In this document: one piece after another, positions 1 to 64,000 of the stretch
How the letters are laid out: each line of letters starts with the position of its first letter
Position numbering within the stretch: the first letter of the stretch is position 1
From: Caenorhabditis remanei
Taxonomy: Eukaryota; Nematoda; Chromadorea; Rhabditida; Rhabditidae
Length of the DNA stretch: 64,000 nucleotides
Direction of reading: 5' to 3'
Assembly (NCBI RefSeq): GCF_010183535.1
Contig: NC_071331.1
Location: forward strand, 7,316,001-7,380,000
Made by a program: the position numbers and the translations under genes
The notes under the pieces: generated by a model
What the model saw: the letters and a program-made list of their open reading frames with translations, nothing else
Database searches by the model: none
Told to the model about the DNA's origin: nothing

Positions 1-515
1 GCAACTACAGCACTGTTATAATTGAATTTCTTCCCAGTTTTCGAAACCATATCCCTGATTTCCTTTTGTTTTCCGCGTATTTTTCAGTTTTAACTTGTTT
101 TTTTTAATTTCCAATTCTCATCAAAAGCACTATATTCGAGGTTTTTAATTTGAAAATTTCCCTAAAAGTTGTCTGTAACAAAAACCAACAACTTTTTTGC
201 TTTTTCAAACAGCTTTCATTACAACACCTTTGACTGATACAACAGTAATCCTGATTTAAAACATTGTCCCTTCCAGAGTTTCGTGACTGAATTCCAGGTT
301 TCATTTAGTTTTTTCCGTCGTAGCTAACTTTATACATATTCAGACTAGCAACAAGTTCAGTGCTGAAAAAGATACAATGTTTAGTTTTTTTGAAAATGTT
401 CTGATTTTTTTTGAAAAAAAACTTCGTAAGACTGATTTTTTGCAGGTTTCAAAGGTTTTTAAGGAATAAATTTGAGAAAAAATGTTATAATCATCAACAA
501 CATCCAAATCATTAA
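1..515. other. AT-rich noncoding DNA
   Basis: I see no coding potential here. The short minus-strand frame at 104-304 has no splice context and a composition like its surroundings. Confidence 0.6.
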
Positions 516-2091
516 CATGGAATGACTCCCGACTGGCTCCACTAAATTTACGAATTTATTGGCTTATTTGATAGATTCTACAGAAAAAATGACAAATCTA
601 ATAGCTTTTCCGGTGACTGGACCTAATTTTCGAGATTTTTAGATTTTTAGAAAATCAATTTTTTTTCAAAATTTTTTTTTCATCATTTTTTTTCTCAATG
701 TTCTCCCATCTGGCGAAAAAAGCAAAAACAAGTAAAAAGTAGAGAATTTCATAGACTTTTCGATAGGCTATGAAAATTTTTTTGGTCATGTCCCTACTTT
801 GACCAGACTCCCGAAAACTGAGAGTCAAAAAAAATAATTTTTTCTGTGAAGTCGTTGGACTGTTTTAAAAAACTTTAAAAAATAGAAGAACTCATGCAAA
901 CAAATTTTTCATAAAAAAAATTGGGGTGTAATCGCGAAAAAAAAAGAAATAAATTTTGTTGAAAATTTCGGTTTTTCAAGATTTTGATGGTTATAGGAAA
1001 CATGTCATTTCTTCTGTTTAAGCTTTGAAAACGTTGGTATACTTAAAGTAATTAATAACCAGAAACTTTTAAAACCTGTATCAAAAAGTTTGAATGTTTC
1101 CTGATCAGTTTCCAATTCGTAGCAGAGGCTCATAAAATGCATTCTTTTGAGGTGGTGAAAATTTCAAAAGCTTGCTACGTGCTTTAAACGTCAGATAAAC
1201 GACTGTTGTTTTGAAAACATACTTAAAATAGAAAAATTAACAAATTGGGACTCTTTAAACAAAAATTTTAATTTTAATTTTTTTTTGAAAATTTCATAAG
1301 GGGGGACCACATGAAATTTTCATGAAAAATGAAAATTTTAAATTTTTGTTTAAAGTGTTCGATCTTGTTGAATCTTTCATTTTAAGCATGTTTTTGAAGC
1401 GAAAATCGTTTATCTGACGTTTAAAGCACGTTGCAAGCTTTTGAAATTTTCACCACCTCAAAAGAATGCATTTTATGAGCCTCTGCTACGAATTGGAAAC
1501 TGATCAGAAAACACTAAAACTTTTTGATATAAGTTTCACAAGTCCGTGGTTATTAATTTCTTTAAATATATCCACGTTTTCAAAGCTTAAACAGAAGAAA
1601 TGACATGTTTCCTATACCCATCAAAATCTTGAAAAACCGAAATATTCAACAAAATTTATTTCTTTTTTTTTCGCGATTACCCCCAAATTTTTTTTTGAAA
1701 AATTTCTTTGCATGAGTTCTTCTATTTTTTAAAGCTTTTTAAAACAGCCCAACGACTTCACAGAAAAAATTATTATTTTTGACTCTCAGTTTTCGGGGGT
1801 CTGGTCAAAGTAGGGACATGACCAAAAAAATTTTCATAGCCTATCGAAAATTCTATAAAATTCTCTACTGTTTACTTGTTTTTGCTTTTTTCGCCAGATG
1901 GGAGAACATTGAGAAAAAAAATGATGAAAAAAAAATTTTGAAAAAAAATTGATTTTCTAAAAATCTGAAAATCTCGAAAATTAGGTCCAGTCACCGGAAA
2001 AGCAATTAGATTTGTCATTTTTTCTGTAGAATCTATCAAATAGGCAAAAAAATTCGTAAATTTTGTGGAGCCAGTCGGGAGTCATTCCATG
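516..2091. mobile_element. Long palindromic foldback element, Harbinger/Tourist-like flanks
   Basis: The sequence from 516 rightwards is the reverse complement of that from 2091 leftwards with scattered mismatches, making arms of about 770 bp that meet near 1300. The ends read CATGGAATGACTCCCGACTG and its complement. Both ends are bordered by TAA (513-515 and 2092-2094), which fits the 3-bp TWA target duplications known for PIF/Harbinger-type elements. No transposase is encoded. The superfamily assignment rests only on the flank length and is an inference; the palindrome itself is directly visible. Confidence 0.8.
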
Positions 2092-2998
2092 TAAGTTTAC
2101 AGTTTCCCTTTTCCTTGAAACACACTTCCTTCCATATCCGTTTGCTTTCCAATTTCAACTCTTCTTATTAGCAATGCACTCTTCTTCCGATCGCGCTCCA
2201 ATAAAAAAACATTTTAAGGGCATTTCAGTGGAGCGCAGTTGTAAGAACTGTGCCGAGCTAATAGGTACTTCTCTCCCCCCACAAACACATGACCTGAAAA
2301 ATATACTACTGCACAAACACATTCACCCAATTCTTTTTTCCTTCTCCCTTCCTCTCCTCCACCAAACGCCCTTGCGGGACGGACTATCGTCATCTGCGTC
2401 ACCCTTTCTCTCCCTGTCTTCTCTTCTTCTCCCCTAGCAAAGACGGCCTCGTCCCGTGTCGCGACGATTCTCTGCATCACCATCTGCGCCTCCTCACTCC
2501 GTCTACACTCCATCTATACTCTCCTTCTCCCCCTTCACCGTCCGCTTCGATCAATAGATGTTGGTTGGGGAAGGAGAGAAAAAGAGAGATGAGAAAGAAC
2601 CCAAACACACACCCTTCCGCTGCGTGGTTTCTGCGCTCTCTTTGTCTATTACTCCGCTCCTTCACACAGTTTATTTCTCCTTTTCCTTTTTTTTCCTTTC
2701 CTCGCGTTGTGCAGAGTTGTTGCATGTCATGTGCAAGTGTTGTTTTTTTTTAATCGTGTTGTTTTTTGAGTAATTGTAAAGTTATAAAGGAAATTTAGCA
2801 ATAACTTGATAAGGAAAGTTTGTATATTTTTTCTAAGGTTTTTTTTTTGGATAATTAAAAAGTTGTTAATTTTAGATTGCGGAGTTTTGCTATTAGTTGA
2901 GATTTGTACAAGTGCAATATAAACAACAACTTGATAAGGAAATTGTATATTTCTTCTATGATGTTTTATCATTTGAATCCCTTTGCAATTTTTAGTTG
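2092..2998. other. Intergenic, pyrimidine-rich, no supportable gene
   Basis: A C/T-rich tract (2330-2720) opens short frames on both strands, none with conserved-looking content or splice partners. At 2228-2265 there is a fragment of the dispersed element whose ends read AGCGCAGTTGTAAGAA (also at 23370, 33540, 44250 and 56310). Confidence 0.5.
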
Positions 2999-3448
2999 CA
3001 CCAACATTCTTGTTGAAAACTTCAACTCAAATGTTGCTGTTCCAATCAGTTGATTAATTGAGTTGACCTTTAGTTTGATAATGATACAAGATCTTATTCT
3101 AAGATTTCAGATAAATACATAATCACTCTAGATGTCTTTAAGATTATGTGTCCTTTTCAAACTTCTGCCGTACAGCTTCACGAGCAACTACTTCGGTTTA
3201 TATGTCAAAACCTTTGCAACTTTTTGTAACTGAAATAAATGCATATAAACTGTGTTAACTGGCTCTGGTCCTCACAAGGTTGCATTGATAAAATAACAAT
3301 TTTTGTCCCCAGCTTTGAGAGTTGGCTCAAGTTTGAAACATTAAAAATATGTAGCAGTGTCAAAACATATTTTCAGTTTTTGTAGCTATTCTGCATTCTC
3401 TATGTTGCTTTCTGGTTGTTTTTGGCAAACTCCACTAGAATGTTATTG

Positions 3449-3456
3449 CAGTTTCA
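3449..3456 (+). promoter_or_regulatory. Candidate 21U-RNA core motif (CAGTTTCA variant)
   Basis: A CGGT matching YRNT places the candidate first base at T3496, 40 nt past the core. Confidence 0.4.
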
Positions 3457-5055
3457 ATCAGTCGATGAAATGATATGATCAATCGTGTTCACCGGTGGAT
3501 CCCTTACTTTTAATTTAAACCATTTTCCATGAAATTAACGATTTCATTGTGATTTTAGTGACTGTAAGTCTTGTCCACGGGCACTGATCCTCACAAAAAT
3601 ACCTTCTGTTAAACATCCAGAGTGACATAATAGAAGAACAGTTAATGCATTGCCAAAGCAAAAAAAAGTTGATAAATCACACAAAACTGTACATGTTGCT
3701 TCTAGATTGATTTGACAACTTCAACTCAAATTTTGCATTTTCAATCGACCGAAGATTGCTACGGTATGTACTACACCAGTTGCTTAGAACGACTAGCTAA
3801 AAAAATTTCAATCATCAAATACCAGACTTACATTCCTTGTCACCAGATTTTTTTCACTAGAAATTAATTCAATGTTGTATTAAACCATTAAGAAGTTAGG
3901 TTTATTGATGACGGCTTGCGGTTTCAAAGAAGTGTTAACTTGACAACAGTGGCGTATAGAAATTGCTAAATTGGCGAAACTAGGTAGCATCAGTTGTACT
4001 GTTCCCAGTCATTTCTATACGAAGAATTTTAACAATTTTAACAAAAACTAGATAAAAACATTCTTTTCTTTGATGTCAAATCATATGAGTCCTTTTGAGC
4101 ACCAACTTTTTGTCACTTGTCACTTGTTTTTGACATCTTCATCTCAAATATTGCTGTTCCAATCAGTTGCTAAATTGATTTGACCAATAGGAATTAGCTA
4201 TTAAAAGGTTTAGATTTTTCTAAGATTTCAAATAAATACATAAAACTCTAGATTTCTTTGATATTACGTTTTTTTATAAGCTTATTCAATTTTGTCTCAA
4301 ACTACTTCGGCGTATTAGTGAAAACCTTTGGCAACTATTTGTAACTGAAATAAATGTAAACTGTGTCAACTGGCTCTGGTCCTCACAATTCTGACAAGTA
4401 GATAACAGTTTTTATCTCAAGCTGCGAGAGTTTTCTCAAGTGTAAAACGTTAAAAATTGCAACCTTATTTGCAGTTTTTGTAGCTATTCTGCTTTTCTAT
4501 GTTTCTCCCTAGTTGTTTCTGGCAAACTCAACTGGAATGTTGCTGTTTCAACCAGTCAATAAATTGATATGATATGATTAACCCTGGATCCATAGCTTTA
4601 ACTCATAGTAGTATATATTCTATAAAATTAATAACTTCATTATCGTAGGGACTGTAAGACTTGTCCACTAGCACTGGTCCTCACAATTAACACATACTGT
4701 TGAACAGTATAAAATTTAGAGGGATATGATAGATAAGTAGTTATTTATTGCTCAAAACAATGATAAGTCACAGTGGCAAAACACTAATGCGTAGTTTTTT
4801 GTAGCTATTCTGCAACTGAGCATCTTGCTTCTATTATAGATTGCTTTGACAACTTAATCGAAATGTTGCATTTTTTCAACCGAAGAATTGCCAAAGTACC
4901 AGTTGATTAGAACGACTAACCAAAAAATGTTGAATCATCAAATCCCAGATTTATTTACTTTCCTTATTCCATCAGATTTTTCAATATAAATTAATTCAAC
5001 GTTTCATTGAACTAATTGAACTAACAAGAGATTAGAATAGTAATAATTGTTTTGT

Positions 5056-5063
5056 TGAAACAG
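5056..5063 (-). promoter_or_regulatory. Candidate 21U-RNA core motif CTGTTTCA
   Basis: Minus-strand core; the candidate first base is the complement of A5015, 41 nt past the core in a YRNT context. Confidence 0.5.
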
Positions 5064-5386
5064 GTTTTGACAATTTATATCATCCATTTGCAGTTTCAAA
5101 CAAATGTTAACTTTGCAACAGTGGAAATATGGATGTTGCTGAAATGGGGTTCATTGTGAAAATCACGTGTCGTCGTTTTACTGCTTGTTGGCATTTCTAT
5201 AGAGATAATTTGTTCTCGGAACTTGTAAAATATGGAAGAAAGCCATCATGTTGGCTCTGAGATGTCAGTATTTTGACAGTTTTAAGAAATTATATTTTTC
5301 AATGTCTCTTACGGCTCAATTCATTATAAGTTCTCCTGACAGCAGTTTCTCATTTTGTGTGCTTGTTTCTAGCAATTTGAACATTA

Positions 5387-5394
5387 CTGTTTCA
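5387..5394 (+). promoter_or_regulatory. Candidate 21U-RNA core motif CTGTTTCA
   Basis: TGAT (YRNT) puts the candidate first base at T5434, 40 nt past the core. Intergenic. Confidence 0.55.
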
Positions 5395-5535
5395 GCAAAA
5401 TAATAATAAGATTGAAATTTCCATAGCAATTGATAAGACTGTGTTTTATTGCCGAAAAATATCCTCAAAAGACATTGCCTAATGTTTCATCAAAAAGCTA
5501 AGACGTGTGGATATAAATGGCACTAGTCACCAGTG

Positions 5536-5602
5536 CATACTTGCAAAATATCGGCCCGGCCCTTCTCGGTCCGTCGGCCCGTCCCGGCCCGTTGTAAGTA
5601 TG
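5536..5602. mobile_element. Short GGCCC-rich element with CATACTTG ends
   Basis: A 67-bp unit begins CATACTTGCAA and ends TTGTAAGTATG, enclosing GGCCCGGCCC and CGTCCCGGCC stretches. A 477-bp relative with the same ends lies in an intron at 10616-11092. Confidence 0.55.
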
Positions 5603-5835
5603 ACCAGTAGAGTTCCCTAGTTTTACTGTTTCGTCAAGTTATTTTCAACTGACAATAACGTCAGCTAGCAATCCATGATGCATCATTAAATATAACATAT
5701 TTTGTTCCATGAGCAATTCGAAGCAATAAGAAAGCAACTCCAATTTTATGATTGTCAACTTAAACATTATTTTGCTTCGAATGTGTGTGGAATCTAGAAA
5801 CGGGTAGAATAGAAACCGCAATGGCTCTAATTCAA

Positions 5836-5843
5836 CTGTTTCA
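5836..5843 (+). promoter_or_regulatory. Candidate 21U-RNA core motif CTGTTTCA
   Basis: CATT (YRNT) puts the candidate first base at T5882, 39 nt past the core. Confidence 0.55.
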
Positions 5844-7368
5844 GATTAGTTTTTTGTTCTGTTGACAAATATTGATTTCATTCGGATTGCACCTACTTGT
5901 CACTTCAAAGTATGAGCGTGTTTTTGAACATTTCTGTAATATTTTGTGCGGTTTCTAAGGTATTCAATGGTTTCTTCAACCCTAATTTTGCAGTTTCCGT
6001 TAGTTAATGAATTGAAGAGACGATTTATACGGTAATATGTAGCAAAATCCGATATATGAAAACAACTTTTTTTAAATCACTATTCTGCATGTTATCTTCA
6101 TGGTTTGTTTATGCCATTCTCATTTTGTTTGTTCAATTGTTTATAGAAATTTCAAGGAGAAAATGACTGTTCCAGTCAAGTAATGAACTAACAAAGTATG
6201 TACATGAGATTTTGATAATGTAATTGAGATAATTATTTCTTCAAAAAGCTTGCATGCTGATAAAAAATACTAATACACAGTAGAGTTTCCTAATTTCACA
6301 GTTTCGTCAAGTTATTTTCAACTGACAATAACGTAGCAATTAATGATGAGATAATGCACTAACTACAGCAATTGTCGTTCAATGAAAACTTGAAGCAATA
6401 AGAAAGAAACTACAGTTTAATCGTTTTCAACTGAACATTCATTTGCTCAGAATATTTGTGCAAGTCAAGAAACGGGTAGAATAGAAGAGCAATGTCTCTA
6501 ACAAGATTACAGTATTTTAATTGTTTCAAATTAGTTTTTTATTCCGTTGACAAAAATAGATTTGATTTTGATTGAACCTCAATTGTCACTCCAAAGTATG
6601 AGCGTATTTTGAGAATTTCTGCAAATTTTTGCGCTGTTTCTTAGGTATTCAATGGTTCCTGACAACCTAAACCCAAATTTTGCAGTTTCCGTTAGTTAAT
6701 GAATTGAAGAGATGATTCTGGTGTCAATACGGTTCTTTGAAAAGTACGTATTATATTATCAAAAGTCGGCATGCTATCTTCCTGTTTTGGTTATTCCCAC
6801 GACTGAAATAAGGACACAATAAAGTGCAAAACCTGATCATCTGAATCATGAGAAACTACTGTTTCGCCCATTTTGGTATTACAATATTGCAGTTTCATAG
6901 AAATGTTAACTTCTCTACTTGAACACCGTTTATGATGAGTCTAATTTGTTTTTCGGAAACTTTCCACTCTGTCAACAAAAAACTATTTTCTCAGAATTCA
7001 TTGAATAAGACACTTGAAAAACATCCTCAACGTTTTGTTTCAGCTTTCAAGAATTTAGAAATTAAGTGAAATTATCTCATCGTCGTCATAATTCATCATT
7101 GCCGTATAATCCAACTGAGAACTGGATTAATGTGTTTTTTCTGAATTAGCAAAACGAGCCGCCGTAGCAGTGTGATTAGTTATTCATCCGAAAATTATCG
7201 TTTTTTTTTCGTTTTTGTTTTGCAAAGTTACAGTTTCAAAATAGTCTTATTGAAAATGGAACAGAAGTAGTTGACAGTAGAAATTGAACAATTGTAAATG
7301 GCTAATCATAAAAATGATAAAAATATCCTGGTAAAATTATTTGTTGTAATCCATTCTTTTAGAAACTC

Positions 7369-8910
7369 GTGAATACTCTGGTTATAGAGTTTTTGTTGAG
7401 TTCAAAAGGCTTTAGTACTGAAAAAATTCAATTTTTTTCGAAACTTTTCCAAATTTTTTGGAAAAAAAACTTGACTGATTTTTTGTTGGTTCCAAAGATG
7501 TTTTTGAAAAAAATAGGGGTCACGGCCTACGTTTTACTAGGCCACGGCCTACTTTTTTGCAGGTCACGACCTATTTTTTCTAGGTCACGGCCTAATTTTT
7601 TGAGAAATATACATGAGAAAAAATATGAAGAATTTTCAGAAAAAAAAGTAGTGAAAAAGTCAAAAAATACAAATCCGGGCCGACCCCGAATTTTGCAAGT
7701 CTGCTAGTAAGTTGATTGGTCCCGAAGGGATTGTCATCTGAATAATGTTGCACATTTCTGAGAAACACCGTTGCCGTATCATTGAACAATCAATAGGCAT
7801 TATAAAACAGTATGTATTTTTTTTAACTGTTCCACTGATTTGAGTTAAATAACTATTTGGTTTTCATGTTAATTTCTCAGCACCATCAGTAATTGAATTT
7901 AGTTGTATAAAAGTGCTTAACCCTTTCCCCGCACACACTTCTCCAATTTTTTGTTTAAAAATCTTGAGGCTTGTCCTTCTTTTTACTGTTCCATCTCGTT
8001 TTATTAAGAGCTCCTAATATTTTCAATTTTGTTCGTATATCCTTTATCCAAATTTTCAATAAGGTTCATTCTGAGAAGTTACAGTCGAACACCTAATCTA
8101 TTGTACTGTTTCCTATTTTTGTTTTGGATAATGGGAAGTTTTGTGAAACATTGATACAACCAAATTGGTGAATTAGGGGCTAAATTCATGTTTTTAAAAA
8201 ACAGCAAGAAATACGAGAAAAAAATATCAAAATAATTCCCTCATCCACCAATCGAAACGAGATGTTGCCGAATTTCTGCATGGCCGTCACGCGGAGATTT
8301 TCGTTACCGCGATAACGGAGACTGGTAGATTTATAGTATGAAAAAAATAGTGTAGGCAGTTCCTTTTCTTCCAGTCTAATATTCTTTTATTCTCTTCTAC
8401 ATTGCCGGGTACATCAAATCAGCACCTCATTTCGATTCTCTTCGTCCTTCCGTTCTCAGCTAATAATACGTTGAAAAAAGGGGTCTTCACAATTGATGGG
8501 AATTAGATTGATCGTGATTTTCCCGGTTGGGGTAAACGCTGAATTAGAAATACAGATATCTGTCGATTGAAAATTGGTCAAATTATTTTCTGCACACTTA
8601 TTGCGGAAACGGTTGATCACTTTTCTGGCTGCTAAGTTGATTAGGTCTAAAAATAATAATCTATAATCAAAATCTTATCACTGGACCCAGCTTATCGAGT
8701 CTTACTGTAATATTTCTTTTGTTGATAAGCGCACTGAAAATAATTATCTACTTCTTTTTCGAGAGCGGGGAAAATGTTTTATCCTTTTATTTTGGTTGTG
8801 ATAAAACATACTTTCTTGTTTTCTCTGTTTCAATTAGTTGTCAATACAATTAGCCTTCTTTTATGCTATTACTACCCTTTCCGCCCTTCTTCTCATGAAT
8901 TTCTTTTTTC
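7369..8910. other. Intergenic tract upstream of the first MTA-like gene
   Basis: 7505-7600 holds four imperfect repeats of GGTCACGGCCTA, followed by a CGGGCCGACCCCG stretch and CTAG near 7705. That is weakly reminiscent of a Helitron 3' end but too short to claim. No gene is supportable. GTTTC-type cores occur at 8106 and 8825. Confidence 0.4.
8825..8832 (+). promoter_or_regulatory. Candidate 21U-RNA core motif CTGTTTCA
   Basis: TATT (YRNT) puts the candidate first base at T8870, 38 nt past the core, just upstream of the MTA-like gene. Confidence 0.45.
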
Positions 8911-8925
8911 AGGTAGCAATTAACA

Positions 8926-11900
8926 ATGTCACCTTCAAAAACAACATTATCAAAAGTCCCAACCACGAAATCGTTTGAGCCGCCTATGAACGTCCCAGGA
9001 ACCAGCTCAAATCGTTCCTACATGAATTCGGTGTCAGCATCACCGATAAGCGGCACTTCAAACTCTTCCCCAAACTATCCTCTGTTTGAAAATACACCAG
9101 AGAGAGCTGTGGGTGCTGAGCAGCAAAAAAATCAAACGAGTTCTTCGACACAAACTGAAGAGCTGAATTCGTCTGAACGAGCTCTGCGGGCTCAAACATG
9201 TCCAGTAGATATACCCGGACCCTCGTTGCAATCAAATGGTGAGCTCAGTTCGGATTCTGTGTTTATTTTGATTAAATTGATTAGTTTTCAGATGCTTCGC
9301 CAAAACAAGCCGCACCATCCCAACCTGTGCGAGTGGATTCTCCAGCTGTTAATAAACCGTGTTCCTCACAAACCGGACAGAAATTTGCTGTGCCAGCAAA
9401 CCCAGCAAACAATGGGCTCATGGACCCAAAAGCAGATGAATCTCAGCAGGGACAAGCAGGACCTGCAGTGGCTCCATCCCGACCTGCATTCAAGAGACCA
9501 TATCCTGCACAAGGAGCAGCGAATTCACCAAAAATGGGAAAATGGACTCGTGCGTTCAATTTGTTCACTTTAAAAGTAATTTTAATCTATCTTTCAGGTG
9601 CTGGACAGCTTCAGATGATGAGTCAAGCAGGACAGACGGGACAAACCCAAATGATGACTCCGTCTACTTCCACGCAGAATAATTCATTGCGGACTGCTCC
9701 AGCTGGAACATCACAGATGACGCAAGTGACGAGCTCGACTCTTGTGAAAACTACATCGCAGACCGGTCCAATTAAGCAATCCCCGACGACACCGGCGAGA
9801 CTTCCAGGATTTGTTTCAATGAGTTCACCAACCCCTGCGTTGAAATCAAATGGTGAGTTTACTTGAGAATGTTCCAGACGGAACACCGGCTTTCAAAATG
9901 GCTCATATTTTAAGTGGTTTTCAACACGCCGATTCCGAATATGTAACCCATTTCTATGCAAAAATTACATTTTTCGAAATTCTTGAAATCAATTTTTAGC
10001 CCCAGAAAATAGTTTTCAGAGAAAAATTTTCATTTTTTGGCAGAACTGTTTCTGAAAACTTTTTCATCAGAAAACGTTACACGTACTACACAAAAATGTT
10101 AAAAATCGATTTAAAAACATGCAATTTTGCACAGGGAATGGTGTATAATACATGCATATATCTCGGTTTCAAGTTACAGACAAAAAGGTATCAACTTTGG
10201 CTGTTTTCAGTGAAAAATGGCCAATTTTGAGAGTGTGCCTTAGTAATACTGAATGTCACACCATGAATATTTTTAATCAATCATATAGATTGAACGTAGA
10301 GCTTTATTTTTGTAGTTGATAACTTTTTTGTACGGACGCTCCCGAGAGAGTTATGATCATTTTAAGACAATAGCTCAAAAATAGCACTAATTTGCTCTGA
10401 AAATGGTCGATTTAAGGGGAACATTACTTTGTCGATATGTAACTTACTAGGGAGTGTCTGTACAAAAAAGTTGTCAACTACAAAAATGAAGTTCTACCCT
10501 TGATCTGTATGATCCATTAAAAGTTTTCTTGGTGTGACAATCAGAATTACTATGGTAAACTCTCAAAGTTGGTCATTTTCCACTGAAAACAGCCAAAGCT
10601 GATACCTGTTTTTCACATACTTGTCACGGGCCGGGCCGGGCCGGGCCGGGCCGGGCCCGCTAAAAAAATCTTCCGGCCCGGCCCGTTCGGCCCGTCAAAA
10701 TATTGAAAAAAAAATTTTCGTCGTTTTCCCATTGTTTTTTCGTTTACTACTTTATGGCAAACATATTATTGATTAGAAATTATAAAAAGACAACAAGTGC
10801 AAACAGAGATTGTCAGAATAAGTTATTTTGTCACTATAAACTTTGAGCCTCTCAAAGTCTCTGTGATGATCAGCCGACGATCAGAATCAGGATCAAGAAC
10901 TTGCTGGAGGCTTCTGAAAGTAGTCTAATCGAATCCCCCGACCTTGATTTAGTATAGACCGAAGAAAAAATTTAATTCCAAGACTTTCAATTCTATTTTT
11001 CAAAAATAATTTTTTGGTTCCGGGCCCTGCGGGCCGGCCCGGGCCCTGAAATTTTCAGCGGGCCCGGCCCGGCCCGTGATTTGACAAGTATGGTTTTTCA
11101 GGTGCTGTATCTCTAAAACATTCCCTAGATTTTGTGGGTATATTAACTAAATCGTTCAATTTCCAGATCGTTCACAGTCGGGAGAAGTAGGACCAGCCCA
11201 AGCTGGAGTATCGGGACAGACTGCATCATCGCAATCTACGTCTGCGGATTTACTACCTGCTCCAGAGACTGGATCATCAGAAGCAGAACAGAAAAGAGCG
11301 ACTCAAATTGTGCACCCACAACCACAAAAAACACAAGTGGAAGAGTCACAATCGGCCCAATCAAGCTCAGAAGCTGTGATGCCTCCACCACGAGCTGCCT
11401 TGAAGAGATCATGTCGTTCTAAACAAACTGGTGAGTTCAACTCAGAATTGTTTTATTTCGAAAGTATTCTTAATTTTCAGCTGCTCAACAAAATGGAGAT
11501 GCATCAACATCTGAACTGATGGGCCCACCTAGTGCGCCGCCAAGGAGATCGTCCAGAAAAAGGAAAAACCAAAATGAACGACCAGATGAAGATAAGGAGC
11601 CACGGATTACAACACCAATGCGTGAAATAAAAGCCAATAAAAAGAAACCAAATCAGTCCAAAAGAATCCCCAAAGCCCTGCCCAGAAAAAAACCGAAAGT
11701 CGGCTCCAAACAACAAGTCAACATCCCAGAAGAGACGAGTGACTCCGAAAGTCCAGATCGGGAAGAGACGACGTGGATACTCCCAGATGACGAAGAAACT
11801 TTAATCGCCACATCCACTCTTCGAAATGAGTACTGGTGCGTAATATGGCGACAGTTTGAAGGATTAATTCCATACGAAGCAGCTCTCCAACATTTCATGG

Positions 11901-13437
11901 AAAGCAACTATTCCACATGCAAAGCGTTTGAGAACATTGAAGAGTTATTGCGAAAGTGGGGATACTCTCCACGGAAGCACCTTCGAGAAGCTCATATGGA
12001 GCACTACAATCAGCTTTTGGATGAGCAATCCTTCAATAAGGTGTATGATGAGGTTAGTTTTATTTACAGTTCTTTGTTTTTAGTGCTTTTTATACATATA
12101 TGCCATGATTATTTGCTAGCATTTTTTAATAAGCGAGCAGTCAGGTTTTTGAGCAAATGAAATGTATATACAGCTTGTTTTTTTATACGAACTGAAGACT
12201 AGAAAACTATTGTGCAAATTCAGTTTTGGTTTTTTCAATGCAAAAGGTCCAACTTTGAGAGTGTGTCATGATAATACTGACTGTCCCATCAAGTAGATTT
12301 TTGATGAATCATACAAATCAAAAGTAGAACTTTATTTTTGTAGCTGACAACTTTTTTGTACCAGCACTTCCCAAAGAGTTATGGTCATTTTCAGACAACA
12401 GCTCAAAAATCGCACTATTTGTCGATATGTAACTTGCTAGGGAATATCCGTACAAACAAATTGTAAACTAAAAAAATAGAGTTCTACTCTTGGTCTGTTT
12501 GATCTAATAAAAATGTATTTTGTAGGACATTTAGTTTTACTATGACACACTTTCAAAGTTGGGTGTTGCTAACTGAAAAAGACAAAACTTAATATACATA
12601 CTTTTTGAGCGGTACTGTACGTCATTTCGTAACTTCGCAACCGAAAAAGATTCCTTAGTCTTAAAAATCAAAAAATTTTGCACCACAAAAAAACAATCTT
12701 TCTGCAAAAACAAAAATTGATTCAACTATTTCAGGAAAGTATTCCCCAAGAGTACAGCTTGGTCGAAGTCAAGGAATTTTATGCTCTCTTCCATTCGCGA
12801 CAAATTGCCCCCCAAAGATTGCATCGGAACCTTTGCGTCTGCAAGGAGTTCTTTTGCAGGAAGCTCACTTTTGAGCCGCGATGGGCTTGTGCAAATTGTA
12901 CCGGCCAGTTGAGGCAAATGGCATCTCCTCGCCTTTGTCTCATATGTCAGGCGTACAAGGAGAAGACTGGAAGATCTCGCCCAATTTCTGACTCTTATTG
13001 GAGCGGTGAAGAAGTCAGAAAAATCTTGGCTTGGAAATCACTGGAAGAAAAACTTCAAAAGGAGGTTCCAAGGGAGGACTTCGAGAAGTTTTTAAAAGAA
13101 AAGGAGCGAAAACGAATCGAAGAAGAACGCTTCTCGGAGGAGGAAAAGAGATTAGTTCAATCTCTTCCCAAAGGATCCGAAAAGACTATGGAACTTTGGA
13201 TGAAGGAGATTGACAACCCCTTCCTAAAAAATTGCCACCCATCCACGACGAAAATCGATACTATTGTGAAAAACCGCAAGGATGATGTGATGAATGAAAA
13301 AGCAGAACCACGACCAAAACGAAGTTGCATTCAAAGGTAAATTGATTAATTAAGGAGACATATTTAATTATTTACTGATTTTCAGTTCCTCGCAAGGATC
13401 AAGCCGGACGAAGGACAATGGCGAGGCCGCGACTTAA
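8926..13437 (+). CDS. ELM2-SANT-GATA-like nuclear protein (MTA/EGL-27-like), 771 aa
   Basis: Seven exons: 8926-9238, 9292-9549, 9598-9852, 11167-11430, 11481-12052, 12735-13336, 13386-13437. All junction phases agree and the total is 772 codons. Residues 1-440 are Pro/Gln/Ser-rich and look disordered, followed by a basic stretch. An ELM2-like end starts with TTWILPDD (about 460), then WRQFEGLIPYEAAL and a SANT-like segment ending VEVKEFYALF (about 562-573). A short GATA-like finger follows (C606-x2-C609...C622-x2-C625). This order is that of MTA/EGL-27 corepressor subunits, which sit in histone-deacetylase complexes; the function here is inferred from the family. The start follows a strong acceptor (CAG at 8910-8912) and the leader GTAGCAATTAACA, which resembles that of the paralog at 18063-20272. 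If the last intron is retained, the protein ends at 13340 instead. Confidence 0.8.
10179..10613. mobile_element. Foldback MITE in intron 3 of the MTA-like gene
   Basis: The left end (GGTATCAACTTTGGCTG) returns inverted at the right end (CAGCCAAAGCTGATACC). Inside, the ACAAAAAAGTTGTCAACTAC region also mirrors. Relatives lie at 12230-12625, 17606-18047 and 24140-24480. Confidence 0.65.
10616..11092. mobile_element. GGCCC-rich element with CATACTTGTCA ends
   Basis: It begins CATACTTGTCACGGGCCGGG and ends with the inverted GCCCGTGATTTGACAAGTATG-type sequence. The GC-rich arms (10626-10697, 11019-11075) contrast sharply with an AT-rich centre. It is the larger relative of 5536-5602 and lies wholly inside intron 3. 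Confidence 0.65.
12230..12625. mobile_element. Degenerate foldback MITE in intron 5 of the MTA-like gene
   Basis: The left part (CCAACTTTGAGAGTGTGTCA) mirrors the right part (TATGACACACTTTCAAAGTTGG). It accounts for most of the 682-bp intron, whose neighbours are about 50 bp. Confidence 0.55.
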
Positions 13438-14280
13438 CGAACTTCTGGTCAGCCGCTTCTTCCAGTTGTGCCCTTCGATCCTCGACCTGTTTCAAACGCT
13501 TTTTCGATTGAGTACTCGTTTTCCAATTGCCTCACGGCCTTTTTGACAGCCTTGAGTTCCACTTTTCGAGTTTTCAATTTCTCCTCTTTGCTCCGCCCAA
13601 TTGATCTGATTCTTCTCCCCCGCTGCTCCACTGCTCTCCTATGGATCGCCATTGCCGCCCAGACCTCATATTGTCTTCTTTCCGAATTCTGTACTCGAAT
13701 AAGGACTAGACGTACTCTCACACCACTCTTCCCCGTATAATTTTTTTCTTCACCCGAAATGTCTTTTAAGTTTGTATTCTTATATTACGGTGCCATTCAT
13801 TCTCAGCCTCTCGCCCCTTACATGGATTTTTTTTTCTGAATAATTAAAATACAATACAATACCCATGTTTCCAACACCTTCTTATTCAATTTTTTTCTAG
13901 TCTCTCGGTTTGCTTCATGTCTTTATTGCTCATTGTCCCATATCTTTTATTGCTCAATTTTTTCCCAAACTTTATCGTATTTCTTTTATTTCTTTTTCTT
14001 ATTTTTGGGTTTTTGTTTTTTTTGTTTTTATATTGTTTTCCTTATCATTTTATCTTCCTTTTTTGCCTTTTATTTGCCTAGTTTTTCTTTTTGCTCACCC
14101 CACCCCCAGATTGCTCTTCCCACTTTTTTCTTATCAAATGCTGCTTATTACGTGTTTTTGTTTTGCTTTGGTTTATTAATTGATCATTTTCCACCAAAAT
14201 TTATCGTATTTCTTTCATTTTTTGTTATTTTCGGGTCTTTGCTTTATATTTTTCCTTATCATTTTGCTTATATATAATGA
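13438..14280. other. 3' region of the MTA-like gene and T-rich spacer
   Basis: 13440-13740 probably holds the 3' UTR. It also contains a minus-strand frame (13449-13721) of coiled-coil-like composition that is probably fortuitous or relict. 13910-14275 is a T-rich tract with an internal duplication (ACTTTATCGTATTTCTTT at 13970, again near 14200), which creates apparent hydrophobic frames. Confidence 0.4.
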
Positions 14281-15431
14281 AACCTGTAAATAGTTGGAGA
14301 TCGAATGACGATTGTTTCAAAAAATCAAAATTCGACAGTTCGATAGGTATTATTTCCTCAAGTGGTGACATAAATGTAACAGTGACATTATGGTTGTAAT
14401 GGGCCGTTATTATTCAATTCGTGAGATCATTCATGATTCTTAAAAACTACGCTTAACTGAGAAATGTGAAACTGTAACAGTATTTACTATAATAAACCGG
14501 CACCTTCATGCTCCGACTTGTCCGAAAAGTAACTTTTCTTCTAGAAATCTTTATGACATCAGCACAAAAATGTATTATTGGATCAGTTTATGCTCGATGT
14601 TTTCATGTAAAAGGTTTTCAAATTATTCTTTCCTTCAATAACTTAATTACTGTTTCAAGACGTTTATTTTTGATAAAAGAATAAAATTGTCAATTGAACA
14701 CTCGTTATTTCTGATAAGTGAAGAATTCTCACTACGAGGAAGAACCAAATTTGACATAAACTATGTATCTCATGTCTTCATTGAAACGGTGGTCCAAATT
14801 CCTTCTCATCAATGCAGATATTTTTTGGAACTACTCGTTGTCCCCCAAACTATTTTCTAATCACTGAATTTTACAAACTATAGTTAAGAGAGAAATGTGA
14901 AACTGTAAAGGTATTTACTATAATTAACCAGCAACCTCATGCTCCGAATTGTCCGAAAAGTAACTTTTCTTCTAGAAATCTTTATGACATCAGCACAAAA
15001 ATGTATTATTGGATCAGTTTATGCTCGATGTTTTCATGTAAAAGGTTTTGAAATTATTCTTTCCTTCAATAACTTAAGTACTGTTTCAAGACGTTTCTTC
15101 GAAGAGCAATTCTTCTTCTAGAAGTCCTACCAAAACACTTGGTAATTCAAGAAAAAGCTGCATAGATACCCACGGAACATTATAAGTAAACTAACCTTTA
15201 AAACAATTAAATTTCAGTTTCCAGCATGTATCAGATCAGCACAAAATTTATTTGTTTGATCAGTTTGCTTGATTTTTTCATGTAAAAGGTTATCAAATTA
15301 TTCTGTTCTGCAATAACTTGAGTACTGTTTCTAGACGTTTATCTAGACGTGAAACAATAAAATTGTGAATTGATATTGAGTTATTCAGATAAATTAGGAC
15401 TCATCACTACACTAATGAAGTTTGGCCAAAG

Positions 15432-15745
15432 ATTTTCAAAAAAAAAATCGTGGACTGAAACGCAAGTCGTAGGCGGAGCTTGAACTGCAAGCGGTGTTTT
15501 CAATTAGCTACATTGAATTTCAAGATAAACTCGTATTTTAATCAATGTTTTCCAGGTTTTATGATGTATACTTGCATATTTTTAATTGTTAATTAATTAA
15601 AACACGAAACTGTCTTGCAATTGAAAAAAATAAGCTGGAATTTCATCCGCGCCGCTTGCAGTTTCAGCTCTGCCCACTACCCCCTGTTACACTTGCATTT
15701 CAGAGCGCGAAATTTTTTTTGTAAATCCTTGCCGGAACTTCATTT
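15432..15745. mobile_element. Foldback element with GGCGGAGCTTGAACTGCAAG arm
   Basis: The arm GTAGGCGGAGCTTGAACTGC near 15468 returns inverted as GCAGTTTCAGCTCTGCCCAC near 15660. A second copy occupies 16314-16650. Confidence 0.55.
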
Positions 15746-16313
15746 TTTTAAAGTATAAAAAATCAGTTAATAGTGGGAGACCAAATGACGATTGTTTCCA
15801 CAAATTACAATTCGACAGTTTCAGAGTTACTGTTTCTTCAACTGATGACATAAATGCAACAGTGACCGATTTGTGCCGTTATTATTAATTCAATTCATGA
15901 GATCATTCATGATTTTTACAGACTAATGCTAAATTAGGAATGTGAAAGTGTAATAATATTTTTTATGTATAATAAACCAAAACCCTCATGCTCCGAATTG
16001 TCATATTTTAATTTCTGGAAAACCTTCCAAAACACTTAGAAATTTTAAGCAAAAGCAGCATAGATACCCACGGAACGTTATAAGTAAACTATCTTCAAAT
16101 AATTAAATTTCAGTTTCAAACATGTAAGAGATTAGCAAAAAATGTATTTGTTTGATCATTCAAGGCTTTTCATGTAAAAGGTTTTCAAATTGTTATATTT
16201 TTCAAATACTTGAATACTCTTTCTAGACGTTTATTTTTGATAACAAGAAAATTATAAATTGATTTTTTCGGTTTTCAGATGATTTAGGAATTATCACTAC
16301 TGTGAAAGGAAAA

Positions 16314-16650
16314 TCTGAAATGCAAGTGCGGCCGGGGGTTGTGGGCGGAGCTTAAACTGCAAGCGGTAAGGATGGAAATCCTGCTGATTTTTTAACGAGG
16401 TACATTGAATTTTAAGATAAACTCGTATTTTAATCGATGGTTTGGTTTCGCCGTTTTACACGCTGTATATTTGCATATTTTTCAGGTTTAATCAATTAAT
16501 ACACGAAATTATCATGAAATTAAAAAAAACGAAATGGAATTTTTATCAGTGCCGCATGGAGTTCAAGCTCCGGCCACTATTCCCTGCCGCACTTGCGTTT
16601 CAACCCTCGAAATTTTTTTTTGAAAATCATTGTCGGAACTTTTTTTTTTG
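16314..16650. mobile_element. Second copy of the 15432-15745 foldback element
   Basis: GGGCGGAGCTTAAACTGCAA (16343) returns inverted as GAGTTCAAGCTCCGGCCAC (16558), with the same AT-rich centre as the first copy. Confidence 0.5.
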
Positions 16651-17090
16651 TCAACGTTAAACCAATTTTGACGTAAACTATGTCTCACATATCTTCATCG
16701 AAACAGTGGTCCAGATTTCTTTTCTTCGATGTTCAATTTGTTAGAATCTACTCATTGTCACCCAAATTATTTTCCTTACCATCTCTTTTGCACAATTTGA
16801 AAATATAAGTAACCAAACTTATTTAAACCAGTCCGTCATATATTATTCATGGTTCTTACAGACTACGCCTACAAGAGAACTGTGAAACTGTAATAGTATT
16901 TACTAAAATAAATCGGTACTCTCATGCTCCGGTTGGTCAGAAGAGCAATTCTTTTACTAGAAATCCTTAAAAAACACCTGGAAATTTTAAGCGACAGCTT
17001 AATATTCTTGTTGGAATATTTTCTAGATGAGCTGTGATGTTTTTATGTGGGAAGTTTGTTTAACGAACACTGTATTCATTTCAAATTTAT

Positions 17091-17098
17091 CTGTTTCA
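17091..17098 (+). promoter_or_regulatory. Candidate 21U-RNA core motif CTGTTTCA
   Basis: CAAT (YRNT) puts the candidate first base at T17136, 38 nt past the core. Confidence 0.45.
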
Positions 17099-17605
17099 CT
17101 TTTTGTTAAAGAACTTTCTTTTTCTCAAAAAACAATTCGATTATTGATTTCATAGTTTCAAATTATTCTGTAATACTGTTTCTAGATAATATTTTTTTCG
17201 GATTAACTAGCCATTCATAATATTACGTGGAGCACTGAATTTTCCAATTACTTCCCATTTTAACAATTTTCTTAGAAAATCATTTGAATATTTGTAACCA
17301 AATTTACTTGAACAAAAAAACTGAAAAATACAAGGAAAACATATAACCGTATCATATATCACCTGTTAAGCAGAGAAAAGTGAAGGATTGACAAAGGAAC
17401 GAGGGGAAATGGGGAGGGGGGGGGGCCTAAAATAAATTTACGATATAAGGGGGGAAATTAGAAATGTTATAAGAAATGGAGCAGTTAAGGAGCGAGGACT
17501 AAACAGAGCAGCAGTGAAGATTGACGTCCGCTGATGATTGTTTTGGATTCCTTGAAAAAAGAAATATTTTAATTTCGATTACTATCAAAAACTTCATTTA
17601 CATTA

Positions 17606-18047
17606 CCGGTCAAAAGTTTGTAAACTTTGGGCGTTTTCAGTTGAAAATGACAAACTTTGAGTGGGTGTTACGGTATTAATGATTGCCCTACAAAGTAAAT
17701 TATGTATAAAACATACAGAACAAAAGTAGAGCTTCATTTTTCTAGTTGACAACTTTTTTGTACGGAGACTCACTAGAGATTTATGGTCATTTTAAAACGA
17801 CAGCTCGAAATTCGCACTATCTCACACTGAAGTTGGTCGATTTGAGGGAGAAATAACTTTGTCAATATGTAACTTACTAGTGAGTGCCCGTACAAAAAAG
17901 TTGTCAACTACAAAAATGAAGCTCTACTTTTGATATGAATAATTCATTGGCAATTTACTGGGTGTGACAATCAGTATTACCGTGATACACTCTCAAAAAT
18001 GGACAATTTCAAATGAAAACGTTTAAAGTTTACAACCTTTTGACCGG
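17606..18047. mobile_element. Tc1/mariner-type MITE, TA-flanked
   Basis: It starts CCGGTCAAAAGTTTGTAAAC and ends with the inverted GTTTACAACCTTTTGACCGG; both ends abut TA (17604-17605 and 18048-18049). At 442 bp with no coding capacity, the TA flanks suggest mobilisation by a Tc1/mariner transposase. It ends 15 bp before the stop of the minus-strand MTA-like gene. Confidence 0.7.
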
Positions 18048-18062
18048 TACTGTACATACCTT

Positions 18063-20272
18063 TTACATCTTCCTCCTCTTGGCTGCCGGTTTTTTGACTT
18101 CCACATCAATCTTTAGGAACGACTTCAGAATCATTTCTCGTGACATCATGACTCTCACCGGAGAAGGCGCTCGAATCGGCACATTCTCCACATCCTCACA
18201 CTGACACTTTTTGAACAGAGGGAGTGGGTGTGGCTTGAGTTGCTCGACGATCTTTGCTCCAATTTCCATTTTCTCCGTCTCTGTCAGCTTGTTCCAGCGA
18301 CCGCGATGAGGGATGTCGATCATGTCCTCCTCCTCTTCTGTCAACTCGTTCCTCATCCATCTGTTGGTAATCTTCTCCTCTTGAATCTTTTCAAATTCAA
18401 CCATCTGGATACTCCTTCCTTCTGAGATTTCCATTTGATTCCAGTCTTGAATTTTCTGAAAATCCTCGTCATTAAACACAACGTTGCTTGCTGGACGAAT
18501 CTTTCCAGTGAGTTGTAGATATGTCTGACAAATCAAACACAGATCTCCTTGAGCCAGTGACATTCGGAGAGCCTTGGTGCAATTTGAGCACGCCCAGCGG
18601 GGAACGAAATTGAGGTTCATGCAGAGGGGGCCCCGATAGTTACATCCTTCAGTGCTGTCGGCTCCAAGGTAGAAATTTTTGAAATTGTGGTAGAACTTGG
18701 AGACCTCAGCGATATGATGGTTTTTCATCTGAAAATTATGATTAGTTGGTAAATGTTGTCTCTATATCAAGTTGAGGTAAACACCGTTTTTCACTATTTT
18801 AGAATTTTTTCAGTTTTTTTGCCTAGAAAAAATCAGCTTGAAAAATTTGTTCGGCTACTCAAATTTACTGATATTTTTGAGGTTTCACGCAGCAAAGCTT
18901 TGGGGTTCTAGGGCACCAAGCTCACTTTGAACAGATTTTTCTTGAGATTTAGACGTTTATGGTTTAAATGAACGTTATTTTCAGAGTCTTCATTAAATTT
19001 CCGAAAATTTGAGCGCGATATCGACATATTTCAGTGCAAATAGGAAGTTTTGGGTTTGGTGGCCTAGGAATGGAGGCTTTTAGGCTACCAAATCAAAACT
19101 ATTCAAAGTGGGTCAACATGGGGTTAAAAATTCTGGAAATTATTCGAGAATCTGAAAAATAGACGCATATTGCTTGGCCAAGAAATTGGGATTTTTAGGC
19201 CACCAACTCATTTTTTAACAGATTCTCCGTTTACCATTAGAGGGTTTACCAAAAAAACGCAATTTAACACAAATTTGACCATTCTTAGGGGCTTGTTACA
19301 ACAAAGTAAGGTCAAAATCGTCTTGTAAAAATGATTTTTTATTCCGCCTCCCGCTCTAGATCAAGATGTTCCCCAACAACTTACACTCTTCTCCTGAAGT
19401 TTCCGTCTCGACATGTTCTTATCCAACAGCAACTTCTCAAACACCTTGAACTGATTCTCTCCCAACGGCTTGAACTTTTGAGGCAGAGTCTTCAGATTCT
19501 GGTCGATTGTCTCCAGACTCTCTCCGAACGAGTATCCTCTTTTCATCAGATTCTGAAGTGCAGTCTCAAATGGAATCTGTCCTTCAAACTGCCTCCAAAC
19601 TGCTCTCCAATATCCGTTACGACAGAAATTGTAGTCAATATGCTTTTTTGGTGGTATCCACATTGCTTCCTCTCTATCAGGTCCAGTTTCGCGATTTTCC
19701 TCCATCTGTGGGATCTCAGCTTGGTGATTGGATCCAATTTGAATTACAGATGAACTTGCTTGGAGATATTTGGACGGGGTCTTTCCTGTGTCGACTCCAG
19801 AAGTGGAACCCATCTTGTTAAAAACTGGAACCATGTCGATTTTGAGTTTGTTCTTCTGACGCTCTACTTTTTCTGAATCCTTCTTTTTAAGAATAAAGGG
19901 GGTGTGGCCTAGTCCGATGGGAATCTTGGTTCCGCGTTCTGAAAAAAGTGAAGTTATTATAAAAATCATTTTAAAATAAAAAGTGCTAGAAAACTCACCA
20001 ACAACACCAAGACCATTATGGTAATTAGCCAATAACTCATCGTCATCCGAATTGATCTCCTTGTGCAGACGTCGACTTTTCCGATTCGGAGTCTTCTTTT
20101 GTTCCTTCGGTTGCTCCACCTCAACATCTCCAGAATCCGTCGAGCAATTCGATGGTGAAGTGTTGGTAGGTGTCAGGTTCCACGTGGTGTGGTTAGGCGA
20201 GGGGGAAAAGTTGTCGCAGTCATGTGGAGACGAGACCATTGGGGTACTTGGGTGGGTTAACTCGGAGAGCAT
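18063..20272 (-). CDS. ELM2-SANT-GATA-like nuclear protein (MTA/EGL-27-like), 497 aa
   Basis: Three exons on the minus strand: 20272-19999, 19938-19385, 18728-18063, giving 498 codons with agreeing phases. ELM2-like residues begin AMWIPP (about 183), then YWRAVWRQFEGQIPFETAL (about 200-218). A SANT-like segment ends HHIAEVSKFYHNFKN, split by a phase-0 intron at the place where the 8926-13437 paralog also has one. A GATA-like finger follows (C323-x2-C326...C340-x2-C343). The Pro/Gln-rich front half of the paralog is absent. The start is the ATG at 20272, after CAG and the leader GTAGCTAATC; frames upstream lack an ATG. The 60-bp intron 19939-19998 is in frame without stops, so its retention would add 20 residues. 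Confidence 0.8.
18823..19355. repeat. Remnant related to the hAT-like element of 32355-32926
   Basis: Within the 656-bp intron of the minus-strand MTA-like gene, the blocks TCAGCTTGAAAAATTTG and CAAATTTACTGATATTTTTG, and further on AATTTAACACAAATTTGACC and ATTCCGCCTCCCG, match the core of the hAT-like element in the METTL24-like gene. No terminal repeats remain. Confidence 0.5.
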
Positions 20273-20374
20273 ATCGATAGTTTGATTAGCTACCTGGAAG
20301 TATATTTTTTGGGGGGAAGAAAGAGGAACAATGGGAGATTTCCAAGGATCCCGCCCCGGGGAAGGCCGGTTCAA

Positions 20375-21690
20375 AAAATAACTTTTTTTTCAAAAATTTT
20401 CAGGTTTTTTTCCATTTTTCAGTAAAGACGTGAAAATTTTTCAGGATTTTCCAGAATTTTTAATTCTGAATGATAGTTGAATTTTCGATGTACATATACA
20501 TTCTATATGAAAACTCAAATTTGAGAAATAGAAATATTGGAACAGCAGAAAATTGAGACTTAGGGCACAGGAACACAGGGGTGCGAAGCGTAAGGTCTGC
20601 AACGGAAAGTCTTGAATTTTTCCCGGATCGCGTTGCGAGCGCGTCGCGTGCGCGTCGCGGTTTATATTAAAAGATACGATAAATAAACGTAAAATTTGAA
20701 TTTTGAATTTTGCACCCAGCCAAGTTTTTTGGCACCATGCACTGCTTTGGCTAATACTTCAGACATTCCATGCGAAAACTCAAATTTGAGAAAAGGAAAT
20801 ATTGAAACCGCAGAAAACTGAGACTTAGGGCTAAACTGACTTTTACTGTTCGGATTCCAGGGAACGGAAAGAAACACGACTGCAGGAAATAATTTGTCAA
20901 GGGAAAACTGAAAAATATTATTATTGTTTTTTTGGAGACTGAAATCCCGTGAACTTCAAAAAAATAGGACGTCACGTTTCTTTTTCAAAATGAATTTTGT
21001 GAAACCATCGTTTTTAGAATACCGTCTAAACATTAGAATTCAACAAGAAACAGTGAAAAAACAAAAAAATAATTTGAAGTTGTCGTTAAAAGTGACAAAC
21101 TACTGCTCAAACTGAAAGAATTTACTAAACACCAATATTTTTCTGTACCCAAATTGTTACCGACAAACAACATGTGATTCCCGACGAAAGAAACTCTAAA
21201 AATCATCGATCAACCTTTGAAAATAACAAAACAAACAAAAAAGTTGTTTTCGAAACGAGGAAATGTTCCAGAAAATCGAAAATAAAAACTATTTCGCAAT
21301 AATTTTCTTGCTCATATTAAAAACTGACAAACTTTCAAGTTTTAAATGTGGAAATATGTTTCAATTATTTGTTTTCAGTCGAACTCGTAAAAGTTCTACT
21401 AATGAATCGCACAAAAAAACAAAAATAAAATGAGGGAAAATAAAATTGTATGTTTTTGCGCATTATCGATTAACGACCGCGCCCTGCAAATACGCCAACG
21501 CAGAGAGTGCAGACAAAAGGGAATAGAGAACAGTCAGCAGTCGAATGTATTTAGTCCGATCGGGAAAAAACGCGGTAAATATGTAAACTAAATTCACCGG
21601 AGCGTATATGATAATAGTGGGTTTCGTCGGTATAGCATACTTCTCGGCCCGAATTCAAAAAATGTGTACAATTGTTTTCGTCTTTTTTTT
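20375..21690. other. Intergenic, no supportable gene
   Basis: 20620-20665 is locally GC-rich with repeated CGCGTCGCG. 20520-20560 and 20770-20830 share CTCAAATTTGAGAAA and CAGAAAA.TGAGACTTAGGG, a short duplication. Frames here are short and unsupported. Confidence 0.45.
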
Positions 21691-21993
21691 ATGTTGAAAT
21701 TTTCACCAAAAATAGTCAGAAATCCGATGTACATTCGACTTTAAATAGAAATTTGAAAACATAGTCGAAAACTCTACTTTTTGCACACTTAAAATTCTAA
21801 ATGGCAGCATAGCAACTAAAACTAACACTACCTTATGTAAAACAGGAGACAAAATTATTACTGGGCCGAGTAAGTCAGAGTGGTCTCGAAGTGAATGTCG
21901 ATTTACGGCCGGAGATTTGATTAACAATCATTCAAGAGAAATTGATTTATAGAATTATTGTACGTATTTATTTCAAGTTAGTGAAAACAGATT

Positions 21994-22001
21994 CTGTTTC
22001 A
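21994..22001 (+). promoter_or_regulatory. Candidate 21U-RNA core motif CTGTTTCA
   Basis: TAAT puts the candidate first base at T22040, 39 nt past the core. Confidence 0.55.
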
Positions 22002-22476
22002 CATCTGAATTATCTGATAGTCGTCGACGGATAATTTAATTATTTCGAAGATTATTTTTTATTGCTTCCGTATGACAGTCAATAATCAAACTCCGGTTTC
22101 ACTGGGTTCTGAAAAAAGAGATCAAACTGATTTCAATGATGATCTTGTCTTAGTGATTTGTGTCGATCAACGGAATGTGATTTGCAATTAAAACGTTCTT
22201 ATTTTCGAAAACTCTACATTTTTGCAAAATATTCAATATTTTTTTCAAACTTAAAATTAAAAATCGCAGATTAGCAACTAAAGCTAACATTACCTTATGT
22301 AACGCTACTTCGAAACAGGAGACAAGAAGACTGGGGCAAGGAAGTGAGAGTGGTCTCAAGCGGAATTGAGACTGTGTCGATTTAAGGCGGGAGATTTAAT
22401 TAACAAGAGCGGTCATTCAGGAAAAGTTTATTTCTATAATTATCGCAAGGCCTATTTGTTTTAGTGAAAACAAATT

Positions 22477-22484
22477 CTGTTTCA
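22477..22484 (+). promoter_or_regulatory. Candidate 21U-RNA core motif CTGTTTCA
   Basis: TAAT puts the candidate first base at T22523, 39 nt past the core. Diverged copy of the 21994 locus. Confidence 0.55.
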
Positions 22485-22548
22485 CATCTGAATTATCTGA
22501 TCTGATAGTTGTCGGTGGATAATTTTGTTGTGTCGACGCTACTGGGAA

Positions 22549-22636
22549 AAAAATAAAGTTTGGCCAAGGATTTTCAAAAAAAAAATTCGCGGGCAAAATA
22601 TTTTTTAAGCCTTGGCCAAACTTTATTTTTTTCACA
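22549..22636. mobile_element. Short hairpin element
   Basis: AATAAAGTTTGGCCAAGG returns inverted as CCTTGGCCAAACTTTATT, giving about 86 bp in all. The GTTTGGCCAA.GATTTTCAAA end also opens the region next to the foldback element at 15422. Confidence 0.6.
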
Positions 22637-23063
22637 GTAACTGCATTTCAAAGGGGTTATTTACATTACTTTTCTATTGCTTCGTTATTACAGTCAATAA
22701 AACTCCGGTTTCACTGGCTTCTCAAGAAAAGAGGTCAAACTTATTTCAATGATACTCGGACCGATTATAACACCGAAACAAAACAGTAGTTTACAATTGT
22801 GTCGATTAACGGAATGCGGTTGACAATTATCACGTCGTTATTTTCACGTGAAAAAATTTCAAAAACAGTCAGAAATTCAATGTTTTATCGACTTTTATCC
22901 GAATTTGAAAACATAGTCGACCAGGGCCGTCGCAAGATTAGTTTTAGAGAGACACGGAATTCAACTAAAACTAACACTACCTTAACCTTAACCGAATTAA
23001 CACTATTTCAAAATCGGAGAAAAAAAATGTCCATCAAAACTGGGAAAATGAATATATATATAT

Positions 23064-23408
23064 ATATTAGCCGAGCAAATTCGTTACAACTGCGCCCCGC
23101 CGCAAACGAGAGAGTATCGGTGAGAGACGCAGAATTTTTTCTCGCGCAAACAAATATTTTTACCATTTTTGACCTATTTTTGCTGTTTTTAAGAACAAAT
23201 TACATAAAAACTTTCGAAAAATAGTGAAAATAGGTCAAAAATAGTGAAAATTTTCGAAAATTTTGAAATTTGTTCTTAAAAACAGCAAAAATAGGTCAAA
23301 GATGGTAAAAATATTTGTTCGCGCGAGAAAAAAATCTGCGTCTCTCACCGATACTCTCTCGTTTGCGATGGGGCGCAGTTGTAAGAGGTGGTGGGCCGCT
23401 AATATATA
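23064..23408. mobile_element. Near-perfect palindromic MITE (TTAGC...GCGCAGTTGTAAG family)
   Basis: AACTGCGCCCCGCCGCAAAC and CGAGAGAGTATCGGTGAGAG on the left return inverted at 23335-23385. The centre near 23222 is AATAGTGAAAATAGGTCAAA against its complement. Half or diverged copies lie at 2228-2265, 33525-33780, 44150-44285 and 56305-56450. Confidence 0.7.
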
Positions 23409-23438
23409 TAATTACATTTGTTTTAGTGAAAATAAAAT

Positions 23439-23446
23439 CTGTTTCA
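23439..23446 (+). promoter_or_regulatory. Candidate 21U-RNA core motif CTGTTTCA
   Basis: TAAT puts the candidate first base at T23485, 39 nt past the core. Third copy of the 21994 locus. Confidence 0.55.
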
Positions 23447-23985
23447 CATCTGAATTATGTGTCGTCGGCGGACAAATTAATTAATTCGCTGTGAGCTAGA
23501 TTAATTTTCTCGATTTTAGCAGTTTTTAGTTTATTCATACAAAAGTCTGTTGTCAACTGCATTTTAAAGATACCCTTCAAAAAAAAAAGAAGATACTGCT
23601 TTCAATAATAATGTTGTATTTTTGGAACGGAAACGAAACAGTAGTTTGTGTTGATCAACGGAATGCCAACCTGTTTATTTTCTCGTGAAAATTATGGCAT
23701 TTCAAAAATAGTCAGAAATCCTATGTACCTCTATGACTTTAATCGAAATTTGAAAATTCACAGAGATCTCAGCAACTAAAACTATCACTAACTTAATTAA
23801 TGCTATTTCCGAACACGAAAAAAATTACTGCGCATCAAAACTAGGATGAGGAAGTGAGAGTGGTCTCGAACGGAATAGAGATCGTGTCGATTTACGATTG
23901 GAAAGATCAGTCGTTCAGATCAGTCGTTCAGGGTTTTATAGATCAAACTGATTCTAATGATTGTCGTGTTTTTTTGGTATGGAAA

Positions 23986-23993
23986 TGAAACAG
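23986..23993 (-). promoter_or_regulatory. Candidate 21U-RNA core motif CTGTTTCA
   Basis: Minus-strand core; candidate first base opposite A23947, 39 nt away in a YRNT context. Confidence 0.5.
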
Positions 23994-24139
23994 TAACTTG
24001 TGTCGATCAGCGGAATGCAATTTACAACTTTCACCTAGTTAATGCGAAACAGTTCTACGAATTAAAAAAGCAAAAAAGCGTTTGACAAATTGCATCTCTG
24101 AAACGTTAGTATATTTCAACTGATTCAAAATGTATTTAT

Positions 24140-24485
24140 ACCGTACCGGACAAAAAGGTATAAACTTTAGCTGTTTTCAGTGGAAAATGACCAACTTTGA
24201 CCTGATTGTCTGATAAACTTTCATTTAAATGGATTGGACCGAGCAAAAATAGTACATCATTTTTGTAGTTGACCATTTTTTTGTAGAAACACTATCTTGA
24301 AAGTTATAGATTGTCAAAGTGAAAATCTCCAAAATTGCGCTAATTTGCATTGAAATTAGTCGATTTCAGGGAAAAAAGGGTTTCTTTACCTGTAACTTTC
24401 ATGGTAGTGTTCATACAAAAAAATGATCAACTACAAAAATGATGTACTATTTTTGCTCTCTCCATCCCATATAAACATAGGGCCT
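24140..24485. mobile_element. Foldback MITE of the ACCGG(T/A)CAAAA family, right end degraded
   Basis: The left end TACCGGACAAAAAGGTATAA and the interior inverted blocks CAAAAATAGTACATCATTTT (24245) and AAAATGATGTACTATTTTTG (24438-24457) are visible. The terminal part of the right arm is not recognisable. Confidence 0.5.
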
Positions 24486-25419
24486 TTTACACAAATTATC
24501 ATCCGAGCTAAAATCGAAAAATGTTATTTTTTTCAAAAACTTTTCAGCTGAAATAAGGCATCTGATTAGCACTCCGACCTGATCTTTAGATACTTTTCAA
24601 TAATTTTGAAATATAAATAATGTATGAAGCTGAAGAAAATTGCTTGGTTTACTCATTTTTCCAACTGCTTACCTGATTTTGAAAATATATGTGGAAATAT
24701 ACTAATTGCGCAAATATTGTTTTGATAAATTTTCCATCTAACAACGATAATTTCAGAAACGGAAAATAACAGTTGTTTTCAAAATGATAACGTTTCAGAT
24801 AAGTTAATTTATGAAATATTTATTGGAAAACTACGATGCTTTCATTTTTTCAATCTACATAATTACTTTTGGAAGTTTTTATCAAAACGAATTTTACTAC
24901 TGAAAAAGCGCAGACGTGTTCTAGGAAATCCTCCGAATCAGTCAAAGAAACGACAGCGAAGCGTTCACGAACAATTTCTTAAATAAAAGACAAAACAGAA
25001 TGCTGTATAAATGGCTTTAGGCCAGGCGAAAGTGTCGGTGTACGGTCACAGTCGTTTAGTAGATGGAGCGCGTGGCGAGACCCGACGAGGAAATAGTGTG
25101 TGCCTTTGATTTGAGAGACGCAGACACAATTAGAATGGCGGCGATTTGAATGAAATTTAATTACTTCCGCCTGAAATAGCGTTGAAGGGACAGGGACGAA
25201 GGGCGTTAACTAACAGAACGTAAAATACGTAATAAATAAAAATTATTTTTTATAAAAAATAGAATCAGTTTCACATCTAAATGATCTGATAGATGTCCGC
25301 GGACAATTTAATTTTGTGTATCTTATTTCTAAACCTGAATGAATTTTCTCTATGTTGGCAACCAGTTTCAAAATAATAACATTTCAAAAATATTATTTTA
25401 TAAAGCATTTATTTGAATA
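24486..25419. other. Intergenic, no gene seen
   Basis: 24830-24930 resembles 30780-30870 on the far side of the transposon at 25420-30768 (for example AATTTTACTACTGAAAAAG versus AATTTTGCTACTGAAACAG), so the region held local duplications before the transposon arrived. 25010-25190 contains GGCGAGACCCGACGAGG but no gene. Confidence 0.4.
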
Positions 25420-25434
25420 CTCACATAATTTCCG

Positions 25435-25548
25435 GGGAGTTAGCCGATGAAAACGGGAGTTAGCCGCCCGATTCGGGGTCGGTCCCAAAAGCTTTTGGGA
25501 CCGACCCCGAATCGGGCGGCTAACTCCCGTTTTCATCGGCTAACTCCC
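25435..25548. repeat. Perfect 114-bp palindrome at the transposon's left end
   Basis: Two 57-base arms meet at the AAAAG/CTTTT centre after base 25491 with no spacer. Every base pair I checked out to 25435/25548 matches; the first mismatch is 25434/25549. It contains inverted GGCTAACTCCCG and GGGTCGGTCCC units. Confidence 0.85.
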
Positions 25549-25837
25549 GTTTTCAGCGGCTAACTGCCAGCAGCCAGGCGCCCACGCCTCCCCCACTTTT
25601 TGCCATAAGCGCCCCGTAAGTGCCCCGAATAGACCCCAAATGTGTATTCATTTTTCGCCAGCACGGGAACATTTATTGATTAAAATGGTTATAAAAACGA
25701 AAAGAGTGGATCAATAAGAAGATATGAAAGTGGGCTAACAATTAAAAGTGAGATAACAATTGGAACAGAGATTACAGGTGTGAGAGATGACATGGTTGAG
25801 GGTGGGATCGGGAGAGTGTTGCTAATCGTCCTCTCCA

Positions 25838-27106
25838 TCATTTCTCCGACGTTTCGCTGCGTGCTGAAAATAATCTTATTTCTAGGTCGATAGTTTAGAA
25901 ACGTACTGATTCCAACTTGAAAACTCCGTGCTGTTGTCCCATTGACGGTGGGATATAAGTAGCTCGCTTTAAGTCCGTCCTGTAAGAATTTATAAGTAAT
26001 TATTTCGATTTATGAAAACTGACAGTGCTGATTTGAATTGAACATGATATGTAGTTGTCATAAATGTAATTTTCGCCCTGTGAAGAGTCATATATCTCGA
26101 CTTTCTGGCACTGGGATCCGTTATTCCTAGAAGGCATCGCATATCTTTGCATGTCTCGTTGTCATAACTTCCACGAGACAGCAAGTCTTCATCGAGTCGA
26201 AAGTATTGGAGAAGGAGACCTGAACATCAGATTTATAAGAAGTAAGTACACGATTCCCTTACTCTGAATGTCATCGTAAAGACTTCTAGGGAAAGGTGTT
26301 GGATTCAAGGTTCGGAGAGAAGTTGAGTCTTCTGGCACCGACCAGGTTACATCCTGAATATCCGTTGGAATAGTACATGATCTTGACAGTATGGTGAAGA
26401 TGAGCCTTTTAATGAGCACATGTGCTGGTACATTAGTTTTTCTAGGCATCTCCACTCGCAAATCGATACGTTTTCCAGAAAACGGCGATTCTATAGGATA
26501 AAAAAACTGCGTATTTTCGTCGAGATTGCATACAGCTCCCGTCAATTCACCCAATTCCATAGATTCTTTCTCTGCCTTGTTTCGACTATGAACCGAATTT
26601 TGGAATGATAGTTGAGTCTGCAAAATTTGTTTTGTTCAATTGTATATTTCTGGAAAACGTACCAGACATCCATATCCATGAGTCATGATGAAAAGGTAGT
26701 GCGGGTCCATCACTGGTGAAGGAGGAGGCATTAATGACCCAGAAATGCGCGACGCATATTTTTCGACGAACTTCGTAACTTGGTGTTGAATTGTTGAATC
26801 ACCCCTCGCGTATCCATTATGAATAGCTAATCCAGCCTCATAGATATTCAGAACAGATTTGTCGATAGAAGCTACCAAATCTTCTGAAATTAGAACATGA
26901 TTATAAATAGACAGAAAAATAGGCTTACTGTAAGTTTGTTGATTATCCGAGTGAGTTGTCGCAACTGGAGATGGCAGTGGCGTCATCATCAGTGAGTTGG
27001 GGATACTTGGTAGGACATATGGTTTTCCGGATCCATCAAAACCTTGGTTATTTGACGATGATTGGTTCATGTTATGAGGAATTGAAGTAGAAGGATTTTG
27101 GCTCAT
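25838..27106 (-). CDS. Second transposon-borne protein, about 350 aa, function unknown
   Basis: Proposed exons: 27106-26929, 26883-26663, 26617-26263, 26219-26020, 25979-25907, 25863-25838 (351 codons). The N-terminus is Ser/Asn/Pro-rich (MSQNPSTSIPHNMNQSSSNN); residues 60-130 look helical; the C-terminal half (CKDMRCLLGITDPSARKS, later ASYLYPTVNGTTARSF) is globular and faintly reminiscent of BEN-type DNA-binding domains, which I do not claim. The acceptor TTTTAG directly abuts the ATG and the upstream transposase stop is only 86 bp away, an operon-like arrangement that could use trans-splicing. The last two junctions (weak GTTTTC donor) are uncertain; without them the frame ends at 25990. 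Confidence 0.55.
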
Positions 27107-27192
27107 CTAAAACAGATAAGAGACGTTGAACGTATTCTGTTGGAAGGTAGAGTGGAAAAATAAACCAAAATAACAGAAATCCTATCACTTTC

Positions 27193-30100
27193 TCAAGATG
27201 ACATTTTAATAAATCTGTGACCAGCAAAAGAAATGATAATAGATGGACAGATAACAGAAGATAATGATACAATAGAGTATTTCTCACCGACAATCTTTCC
27301 GATAGTCGATGGGAAAGCTAAACAAGCGTCTACAACTTTTCTAGCAATGAGTGACATATTAGAGTTTTTCCAATTCTGGACGGTCAACAATAGAGGTTCT
27401 AATTCGAATTCGGTACATAAAAGGTAGGTAGACGACGTGTGTGAAAACAAAAGTTGAATTTGTCCGAATTTGAAAGCTCCGGAAATTGAGTCAGTGAACA
27501 TTACAAAAGAAGATGCCGATCGTTCGTTTTTCCAGTAGGCATCAGCAGAAATTGCGTAAGATCCTATTACACTAGTCGCATAAGCACGTTTACTGCAAAA
27601 CACAAAACGTTTATACTATAAATGAGTTATTACACTTACTGGAATTTCACGTCTACTGGAAGGTTGAAATGATCGAGAAGTGCTTGATGTTCACGTATAA
27701 GTTCTTCTTTACTCAACGTATTGGACGGTTTAAAAATATCAAAAATGAATGAATCTGATCTTCTCATACTTTTTTCTACATTTTCTCTGATTGATGGTGT
27801 TAGACCCGGAAGCTTGAAGTTAAGACATTCCATCATTATTTTTCTTGCACAATATCTGAAAGTTTTCATGTTCCAGTTGATATTAGTAATTCTGAGCACG
27901 TGTTACTTACCGCGACACTACAATGTTCTCACAGTTCGAGCTCTGATGATGTAAGGTCGTCATCATAGTTTTGTGCTCTCGTTCGTAAATTTCTGTAGTG
28001 TGCAACGCACCGTACTGGGTTTCGTGATCCAGTAGATGTCTATAGAACGACTGCAAAAAGTTACAAATGTATATATTGTTATATAATTTTACAACTTACA
28101 TGCCATTTCATAGTGATTGAGTCCTTTTCGAGAAATACATGCATCTCATAGCAGGAGTTCAACAAATCTCGAATACTTAATGGAACACCAAGTACCGAGC
28201 CTAAAAACTCCAAACTGAAATGCCAACCCAAGTACAAAGCATTCCAATCAACGCACTGATACGGTCCCACGAGTCCAATGAGAGCGCACAAGTTGAGGGC
28301 TAGCTGAATATTCTTATTATCATCAATTCCATTTCTGCCGAATCTCACCTTGTCATATTCCCGACCAGTCAATTTACTCAATTTTTTGAACGACTGAGTT
28401 TTCACAGTTTCAGATGTAAACGGTACAATATTATCGATAGATTGTTTTAACATATCCCTCTCAATATCGTTCATTCGGCAACTTCTCCATTTGTCCACTT
28501 TCAGAAACTCTATAGTTTGCTAGTAGTAAAAAACCAGGATAAATAGAATGTATGTTACCAGAAACGATTTGTTTGGACACACCCATTCCTCTAATGTGAA
28601 AGGGATCAACATCAACAGACGTGGGCACAACGTATCTGTATATTTCTGGAACTGAAAATTCACTGTATTTTTGGAATTTGAACAAGTAAAACTCATACCG
28701 GTCTCACAAGTGTAGCCATGCTCCTGGTTTTCGGAAGAAAGTAGCATTTCGTCATCAGTTCTTAATCTTGATTGATAGTAGTTGTCATAAGTTACTTTTC
28801 CATTGCTTTTCTTCCTTCCAACAGTCAAACACTTTGAACAACCTTGAATCTGATTCCAGTTAGGGAGGGATGTTAAGGCAGCTTGCTCCTGGAACATGAA
28901 CTGCTCCAGAATGAAACGAATTTTTATTCAACCTACTTTCATGTCACATAAAACACTCATCACTCGAACCTTGAAGGAGTATTTGTTCCCCAATAAATCA
29001 ACTTCGATTTTCAAATTTTCGAGTGGCCCAAAAGTTCTGAACATTTTAACATTTGAATCTGAAAACGTGGTTAATTAACTTTTCCACTATCTCTTGAATT
29101 AAGCTTTTTTTAACTCCTCCATCACTGAAAGATAGGGCCAATAGAGAGATTGCATTTCCTGCTTTCTTCGTTTCGATGTCCACTCCTTCAATATTCAGAT
29201 ATACTGGTGTAGCTTCCCTTCTGAGAATAAACTATGTATTTACAATCCTCTTGTTACGCTTGTCAACCTTGAAATTCTCTTGAAAAGCGCACCGTCAGAA
29301 GAGTACGTACACATCAAATTCAACTGTTTCCTTTCAAACTGCTCGACAGTCTCCATTAGGCTTCTGTATTTCGGATATCGACGAATATCTTGTGGTCTGA
29401 ATTGTTCCTGGAAATTATGAAACTTTGAATATAACATCAATAGAATACTTACCAGTGAGTTATGAATCTTTTGATGGGCCAAAACGATTTCGAATCCGTG
29501 TGTTTTCAGAAACTGCTTCAGTTGCCAGTTTACATCACACTTCACAAACGTTACGGTTTCCAGTAAATTTTTTGCTGAACTAAATGAAAATGTTAAGAAT
29601 TAGTCGACATCCTTGTAAACATACAACTTGCACTTGCTGCAGTTCACTCTCTTCCCTGTTTTCTTGCCACCACATCGGTTACAGTAGTACTTCGTTTCCA
29701 TTACTACTGATTTCCTCATCTCAGATATTACATTCAGCACGTCAGATTTCTGTAAATTATTATAAACTTTTTCATTTCCCTTTTGCTGTCCTCACCGAAA
29801 AGATAGGCTCACTGCCATACAACACAGTCATCAAACCGTCCATACGTTCAATACATTTGTTCGAAATACCTTCGCTAACAACAAAATTCACATAAGCTTG
29901 CAGACGGTAATCCAGTTCATCCAAATAGTTGTTTTCCAAAATAACTCGATTCTCATTCACATTTGCAGTTTCTACGTCATACTCCAGATTGTCCATTTCA
30001 GTGAAATTTTCCACTTGGCGTATTTCCCCGTTCCAATTTTCTGAATTTTTCGGATTTTTCACTATGGATTTCACAAAAGCTGTACCTCTTTCACAGTTTT

Positions 30101-30322
30101 CCTCGTCCGAAATATTCAAAGTTTCCTCATCTTCTGTCCCACATCCTTCATCCAAGTTATTTTCATGTTGTTCTGATTGATTCGAGTCTTCTCCGCCTGA
30201 ATCTACATCATCTTTGCCTGACTCCCCATCCGCTTGCTCCAATTCTTAAACCGATTTTTGGTATTAAAAAGACCTAAATTTCAATTACTTATTCGATCAC
30301 TGCTTCTCCTTGGAACGTTCAT
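27193..30322 (-). CDS. Tnp2-like (Transposase_21-type) transposase, 845 aa, intact
   Basis: Thirteen exons on the minus strand: 30322-30289, 30244-29796, 29749-29628, 29579-29453, 29407-29268, 29220-29126, 29058-28937, 28888-28699, 28651-28559, 28509-28100, 28050-27911, 27855-27640, 27592-27193. All phases agree (846 codons). An acidic N-terminus is followed by a zinc ribbon (CNRCGGKKTGKRVNCSKC, about 184-201). The strand-rich core has LNLMCTYSSDGALFKR, then VRVMSVLCDMK and GCSKCLTVGRKK, RTDDEM, SVDVDPFHIRGMGVSK, and later RHLLDHETQYGALHTTEIYE and ISFAGHRFIKMSS. This order follows the animal Tnp2-like proteins (SDG..LFK; D.PA; GC..C; D..H..GMGV; HLL.H...WG). The start is the ATG at 30322 behind TTTTCAG; the AAG acceptor of exon 2 is unusual. 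The absence of stops suggests recent activity. Confidence 0.75.
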
Positions 30323-30838
30323 TCTTCGATCTGAAAAATGAAATCACGTTGGAACGGGAATAACATCAAAAATCGTTTGCAAAACCTATTTAAAACATGT
30401 AAAAATCGTAAAAAAATGAAATCAATATTTGCAATCAGGTTTGAAAAACGGGTCAGCACTTTCCTTTGCGCACCCCGTTTAGGTCCCGACTACGCCCCGT
30501 CTGCACGCCACATAGGTGCCGACTAGGTCCCTCCAAAAACCCCGGATCCGCGCCGACTGAGCCCCGAAGGCGGCATCCACTGTTCGCTCGTTGCCTAAAC
30601 GCCATGTATGCCCCGAACAGCTGCCGATATGGCTAACTCCCATTCTTTGCGGCTAACTCCCGTTTCACACGGCTAACTCCCGTTTGACATGGCTATCTCC
30701 CATTTCACGTGGCAAACTCCCAGATAGCTACCAAATAGGTCCCAACCTCGCGCCCAAAATTCTGTGAGTACTATTCATAGTTTTATTTCAATGTTTGAAT
30801 TATTTTATGGGAGTATCAATCAAGACTAATTTTGCTAC

Positions 30839-30846
30839 TGAAACAG
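30839..30846 (-). promoter_or_regulatory. Candidate 21U-RNA core motif CTGTTTCA
   Basis: Candidate first base opposite A30799, 40 nt away in a YRNT context. Confidence 0.5.
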
Positions 30847-31022
30847 TCTATTGAATACAAAACAACATGCTGATCTGATTTCTTGCCGGTTCATTATTGA
30901 CTGCCTGACTGAATTTTTCTTTAAATAAGTTTGTAAAAAATGGTCACAAAGTTTTGAGAAATCCTCCTCTCCGATATAAGTTATTTCATAAACAGAAATA
31001 TAATTTTGTAACTAAAACCATC

Positions 31023-31030
31023 CTGTTTCA
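31023..31030 (+). promoter_or_regulatory. Candidate 21U-RNA core motif CTGTTTCA
   Basis: Two YRNT choices lie downstream: T31068 (38 nt) and T31072 (42 nt). Confidence 0.45.
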
Positions 31031-31224
31031 AAATTGTATTATGAGAAATGAGAATTATCAACATCAATCATTCATTGTCAATCAATGTGGAGATAACGAA
31101 AATTATTTCAGGATCATCTTCTTGAGTACCAGTTCAACAAAACACAGTTAAAAAAAACAAGTTTAGAAAAGTGGAATTTTTTATTCAAATTCCTCCTCTG
31201 GTTTCAACGACATTTTCTTCTAAT

Positions 31225-31420
31225 GGTGAGGCCAAAGCTGCTACAAAACCAATCTGCGGCGGTCAAAGTTGATTTGTAGATTTGCAGGTTTCGCAGGTTT
31301 CGCAGTTGAAAAATTAAGGATGAGCAATAACGCATAACTGCAAACCTGCAAATCTACTAATCAACTTTGGCCGCCGCAGATTTGATGTTTTTGCTTTTTG
31401 TAGCAACTTTGGACGCACCA
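31225..31420. mobile_element. Foldback MITE, copy 1 (GGTG...CACC)
   Basis: Left end GGTGAGGCCAAAGCTGCTAC, right end GTAGCAACTTTGGACGCACC, with internal inverted AATCAACTTTGG and GCAGGTTT blocks. It is about 80 percent like the copy at 31641-31837 by eye. Confidence 0.65.
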
Positions 31421-31640
31421 TAAAAAATTAGTGCAAAACTACAATAGACTACATGAAAACAAATTTATCACATCGTTTTGAAATGTTCAACTCTGATATC
31501 ATTGGTTTCTGATACAGTAAATAATCAAACATTTGTTTCAAAATACAGTTTCACTGAATCGTTTTTTACTGTTATACGTCAGGAAAAATATTGTACACCA
31601 ATTCAATACCGGTAGTATCGATATAATCAAGTATTTCAAT

Positions 31641-31837
31641 GGTGCGTCCAAAGTTGCTACAAAACAGCAAAAACGACAAATCTGCGGCGTCCAAAGTTGA
31701 TTTGTAGATTTGCAGGTTTGCAGTTATGCGTTATTGCTCATCCTTAATTTTTTAACTGCAAAACCTGCAAAACCTACAAACCTACAAATCAACTTTGGAC
31801 GCCGCAGATTTGTCGTTGTAGCAACTTTGGACACACC
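31641..31837. mobile_element. Foldback MITE, copy 2 (GGTG...CACC)
   Basis: It begins GGTGCGTCCAAAGTTGCTAC and ends GTAGCAACTTTGGACACACC. The inner arms TCCAAAGTTGATTTGTAG and CTACAAATCAACTTTGGACG also mirror. Two copies 220 bp apart suggest a local preference or tandem insertion. Confidence 0.65.
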
Positions 31838-32132
31838 ACAAATCTTCAGAAAAATTTCGAGCACATTCTTTTTTTTCTGTTGCACAACTAAATTAAAATA
31901 CGTATATTTTCAGACGAGCGATATATTTCTGGATCGTTGTTCCAAATAAATTCCACTCTAGTCCATTCTTCCCTTATTTCTTCCTAGCACTCTCCTCCAA
32001 TCTCTCATCAAAACACAATGTATCCCTTCCCCTGAACAATCACACCGCTAATTTATTTACACAGAGCTCTTCTTTTGTTATTTTCCAAAAGAGCAGTGAT
32101 CTAATTGTTCAGATTGTTCAGTATCGGACGCA

Positions 32133-34829
32133 ATGGTAGCTAGTTATTCTGGAATTAAGTGCTTCGGATACTTTATTATAGTTATTATCTTGATATTTTC
32201 AGTTGCCAATTATTATAGTTTGGTCTACCAGTTTGAGGATATTGGTGGGTTTTTTTGAGAAATTTTCGGTTTCATAAAGTCATTTTTTGACGGGTTTGAA
32301 CTTTACGGCGCTACAATTGGAACTGTCGTATTTTTTCCATTTTCACATTCAGAACAGAGTTGAGCGGAATTCCGCCTTCCGCCTTCCGCCTTCCGCTTTC
32401 CGCCACTTTTTTCTTTCCGCCTTCCGCTTTCCGCTCTCCGCCGAAAAATGTTTTGTTCCGCCTTCCGCTTTCCGCTTTCCGCCAAACATTCTCCTATTTC
32501 CGCTTTCCGCCTTCCGCCTTCCGCTGTTCAAAGATTTTTTCCTCAGCTTGAAAAATTTGATCACCTATTCCAATTTACTGATATTTTTGTGGTTTTTTGC
32601 AGCAAAGCTATCAGTTTTTATCAAAAAAACAAAATTTAACTCAAATTTAACCATTTTAGTGTTTTTTACTACAAAATAAGGCCAAAATCGTATTTTTGAA
32701 AGCGACATTGTGTTCCGCCTTCCGCCTTTTGGCATTTTTTTTCCATTCCGCTTTCCGCCTTCCGCCTTCCGCCAAAAATTTTTCGCTTCCGCCTTCCGCT
32801 CTCCGCTTTCCGCCGATATTTTTTAAATTCCGCCTTCCGCCTTCCGCTTTCCGCCCAAAAAATGTTCATTCCGCTTTCCGCCTTCCGCCTTCCGCCATTT
32901 CAAAAACCGCATTCCGCTCAACACTGATTCAGAAAAGAAACTGCACCGCCTGAAACCTCATGACATCCCTCTCATCGACGAACTCACCCCGATTATGGAA
33001 CTCCGAAAAGCTGCTCTCCTATCGGCTGATCAAGTTCAAAGAGACATTTTAGAGAATGCTGTTGGGAAAGATAATAAGAATTTCTACTTGAAATTAAGGC
33101 CGGAAGCATTTTGCCAGAAGAAAGTAAAAATTGGAGAGAGGAAAGAGGACGGAGGGAAAATTGTGTGCGATCCGGAGGCAGTGAAGGAGGATTGCACGTG
33201 AGTTAGATTTTTTTGAGCCTATTTAGAGGATTCACCACCAAAAATAGAGCACTGAAGCGAAGCCTGAATATCACAATAACAATTTTTATAATCTGGAAAA
33301 GATAATGATACGATATTGAAACTGTGGAAAAATATTTTTGATCATAACATCAGTTACATAGTACCAGTTTAACCAGAAATCAGAAACTAGAAACACTGAT
33401 TAATTTTCATGCCAATTCCAGACTGATGTCACTGGGGCTCAACAATCAAGTACAGTTTGATCAAGAGATGTACAATGTAACAGGACGGAAATGTGACTAT
33501 ATTGCAGCGGATATGGTAGGTGTTATTAGCAGCGCACCCCTTCTTACATGTGCGCTCCATCGCAAACGAGAGAGTATCGGCGAGAGACGAAGAGTTTTTT
33601 TTTCTCACGCCCACACAGATTTCCACTGTTTTTGACATATTCTCGCTATTTTTCAACTTTTTTCCAAAACAAGCTTTTGAAAAAAAAGAGAATAGGTAAA
33701 AAACAGTGAAAATTTCTGCAGAAAATCGGCCACAATCACTTTTAATAACCCCGTAGTACATATTAATTTTGTGCAACATAATCTGTTTCAAAAGTTTGTG
33801 ATGAATATGGTGAATTTTGACGGTGTGATAACGATACAATGTACACAGATCTTAATTTTTGAAAATTATGTTAATGAAATCAGTGTCTTCCTATTTTTCA
33901 AACAAACTCATACAGGAAAGTTATGCATACACAAAGTTGATTGTCTGTGAAGCCGTAACAAATGCTCTTGGAGTAATGTAATACCAGTTACTAAATTGAA
34001 AATGGTCATTTGTTCTGACTGTCATAAAAATGTTTTTCTATTACCCGTACGCCAAGTTCGGTCCTTACTTTAGACGAGGTGTCGGTTTCGTGTGGAATTT
34101 CGATTCACGCCTGTTCTCTGCCGTACTTTTTCTCAAGAAAACATTTAACATTTCAGTTTTACAATTCATACCCGACTTATATCAATATTCCACACGAAAC
34201 TCACATTCTAATATGAGAAATCCGCTACAGAAAATTGTATGTATCTATTATCTATTATTTTTCTTTTCTTTTATAGCAAAATACGCTCATATTGGATTCT
34301 CTTACCAAAAGTTTCTCTCTTTTCAAAAATTGTTGAAACACTAACAATATTTTTTAATTCTCAAATTCCCAGGACCCCCAAAACATGAACACCTACCGTA
34401 TTTTTGCTGCAATGAGGGCTCACGTCTACGCTGGAAAAATTCCTGATAACCTAACGATTTCTCATATGATGGAACAGGAATTCAAGACGGAATTGGAAAT
34501 TCTGAAGATCGATATAGAAGGTGGAGAGCATACTGGTTTGGAACCATTCCTGCAAAAGTATTATGTCTGTCAGGTACTTTCAGAAAATATAAAAGTATAT
34601 GAATAGTTGATTGAACTTTCAGATCCTTATCGAAATCCATGGGTGGCCGGCGGAACACTTGGAGATGCTTCAAAAGATTGCTAGATATGGATTCAGAATA
34701 TTCAACATTGAACCGAACAAAATGTGCTCCAGATGTTGTGAATACAGTTTTATTAATGAGTTGTGCATGCCACAGTTTGGTGTATTGCCATTGGCTATTA
34801 CTATTCCGAGAAATCTCACAAATGTATAA
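32133..34829 (+). CDS. METTL24-like (Methyltransf_22-type) membrane-anchored protein, 292 aa
   Basis: Five exons: 32133-32244, 32933-33197, 33422-33515, 34373-34573, 34623-34829 (293 codons, phases agree). Residues 10-30 form an uncleaved hydrophobic anchor (GYFIIVIILIFSVANYY), so the protein is probably a type II membrane protein of the secretory pathway. The lumenal part has LRPEAFCQKKVKIGERK, SLGLNNQVQF and CDYIAADM, then the family hallmark LEILKIDIEGGEHTGLEPFL, QILIEIHGWPAEHL and a Cys-rich end CSRCCEYSFINELC. A nucleotide-binding methyltransferase fold is known for the family; the substrate is unknown. Intron 1 was enlarged by a hAT-like insertion across its 3' splice site. Intron 3 (857 bp) could hide a further exon in 33916-34200, but direct splicing stays in frame. 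A truncated copy of the last exon lies at 35474 onwards. Confidence 0.75.
32355..32926. mobile_element. hAT-like element with TTCCGCC minisatellite, 8-bp TSD
   Basis: The terminal repeats are CAGAGTTGAGCGGAAT and (inverted) CAGTGTTGAGCGGAAT. The 8-bp ATTCAGAA occurs immediately on both sides (32347-32354, 32927-32934). Two blocks of a heptad TTCCGCC/TTCCGCT (32374-32530, 32715-32900) flank an AT-rich core shared with 18823-19355. The 8-bp duplication and CAG ends fit hAT elements. The target duplication contains the splice acceptor ATTCAG of the host gene. Confidence 0.85.
33525..33780. mobile_element. Half-palindromic copy of the 23064-23408 MITE family
   Basis: GCGCTCCATCGCAAACGAGA and GAGTATCGGCGAGAGACGAA match the MITE at 23064-23408. 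The mirror half is reduced to GAGAATAGGTAAAAAACAGT. It sits inside intron 3 of the METTL24-like gene. Confidence 0.55.
33783..33790 (+). promoter_or_regulatory. Candidate 21U-RNA core motif CTGTTTCA
   Basis: TGAT puts the candidate first base at T33829, 39 nt past the core, inside intron 3 of the METTL24-like gene. Confidence 0.5.
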
Positions 34830-35246
34830 ATATTTTTTCTTACTTGTTAGTGGTTGTCACAAAAATCGATTGGACCCAGAAAATGAGCGGCTGAAATAAA
34901 ACTACAGTAACATTTTTTTCTAATATCGCAAACAACTTTGGATGAGTAGACATTTGGAACGTTTATGACCGAACTACTGTAAAAGACAGTGAAGCTAGTT
35001 ACAAAAACACTGAAACGTAAAACTTTTTTGTTTTGCTGAATTATTGAATAGTTTATGAAAAATCAAAAAGAATTTGTGTTTTCAAGAAATATTGACTACA
35101 AAACCAAGCTTCCTGAAACTATTGTCGTGTAGTAACATACTTAAAATAATTAATACGACATTACTTGAAATCCTAAAAATTGGAAAGTAAAAATTCTATC
35201 CATCATCAATGAACACATCTGTGAGTTTCTATTGAAGTTTAACAAC

Positions 35247-35254
35247 TGAAACAG
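35247..35254 (-). promoter_or_regulatory. Candidate 21U-RNA core motif CTGTTTCA
   Basis: Candidate first base opposite A35208, 39 nt away. Duplicated at 36412-36419. Confidence 0.5.
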
Positions 35255-35285
35255 GCCTTTTGATGCATATATTCGGTTTGGATTA

Positions 35286-35293
35286 CTGTTTCA
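35286..35293 (+). promoter_or_regulatory. Candidate 21U-RNA core motif CTGTTTCA
   Basis: TAGT puts the candidate first base at T35332, 39 nt past the core. The duplicate at 36455 has lost a YRNT at this spacing. Confidence 0.5.
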
Positions 35294-35445
35294 TATTCTA
35301 TGTTTGAACAAGAGATCTGAAAAAGCAATAGTTCTAGGGTTTTAGAATAAATACTGATGACTTTTCCCATTATATGCATTGAAAAAATAACAAAACATGA
35401 CACTAAAATGTTTCGCTTGATTTTTTATGGTCATACGTTCGGATT

Positions 35446-35453
35446 CTGTTTCA
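35446..35453 (+). promoter_or_regulatory. Candidate 21U-RNA core motif CTGTTTCA
   Basis: TGGT puts the candidate first base at T35493, 40 nt past the core. Confidence 0.45.
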
Positions 35454-35509
35454 ATTAATCCACAAATCGTTATTGTGCATGCCACAGTTTGGTGTGTTAA
35501 CATTGGCAA

Positions 35510-35927
35510 CATGGCTGGGCAAATTATATGACCACGTTTTCAGTTATGGCTTGAAATGGGACGCGGTGGGACGTCCCGCGTCCCCGTCCCGCGCGTCCCG
35601 GATTGTCATAAAACGGTTAAAAATGAACCAATATTCTTGAAACTTTGGATATCGCGTCCCCAGCTATGTCTTCATGCTCTGAGAAAGTTTGACTACTCCC
35701 CACATAAGTTGACTGTTTTCCAAAATGACCGGAAAAAATCTGGGACGCCCCATTTCGAGCGCTATTTTCAGTTCACCGTGACCGCACAACTTTGTGCCCT
35801 GAATTGAGTCACCTAATGTAAGAATTGGTAATTAAAAACAGCCGAGAAAGTTTTGATCGGATTGGTCAACTTTCACCAAAGATATCAAACATTCAAAACA
35901 AGAATTCAAATAATTTGCCCAGCCCTG
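35510..35927. mobile_element. hAT-like MITE, 418 bp, 8-bp TSD ATTGGCAA
   Basis: Ends CATGGCTGGGCAAATTAT and (inverted) CAGGGCTGGGCAAATTAT; ATTGGCAA directly on both sides (35502-35509, 35928-35935). The interior is GC-rich at left (GGGACGTCCCGCGTCCC). It interrupts copy 2 of the local duplication, so it is younger than that duplication. Confidence 0.8.
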
Positions 35928-36411
35928 ATTGGCAATTACTATTCCGAGAAATCTCACAAAAGTATACATATTTTTTCTTACTTGTTAGAGGTCGCCACAA
36001 AAATCGATTGGACCCAGAAAATGAGCGGCTGAAATAAAACTACAGTAACATTTTTTCTAATATCGCAAACAGCTTTGAATGAGTAGATGTTTGGAACACC
36101 AATGGCCGAACTACTGAAAAAAAAAGTGAAGCTAGTTACAAAAACACTGAAACGTAAAACTTTTCTGTTTCGCTGAATTATTGAATAATTTATGAAAACT
36201 TAAAAAGAATTGGTGTTTTCAAGAAACATTGACTACAAAATCAAGCTTCCTGAAACTATTATCGTGTAGCAGAGCTGTGCGGGAGTAAAATTTTCTAAAA
36301 GGAAGTCGGAAGAAGGAAGAAGGAATAACTTTAAATCCTGAAAATTGGAAAGTGAAAATTCTATCCATCATCAATGAACACATCTGTGAGTTTCTATTGA
36401 AGTTTAACTAC

Positions 36412-36419
36412 TGAAACAG
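36412..36419 (-). promoter_or_regulatory. Candidate 21U-RNA core motif CTGTTTCA
   Basis: Candidate first base opposite A36373, 39 nt away; duplicate of the 35247 locus. Confidence 0.5.
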
Positions 36420-37986
36420 GCCTTTTGATGCATATGTATATTCGGTTTGGATTACTGTTTCATATTCTATGTTTGAACAAGAGAAGCTCTGACAATGAGA
36501 AAACACTATTTTATTAATAAACTACATTGAATAAATACTGATGCTGATAACTTTTTCCATTATATATGTACGTTGAATAAGAACAAAATAAGTGAAACTG
36601 GCAAGGGTAGTCATAGAGACGTGGCTTTCAAACGATCAATAAATTTGGTTATAGATGGTTTCGATTTCTGGAAGTCTGTTTCTGCCATCCAATTCGATTA
36701 AATGTCTCAAAAAATAAAGATTTAGACTTGATCAATGTAAAAATATACATTATCCCACTTTTAGACATATATTTCGATAAAACCATGACTGGAACTGAAA
36801 AAGTCGATTTTCCGTATTTTTTAGATTTTCGAAAATCTATGAGTAAAGTTTTATGCGCTACAATATTTTTTGTGCCCGAAAATGTTTTTCAAAATTTCAG
36901 AGCATCACAATGAATAAAGTTCCAGCCAAAACCACCCCGGTTCGTAAACTTTTGAACAAATCTGAAAGTTTCGGTACTTTATAGTTTAACGGGTGTTTAT
37001 TTAATTAACGGGTGTTTATATAATAAACGGGTGTTTTGAGAATTAACGGGTGCAATACCAAAATCTAAGAATAAACGGGTGTTTATAAATCATTTTTTCA
37101 GCAGTTTTTATTTTTTCTATTCATTCACTGTTTTACCGTTTTTTTGTTATTTTCTATCGTTTTACATATATAATTTCAATTATTTCGTCCGCAATCACTG
37201 ATAAGAGTCTCCTAGCATTGCACGCGTGGAACTGATAAGCACTATTCCAAAAACGGTTTTTCACTCGCTTTATTTTCTGTTAAAATCGTTTTGAAGACAG
37301 AACTTGTCACACTTGAAAGTAAAATAGACCGATGCTTTGATTTTTTCATTTCAATCAATGTATTGTTTCCAAAAAATTAGATACTACGTCTTGACAAATC
37401 AGTCAATGATAATGTAAAGGATTCTGGATCAAAAAAATCTTTTTTTTTTAAAGCTCAAAACCCCATGACGCTTATGTAGTTCTTGTAAACCAACACCTGT
37501 ATATTGTTATTTTATTTGTTTGAAGTATGTCTAAAGAAGCATGAAGAAAAGAATCAAATCAAATACAACCGAGTATAGTTCAGAATAATTGAGGTAGATG
37601 TGGTTTCATGGCAACGAGTTTACAATAGATGAATGCTAGTGTTGTAGTATTGGACCTTATAAAAATGAGATTTTTGATGCTTTTTTGGCTCCCAACCAAA
37701 AACTTCAGTTTTTTCTCCCTCTTCCAAAATGTCTTCTAGCTCCTCTTCCACCATTTGTTCTTCCTCCTCTTCCGCCACCTCCTCGTTGATTTGTCGTAGG
37801 AGCCTCAGTCGGTGGTCTTGCACGCAATTTGATTGGGCTCCTGCGTCCATCGACCACCTGTGTGCCACATGGTCCTCTTCTCTGCGAGCGGCCACATAGT
37901 CCTCTTTGATGTTTCCGATTTCTATCTCCTCGAAGCCCACGCGACAGCTGATGATTTTTTTCATTTTGTTGCTCATCTGACATTCC

Positions 37987-38607
37987 TTATGGCGAGAGAC
38001 TTCTTTCCTCCGCGAACTCTGACTGCTCCAGTTCGTCTTCTTGTTGTTTCCTTTCCTTTTTGAGTACCATTCGTTGATTGATGAGTCTATCTCTAATTCT
38101 GCCGCCTCTGCTTCCTCTTCCTCTCACGGTTTCTTTCTGCTGCAGTCTATTTTTGTTATCAAGAAACCGCTGACGCATCTCCGCACTGAATTGCATTCCT
38201 TCTTTTCGTCCTCGTCCCCTCATTGTACGTCTAACTGTCGATTTTGAATTTCCACGCACAGACAATGCTTGAACAGGTGCAACAAGATTTGTTTTCTTTT
38301 GGCGGTCCATTTTCTCTGACTTGTCAGATCGTTGGCTCTCTTTGACACCATTGGAACGTTGCTTCGATGCAGAACGGCTGGGAGATCTTGATGTCGGATA
38401 ATGAAGATTGCTGTTGGTTCCGATTAGTCCCGACCCAGATGGTTCTTGAGATGATTGTTGAGACCGTGAAGATTGTCGAAATTCTTTCTGAGATCTTCTA
38501 GATTGACCAAGTCGGGATAAACGGGGGAGTAGGTATTCACTTCCGGACGAACCAGAGCCAGATGAAGAGGATTCCGAACCATCAAGTGGTGATTGTGCTA
38601 GGCACAT
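37987..38607 (-). CDS. Ser/Arg/Gly-rich basic protein inside the long-TIR element
   Basis: An uninterrupted frame of 206 codons from the ATG at 38607. Composition: Ser-rich N-terminus (SSSSGSGSSGSEYLLPRLSR), RS-like middle, then RGRGSRGGRIRDR and a charged helix MVLKKERKQQEDELEQ. No domain is recognised. After its TAA (37987-37989) the same frame resumes at 37983 and stays Arg/Gly-rich to 37705. The neighbouring frame 37976-37620 encodes a very acidic stretch (EEVAEEEEEQMVEEELED). I cannot tell whether the gene ends here, is spliced into the acidic frame, or is decaying. It shares a 260-bp divergent promoter with the galectin-fold gene. Confidence 0.45.
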   Translation of the reverse strand: MCLAQSPLDGSESSSSGSGSSGSEYLLPRLSRLGQSRRSQKEFRQSSRSQQSSQEPSGSGLIGTNSNLHYPTSRSPSRSASKQRSNGVKESQRSDKSEKMDRQKKTNLVAPVQALSVRGNSKSTVRRTMRGRGRKEGMQFSAEMRQRFLDNKNRLQQKETVRGRGSRGGRIRDRLINQRMVLKKERKQQEDELEQSEFAEERSLSP

Positions 38608-38813
38608 CGAACAAGAGCCGTTCCAGGTTCCGTACCATGCTTATATCAATTGCGTGTAAACAATTGATAACATGGGCTCTGTTATCTCAGTGTTTCTCCC
38701 GAATGTGATCAATTTATCAATTAAAAACATATGGGCTACTTGACCACTGCAATTGTGCTAGGCACATCGAACAAGAGCCGTTCCAGGTTCCGTACCATGC
38801 ATATATCAATTAT
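38588..38813. repeat. Direct repeat of about 62 bp in the divergent promoter
   Basis: The block TTGTGCTAGGCACATCGAAC plus CAAGAGCCGTTCCAGGTTCC occurs at 38592-38650 and again at 38753-38813, nearly identical. The first copy covers the start codon and leader of the minus-strand basic-protein gene. The second lies upstream, between it and the galectin-fold gene. Confidence 0.7.
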
Positions 38814-38870
38814 AATCACCACTATAAAACAAGATTCTATTGACGTTAAATCAACTAACAGATTGACCAG

Positions 38871-39641
38871 ATGAAACTGCTGCTCGTTTTGATTTTTGTT
38901 TTGTTTTCGGTTTCTACTGTTGCAGTTTCTATTAATGCACTGGCGGTAAGAACTCAAAATTTTATTCTCTGATATTTAGACTGGTTTCACTGGTCTCGCA
39001 TCTATATTGGATACGGCAGTGCGATCTTCTGAAAGTCGCTCTGTTCCGTCTTCAAGAATAGAATCAGTCCATGGAAAAGTAGTGCATTCAGTTGGTATCA
39101 AACCACTAGCGGTCGGAGATGTTTTAGAAATCGTTATTTATGCAAAACAATCGTAAGTAAAAATTGAGATTCATTTATGCACCTAAAAGTTCAGATTCAA
39201 AATTTTCATTCATTCGGATAATGAGTTTTTTGTTCCAATTGCATTGATAGTAAATCACTGGAAAAAGGTGTTTTTTTTTTCATTTTTCATATGTTTAATA
39301 AATAGTTTTACAGGAACTGAGCATAACTTCCCGAAAATTTGAAGACTTTGATTACGACGAAAAAAGAAGAATCCCGTTTGTCCTTCCTAGTCAACTTTTG
39401 ATCAATTTTGAAGTGTTAAAAATCGGCTGGAAGGTTTGAAAGTTTTACAAGGCATTGACTAGTGTTTTTATTTCAGGTTACAATCAATAATGACTGGGTA
39501 ATGATCTATGAAAAACGAATGAGTTTGGCGTTTGCACACACTTTATCTATTTTCGGAGACGTAATGGTACAAACTGTGCAACTTTATCAATATTCTGGAC
39601 TTGAGGAGAACGAAGCGGAATATGGAAGTTATGAAGAATGA
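38871..39641 (+). CDS. Secreted galectin-fold protein, 201 aa, transposon-borne
   Basis: Five exons: 38871-38945, 38980-39152, 39195-39267, 39314-39433, 39477-39641 (202 codons, phases agree). Residues 1-19 form a signal peptide (MKLLLVLIFVLFSVSTVAV). The single domain matches the galectin pattern: HSVGIKPLAVGDVLEIVIYA, FKIFIHSDNEFFVPIALIVNHW (the place of the usual FHFNPRF...N.W), and FEVLKIGWKVTINNDW, then AHTLSIFGDVMVQTVQL (the usual LSIxGDVxVxxV end). The canonical sugar-contacting His/Asn/Arg and W.EER residues are largely missing, so lectin activity is doubtful. The signal peptide is unusual because classic galectins lack one. AATAAA at 39677 is a plausible poly(A) signal. The gene lies wholly inside the long-TIR element. 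Confidence 0.65.
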
Positions 39642-40666
39642 AAAATATTTGTATTATATCCTTTTAAGTTATCTATGAATAAACATATATATATATATAT
39701 ATATAAGACTTCTTAGAGAATATCAGACGATCATCTGTGTTTTCAAGTTTACAATACTACGAATTTAGTAACAATCTTTTATCAGTTCTATTCGGAGACT
39801 CTTATCAGTGATTGCGGACGAAATAATTGAAATTATATATGTGAAACGATAAAAAATAACAAAAAACGGTAAAACAGTGAATGAATAGAAAAAATAAAAA
39901 CTGCTGAAAAAATGATTTATAAACACCCGTTTATTCTTAGATTTTGGTATTGCACCCGTTAATTCTCAAAACACCCGTTTATTATATAAACACCCGTTAA
40001 TTAAATAAACACCCGTTAAACCATAAAGTACCAAAGTTTCCACAACAATCTAATAACTAAAAACGGGCGATTCACTTGGCAGGCTGCCAGTTGAGTCGCC
40101 GCTGAGCCAAATCGGGTGCTTATAACGTGGACGAACAATATGGAGTTAAATTTTCAAATATAGCTCACTATTTCCACTTTTTTGCTATTTTCGATTAAAC
40201 TTGAAACAAAAATCGAATTCAATAAAAAAGGGAAAAAATTATACATTTTCAGAACAAAATTTGTTTTTGATATCAGACTTTCTAACGGCTCAGATAAAAA
40301 CAAAATCATTTGTTATCTCTGATAATTGTGCTCTTTCTGAAATAGGAATAATATGAAATTTGTATCACATCACAGACTTTTTTGACAACTTCACAATTCC
40401 ATGCTGATATGAAACAATAAAAAAAAGTTTCAAAAAACTCAATATTGAGAGTGATAGCAAGTAATTGTTTGCAAAATCATAAAAATAATCAAAACTGCAA
40501 ACACGAATAGATTAGTAATAATTTTTCTATTTTTTTGTAGACAGTGTTTTTGTAGACATTAATTGATCGAATCAAGTAGTTTTTTTTAAATAGAATCTTC
40601 AATATGTGGCACTGAAAATAAAAATAAAAGTGAAACTGAAAAGTTTCACTCGTTATTTAATGGAAA

Positions 40667-40674
40667 CTGTTTCA
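40667..40674 (+). promoter_or_regulatory. Candidate 21U-RNA core motif CTGTTTCA
   Basis: TATT puts the candidate first base at T40712, 38 nt past the core. Confidence 0.45.
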
Positions 40675-40833
40675 ATTAATCCACAAATCCTATGTCCGGA
40701 TAAATTTATATTCCTCGATTCTCGGTTACATCTTACTAATCGAACAAAAGGAAACTTTTATTATCTCTGTTAATTGCGCTCTGAGGTATTTCGATACGCA
40801 GCTTGATCGACTACTTTGTGAGCCGATTTTTGC

Positions 40834-40841
40834 CTGTTTCA
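40834..40841 (+). promoter_or_regulatory. Candidate 21U-RNA core motif CTGTTTCA
   Basis: CACT puts the candidate first base at T40881, 40 nt past the core. Confidence 0.45.
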
Positions 40842-41651
40842 GCGAAGCGCGGTTGATTTTAAGACCCATTTTTAAAACACTCCAAAAGGCGAATCAGAGT
40901 AAAAGAACTCAACAAAAGTGATAGTAAAGCTATGCTTTCAAATCTTAAAAATACCATCATCAAAACTGCAAACACCAATAATTAGTAACAATTTTTCTGT
41001 TTTTCGTAGGTAATAAATTCACTGAATACAGTATTTCTTCAATAGGATCTCAATTTGCGACACAAAAACATAGAAGTCAACAAAGTTCTATTTTAGGAGG
41101 TCAGATCAAACTCCTTCCATCAAAAATCACTCAATTTGCATTCTATTCATCCCTTGAAAACCTCGATCTTCGGAATCTGATACCCCAGAAAAAGTCCAAG
41201 AATACATATAAACACCTTGTGATCTATCAAATGTGTCATATCCGTTTTCTAAAGATTTCTAAAGTATGAATGTAGGTGAAACATCAAACTTCTTCCCCTC
41301 GTTAGCTCACCTTCAAAAATTAAGGATACATTCATAAGGGGGGGGGGGATGTTTGAATATGAATGAGCACAAACGGAGATGGAAAATTTGTATATAAAGG
41401 AAGAGGAGGAGAAAGAGGAATGAGTTTCCTAACGGAAATCACTTTTACACTATCTCTGAAACCTGAACTTTTATTACAGTGAACAATGGAGAAGTTGATT
41501 TTTTGACTGATCACAAAACACAACTCTGACCATTTTAATTTCCGATCGTGGCTAGAGTACAGGGCAAAAAAACTTTTCTCAGGAATATGAATTCATTTTC
41601 GCCTTTCTTCTCACTAATTTTCTAAAACAGGAAAACTTACTATTCCAGACC

Positions 41652-43120
41652 ATGGAGTTCGGTCTCTACCAGGCCATCCACACATTCCTCTCAGTCTTCG
41701 GTGTTGGTATCAATATCTTCTTGTTGTACCTGGCGTTGACAAAATCACCGAAAATCATGCGTCCCTGTTCTGCACTGATCACCAACAAGTCGTTGACGGA
41801 TATCATGTCATCATTGGCTAATTTGTTTGTCATGCAGAGGTAAGAGTTGAGAAATTTGTGACGTTTTGAAATCACTCGAATCAATGAATTTGAACCGTTA
41901 TCAATTTCAGAAGGAAGTGAAACATTTCAAAAGTAAAAACTGTTTCAGCAGCTCCAAATACTCTACCAACTTTTCAAAAATTAATGAAACCTATTCCATG
42001 TTTCTATTCTATGTAAATTTTTCCAGAATCATCACCGACGGCTCCTCTATAATAATCATTCCCACTGGTCCCTGCACTTCCATCGGCCCAACCGCCTGCT
42101 ATGCCGGTCACATGTTCATGGGAAGCTTTTTGGAGCACAACCTCATATGGCTCATTGCTTGTTATCTATTCCGTTACTACATCCTCTATGTCCGTGATCC
42201 ATCAATCAAAAGTATTATTTTTGCGGCGTTAGTGGTTTATACGCCAAGTTTTATTCATATGGCGGTTTGGATTAAACTATTCGATTCGGAGAATAAGGAC
42301 ATGATGATGAATTCTACTGGTTCTGGCAATTCATCTTCTTCTGAAATGATTCTGACGGGCTCTGCAGTCTACTGGAGCTCTCTTGTAGTCTATGTTCAAC
42401 TTGTAATCACTGCTATTCTTGTGGTCATTGCTTATACATGGATCCGGAATGTGTTGATCAACTTCATTTTGAGTATGGGAGCAACACTTTCAAAAGATGT
42501 CAAGATTATCAATAAGCAGTTGGTCAAGGTGAGTTTTGAGCTTGTTGGACTCTAGGGGAAGAAACAAAATTAGAAAAAACGAGTTATTCTAAAACTAAGG
42601 TTTTGAATTGAAACAGTAGATCCCGTTTCCCAACCTCTATAATTTTTTTTACAATTTTTTTAAACTAATGACAGGATCTTTAGATCCTCACTTTCCATGT
42701 GTGCATTCCCATCTGGATCTTCTATAGCAAATCTGAAAACTTTGTAATTCTAAAACTCAAATATTGAAACAGTAGATACCGTTTCATAACCCCCATAGTT
42801 TTGTCAAAAATGTTTTTCAATTAATAAACCGATATCTTTTCAAGATTCTCACGTTCCAAGTGTGCATTCCCATCTGGATCTTCCTCGGAGTCTTCTTCTT
42901 CCTTGCCATGTACACCCAGAATGCTCAACCAGACATTCTACAGTACTCCATCACTATTTCCTTCATGTTGGCACCTGTCATCTCTCCATTTGCCTACATC
43001 TTCTTTGTCCCTCACTACTGGAATTTCTGTATCGGAAAGAAATATGTGACACCGAGTACCACTTCTATCTGTGGAAGCTCGTCGAATTGTGGAAGTGTTG
43101 AGAAGAAGTCGATGGCTTGA
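41652..43120 (+). CDS. Serpentine chemoreceptor, srd-type 7TM GPCR, 321 aa
   Basis: Three exons: 41652-41839, 42027-42528, 42845-43120 (322 codons). Hydrophobic helices are visible at about 5-28 (FLSVFGVGINIFLLYLAL), 45-60, 95-115, 133-155, 190-212, 244-265 and 275-295. Motifs of the nematode Str/Srd group: SPKIMRPCSALITNKSLTDI after helix 1, IPTGPCTSIGPTACYAGHMF in loop 1/helix 3, YLFRYYILYVRDP after helix 3. Such receptors act in chemosensory neurons at ciliary membranes (family knowledge). The acceptor of exon 3 is TTTTCAAG, slightly unusual. Intron 2 contains a decayed extra copy of the exon-3 start at 42678-42726. This is the only copy of four in the window without an obvious lesion. Confidence 0.8.
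42609..42616 (-). promoter_or_regulatory. Candidate 21U-RNA core motif CTGTTTCA
   Basis: In receptor intron 2; candidate first base opposite A42569, 40 nt away. The paralogous site is 48005-48012. Confidence 0.4.
42765..42772 (-). promoter_or_regulatory. Candidate 21U-RNA core motif CTGTTTCA
   Basis: In receptor intron 2; candidate first base opposite A42726, 39 nt away. Confidence 0.4.
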
Positions 43121-44625
43121 GAGCTAATTTTTTTTTGAATAAATCAATACTTTAGTGCTGAAAAGTGGACATGAAATTGAAAACCTTTGAATAATATTCG
43201 CATTAATGACGTTCCCACTGTATCCTTCTGCTTCAAAATTACTACATGTGAAATTGGAAACTGTAAAATTTATAGTAATGATCTTGCCATTGCTCATACA
43301 TAGATATGGGAATAACATGAATAGGAAAGCGATTCAGATGTATAAAACGTAAGGATAGGTTATTGTTGTAAGAAATACAACGCGAGCAACTAATAAAACC
43401 GATCAATCAATTGAAAAGTTTTTGAAACATCAATTTAGTTGTTTAGAAGAATTCGTGTTTCTCTCATCAGTGATAATTGCATTTAATTTACATCTAATGA
43501 TTTCTTTTTTATATATTTATTTTGTGCTGAAAAGTGGAGTTAATGACCTTCCCACTGTATCCTTCTGCTTCGAAATTACTACATGTGAAACTGGAAACTG
43601 TAAAATTTCTAGTAATGCTCTTGCCATTGCTCATGTATAGAAATGGAAATAACATACATGAATATGAAAAGATTCAGATGTATTGAAACAAACACTTGTA
43701 CAATTATTGTTGTCCAAAATACGAAATTAAAATGAAACATCTGTAACAGTGATTTTAGGAACATTTTGTCCTATTAATGATGGAACAACTTGACGAGCAA
43801 CTAATAAAACCCACCAATCAGTAGAAAAGTTTTTGAAACAGTAATTTAGTCGTTCTCGAAGAATTAGATACCCTGGCATTAGCCACATTTTAATATTTTG
43901 TGAAAGAGTAAATCGTGCTGAAAAAAGTTCATTTCTTCAGGTTGCAAATAACCTTCATCTGTGTATTGCTGATCTCAGTCGATTGTGTAATCGCAACATA
44001 TGGGAGACCTGAGACAGTAAAAATTAGCAAGTATGTTTACGTAATGTTAAAGTAATCATAAAAGAAATGAAGAACATCAACTCGAAACTCAAATGATGAT
44101 AAAAAGGAACACTTGAAACATGAAAACTGAAATAGTGATTGATAGATGATGTGAAATCTTTTAAGACTGCGGTCCACCGAAATGCCCATGAAAAGTGTCT
44201 ATATTTCTCTGAGTCTCTTAATTTCGCACGCAATATTCTTTGATTTCGGTAGTGCGCGGTTGTAAGAAGCGTGCCAAGCTAATAGCCAATAGCTCTCATT
44301 TCGCTAACCTGTTTGGAATTGAACCATTAAGAAATGTATTTACCAAAAAGATAAATTACCTACTTTGTATCTGAAATTAGAAAAATTATGGCTCGGAAGT
44401 TGACACCAAGGTTTTCACGGTTTTCGATATGATTTAGGTTTAGATTGAATTTAAATATATGTTCGTCTATTATCTCAAAGTAATTTGGATATTTTATTTA
44501 TTTCAAGAATATTATATGATGTCATTTTTGTTTCTTCCGTTTAAAAACTAAATCAATAAATGTCCATTTTAATATTCTATGGTTTAACAGATTCCCATTA
44601 CAACAAAAAAGTAAAAACATTTTGT
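43121..44625. repeat. Receptor 3' flank with internal duplication
   Basis: 43190-43320 recurs at 43540-43690 (GACGTTCCCACTGTATCCTT versus GACCTTCCCACTGTATCCTT; TGTGAAA.TGGAAACTGTAAA) and again at 53460-53640 behind a receptor pseudogene. A diverged TTAGC/GCGCGGTTGTAAGAAG MITE lies at 44150-44285. No gene is seen. Confidence 0.55.
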
Positions 44626-44628
44626 CGT

Positions 44629-44662
44629 GGTGAGACCCATTTGATCTACCTACCCGCCAAAA
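44629..44662 (+). promoter_or_regulatory. Shared CUT-family promoter motif (gene at 44797)
   Basis: GTGGTGAGACCCATTTGATC followed by TACCTACCCGCC, about 150 bp upstream of the start. The same block precedes each CUT-like gene in the window. Confidence 0.5.
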
Positions 44663-44796
44663 CTGTTCATCTCATCATTTTGATATCCTGGCCATTTCTT
44701 CCATTTTCCATTGATTTTGTTTGCAATTTTTGTGCTTTGTCGGCTAATTTTCACTTGTTCACGACATTTCAGTAGTTTTCAGAAGAGATTCATAAA

Positions 44797-46482
44797 ATGA
44801 ATCCTCCACCCGTCGAAAATCAACCGGAAAAATTGGAAGACAACAAACCGAATCCGCCTCAAAATCCAATAAATCAACCTCCTGTTCCCCAACAATCTGC
44901 ACCGAGATATCCTCAATCAACTTCTAATGAGCAGGTTCCGACATTGAGTTCCCAACAAGGAGGGGACATCGATTTATCCAGATTGCAACGTGAGTTCACA
45001 AAGTTAGTTTCTGCATTGTGAAATTTAAATTCAGAAGACAACCGTCCAAGTGATGATGACGGAGCTAAGGAACAAGCATTAAAGGAGTGGTGGGAGACCT
45101 GTGCGAATCCGGAAAATTTCGCAACTCCACAATTGAGTGCTGAAGGGCAAATAGTACAGTCGAATGTGCAACGTAAGTTCTCAACGGCTTCTAATTGAAA
45201 TCCCAATTTTTTTTTTAGAAAACTTGGCGCCGCCTGGCTATCAGTATCATCTAAGTGCTCCGATTTCGATTCATAGTGGTGTTGCTGGACCAATGAGATC
45301 TCCGGCAGGAGGTGGGATGGGCCATCTTCCGGGACGTGAGTTTGCAGTAAACCACGATGTCAGGTATAACAATAAAGTGTCAATTTTCAGAAAGATCACC
45401 AAGTCCATACTCCAGACCAAGTCATCAGTCAAGAGGCGAACCAACAACTGAAGGAATGCATATGATGCCTCAAAATGCGTCAAATCATTCATCTCAATTG
45501 CTAGCGACTATTGGACAACGAGCCAACACGACTACTATGGAAATCCTGTTGGTTCTCATCGAGCCGATCTCCAGCAAACTCTTTCGTTACCTCAACTCTA
45601 CATGAATTCCTGCAACACCGATATTTCCAGCTGGGGATTCCGTTCGCAGCCTATGTATTGGGACTCTCCGGGAATGGGTGATCAATTTAAAGGGGATACA
45701 CACCGTAAGTTCTGAAACTTCAAACAAAAAACATTCACACAATAAAGAACTTCCAGATGATCCAATGATACAAACCAGTCGTTTGAACGATCCACAGAAT
45801 TCAGAAATTCTTGGATTTCGGGTATGCAATTGGCATGAAAAAAAGATGGATATTTACCCAATTATTTTCTCAGAACCAGCCGATATACCCTCCACTCCCT
45901 AAATTTGACTCGACGACTCAGCGCCAGATGTCATCGAATTCTGAAGAGCAGATCTCCGGATTACCAGTCAAAGACTATCTGAATGCAACCTACCCTAGAC
46001 CGTCATCATCCTATGCCAAGAACCGCCCGATACGCATTGCGCGAAATGAAAGACTAATGCAAGAGCGTTCCGAAGAATGTGACCGTTTTATCGAGAAGTT
46101 GGATAAACCTCTTCCAATGGGAGTAACTAAAAATACAGTAAAACTTCCTGAACTATATCAGAAATGGGCGGATATACCAAAGCATGCTTATAGGAAACTC
46201 AATCTTCGTGATACCATTGGTGTAAACAACGGAGATTTGGTAGTAGCAGTTCTCAAGGAAGCCGTTAATAAGGATGAAGAGATGGACGCTGTGTGCAGAC
46301 GATTGGTCAACTTTTTGAAGGATGATGAGAGAGACAAAATGTTGGAATATTCGGTACAGATGAAACAGAAATGGTACGAAAAACTATTGAGTTTTAATTG
46401 AAAATTGTTTCAACATTTCAGGGTAAAAATTAAGAAAACGATTGGCAGCAGTAGTAGGAAAGGATCGGAATCATCGAAATAA
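44797..46482 (+). pseudogene. CUT-family gene, homeodomain-less, frameshifted copy
   Basis: Exons correspond one to one with the intact copy at 61294-62976: 44797-44989, 45035-45172, 45219-45335, 45391-45704, 45757-45821, 45874-46373, 46422-46482. Exon 4 is 314 nt here against 315 there: a G is missing at CAT(G)GCATCT (near 45487), so the frame ends at 45605 after about 220 codons. A truncated protein could still be made. The Pro/Gln-rich front (MNPPPVENQPEK) and the C-terminal CUT-like unit (FIEKLDKPLP...LRDTIGVNNGDL...RRLVNFLK...KQKW) are otherwise preserved. Exons 6-7 are essentially identical to the intact copy although exons 1-4 differ at many sites, suggesting gene conversion. Confidence 0.7.
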
Positions 46483-47022
46483 CTAAATTTTTTGTTTATT
46501 GTGTAATTTATTTGCTGGTTGCTATATTTTTCGGATATTGATATTGTTTTATTTTGTTAATTAGTTTGTAAATAATTGACTTTATCAATTCTATGAATTT
46601 CGTTTAATTTAATTATTTTCATGTACTGTCTAACTGAAAGTAGCTTCGGATATTCTAGATATTTCAAGGAAGTTTTTTTGCCCGGCTTCAAGATGTTAGC
46701 CAATTTTTTTCAACTTCTCACCGAAAATGTGAACATTTTTGATGATTTTTCAGAATTTTTTCGAATTCTGAACCATAGTCGAAAATGCGACTTTTTCGCT
46801 AAAAAATTTCAGAAGTTTCAGAAATTTTTGTACAGCAGCCCATCGAGAAGATTCTTTTTTTATCTGATTAAAAAACACAGTTATTCTCTGACAATCCCAA
46901 TTTCCGGTCATACGTTTTGGCTAGAGAATGCATACTACACATCTTTCAATCATCGATCATTTTTTCATCTCGACTTTCTTCTCACAAATTCTCTGAAACC
47001 GGAATCATTCAGACACTCAATC

Positions 47023-48354
47023 ATGGAGTTCGGTCTCTACCAGTCCATCCACACATCTCTCTCGGTCTTCGGTGTTGGAATCAATATCTTCTTGTTGTAT
47101 CTGGCGTTGACAAAGTCACCGAAAATCATGCGTCCATGTTCTGCACTTATCACCAACAAGTCGTTGACAGATATCATGTCATCTCTGGCTAATTTGTTTG
47201 TCATGCAGAGGTAAGCGTTGAGAAATTTGCAACGGAAACGATTGATGAATCAATAAATTAACCCGCTTTCAATTTTAGAAGGAAGTGTAACATTTTTACT
47301 TATTTCTTTGAAGATCAGAAAAACATCAAATATTGACTGTTTCAACACCTCCAAATACTCCACCAACTTTTCAAAAATTTGATTCCATTTTGTTTTTCGT
47401 AACATTTTCCAGAATCATCACCGACGGCTCCTCTGTCACGATCATCCCACTGGTCCCTGCACTTCCATCGGCCCAACCGCTTGTTATGCCGGTCACATGT
47501 TCATGGGAAGCTTTTTGGAGCACAACCTTATCTGGCTCATTGCTTGTTATCTATTCCGTTACTACATCCTTTATGTCCGTGACCCATCAATCAAAAGTAT
47601 CATTTTTGCGGCGTTAGTGGTTTACACCCCAAGTTTTATTCATATGGCGGTTTGGATTAAGCTATTCGATTCGGGGCCCAAAGACACGATGATGAATTCT
47701 ACTGGATCTGACAACTCATCACTATCAAAGTCTTCTGAAATGATACTGACTGGCTCTGCAGTCTACTGGAGTTCCCTTGTAGTTTTTGCCCAACTTGTAA
47801 TCACTGCTATTCTTGTTGTGATTGCTTATACATGGATCCGGAATGTGTTGATTAACTTTATTTTGAGTATGGGAGCAACACTTTCAAAAGATGTCAAGAT
47901 TATCAATAAGCAGTTGGTCAAGGTGAGTTTGGAGCTTGTTGGACTCTAGGGGAAGAAACAAAATTAGAAAAAAAACGAGTTATTCTAAAGCTAAGGTTTT
48001 GAATTGAAACAGTAGATCCCGTTTCCTAACTTCTATAAATTTTTAACAATTTTTTAAAACTAAAGATATCATCTTTAGATCCTCACGTTCCAAGTGTGCA
48101 TTCCCATCTGGATCTTCCTCGGAGTCTTCTTCTTCCTTGCCATGTACACCCAGAATGCTCAACCAGACATTCTACAGTACTCCATCACTATTTCCTTCAT
48201 GTTGGCACCTGTCATCTCCCCATTTGCCTACATATTCTTTGTCCCTCACTACTGGAATTTCTGTATCGGAAAGAAATATGTGACACCGAGTACCACTTCT
48301 ATCTGTGGAAGCTCTTCGAATTGTGGAAGTGTTGAGAAGAAATCGATGACATGA
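47023..48354 (+). pseudogene. srd-type receptor copy with 1-bp deletion
   Basis: Exons 47023-47210, 47413-47922 and 48079-48354 match the intact receptor at 41652-43120, but exon 2 reads ATCATCCCACTGG where the intact copy has ATCATTCCCACTGG. The one-base loss near 47448 shifts the frame. The copy at 52486 carries the same deletion, so it probably predates the duplication of these two. The extracellular segment has three additional codons (NSSLSKSSEM). Downstream 42601-like sequence includes a minus-strand 21U core at 48005. Confidence 0.75.
47337..47344 (+). promoter_or_regulatory. Candidate 21U-RNA core motif CTGTTTCA
   Basis: In receptor intron 1; TGAT puts the candidate first base at T47383, 39 nt away. 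Paralogous cores are at 41941 and 52797. Confidence 0.45.
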
Positions 48355-49168
48355 GAGCTAATTTTATTTGAATAAAACAATACTTTGTATATTTATTTTG
48401 TTCTGAAAAGTGGACATGAAGTGGACATTTTTTGTTGTTATTTCTATTTGGCCGTATACGCGGGTTGAAACATTTTTAGAGCTTCAGAATAATTATTAAA
48501 TTAACATTACCATCGTATAAGTGCACGTGACTCGCGACATATGGGATACTTGGAACAGTGTAATTTGTGAGTATCAGTTCAAGTGATGTCAAGCTATAAT
48601 AGTTATGAATGAGATCAAAACAATACAAAAGGAATACTTGAAACATGGAAAGCGGGATGAGTGATTGATGTGAGATATCATGAAAGTATTCAAAAACTAA
48701 TAAAGTAAAATATTTTCAATTCCTCTAAACCAACTCCAATCGTAATTCTGCTTATTATATCCGAAGATGAAATGACATATGTCTTTATGGATATCAAGAT
48801 ACCTTGTGTTACTGTTTTATTCAGTTGGAAGATTTTTTCTCTGGCTTGACCTACCCACTTCTTTTTTTAATTATCGAAGAAGTCGTGGTGAGACCAATTT
48901 GATCTACCTACCCGCCAAAACCATTTCTTTCCATTTCATGAAATTTTCATGAATTTTTTTCAAAATTAAAAAAAAGCTTGCCTCTTTTTTTGAAACGAAA
49001 ATTTTTTTCGGTCGGTGCGAGACCCGTTTGATCTACCCGCCCGCTTTTTTCACCCGTTTTTCTGTTTTCACTAGTTCGTAGCCTCATTTTTCATTTTTTT
49101 TTTGTCGTTTCTCTTCAGTTTTTCCATTTTTTCGAAAAAAAATTAACTGGAGCTGATTTTCAGAAGAG
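48355..49168. promoter_or_regulatory. Spacer and promoter region of the four-unit CUT gene
   Basis: It contains two copies of the shared CUT-family promoter motif: GTGGTGAGACCAATTTGATC with TACCTACCCGCC (48887-48918) and GTGCGAGACCCGTTTGATCT with ACCCGCCCGC (49014-49043). A remnant TTGACCTACCCACTTC lies at 48848. No other gene is seen. Confidence 0.45.
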
Positions 49169-51060
49169 ATGTCTGACAGCAATCCTCCAGCGGAACCAAA
49201 CAGAAATAGAAAACGGAAGAGCGATTCGTCTTCAGATACACCGTCTTCATCTTCTCGTCCTCCACAACCTGTACCGATTTCAAGACGTTCTTCAACCCAA
49301 TCAACATCGTCCATCACTGTTGAAAACGTCATTAGAACGTTGAGTAAACCCCTTGAAGGAAGAAATCTCAATGTGAACAATATTGCTGAAAAAGTTCTGA
49401 AATTCACAGTTGAATATGGCGAAAAAGTTGCTGCTTCGATTGGGAAAACTTGGTCAACGGTTCGAACGGAAATGGAGTATCGCATTCATCCATTCACTCA
49501 TGCGAATCGACGCAACGAAATGAGCGAGAAAGAACAAATTCCGTACCTGCGATTGTCAAATTGGTTCGAGTACTATGAGGAAAGTAAAGATAAAGAAGCG
49601 GTTCTAGATTTGCACAAGAAACTGTATGAAAGATGGTAAAGCCTAATCTGTAGATGTTCTTACGACAATTTTTGAAATTTCAGGGAAGTATTGGCGCTGT
49701 TAGACAGTAATCCTCCGACGGAACCAAACAGGAATAGAAAACGGAAGAGCGATTCTTCAAATACACCGTCTTCATCTTCTCGTCCTCCACAACCTGTACC
49801 GATCTCAAGCGGTTCTTCCACCCAATCATCATCATCCATCACTGTTGAAGACATCATTAGAACGTTGAGTAAACCCCTTGAAGGAAGAAATCTCAATGCG
49901 AACAATATTGCTGATAAAGTTCTGAAATTCCCAGATGAATATGGCGAAAAAGTTGCTGCATCGATTGAGAAAAATTGGTCAAATGTTCGAAGGGAAATGA
50001 ATCGTTGCATTCATTCTGGGGGTCAATACGAGAAAATGCCGATGAGAAAACAAATGGTGTACTTGCGATTGTTCAATTGGTTCGAAAATTATGAGGAAAG
50101 TCAAGTGAAAGAAGCGGTTCTTGATTTGCACAAGGAATTGGAGAAGAGATGGTACACTCTATTCTATGGATTTTCTTAATAAAAATTATGAAATTTCAGG
50201 AGAAAAATGGATAAAGAATTAGAAGAAAGCAAAAAAAGTAAAGAGGAAATTGAAGTCACAAAAAGGAAAAAGGCTGTTGATCGCATCATCAAAAAATTGA
50301 GTACTCGCCTTGAAGGAAGAGATCTCAATGAGGATAAGATTGCTGAACAAGTAAAGGAATTCACAGAGGAATATGGCTTAAAAGTTGCTGCATCAATTGG
50401 GCAAAATTGGGACATAGTTCGAGAGGAAATGAATTCTCGCTTACCGGTTCGAATCAAAGATATGGATGAGGAAAAACAAAGGATGTACATGCGAATGTTC
50501 AATTGGTTGGATTACTATGAGGATAGTGATGTGAAAGAAGAAGTTTTAAACTTGCATCTGGAACTGAAAGAGAGATGGTAAATTTATTGATTTTCTAATT
50601 TAAGAAATTGTGAAATTTCAGGTTAGACATAAAACACAAATGGGAGTGGATAGAGAATCTCACAGTTGATGATATTCTCGAAGAACTGAGGAAACCTCTT
50701 GGAGATAGAACACTCGATGTTAAAGATGTCATTTTACGAGCCAATGAATTCATTGAAAGATATAAAAGACATGACAATCCAACAACACAAATTGCTGTTA
50801 TGTTTGGTGAAAGTTGGGCAACTTTTACACGAAAAAGAAATATATATCTCGTGGAGCAAACATACGAGGAAATGAGTTTAGACCTCCAAGAATTTTACCT
50901 GCAATTGTTCAATTGGTTGGAATTCTATAAGGAAGATTGGCAGAGAGCAGGGGTTATAAACTGTATGGATCTTCATAAAATTCAAACCACCTGTGGAGAG
51001 AATGGTACTGTTTTTTTTAATTTTCTCACGAAAAGTTTTGAATTTTCAGTTCCGAAGTAG
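49169..51060 (+). CDS. Serial CUT-like domain protein with four units, 568 aa
   Basis: Five exons: 49169-49635, 49684-50151, 50200-50577, 50622-51004, 51050-51060 (569 codons). Each of exons 1-4 encodes one unit: I..LSKPLEGR.LN.N.IAEKV..F..EYG.KVAASIG..W..VR.EM...(Y/M)LRLFNWF.YYE.S..KE.VL.LH..L.ERW. The pattern matches a divergent CUT domain (DT..I..V...G......LG.S....VS..L....W.....E.Y.RM..WL). Exons 1 and 2 also repeat the basic Ser/Pro-rich lead-in (PNRNRKRKSDSS). Internal introns split the Trp codon TG/G, so exons are phase-symmetric and can duplicate freely. Unit 4 is most diverged and the last 20 codons are out of register with the related gene at 58438. There is no homeodomain. The ATG follows TTTTCAGAAGAG, a likely trans-splice acceptor. 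Presumed nuclear DNA-binding. Confidence 0.75.
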
Positions 51061-51434
51061 AAGGAGAAGGGCGAGGGAAGGAGTTAAAGGATGATCTCCT
51101 ACATTCTTTATAATTTTCGCGCTTTACGATTTGATTAAGTTTAATGTGAATTTTAATATATTTTCGTTTATTGTCTAACTCAAAGTAATTATGATATTTT
51201 ATTTATTTCAATAATATTACATGATATCTTTTTTGTTTTTTCAATAAATGATCATTCACAAGAAGGGGATGTTTGAAATTGATTGAGCACAAACGGAGAT
51301 GAAAAAAGTCTATGTAAAAAGAGGTCCTATAAAAGAATATTGACTTTCCGCCATTAATTAGCTTCTGTATCCAAGGGAAATCATTTTTACACTTTTTCTG
51401 AAACCTAAACTTATATTACAGAAAACAAAACACA
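51061..51434. other. 3' flank of the CUT gene and relict receptor promoter
   Basis: 51100-51250 is a block shared with 44430-44570, 60040-60180 and 60940-61070 (TAAAACTC/CAAAGTAAT..GATATTTTATTTATTTCAA). 51270-51430 matches the receptor promoter at 41330-41480. Confidence 0.5.
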
Positions 51435-52340
51435 CTCAGGTATTTTTGGGCCACTTTGCCCACGAAATGGGCCATGTGGCCCACCAAATGGGCAGTATGG
51501 CCCGCCCTACGCGGGCCATCATGCCCATATTCTGGGCCACATGGCCCATTTCGTGGGCAAAGTGCCGAAATTCGGTTCAACGCGCAGCATTCAGCTCCCT
51601 TTTCTCTTTCCCATTAATCACAATAATTAACAAGATTACACATTTTTGTACTTTTCTACTATTTATTTGTCAAATTCAAACACAAAAGAATTATTTCAAT
51701 AATTATGGAAAGTAATAGGATAAGCTGAAATTGGTCAAACTAGAAGATGGAACATAGGGATACAGGAAAAGGAAATAATTTTTCGTGAAAACTACAAATA
51801 TACAAATTACAACAAAAAATTCAGAGTAAATGCAAAAAATTAAAGATAGAAGAAAATGAGCAGCTGGAGGGCGTAGTTGGTGATGATTCTTGTGTTGTTG
51901 AAATCATTTTTTGTTCAGCTGAAATTTCACCAAAAGTAAACAAAAACAAATAAAAAATACTGTCTTACCTGTTAAGTCGAGTTTAGATTTGTTTCATTTT
52001 CTGTGCGAAATAAGTAGAATTATATAAAAGGACGATAAAATTGAAAAAGAAACGATATAAATAAGAAAAATCGTGGCGAAAAATCAGAGTGCGCAGTAGA
52101 GCGCGATTTCTCAACTTGTGCCCACTCCGTGCCCATGCTGCGCCCATCCATCCTCACCAAGCGCCCAACCTGTGCCCACATCCACCAAGTATTTCCTAAC
52201 TCTCAACCTGTGGCCCAACCTGCGCCCAACCTGTGCCCACTGGGCCATGTGGCCCTTTTTGCGGGCACTGTGCCCTATTCACGGGCCACATGGCCCAATT
52301 GAAAGTTTCGTTGCCCAACCCTTGCCCAAAAATACCTGAG
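51435..52340. mobile_element. 906-bp element with CTCAGGTATTTTTGGGC ends
   Basis: CTCAGGTATTTTTGGGC at the left is inverted at the right end (GCCCAAAAATACCTGAG). The subterminal arms are rich in TGGGCCATGTGGCCC and GTGGGCAAAGTG (51452-51570) and GCCCAACCTGTGCCCA (52115-52325), with an AT-rich noncoding centre. It interrupts the upstream region of a receptor pseudogene. A CA dinucleotide on both sides may be the target duplication. Confidence 0.7.
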
Positions 52341-52485
52341 CAATTATTCTCTGAAAATCTTAATTTCCGGTCACGGCTAGAAAGTACATAACAAACAATT
52401 TGTTTCAATCATATAACATGAATTCATTCTCACCTCTATACTATTTCAATCTCTGAAACAGGAATCACAATTCCAGAGTACAACG

Positions 52486-53396
52486 ATGGAGTTCGGCCTC
52501 TACCAGGCCATCCACACATTCCTCTCAGTCTTCGGTGTTGGAATCAATATCTTTCTGTTGTACCTGGCGCTGACAAAGTCACCGAAAATCATGCGTCCAT
52601 GTTCTGCACTTATCACCAACAAGTCGTTGACAGATATCATGTCATCACTGGCTAATTTATTTGTCATGCAGAGGTAAGTGTTGAGAAATTTGTGACGTTT
52701 CGAAGTCTCTTCCATCAATGTATTCAAACCGATATCAATTTCAGAATCAAGTGAAACATTTTTACTTATTGGTGAAAAAATTTCAAAAATGATTGACTGT
52801 TTCATTGCCTCCAAATACTCTACCAAGTTTTCCAAAGTTTAATTTCATCTTTTAGAATTTAAAAAAAAACAGCACGTCTGTCACGATCATCCCACTGGTC
52901 CCTGCACTTCCATCGGCCCAACTGTTTGCTATGCCGGTCACATGTTCCTAGGAAGCTTCTTGGAGCACAACCTCATCTGGCTCATTGCTTGTTATCTATT
53001 CCGTTACTACATCCTTTACGTCCGTGATTTATCAATCAAAAGTATCATTTTTGCGGCTTTAGTAAATACCGTTTCATAATCCCTACAATTAAAAATTCAT
53101 TTTCAAAAAACTAATGTTTAGATCTTATGAAATTCCTCACGTTCCAAGTGTGCATTCCCATTTGGATCTTCCTCGGAGTCTTCTTCTTCCTTGCCATGTA
53201 CACCCAGAATGCTCAACCAGACATTCTACAGTACTCCATCACTATTTCCTTCATGTTGGCACCTGTCATCTCTCCATTTGCCTACATCTTCTTTGTCCCT
53301 CACTACTGGAATCTCTGTATCGGAAAGAAATATGTGATACCGAGTACCACTTCTATCTGGAAGCTCGTCGAATTGTGGAAGTGTTGAGAAGAAATC
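52486..53396 (+). pseudogene. srd-type receptor copy with internal deletion
   Basis: Exon 1 (52486-52673) is intact. The exon 2 acceptor and first codons are replaced by an A-run (52860-52871). The same one-base deletion as in 47023-48354 is present (ATCATCCCACTGG), and after ATTTTTGCGGCTTTAGT the sequence jumps into intron 2 (53063), losing the region for helices 4-5. Exon 3 starts late (near 53139) and lacks about 10 bp near 53358. Confidence 0.85.
52797..52804 (+). promoter_or_regulatory. Candidate 21U-RNA core motif CTGTTTCA
   Basis: TAAT puts the candidate first base at T52843, 39 nt past the core; it lies in relict receptor intron 1. Confidence 0.45.
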
Positions 53397-55141
53397 TTGA
53401 GAGCTAATTTTTTTTGAATAAAACAATAATTTGTATATTTATTTTGTGATGAAAAGTGGACATGAAGTTGAAAACCTCTGAATAATATTCGCATTAATGA
53501 CGTTCCCACTGTATTCTTCTGCTTCGAAATTACTACATGTCAAACTGGAAACTGTAAAATTTCTAGTAATGCTCTTGCCATTGCTCATGTATAGATATGG
53601 AAATAACATACATGAATAGGAAGCGATTCAGTATTGTTGTTCAAGAAACACATAATCAAAATGAAACATCTGTAACAGTGATTTTAGAAACATGATGTCT
53701 CATTAAGAAAATATGTCGAAAGAAATACAACGCGAGCAACTAATAAAACCGATCAATCAATTGAAAAGTTTTTGAAACATCAATTTAGTTGTTCAGTAGA
53801 ATTCGTGTTTCTCCCATGATAAGGAATTGAATCTTAGTCTAATGTTCCGATTTCCATAAGAATGTTCCTGATGGGCAATAAGAGTAAAACATTAAAAAAA
53901 CAAAATCGCCAACAAATGGAATTAGATACCCTGGCATTAGCCACAGTTCAATATTTTGTGAAAGAGTAAATTGTGCTGAAAAAAGTTCATTTCTTCATGG
54001 CCATAAGAGACTCTCTTCAAAATTTCTGAACGCAAATTGTAGTCAACGATCTGAGATTGTTTCTTTGAATTAGTGGAACAAAATCTACCAAACTCTATGA
54101 AAAATGAGAAGACGGATGTGGTTTACGAGAAAATGCCTAACGATCGTATAACAAGTGTAAGTGTTGGTGACTCGCGATATGGGATACTTGGAACAGTGAA
54201 ATTTGTGAGTATCAGTTATTTACATCAAAGCAATTATGAATGAAACCGAAACAAAACAAAAAGGAATATTTGAAACATTGAAAATGGAATGAGTGATTGA
54301 TCGATGATGTGAGACAGCAGGTGTGAGTTTAGAAAACATTTTCAAAAAATGTTATTTTCCCAAGTCTCGGAACATCAATTCTTTTTTTTTGTAAACTCCG
54401 ATCGTTGTTCAACTGACAATGAATTGTCAGTCTGAAAAACCATATTTCTGAAACAGTGCAAGTTTTCAAACAAAACATTTTTGTGTTATGAATCCATTTA
54501 TATTTCATTTTGCTAATTTCTAAAAAATGAAACTGTTATGAAACTTTCTAATACCGTTGAGGCTACACATGTCTTTATTATAATCAAGTTACCTTGTGTT
54601 TGAAACGGGGAGCATTAAAAAAGAAATCTATGTATATAAATTCATTTCAAAAATTCATAGTCTTTTTTTTCCTATTTTGAGCGTTAGATGTCTGTTTTTC
54701 AAATAAAGGTGCTTCATTCTCACCAGTTTCTTACTGACTGCAATTCCTTATAAGTTGTAATTCTAGGCAAACCAACAGAAATTTTTTCAAACACACGGAA
54801 AAAGAGACGGAAAGGCTCGTCCACTGAAATAAAAAACTGATCAGGCATTAACGAATTTCCTGAAACGGTTTAAACTCATAATTGTTCAAAAGTATCAACA
54901 GAATGTTTCAATCACAAATTTTTTGTTGATCAGTTAAGTTATTAATCGCATTTGGAATTGATTTGACTATTCCTGAAATTATAAAGTTCAAATACTAGAG
55001 TACCAACCCTAGAGCCACATTTAATTCCACTGTAAAAGAGTGAGTCTTGCTGAAAAAAACAAACATTGAGTATTTCTTCGGGATCAAAAAAAAACTTTCC
55101 GAAACAACTATGTACAACCAAACATTGGTTATTGAGACCAC
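53397..55141. other. Intergenic with receptor-flank duplicates
   Basis: 53450-53640 duplicates the receptor 3' flank (43190 onwards). 53930-54000 repeats 43865-43945 (AGATACCCTGGCATTAGCCA). A minus-strand CTGTTTCA core at 54449-54456 has a YRNT 37 nt away. No gene is seen. Confidence 0.45.
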
Positions 55142-55607
55142 GTAGAGTCCCGAAGAACCTATGCAGATGCGCTCTATTGCCAAGGAGGTTACACATTGTC
55201 GTAGCGGTGAACTTTAGAAATTTCTGTACATACCAGAGTTGCATGGAAGTGAAAATTTCTTATCCGGAAGTCGGAAGTCGGAAGTCGGAAGTGAATTTTC
55301 TTATCCGGAAGTCGGAAGTCGGAAGTCGGAAGTCGGAAGCGATTTTCCTTATCCGGAAGTCGGAAGTAGGAAGTCGGAAGTGAATTTTCTTATCCGGAAG
55401 TCGGAAGTCGGAAGTCGGAATGGAAAAAATGCCCGGAAGTCGGAAGTCGGAAGTCGGAAGTCGGAATTCCATGCAACTCTGGTACATACCGTGTGAACAT
55501 TAGAATTTATTCAACGTATGCACAGAAATTTCTAAAGTTCACCGCTACGACAATGTGTAACCTCCTTGGCAATAGAGCGCATCTGCATAGGTTTTTCGGG
55601 ACTCTAC
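55142..55607. mobile_element. Foldback element interrupted by a hAT-like insertion
   Basis: The left arm 55142-55231 (GTAGAGTCCCGAAGAACC ... GTGAACTTTAGAAATTTCTG) returns inverted at 55517-55607. The 55234-55481 element and its target duplication sit at the inner end of the left arm, a nested insertion. Confidence 0.7.
55234..55481. mobile_element. hAT-like MITE with GGAAGTC minisatellite, 8-bp TSD
   Basis: Ends CAGAGTTGCATGGAA and its inverted copy; GTACATAC stands directly on both sides (55226-55233, 55482-55489). The inside is almost entirely tandem GGAAGTC with four TTCTTATCC or TTCCTTATCC interruptions. The CAGAGTTG ends match the element at 32355-32926 while the heptad differs (GGAAGTC versus TTCCGCC), so these are two subfamilies of one hAT-like group. 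Confidence 0.85.
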
Positions 55608-56630
55608 ATGTGAGACTCTTAAGAAAACTTAACGCAAAAAACTAGCCGATCTAAACTAGCCCAATCACTCTGATTATAAATATACGTAAGAGGTTGGAAT
55701 CTATGCAGTAGCTTAACTGCTTCGATTGGGTAATCGCAATATATGGGAGACCTGAGACAGTAATAATTTGCAAGTATCAGTTTATGTGATGTCGAAGTAA
55801 TCACGAAAGAAAAGACAAACAGCCTTTCAGCATCTCGAAACTCAAATGATGATAAAACAATAATCTTGAAACATGAAAATTGAAGTTGGGATTGGTGAAT
55901 AGAAGATCTGACCTCTTATAAGCGCATTTATAACAAAAAATTCTTAGATTTTCACATCTCCACTTCCGAGGAACTATGATATTTTCAAAAGTCTCATCCA
56001 TCAATACCATGCCAATTCCACTAAATTATCAATCTGAGAAAAAAAACAATCATTCTTATATATAAAAGACAATTGGGCGTTGTCTGAGGCGATGTCCGCA
56101 ACGGTTTTGGAAAGAGAAGAGAAACTGAGCCAGCGGGCAAAACCGAACTGGCGTGCTTTGGACAACGACCGCCGCTTTAAACTACTCGGCCATGCGGGCA
56201 CATTCGAAAGTCAATGACCACGTGAATCAAGAGAGACCAGCCGGCTCAACCGCCGAAGGCGGGGGAGACAGGCTGGTATTTACATAAAACAGTACAAGTT
56301 TTTATTAGCTTGGCACAGTTCTTACAACTGCGCTCCACCGAATTGCCCTTGAAAAATGTCTCTTTTTTTCTCTCAGTCTCTCAATTTTGCATGCAGTTTT
56401 CTTCGGTTTCGGTAGAGCGTGGTTGTAAGAAACGTGCAGTGCTGATACCAATCTCATTTTGCCGACCTGTTCAAAATTGAGTCTCTCCAAATACTCGAAG
56501 ATGAATTGAAGCATGTTTTCATTGTATTCAACAAACCTTGTGATTGAAACAGGGAATCATTTAAGAAAAATCTAAGTTAAGAAACTTTTCTTTCTGTTTT
56601 GAATTCCCAATTTCTGCTCATCAAATAAAG
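55608..56630. other. Intergenic with a GC-richer segment and MITE copy
   Basis: 56041-56270 is unusually GC-rich for the window (ATATATAAAAGACAATTGGG opening; CCGCCGAAGGCGG hairpin near 56250) and may be part of a Helitron-like or other element; the identity is not resolved. 56305-56450 is a copy of the TTAGC/AACTGCGCTCCACCGAA MITE family with both arms recognisable. Confidence 0.4.
56545..56552 (-). promoter_or_regulatory. Candidate 21U-RNA core motif CTGTTTCA
   Basis: Candidate first base opposite A56505, 40 nt away in a YRNT context. Confidence 0.5.
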
Positions 56631-56711
56631 ATGCTTTATTATTTCCCGAAAGTGTTTCTACTGATTGCCTGTCAGAAAAGGATTCCTAGACCTACCACCT
56701 CAAAAATCGTG

Positions 56712-56740
56712 TCGAGACCATTTGACCTACCCTCTCCCGC
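56712..56740 (+). promoter_or_regulatory. Shared CUT-family promoter motif, diverged (gene at 56909)
   Basis: GTCGAGACCATTTGACCTAC followed by CCTCTCCCGC, 170 bp upstream of the ONECUT-like start. This is the most diverged instance of the motif. Confidence 0.45.
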
Positions 56741-56809
56741 TGAAACCCAACTCTCCTGCAGATTTTCTCGAATAATGTCATTCTTTTGTGTTTCTCATCC
56801 TTTTCTTGA

Positions 56810-56817
56810 CTGTTTCA
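56810..56817 (+). promoter_or_regulatory. Candidate 21U-RNA core motif CTGTTTCA
   Basis: TGAT puts the candidate first base at T56856, 39 nt past the core, between the CUT promoter motif and the ONECUT-like ATG. Confidence 0.45.
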
Positions 56818-56908
56818 TCAATTTTTTTTATTTTTAGTTCTGATTTTAGTTCTGATTTTCCAAATTTGTTAGTTGGTCTCCACTTAATTTTTCAATTTTT
56901 AGAGAATA

Positions 56909-57904
56909 ATGTCCATCGATGACGCCTCCCCATTCTCTGTAAAATGGACACCAGCGATAAGTTACGAAGAGATGTTGGCACGGAGCACCCCTCGCCCGGA
57001 CACTAGATTCGACCACTATCAACAACATCTTCACGATGGAACGACCGAAAAACTGAAACCGATTCAAATGATACCAGAGGAAGACAAACCGCTGAAGGTT
57101 GTGTTTGCAAAAAAGGAAACTCAGATATATTCGATACGTGAGTGCAGACGCGCTCCATCGATAAACGTTTATTCCATATTCAGATGCACCCCCACCACAA
57201 CTCCTTGTACAGTACCCTCAGTTCCCGGAGCGCAGTCCGTCACCTGCTCCGGAAGCTTCCGTCTCGGGTCTCCATCCTCCTACTCCTCCCGATCTTCCTG
57301 CAGCACGTTCGCCCGTTGCTGACCCGAACGACATCACTCCTGAAATGGCAATCAAGATATTGGATAGACCACTCCGCGATGAATCGAACCCACCGGACAC
57401 CCGGGAAATTGTGAATGCTTTCAATCGATGGAGAATGGCGAATGGGAACAACGCGGCTCACATCGCCACACATATCCTCGGAGTGAATAAGACAACGGTC
57501 CGGGATTACTGTGTCACTCCTCAGCCATGGAATGAGTTGAAATATGAGAAAATGATTTATTTGCGAATGCACAATTGGACGAGACTCTCTTCAGAAGCAA
57601 GGGAACGCATATGGGAAATGGATTTGGCCAAGGAGAGGTAATCGCGCTCTATTCATGATCAACATCTTGTTTTAACAATTTCAGAGCCAAGAATGGTTCC
57701 CCTGAAAAACCCAAAGCCATCATAACCCCCTTGCCGGATGATGTAAAAGAAATGATTTTGAATGAAATGCGACAAGCGCCGGACCAAGTATTGAATGAAC
57801 CATATCTGAGACAATGGGCAATTGAGAAGGGATTTAATTACCCTCCAATTAAGAATTTCCATCATTATATGAGGTCTCGTATCAGAGAGGGATTTCCGAT
57901 CTGA
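56909..57904 (+). CDS. ONECUT-like transcription factor: one CUT domain plus divergent homeodomain, 300 aa
   Basis: Three exons: 56909-57137, 57184-57637, 57685-57904 (301 codons). Residues 77-125 are Pro-rich. The CUT domain spans about 146-210: DTREIVNAFNRW, HIATHILGVNKTTVRDY, then TPQPWNELKYEKMIYLRMHNW, matching the CUT signature around LG.S...VSD and P.PW..L.......RM..W. The homeodomain spans about 239-296: helix 3 is PPIKNFHHYMRSRIRE where ONECUT proteins have STVSNFFMNARRRS, so the key Asn (N285) and basic residues are partly kept. The intron between CUT and homeodomain is phase 2 at the same place where the serial CUT genes split their Trp codon, showing common descent. Probably a sequence-specific nuclear factor. 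The start follows TTTTTAGAGAATA. Confidence 0.8.
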
Positions 57905-58437
57905 AATAATTTGTCATTTATTCTAATCTATGTAATATCATTCTTTGTTAATTTATCACGATTTTGATTATTTATTGGTAATAAAGTTTGATTTAATTTT
58001 AATTGGTCGGCTTTTTATTATCACTGTTTCATTCTGTTGGAAGATATATTTTCTCTGATACCATTTGACCTACCCACTTCTTTATTTAATTATCGAAGAA
58101 GTCGTGGTGAGACCAATTTGATCTACCTACCCGCCAAAATCATTTCTTTCCATTTCATGAAATTTTCATCTTTCCTTCTTTTTCATGATTTTTTTCAAAA
58201 TTAAAAAAAATGCTTCCCTCTTTTTTTGAAACGAAAATGTTTGTCGGTCGGTGCGAGACCCGTTTGATCTACCCGCCCGCTTTTTTCACTTGTTTTTTTT
58301 GTTTTGACTAGTTCGTAGTCTCTAATTTCTTCTCTCTTTTTCGTCGTTTTTCTATTTATGATTTTTTGTGTTTTATCACTTATTTTTCTTCTTTTTTTCA
58401 GTAATTTCCAAAAAAATCTGTTACGTTTTCAGAAGAG
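57905..58437. promoter_or_regulatory. Promoter region of the serial CUT gene at 58438
   Basis: It resembles 48800-49168 upstream of the other serial CUT gene. Motif copies: ACCATTTGACCTACCCAC (58061), GTGGTGAGACCAATTTGATC with TACCTACCCGCC (58103-58134) and GTGCGAGACCCGTTTGATCT with ACCCGCCCGC (58251-58280). A CTGTTTCA core at 58024 lacks a YRNT at the expected distance. Confidence 0.5.
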
Positions 58438-60051
58438 ATGTCTGACAGCAATCCTCCGACGGAACCAAACAGAAATAGAAAACGGAAGAGCGATTCTTCG
58501 AACACACCGTCTTCATCTTCTCGTCCTCCACAACCTGTACCGATCTCAAGCGATCCTTCCACCCAATCATCATCATCCATCACTGTTGAAAACGTCATTT
58601 TAACCTTGAGTACTCCCCATGAGAAAAAAGATCTCAATGCGAATAATATTGCTGAAAAAGTTCTAACATTCACAGAGGAATATGGCGAAAAAGTTTCTGC
58701 CTCGATTGGGAAAACGTGGCTATTAGTTCGAATGGAAATGAGGCATCGCATTGGTAATCCGGATACATGCGAGAAAACGTGGGAGATGGCACAAATGATG
58801 TACCTGCGACTGTTCAATTGGTTCAAATACTACGAGGACAGTGAAGATAAAGAAGAGGTTTTGAAATTGCATCTGGAACTGAACGAGAGATGGTACATTT
58901 CTTGATTTTTTAATGTAAAATTTATGACATTTCAGGTTTGATATAGATTACGAACAGCTGTGGAATGATAGTGATTTTCTTAAGGAAGTGGAAAAGAAAT
59001 GGTAAAGCCTAATCTGTAGATTTTCTCACGACAATTTTGGAAATTTCAGGCAAGAATTAGAGATGCTTAACAGTAATCCTTCGGCGGAACCAAACAGAAA
59101 CAGGAAACGGAAGAGCGATTCGTCTTCATCTTCTGGTCCTCCACAACTTTCACCGATGTCAATCAGATCTTCAACCGAATCACCATCACCCATCACTGTT
59201 GATGAAGTCATCGGAAAGTTGAGTAAACCCCTTGAAAAAAGAATTCTCAATGAGGATGCTATTGCTGAACAAGTAAAGGAATTCACCGAGGAATATGGAT
59301 TAAAAGTTGCTACCTCGATTGGGCAAAATTGGGGCATAGTTCGAGAGGAAATGAATCCTCGCTTAGCGGTTCAATACAAGGATATGGAGACGGAGAAACA
59401 AATAATGTACTTGCGATTGTTCAACTGGTTTCATTATTATGAGGATAGTGATGAGAAAGAAGAAGTTTTAGACTTGCATCTGGAACTGAACGAGAGATGG
59501 TACATTTCTTCTTCATTTTCTAATTTAAGAAATTGTGAAATTTCAGGTTAGACATAGAATACGAACAGGAGTGGTATGATAATCTTACCGTTTATGGCGT
59601 TTGGAGAAAACTGTGGAAACCTCTTGGAATTAGAACAATCGATGTGGAAGATGTCACTACACGAGTCAATAGATTAATTGAAACATATGGAGAACCAACG
59701 AAAAGAATCGCTGCTTTGATTGGTAAAAGTTATACAACTTTTACACATCAAATGGCACATCCCTCCGGAAAAAGATACGAGGAAATGACTCCAGGCCTAC
59801 AAGAACTCTACGTCCGATTGTTGAATTGGTTGGAATTATATAAGGAAGAGTGGCAGAGAGTATCGGTTTTACAAATGCATAAAAAACTGTGGAGAGAATG
59901 GTATTGCTTATTCATTCTGTTTATTTTCTCATCTCAAAATTACAGGTCCCAAAAAGAAGAAGAAAAGCAAAAGGAAAGAAAGGAATGGATAGCCAAATGC
60001 ATTCGTTATAATTTTCACGACGCTCATCGATATGATTTAGGTTTAGATTGA
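58438..60051 (+). CDS. Serial CUT-like domain protein with three full units, 476 aa
   Basis: Five exons: 58438-58892, 58936-59001, 59050-59499, 59547-59900, 59946-60051 (477 codons). Exons 1, 3 and 4 encode full CUT-like units of the kind in 49169-51060 (for example EQVKEFTEEYGLKVATSIGQ, then MYLRLFNWFHYYEDSDEKEE). Exon 2 keeps only a 22-codon unit tail (FDIDYEQLWNDSDFLKEVEK). All internal introns split Trp TG/G, and exons 2-4 are 66, 450 and 354 nt, all multiples of three. The tail is highly charged (SQKEEEKQKERKEW). The last intron (45 bp) is in frame without stops and could be retained. The ATG follows TTTTCAGAAGAG as in the other gene. No homeodomain is present. Confidence 0.75.
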
Positions 60052-61293
60052 ATTTCAACATATTTTCATTCATTGTATAACTCAAAGTTATTTGGATATT
60101 TTATTTATTTCAAAAATATTATATGATATTATTTTTGTTTCTTCCGTTTACAAACTAAATCAATAAATGGCCATTTCAATATTTTATGGTTCAACAGATT
60201 CCCATTACAACAAAAAAGTGAAAACATTTTGTTGGGGGTGAGACCCATTTGATCTACCTACGCGCCGAAACCATTTCTTTCAATATCTTGAAATTCTCAT
60301 ATTTTGTTCTTTTTTATGGATTTTTTGCCTTCTTTATATCTGTGAACTCCCACTAAAACTTCTAGGTTTTCTAGTTTTCAGAAGAGATGCATAACAAAAA
60401 ACTATTTTCATAAAATTTCAAATCGTGGTGAAACTGATCTACCTACTCGCCAAATTTGTTCATCTCATCAATTTTGTAGCCTGGTCATTTCTTCCATTTT
60501 TCATAAATTTCGTTCGCAATTTTTGCGCTTTATCGGCTATTTTTTTCACATGTTCACTTTTACCATGGTCGGTAAAAAATATCGGAACTTTTTGACACCG
60601 AGTACCACTTCTATCTGTGGAAGCTCGTCGAATTGTGGAAGTGTTGAGAAGAAATCGATGGCTTGAGAGGAAGTGGGAGATTGAAATCGTTTTATTTTTC
60701 AATAAATATTAATTTTGTGTGGTGGAAAATGCCCATGTAAGAAAAAGTCCAGTTTCAGATTTTTAATTTGTTTATTTATTTGATTTTTCGGAGGTTGGAT
60801 TCACTGTGTTTAAAATTTTTTGAAAGCTTATGGAAAAAAAAACAACTTTGCAATGTTGCACTGCATTCTTCTACATAAATGTTAGTTCATAGAATCGCTC
60901 GGAAGTTGACACCAAGGTTTTCACGGTTTTCGATATGATTTAGGTTTAGATTGAATTTTAATATATTTTCGTCTGTTATCTCAAAGTAATTTGGATATTT
61001 TATTTATTTCAAGAATTTTATATGATCTCTTTTTTGTTTCTTCCGTTTAAAAACTAAATCAATAAATGACCATTTTAATATTCTATGGTTCCCATTACAA
61101 CAAAAAAGTAAAAACATTTTGTCGTGGTGAGACCCATTTGATCTACCTACCCGCCAAAACGGTTCATCTCATCATTTTGATAGCCTGGCCATTTCTTTCA
61201 GTTTCCATTGATTTTGTTTGCAATTTTTGTGCTTTGTCGGCTATTTTTCACTTGTTCACGACATTTCAGTAGTTTTCAGAAGAGATTCATAAA
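60052..61293. other. Spacer with relics of a deleted CUT-receptor unit
   Basis: 60229-60262 has a CUT-family promoter motif followed at 60370 by the usual leader TTTTCAGAAGAGATG but no coding continuation. 60425-60450 is another degenerate motif. 60594-60667 is an orphan piece of receptor exon 3 (GACACCGAGTACCACTTCTA ... AAGAAATCGATGGCTTGA). Together they look like one collapsed duplication unit. 60940-61270 matches 44430-44775. Confidence 0.55.
61125..61157 (+). promoter_or_regulatory. Shared CUT-family promoter motif (gene at 61294)
   Basis: GTGGTGAGACCCATTTGATC followed by TACCTACCCGCC, about 140 bp upstream of the start, identical to the 44629 copy. Confidence 0.5.
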
Positions 61294-62976
61294 ATGAATC
61301 CTCCACCCGTCGAGAATCAACCGGAAAAAATGGAAGACAAAAAACCGAATCCACCTCAAAATCCAATACATCCACCTCCTGTTCCCCAACAATCTGCACC
61401 AAGATATCCTCAATCAACTTCTAATGAGCAGTTTTCAAAATTGAGTTTCCAACAAGGAGGGGGCATCGAATTGTCCGGATTACAACGTGAGTTCACAAAG
61501 TTGGTTTCAGCACTGTGAAACTTAAATTTCAGAAGGCAACCGTCCAAGTGATGATGACGGAGCTACGGAACGAGCATTAAAAGAGTGGTGGGAGACCTGC
61601 GCTAATCCGGAAAATTTCGCAACTCCACAATCGAGTGCTGAAGGGCAAATAGTACAGTCGAATGTGCAACGTAAGTTCTCAACGGCTTCTAATTGAAATT
61701 TCAATTTTTTTTAGAAAACTTGGCGCCGCCTGTCTATCAGTATCATCCAAGTGCTCCGATTCCGATTCATAGTGGTGTTGCTGGACCAATGAGATCTCCG
61801 GCAGGAGGTGGGATGGGCCATCTTCCGGGACGTGAGTTTGCAGTAAACCACGATATCAGGTATAACAATAAAGTGTCAATTTTCAGAAAGATCACCAAGT
61901 CCATACGCTAGACCAAGTCACCCATCAAGAGGCGAACCAACAACTGACGGAATGCATCTGATGCCTCAAAATGCGTCAAATCATGGCATCTCCATTGCTA
62001 GCGACTATTGGACAACGAGCCAACACGACTACTGTGGAAATCCTGTTGGTTCTCATCAAGTCGACCTCAAGAAAGCCCTTTCTTTACCTCAACTCTATAT
62101 GAATGCGTCCAACACCGATCTTTCCAGCTGGGGATTCCGCTCGCAGCCTATGTATTGTGATTCTCCGGGAATGGGTGATCAATTTGAAGGGGATACACAC
62201 CGTAAGTTCTGAAACTTGAAACAAAACATTCACATAATAAAGAACTTCCAGATGATCCAATGATACAAACCAGTCGTTGGAACGATCCACAGAATTCAGA
62301 AATTCTTGGATTTCGGGTATGCAATTGGCATGAAAAAAATACGGATATTTACCCAATTTTTTTTCAGAACCATCCGATATACCCTCCACTCCCTAAATTT
62401 GACTCGACGACTCAGCGCCAGATGTCATCGAATTCTGAAGAGCAGATCTCCGGATTACCAGTCAAAGACTATCTGAATGCAACCTACCCTAGACCGTCAT
62501 CATCCTATGCCAAGAACCGCCCGATACGCATTGCGCGAAATGAAAGACTAATGCAAGAGCGTTCCGAAGAATGTGACCGTTTTATCGAGAAGTTGGATAA
62601 ACCTCTTCCAATGGGAGTAACTAAAAATACAGTAAAACTTCCTGAACTATATCAGAAATGGGCGGATATACCAAAGCATGCTTATAGGAAACTCAATCTT
62701 CGTGATACCATTGGTGTAAACAACGGAGATTTGGTAGTAGCAGTTCTCAAGGAAGCCGTTAATAAGGATGAAGAGATGGACGCTGTGTGCAGACGATTGG
62801 TCAACTTTTTGAAGGATGATGAGAGAGACAAAATGTTGGAATATTCGGTACAGATGAAACAGAAATGGTACGAAAAACTATTGAGTTTTAATTGAAAATT
62901 GTTTCAACATTTCAGGGCAAAAATTAAGAAAACGATAGGCGTCAGCAGTAGGAAAGGATCGGAATCATCGAAATAA
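61294..62976 (+). CDS. CUT-family protein with single C-terminal unit, 462 aa, intact copy
   Basis: Seven exons: 61294-61486, 61533-61670, 61715-61831, 61887-62201, 62252-62316, 62368-62867, 62916-62976 (463 codons). The N-terminal 270 residues are Pro/Gln/Ser/Gly-rich (MNPPPVENQPEK; GVAGPMRSPAGGGMGHLPG) and disordered-looking, with one acidic-aromatic patch (LKEWWETC). Exon 6 carries a diverged CUT-like unit: FIEKLDKPLP, then LRDTIGVNNGDLVVAVLKEA, RRLVNFLKDDERDK and QMKQKW. It is tied to the serial CUT genes by the IxxLxxPL lead-in and by the TG/G intron splitting the terminal Trp. A short basic tail ends the protein. It has no homeodomain. Its sister at 44797-46482 is frameshifted. Confidence 0.7.
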
Positions 62977-63356
62977 CTAAATTTTTGTTTATTGTGTAAT
63001 TTATTTGCTGGTTGCTATATTTTTCGGATATTGATATTGTTTTATTTTGTTAATTAGTTTGTAAATAATTGACTCTATCAATTCTTGATTGCTTGACGAC
63101 GTAAAACCATACTTGCCAAGGCGGGGAGGTTTTGAAGGCCCGGCTTCACAAAGTTAACCAATTTTCAGCAGCCCACCGAGAAGATTCTTTTTTTATCTAA
63201 TAAAAAACACAGTTATTCTCTGACAATCCCAATTTCCGGTCATACGTTTTGGCTAGAGAATGCATACTAAACATCTTTCAATCATCGATCATTTTTTCAT
63301 CTCGACTTTCTTCTCACAAACTCTCTGAAACCGGAATCATTCAAACATTCAATCAT

Positions 63357-63869
63357 AGAGTTCTCTACCAGTCCATTCACACATTCCTCTCAGTCTTCGG
63401 TGTTGGAATCAATATCTTTCTGTTGTACCTGGCGCTGACAAAGTCACCGAAAATCATGCGTCCATGTTCTGCACTTATCACCAACAAGTCGTTGACAGAT
63501 ATCATGTCATCATTGGCTAATTTATTTGTCATGCAGAGGTAAGCGTTGAGACGGAAGTTTGCAACTTAAAATTGTATCTATAAATTCAATCCGGCGTCAA
63601 TTTCAGAAGGAATTGAATCATTTTATTTATTTAGCGAGATTAATCTTCAGAAAATTTTAAAACAATTATAACTGTTCCAGCGGCTCCAAATACTCTGTCA
63701 AGTTTTCAAGAATTTGATTCCGTTTCTGTATGTAACTTTTTCTAGAATCATCACCGACGGCACCTCTGTAACAATCATTCCTACTGGTCCCTGCACTTCC
63801 ATCGGCCCAACCGCTTGTTATGCCGGTCACATGTTCATGGGAAGCTTCTTGGAGCACAACCTCATCTGG
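63357..63869 (+). pseudogene. srd-type receptor copy, start codon lost and truncated
   Basis: The start ATG is ATA (ATCATAGAGTTC) and six bases encoding FG are missing. Exon 1 otherwise runs intact to its donor at 63539. Exon 2 (from 63746) keeps the full ATTCCTACTGGTCC lacking in two other copies, but homology stops at 63869 (CTCATCTGG), where a short repeat of TTGGAGCACAACCTC leads into unrelated sequence to the window end. Confidence 0.85.
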
Positions 63870-64000
63870 TCTTGGAGCACAACCTCGTCTTTACTATTAA
63901 CAAACGCAAACGGCTGTATGTTTGTCTGTCTGTCGCCGATCCTACCGCCCTTCCTACAAAATTCTCAAATTGGCGTCTTCTACAGTTAGTTGGTTCCAAC

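Follow-up and report, generated by a model that had tools for sequence, protein, structure and literature searches.

A very probable cluster of type I 21U-RNA (piRNA) genes and its right end on chromosome IV of Caenorhabditis remanei

The 64-kb stretch of DNA analysed here (the window), which lies on contig C4, chromosome IV of Caenorhabditis remanei PX506, very probably represents the right-hand end of a cluster of type I 21U-RNA (piRNA) genes, moderate in density. piRNAs protect the germline as small RNAs, and the cluster is a known kind of system. An earlier, sequence-only reading had proposed a piRNA-gene domain, and this proposal is supported by the core motif, AT-rich flanks, a YRNT initiator at a fixed distance, and loci that occupy both strands and concentrate on chromosome IV. 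We observe here the motif, its spacing, the chromosome bias, a domain edge, the conservation of the promoter and the fast divergence of the predicted 21-mer; the window may hold an estimated 60-70 predicted piRNA loci.

Core density and initiator spacing

The window contains 37 exact copies of the core CTGTTTCA (23 on the plus and 14 on the minus strand), 36 of them within 3000-58031. The excess reported earlier on the basis of 33 hand-counted cores is thus real, although the count itself was too low. Permutations of the CTGTTTCA letters occur 2.67 times on average (sd 2.8, n=840), and CTGTTTCA itself is the commonest of all; an order-1 Markov model expects 2.28 + 2.07 = 4.35. An order-6 Markov expectation (17.5 + 12.9) was discarded as meaningless: the abundance of the sub-words is itself set by the motif. 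Genome-wide (130,466,896 bases), CTGTTTCA occurs 19,000 times, a mean of 9.3 per 64 kb, compared to 6,781 for the reversed core. The density in the window is therefore about fourfold that of the genome on average and 8-14 times what its composition predicts, contrary to an equal density genome-wide. The word "dense" used in the earlier reading holds against the genome mean, but it is only relative, since two very dense stretches of chromosome IV, near 19.6 and 23.6 Mb, have 5-11 times the core density of the window; both show the same YRNT spacing peak.

We define d as the distance in nt from the core to the T of YRNT and use 75 shifted offsets as control. The T falls at 39-40 nt in 20 of the 37 window cores (shifted offsets: mean 5.7, max 14), at 38-40 nt in 26 (mean 8.6, max 17) and at 38-42 nt in 28 (mean 13.3, max 23). 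These values reproduce the earlier estimates of about 20/33 at 39-40 nt, where chance was put at about 5, and of 27/33 at 38-42 nt. Across the 160-kb cluster, 77/113 cores have YRNT at 38-40 nt, for a control of 27.2.

The flanks were examined on 102 non-redundant cores of the 114 in the cluster: T has a frequency of 0.52-0.63 in positions 2-4 upstream of the core, and the DNA is AT-rich 9-14 bases past it. The GC content is 0.349 across the 21-mer and 0.331 in the next 20 nt (77 loci), a weak step for a low-melting pausing signal. Scoring with a 21U promoter matrix speaks for piRNA genes: at a score of at least 14 the window contains 78 sites, the next 64 kb 17, and ten order-3 Markov sequences 7.5 on average, with core and flank weights taken from the left 100 kb and initiator weights from the whole cluster, window included.

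Predicted piRNA genes

We consider the 26 exact-core loci with YRNT at 38-40 nt as predicted 21U genes, the 21U starting at the T. In the left part of the window, the predicted genes are all on the plus strand: 5387-5454 (core 5387-5394, 21U 5434-5454, d=40), 5836-5902 (core 5836-5843, 21U 5882-5902, d=39), 8825-8890 (core 8825-8832, 21U 8870-8890, d=38, matrix score 22.0) and 17091-17156 (core 17091-17098, 21U 17136-17156). They are followed on the same strand by three copies of one predicted gene, at 21994-22060 (core 21994-22001, 21U 22040-22060), 22477-22543 (core 22477-22484, 21U 22523-22543) and 23439-23505 (core 23439-23446, 21U 23485-23505).

Two predicted genes on the minus strand, 23927-23993 (core 23986-23993, 21U 23927-23947) and 30779-30846 (core 30839-30846, 21U 30779-30799), precede two on the plus strand, 31023-31088 (core 31023-31030, 21U 31068-31088) and 33783-33849 (core 33783-33790, 21U 33829-33849). 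A predicted back-to-back pair is formed by 35188-35254 (minus; core 35247-35254, 21U 35188-35208) and 35286-35352 (plus; core 35286-35293, 21U 35332-35352), and the candidate next to it is 35446-35513 (plus; core 35446-35453, 21U 35493-35513, matrix score 23.3). The minus-strand member of the pair has a predicted copy at 36353-36419 (minus; core 36412-36419, 21U 36353-36373). The core of the plus-strand member is also copied, at 36455-36462 (plus), where the promoter is retained but the downstream sequence has diverged and YRNT is absent at 38-40 nt.

Further right, the predicted genes on the plus strand are 40667-40732 (core 40667-40674, 21U 40712-40732), 40834-40901 (core 40834-40841, 21U 40881-40901) and 41940-42005 (core 41940-41947, 21U 41985-42005), the last within or next to an srd chemoreceptor gene. 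Those on the minus strand are 42549-42616 (core 42609-42616, 21U 42549-42569), 42706-42772 (core 42765-42772, 21U 42706-42726) and 43776-43841 (core 43834-43841, 21U 43776-43796, matrix score 22.8). The core of the plus-strand candidate at 47337-47403 (core 47337-47344, 21U 47383-47403, matrix score 23.9) lies between two srd Pfam matches, and 52797-52863 (plus; core 52797-52804, 21U 52843-52863, matrix score 23.7) belongs to a third copy of the srd-bearing repeat. The remaining candidates are 52395-52461 (minus; core 52454-52461, 21U 52395-52415), 56485-56552 (minus; core 56545-56552, 21U 56485-56505) and 56810-56876 (plus; core 56810-56817, 21U 56856-56876).

The cluster may have decayed in part here, with promoters that are still recognisable and many loci silent. 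The moderate density, the many one-mismatch cores that retain the YRNT spacing, and the core copy at 36455 that lacks its YRNT are what this explanation would predict. We nevertheless consider it rather unlikely, since the 26/37 exact cores with the spacing are about as frequent as in the denser arrays, where the summed counts at 38-40 nt are 163 for 256 cores and 87 for 121 (a core may count at two distances).

Duplicated copies

Self-repeats make up 40% of the window and include 21 of the 37 cores, as expected if the motif were a mere passenger of local duplications or transposons, devoid of promoter function. Duplication thus accounts for some of the cores counted. However, 34/37 cores are left when near copies are removed, and the spacing peak is intact (d=39 in 13/34, background 2.8). 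Moreover, the core is the best conserved stretch between paralogs, with an identity of 0.90-0.94 vs 0.81-0.85 for permuted 8-mers. On these two grounds we rejected the passenger explanation, which is very improbable.

In the same paralog comparison, the predicted 21-mer has the lowest identity, 0.78, compared to about 0.85 in the flanks. A conserved promoter and a fast-changing 21U, here seen between paralogs, are sequence traits of type I 21U-RNA genes. Two control sets gave no clear 21-mer effect. The effect is weaker in the two denser arrays of chromosome IV alone (-0.032, CI -0.061 to -0.007), and the difference is negative in only 33/60 one-mismatch families. The lean of exact cores that lack YRNT is in the same direction (-0.028, CI -0.070 to 0.015; with only substitutions counted, -0.025, CI -0.051 to 0.000), and the effect is equally large for loci whose other copy no longer has the core or the YRNT (-0.075). 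Identity is also somewhat low in the far-upstream bins -70 to -57 (0.81-0.82). When the copies are realigned globally, identity is lower still in the final two bins, +84 to +97 (0.74 and 0.69), which we take as an end effect. The transition/transversion ratio is 0.90 in the 21-mer and 0.83-1.05 in the three flanks; with no clear difference between them, substitution types do not separate mutation from selection.

What is new here is that the comparison of paralogs suggests a fast-changing predicted 21-mer. We tentatively propose that after duplication of a piRNA gene the 21-nt piRNA stretch might change faster than the surrounding DNA while the promoter stays constant; new worm piRNAs would in that case arise through duplication and a subsequent faster change of the 21-mer, caused either by selection for new guides or by raised mutation at a short transcribed or paused stretch. 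We give this proposal less than even weight, lowered slightly on two observations: loci whose other copy lacks core or YRNT show an equally large effect, and exact cores without YRNT lean likewise. PMC9683057 concludes that little selection acts on 21U sequences, and poses the origin of new piRNA genes as a question. If the 21-mer truly outpaces its own flanks, neutral drift alone is an insufficient explanation.

Chromosomal distribution, domain edge and other genes

Strict promoter-like patterns match almost exclusively on chromosome IV, with 61/62 matches (27/27 and 34/35 in two subsamples). A looser pattern gives 47/62, and the reversed-core control 16/78; the 15/62 looser matches elsewhere include 2 on contig C1 and 2 on small contigs that are identical in sequence to chromosome IV matches. 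The bare core is not confined to chromosome IV: subsamples with a G/C-rich downstream sequence have only 14/31 and 9/56 matches there, and these patterns seem to pick mostly non-promoter cores. The counts show that many exact cores off chromosome IV are background. The strict matches on chromosome IV (n=61) extend from 1.0 to 23.9 Mb with a gap at 12.98-18.49 Mb, inside which the looser pattern has one match, at 14.9 Mb. A chromosome I cluster was not seen in these pattern subsamples of the C. remanei genome.

Judging from the density of exact cores, the part of the domain that lies in the window extends from 4543 to 58031, the first and the last exact core before the edge, and high density persists across 100 kb to the left of the window. 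The right edge, 58032-64000, contains one exact core, probably exonic. The density reaches the genome mean near 7.38 Mb, and beyond the edge, at 7.384-7.480 Mb, there are 14 exact cores in 96 kb, which is the genome mean. Pfam matches to the right of the edge (10 of 132 ORFs of at least 100 aa scanned) are to CUT/homeodomain, F-box-associated, srz chemoreceptor and PIF1 helicase proteins and gave no clear reason for the edge.

Eleven of the 37 exact cores lack YRNT at 38-40 nt, and 2 of these 11 look exonic. The core at 46361-46368 (minus) is inside a conserved ORF, 45787-46398 (plus), and is probably not a piRNA gene, so that the earlier statement that all cores lie in introns or between genes is incorrect. 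Its duplicate at 62855-62862 (minus), beyond the 3000-58031 then considered, is inside ORF 62206-62892 (plus) and is probably not a piRNA gene either; the two ORF copies have 4 differences in 612 nt, vs 87 across the entire 2.2-kb duplicate. In a Pfam scan of 20 of the 71 ORFs in the window, the matches that passed the cut-off are to srd chemoreceptors, one CUT and one ELM2, and at least one predicted piRNA locus appears to lie in an intron.

These two cores inside ORFs, together with the 36/113 cluster cores that are followed by G, could be taken to mean that the enrichment comes from CTGTTTCAG as a nematode 3' splice acceptor or coding word. This is extremely improbable. Cores before G have YRNT at 38-40 nt in 26/36 cases (background 7.8) vs 29/41 before A (background 10.0), and the presence of the spacing peak in the former led us to reject the splice-acceptor reading for most loci; splice sites, besides, are expected on all chromosomes, unlike the strict patterns. 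That the promoters are of the SNAPc type and serve other short RNAs (snRNA, SL RNA), as might be imagined from the proposal, reported in PMC6436959, that the Ruby motif derives from an snRNA promoter element, can practically be dismissed: the window has zero Rfam families at gathering score and zero tRNA by ARAGORN (bacterial code), and the 26 predicted 21-mers, compared by eye, are mutually unlike except for duplicates.

Proposed mechanism and comparison with known systems

In a piRNA gene cluster of this kind, every locus would be a separate tiny gene. The CTGTTTCA-like core in AT-rich DNA would recruit the piRNA promoter complex (SNPC-4, PRDE-1, TOFU-4 and TOFU-5), RNA polymerase II would start at YR, two bases before the T, and produce a short capped precursor, which would be trimmed to a 21-nt RNA beginning with T and loaded onto PRG-1. 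We infer these factors, as well as transcription, processing and target silencing, from C. elegans and C. briggsae (PMC9683057, PMC6436959). C. remanei is reported to express 21U-RNAs (PMC6468775). The predicted piRNA domain, with one of its edges, is now placed in an outcrossing worm with a chromosome-scale genome, where its density and boundary can be set against maps of chromatin and recombination. Domains of the C-type have repressive H3K27me3 chromatin.

The type I clusters of C. elegans are similar in having the same core, YRNT about 40 nt downstream, loci on both strands and a location on chromosome IV. C. elegans has two clusters, at 4.75-7.5 and 13.5-17.5 Mb (PMC9683057), whereas the strict matches of C. 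remanei span most of 1.0-23.9 Mb. The clusters of C. briggsae share the core, the YR initiator and poorly conserved 21-mers, but are located on chromosomes I and IV (PMC9683057), while only 1/62 strict matches in C. remanei is off chromosome IV. Last, the apparently intronic position of at least one locus recalls the piRNAs of the Pristionchus type; however, loci of the P-type are scattered through the introns of active genes (PMC6436959), whereas the promoter-like matches of C. remanei cluster on one chromosome, as in the C-type.

Promoter elements and their spacing

The window contains 37 exact copies of CTGTTTCA, the 8-nt Ruby core of type I 21U-RNA (piRNA) genes, 23 on the plus strand and 14 on the minus strand. 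An order-1 Markov model of the composition predicts 4.35, and the 840 permutations of the same letters occur 2.67 times on average, with CTGTTTCA itself ranking first. The sequence-only reading, which described a dense array of these motifs, had counted 33 by hand between 3000 and 58031; our recount of that interval gives 36, which bears the claim out. Genome-wide, CTGTTTCA occurs 19,000 times in 130,466,896 bases, or 9.3 times per 64 kb, and the reversed core 6,781 times. The window corresponds to bases 7,316,001–7,380,000 of chromosome IV. The core density is 0.71 per kb over 7.216–7.376 Mb of this chromosome and falls to the genome mean, 0.15 per kb, over 7.384–7.480 Mb.

The T of a YRNT motif lies 39–40 nt downstream of the core in 20 of the 37 cases, while 75 shifted offsets give a mean of 5.7 and a maximum of 14. 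The corresponding figures are 26 against a shifted-offset mean of 8.6 for 38–40 nt, and 28 against 13.3 for 38–42 nt. In the 160-kb cluster, 77 of 113 cores have a YRNT at 38–40 nt (control 27.2). When near copies are dropped, 34 window cores are left and the peak at 39 nt persists (13/34, background 2.8). The spacing is just as frequent among potential splice acceptors, the cores with G as the next base (26/36, background 7.8).

The one-mismatch forms CTGTTTCG, CGGTTTCA, CTGTTCCA, CCGTTTCA, ATGTTTCA and CAGTTTCA are 1.8–2.4 times denser to the left of the domain edge than to its right, and show the same spacing excess as the exact core (24/35 against 7.5 for CGGTTTCA, for example). With a promoter matrix, 78 sites score at least 14 in the window; the 64 kb that follow have 17, and ten order-3 Markov sequences average 7.5. 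This matrix is only partly held-out: the 77 exact cores in the 100 kb to the left are the sole source of its core and flank weights, but for the initiator and the distance we chose weights from the whole cluster, including the window. From the exact-core, one-mismatch and matrix counts, we estimate that the window holds about 60–70 predicted piRNA loci.

Distribution along chromosome IV

Promoter-like patterns picked from the cluster profile match chromosome IV in 27/27 cases for one pattern, 34/35 for another and 47/62 for a looser one, some of the matches being tandem copies and none lying inside the window itself. The reversed-core control gives 16/78, consistent with this chromosome being 20% of the genome. 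Two subsamples of cores with G/C-rich bases downstream show a weaker bias towards chromosome IV (14/31 and 9/56), so bare cores also occur as background throughout the genome.

Two further 40-kb stretches of chromosome IV contain 256 and 121 exact cores. The first, a very dense array at 23,630,001–23,670,000, averages one core per 156 bp, with 75 cores at 39 nt and 57 at 40 nt (background 19.4); the second has 36 and 34 (background 10.0). Since far denser stretches show the same spacing peak, the window is a moderate portion of a chromosome-long system. Promoter-like matches on two small contigs, C56 (position 38049) and C137 (6482), share 28 identical bases with matches at 3.21 and 3.51 Mb of chromosome IV, and these contigs may therefore be unplaced or allelic pieces of it.

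Genes, duplicates and repeats

A Pfam scan of 20 of the 71 window ORFs of at least 100 aa gives matches above cut-off to srd chemoreceptors (41,851–42,552, 46,597–47,211 and 47,383–47,946), ELM2 (19,364–20,389, minus strand) and the CUT domain (57,165–57,638, plus strand). The core at 47,337 is flanked on both sides by srd matches, so at least one predicted piRNA locus appears to be intronic. We infer a third copy of the srd-bearing repeat at 52.3–53.6 kb from sequence likeness.

A 2.2-kb direct duplicate (44388–46592 and 60894–63085, 95.3% identity) contains a conserved ORF that matches no Pfam family; the cores at 46,361–46,368 and 62,855–62,862, inside this ORF in both copies and without YRNT at 38–40 nt, are probably background. 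A back-to-back pair of predicted piRNA promoters at 35247–35293 is duplicated as a unit at 36412–36462, where one gene has no YRNT at 38–40 nt and its promoter is unchanged. A 19-bp tandem repeat at 36986–37052 recurs inverted at 39953–40019, and the matrix sites at 37128 (plus) and 39877 (minus) have identical 21-mers; the whole, 36986–40019, looks like a 3-kb element whose inverted ends bear a piRNA-like promoter. Tandem arrays with a 41-bp period of 7-bp units occupy 32370–32897 and 55245–55466.

A gene family with a common basic, serine-rich start spans the domain edge, with copies at 49157–51057, 58405–60048 and, in a stretch right of the edge, L011:2554–3075; the members scanned have no Pfam match above cut-off. 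Also right of the edge, a long minus-strand ORF matching PIF1-like helicases (L017:6465–7637), which two further long ORFs adjoin, is perhaps a Helitron-type transposon.

The predicted piRNA appears to change faster than its flanks

Duplicated copies make it possible to compare the predicted 21-mer, its flanks and the core without RNA data. In 28 exact-core families, identity is 0.720 in the 21-mer, 0.840 and 0.817 in the flanks and 0.903 in the core. The difference between 21-mer and flanks, a statistic fixed after several had been looked at, is −0.111 (95% CI −0.165 to −0.059; negative in 20/28), with families joined by position, which may not be wholly independent. It is −0.075 for one-mismatch-core families (CI −0.120 to −0.031; negative in 33/60) and −0.011 for permuted-8-mer controls (CI −0.036 to 0.010; negative in 49/122).

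We enlarged the test by adding the two extra chromosome IV stretches, pooling the exact and seven one-mismatch cores, and aligning on the predicted T. Loci with YRNT give −0.077 (CI −0.104 to −0.050; 113 families, 71 negative and 33 positive), or −0.053 (CI −0.074 to −0.032) for substitutions alone. The difference is −0.016 for cores without YRNT (CI −0.048 to 0.016; 77 families) and −0.015 for permuted 8-mers with YRNT (CI −0.040 to 0.008; 121 families). Exact cores alone give −0.063 with YRNT (CI −0.096 to −0.033; 71 families) and −0.028 without (CI −0.070 to 0.015; 38 families). The newly added loci alone show a weaker effect (−0.032, CI −0.061 to −0.007; 57 families). Among 173 sliding 21-nt windows from −88 to +104, the identity minimum starts at T+1, and the window at T is within 0.008 of it. 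Upstream bins from −70 to −57 are somewhat low too (0.81–0.82).

Global realignment gives −0.071 (CI −0.100 to −0.044; 110 families); its end bins, +84 to +97, fall below the 21-mer (0.74 and 0.69), which is probably an end effect. The 62 families with core and YRNT intact in both copies give −0.071, and the 59 in which one of these has been lost from the other copy give −0.075. Because the effect is equally large in the two groups, it does not favour selection on functional genes over a mutational origin. The 21-mer and the flanks have similar substitution types.

Proposed mechanism and comparison with known systems

The comparisons made here show the promoter elements and their spacing, the domain and its edge, the conserved core and the fast-changing 21-mer. 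By analogy with C. elegans and C. briggsae, SNPC-4, PRDE-1 and the TOFU factors would be recruited to the promoter, and RNA polymerase II would start at the YR and make a short capped precursor; the latter would be trimmed and loaded on PRG-1, which would lead to the silencing of targets.

Among the paper excerpts and search hits covered here, there was no map of C. remanei piRNA clusters on the PX506 assembly and no test in which the 21-mer was shown to outpace its own flanks in divergence. C. elegans and C. briggsae are both established to have type I 21U-RNA genes with the same core and initiator (PMC9683057, PMC6436959). The small RNAs of C. remanei have been profiled, and its 21U-RNAs number 2–3 times those of C. 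elegans, according to a review (PMC6468775). Since 21U-RNAs are reported in all three species, the system in the window is of an already known kind, to which the window adds a member on a chromosome-scale assembly.
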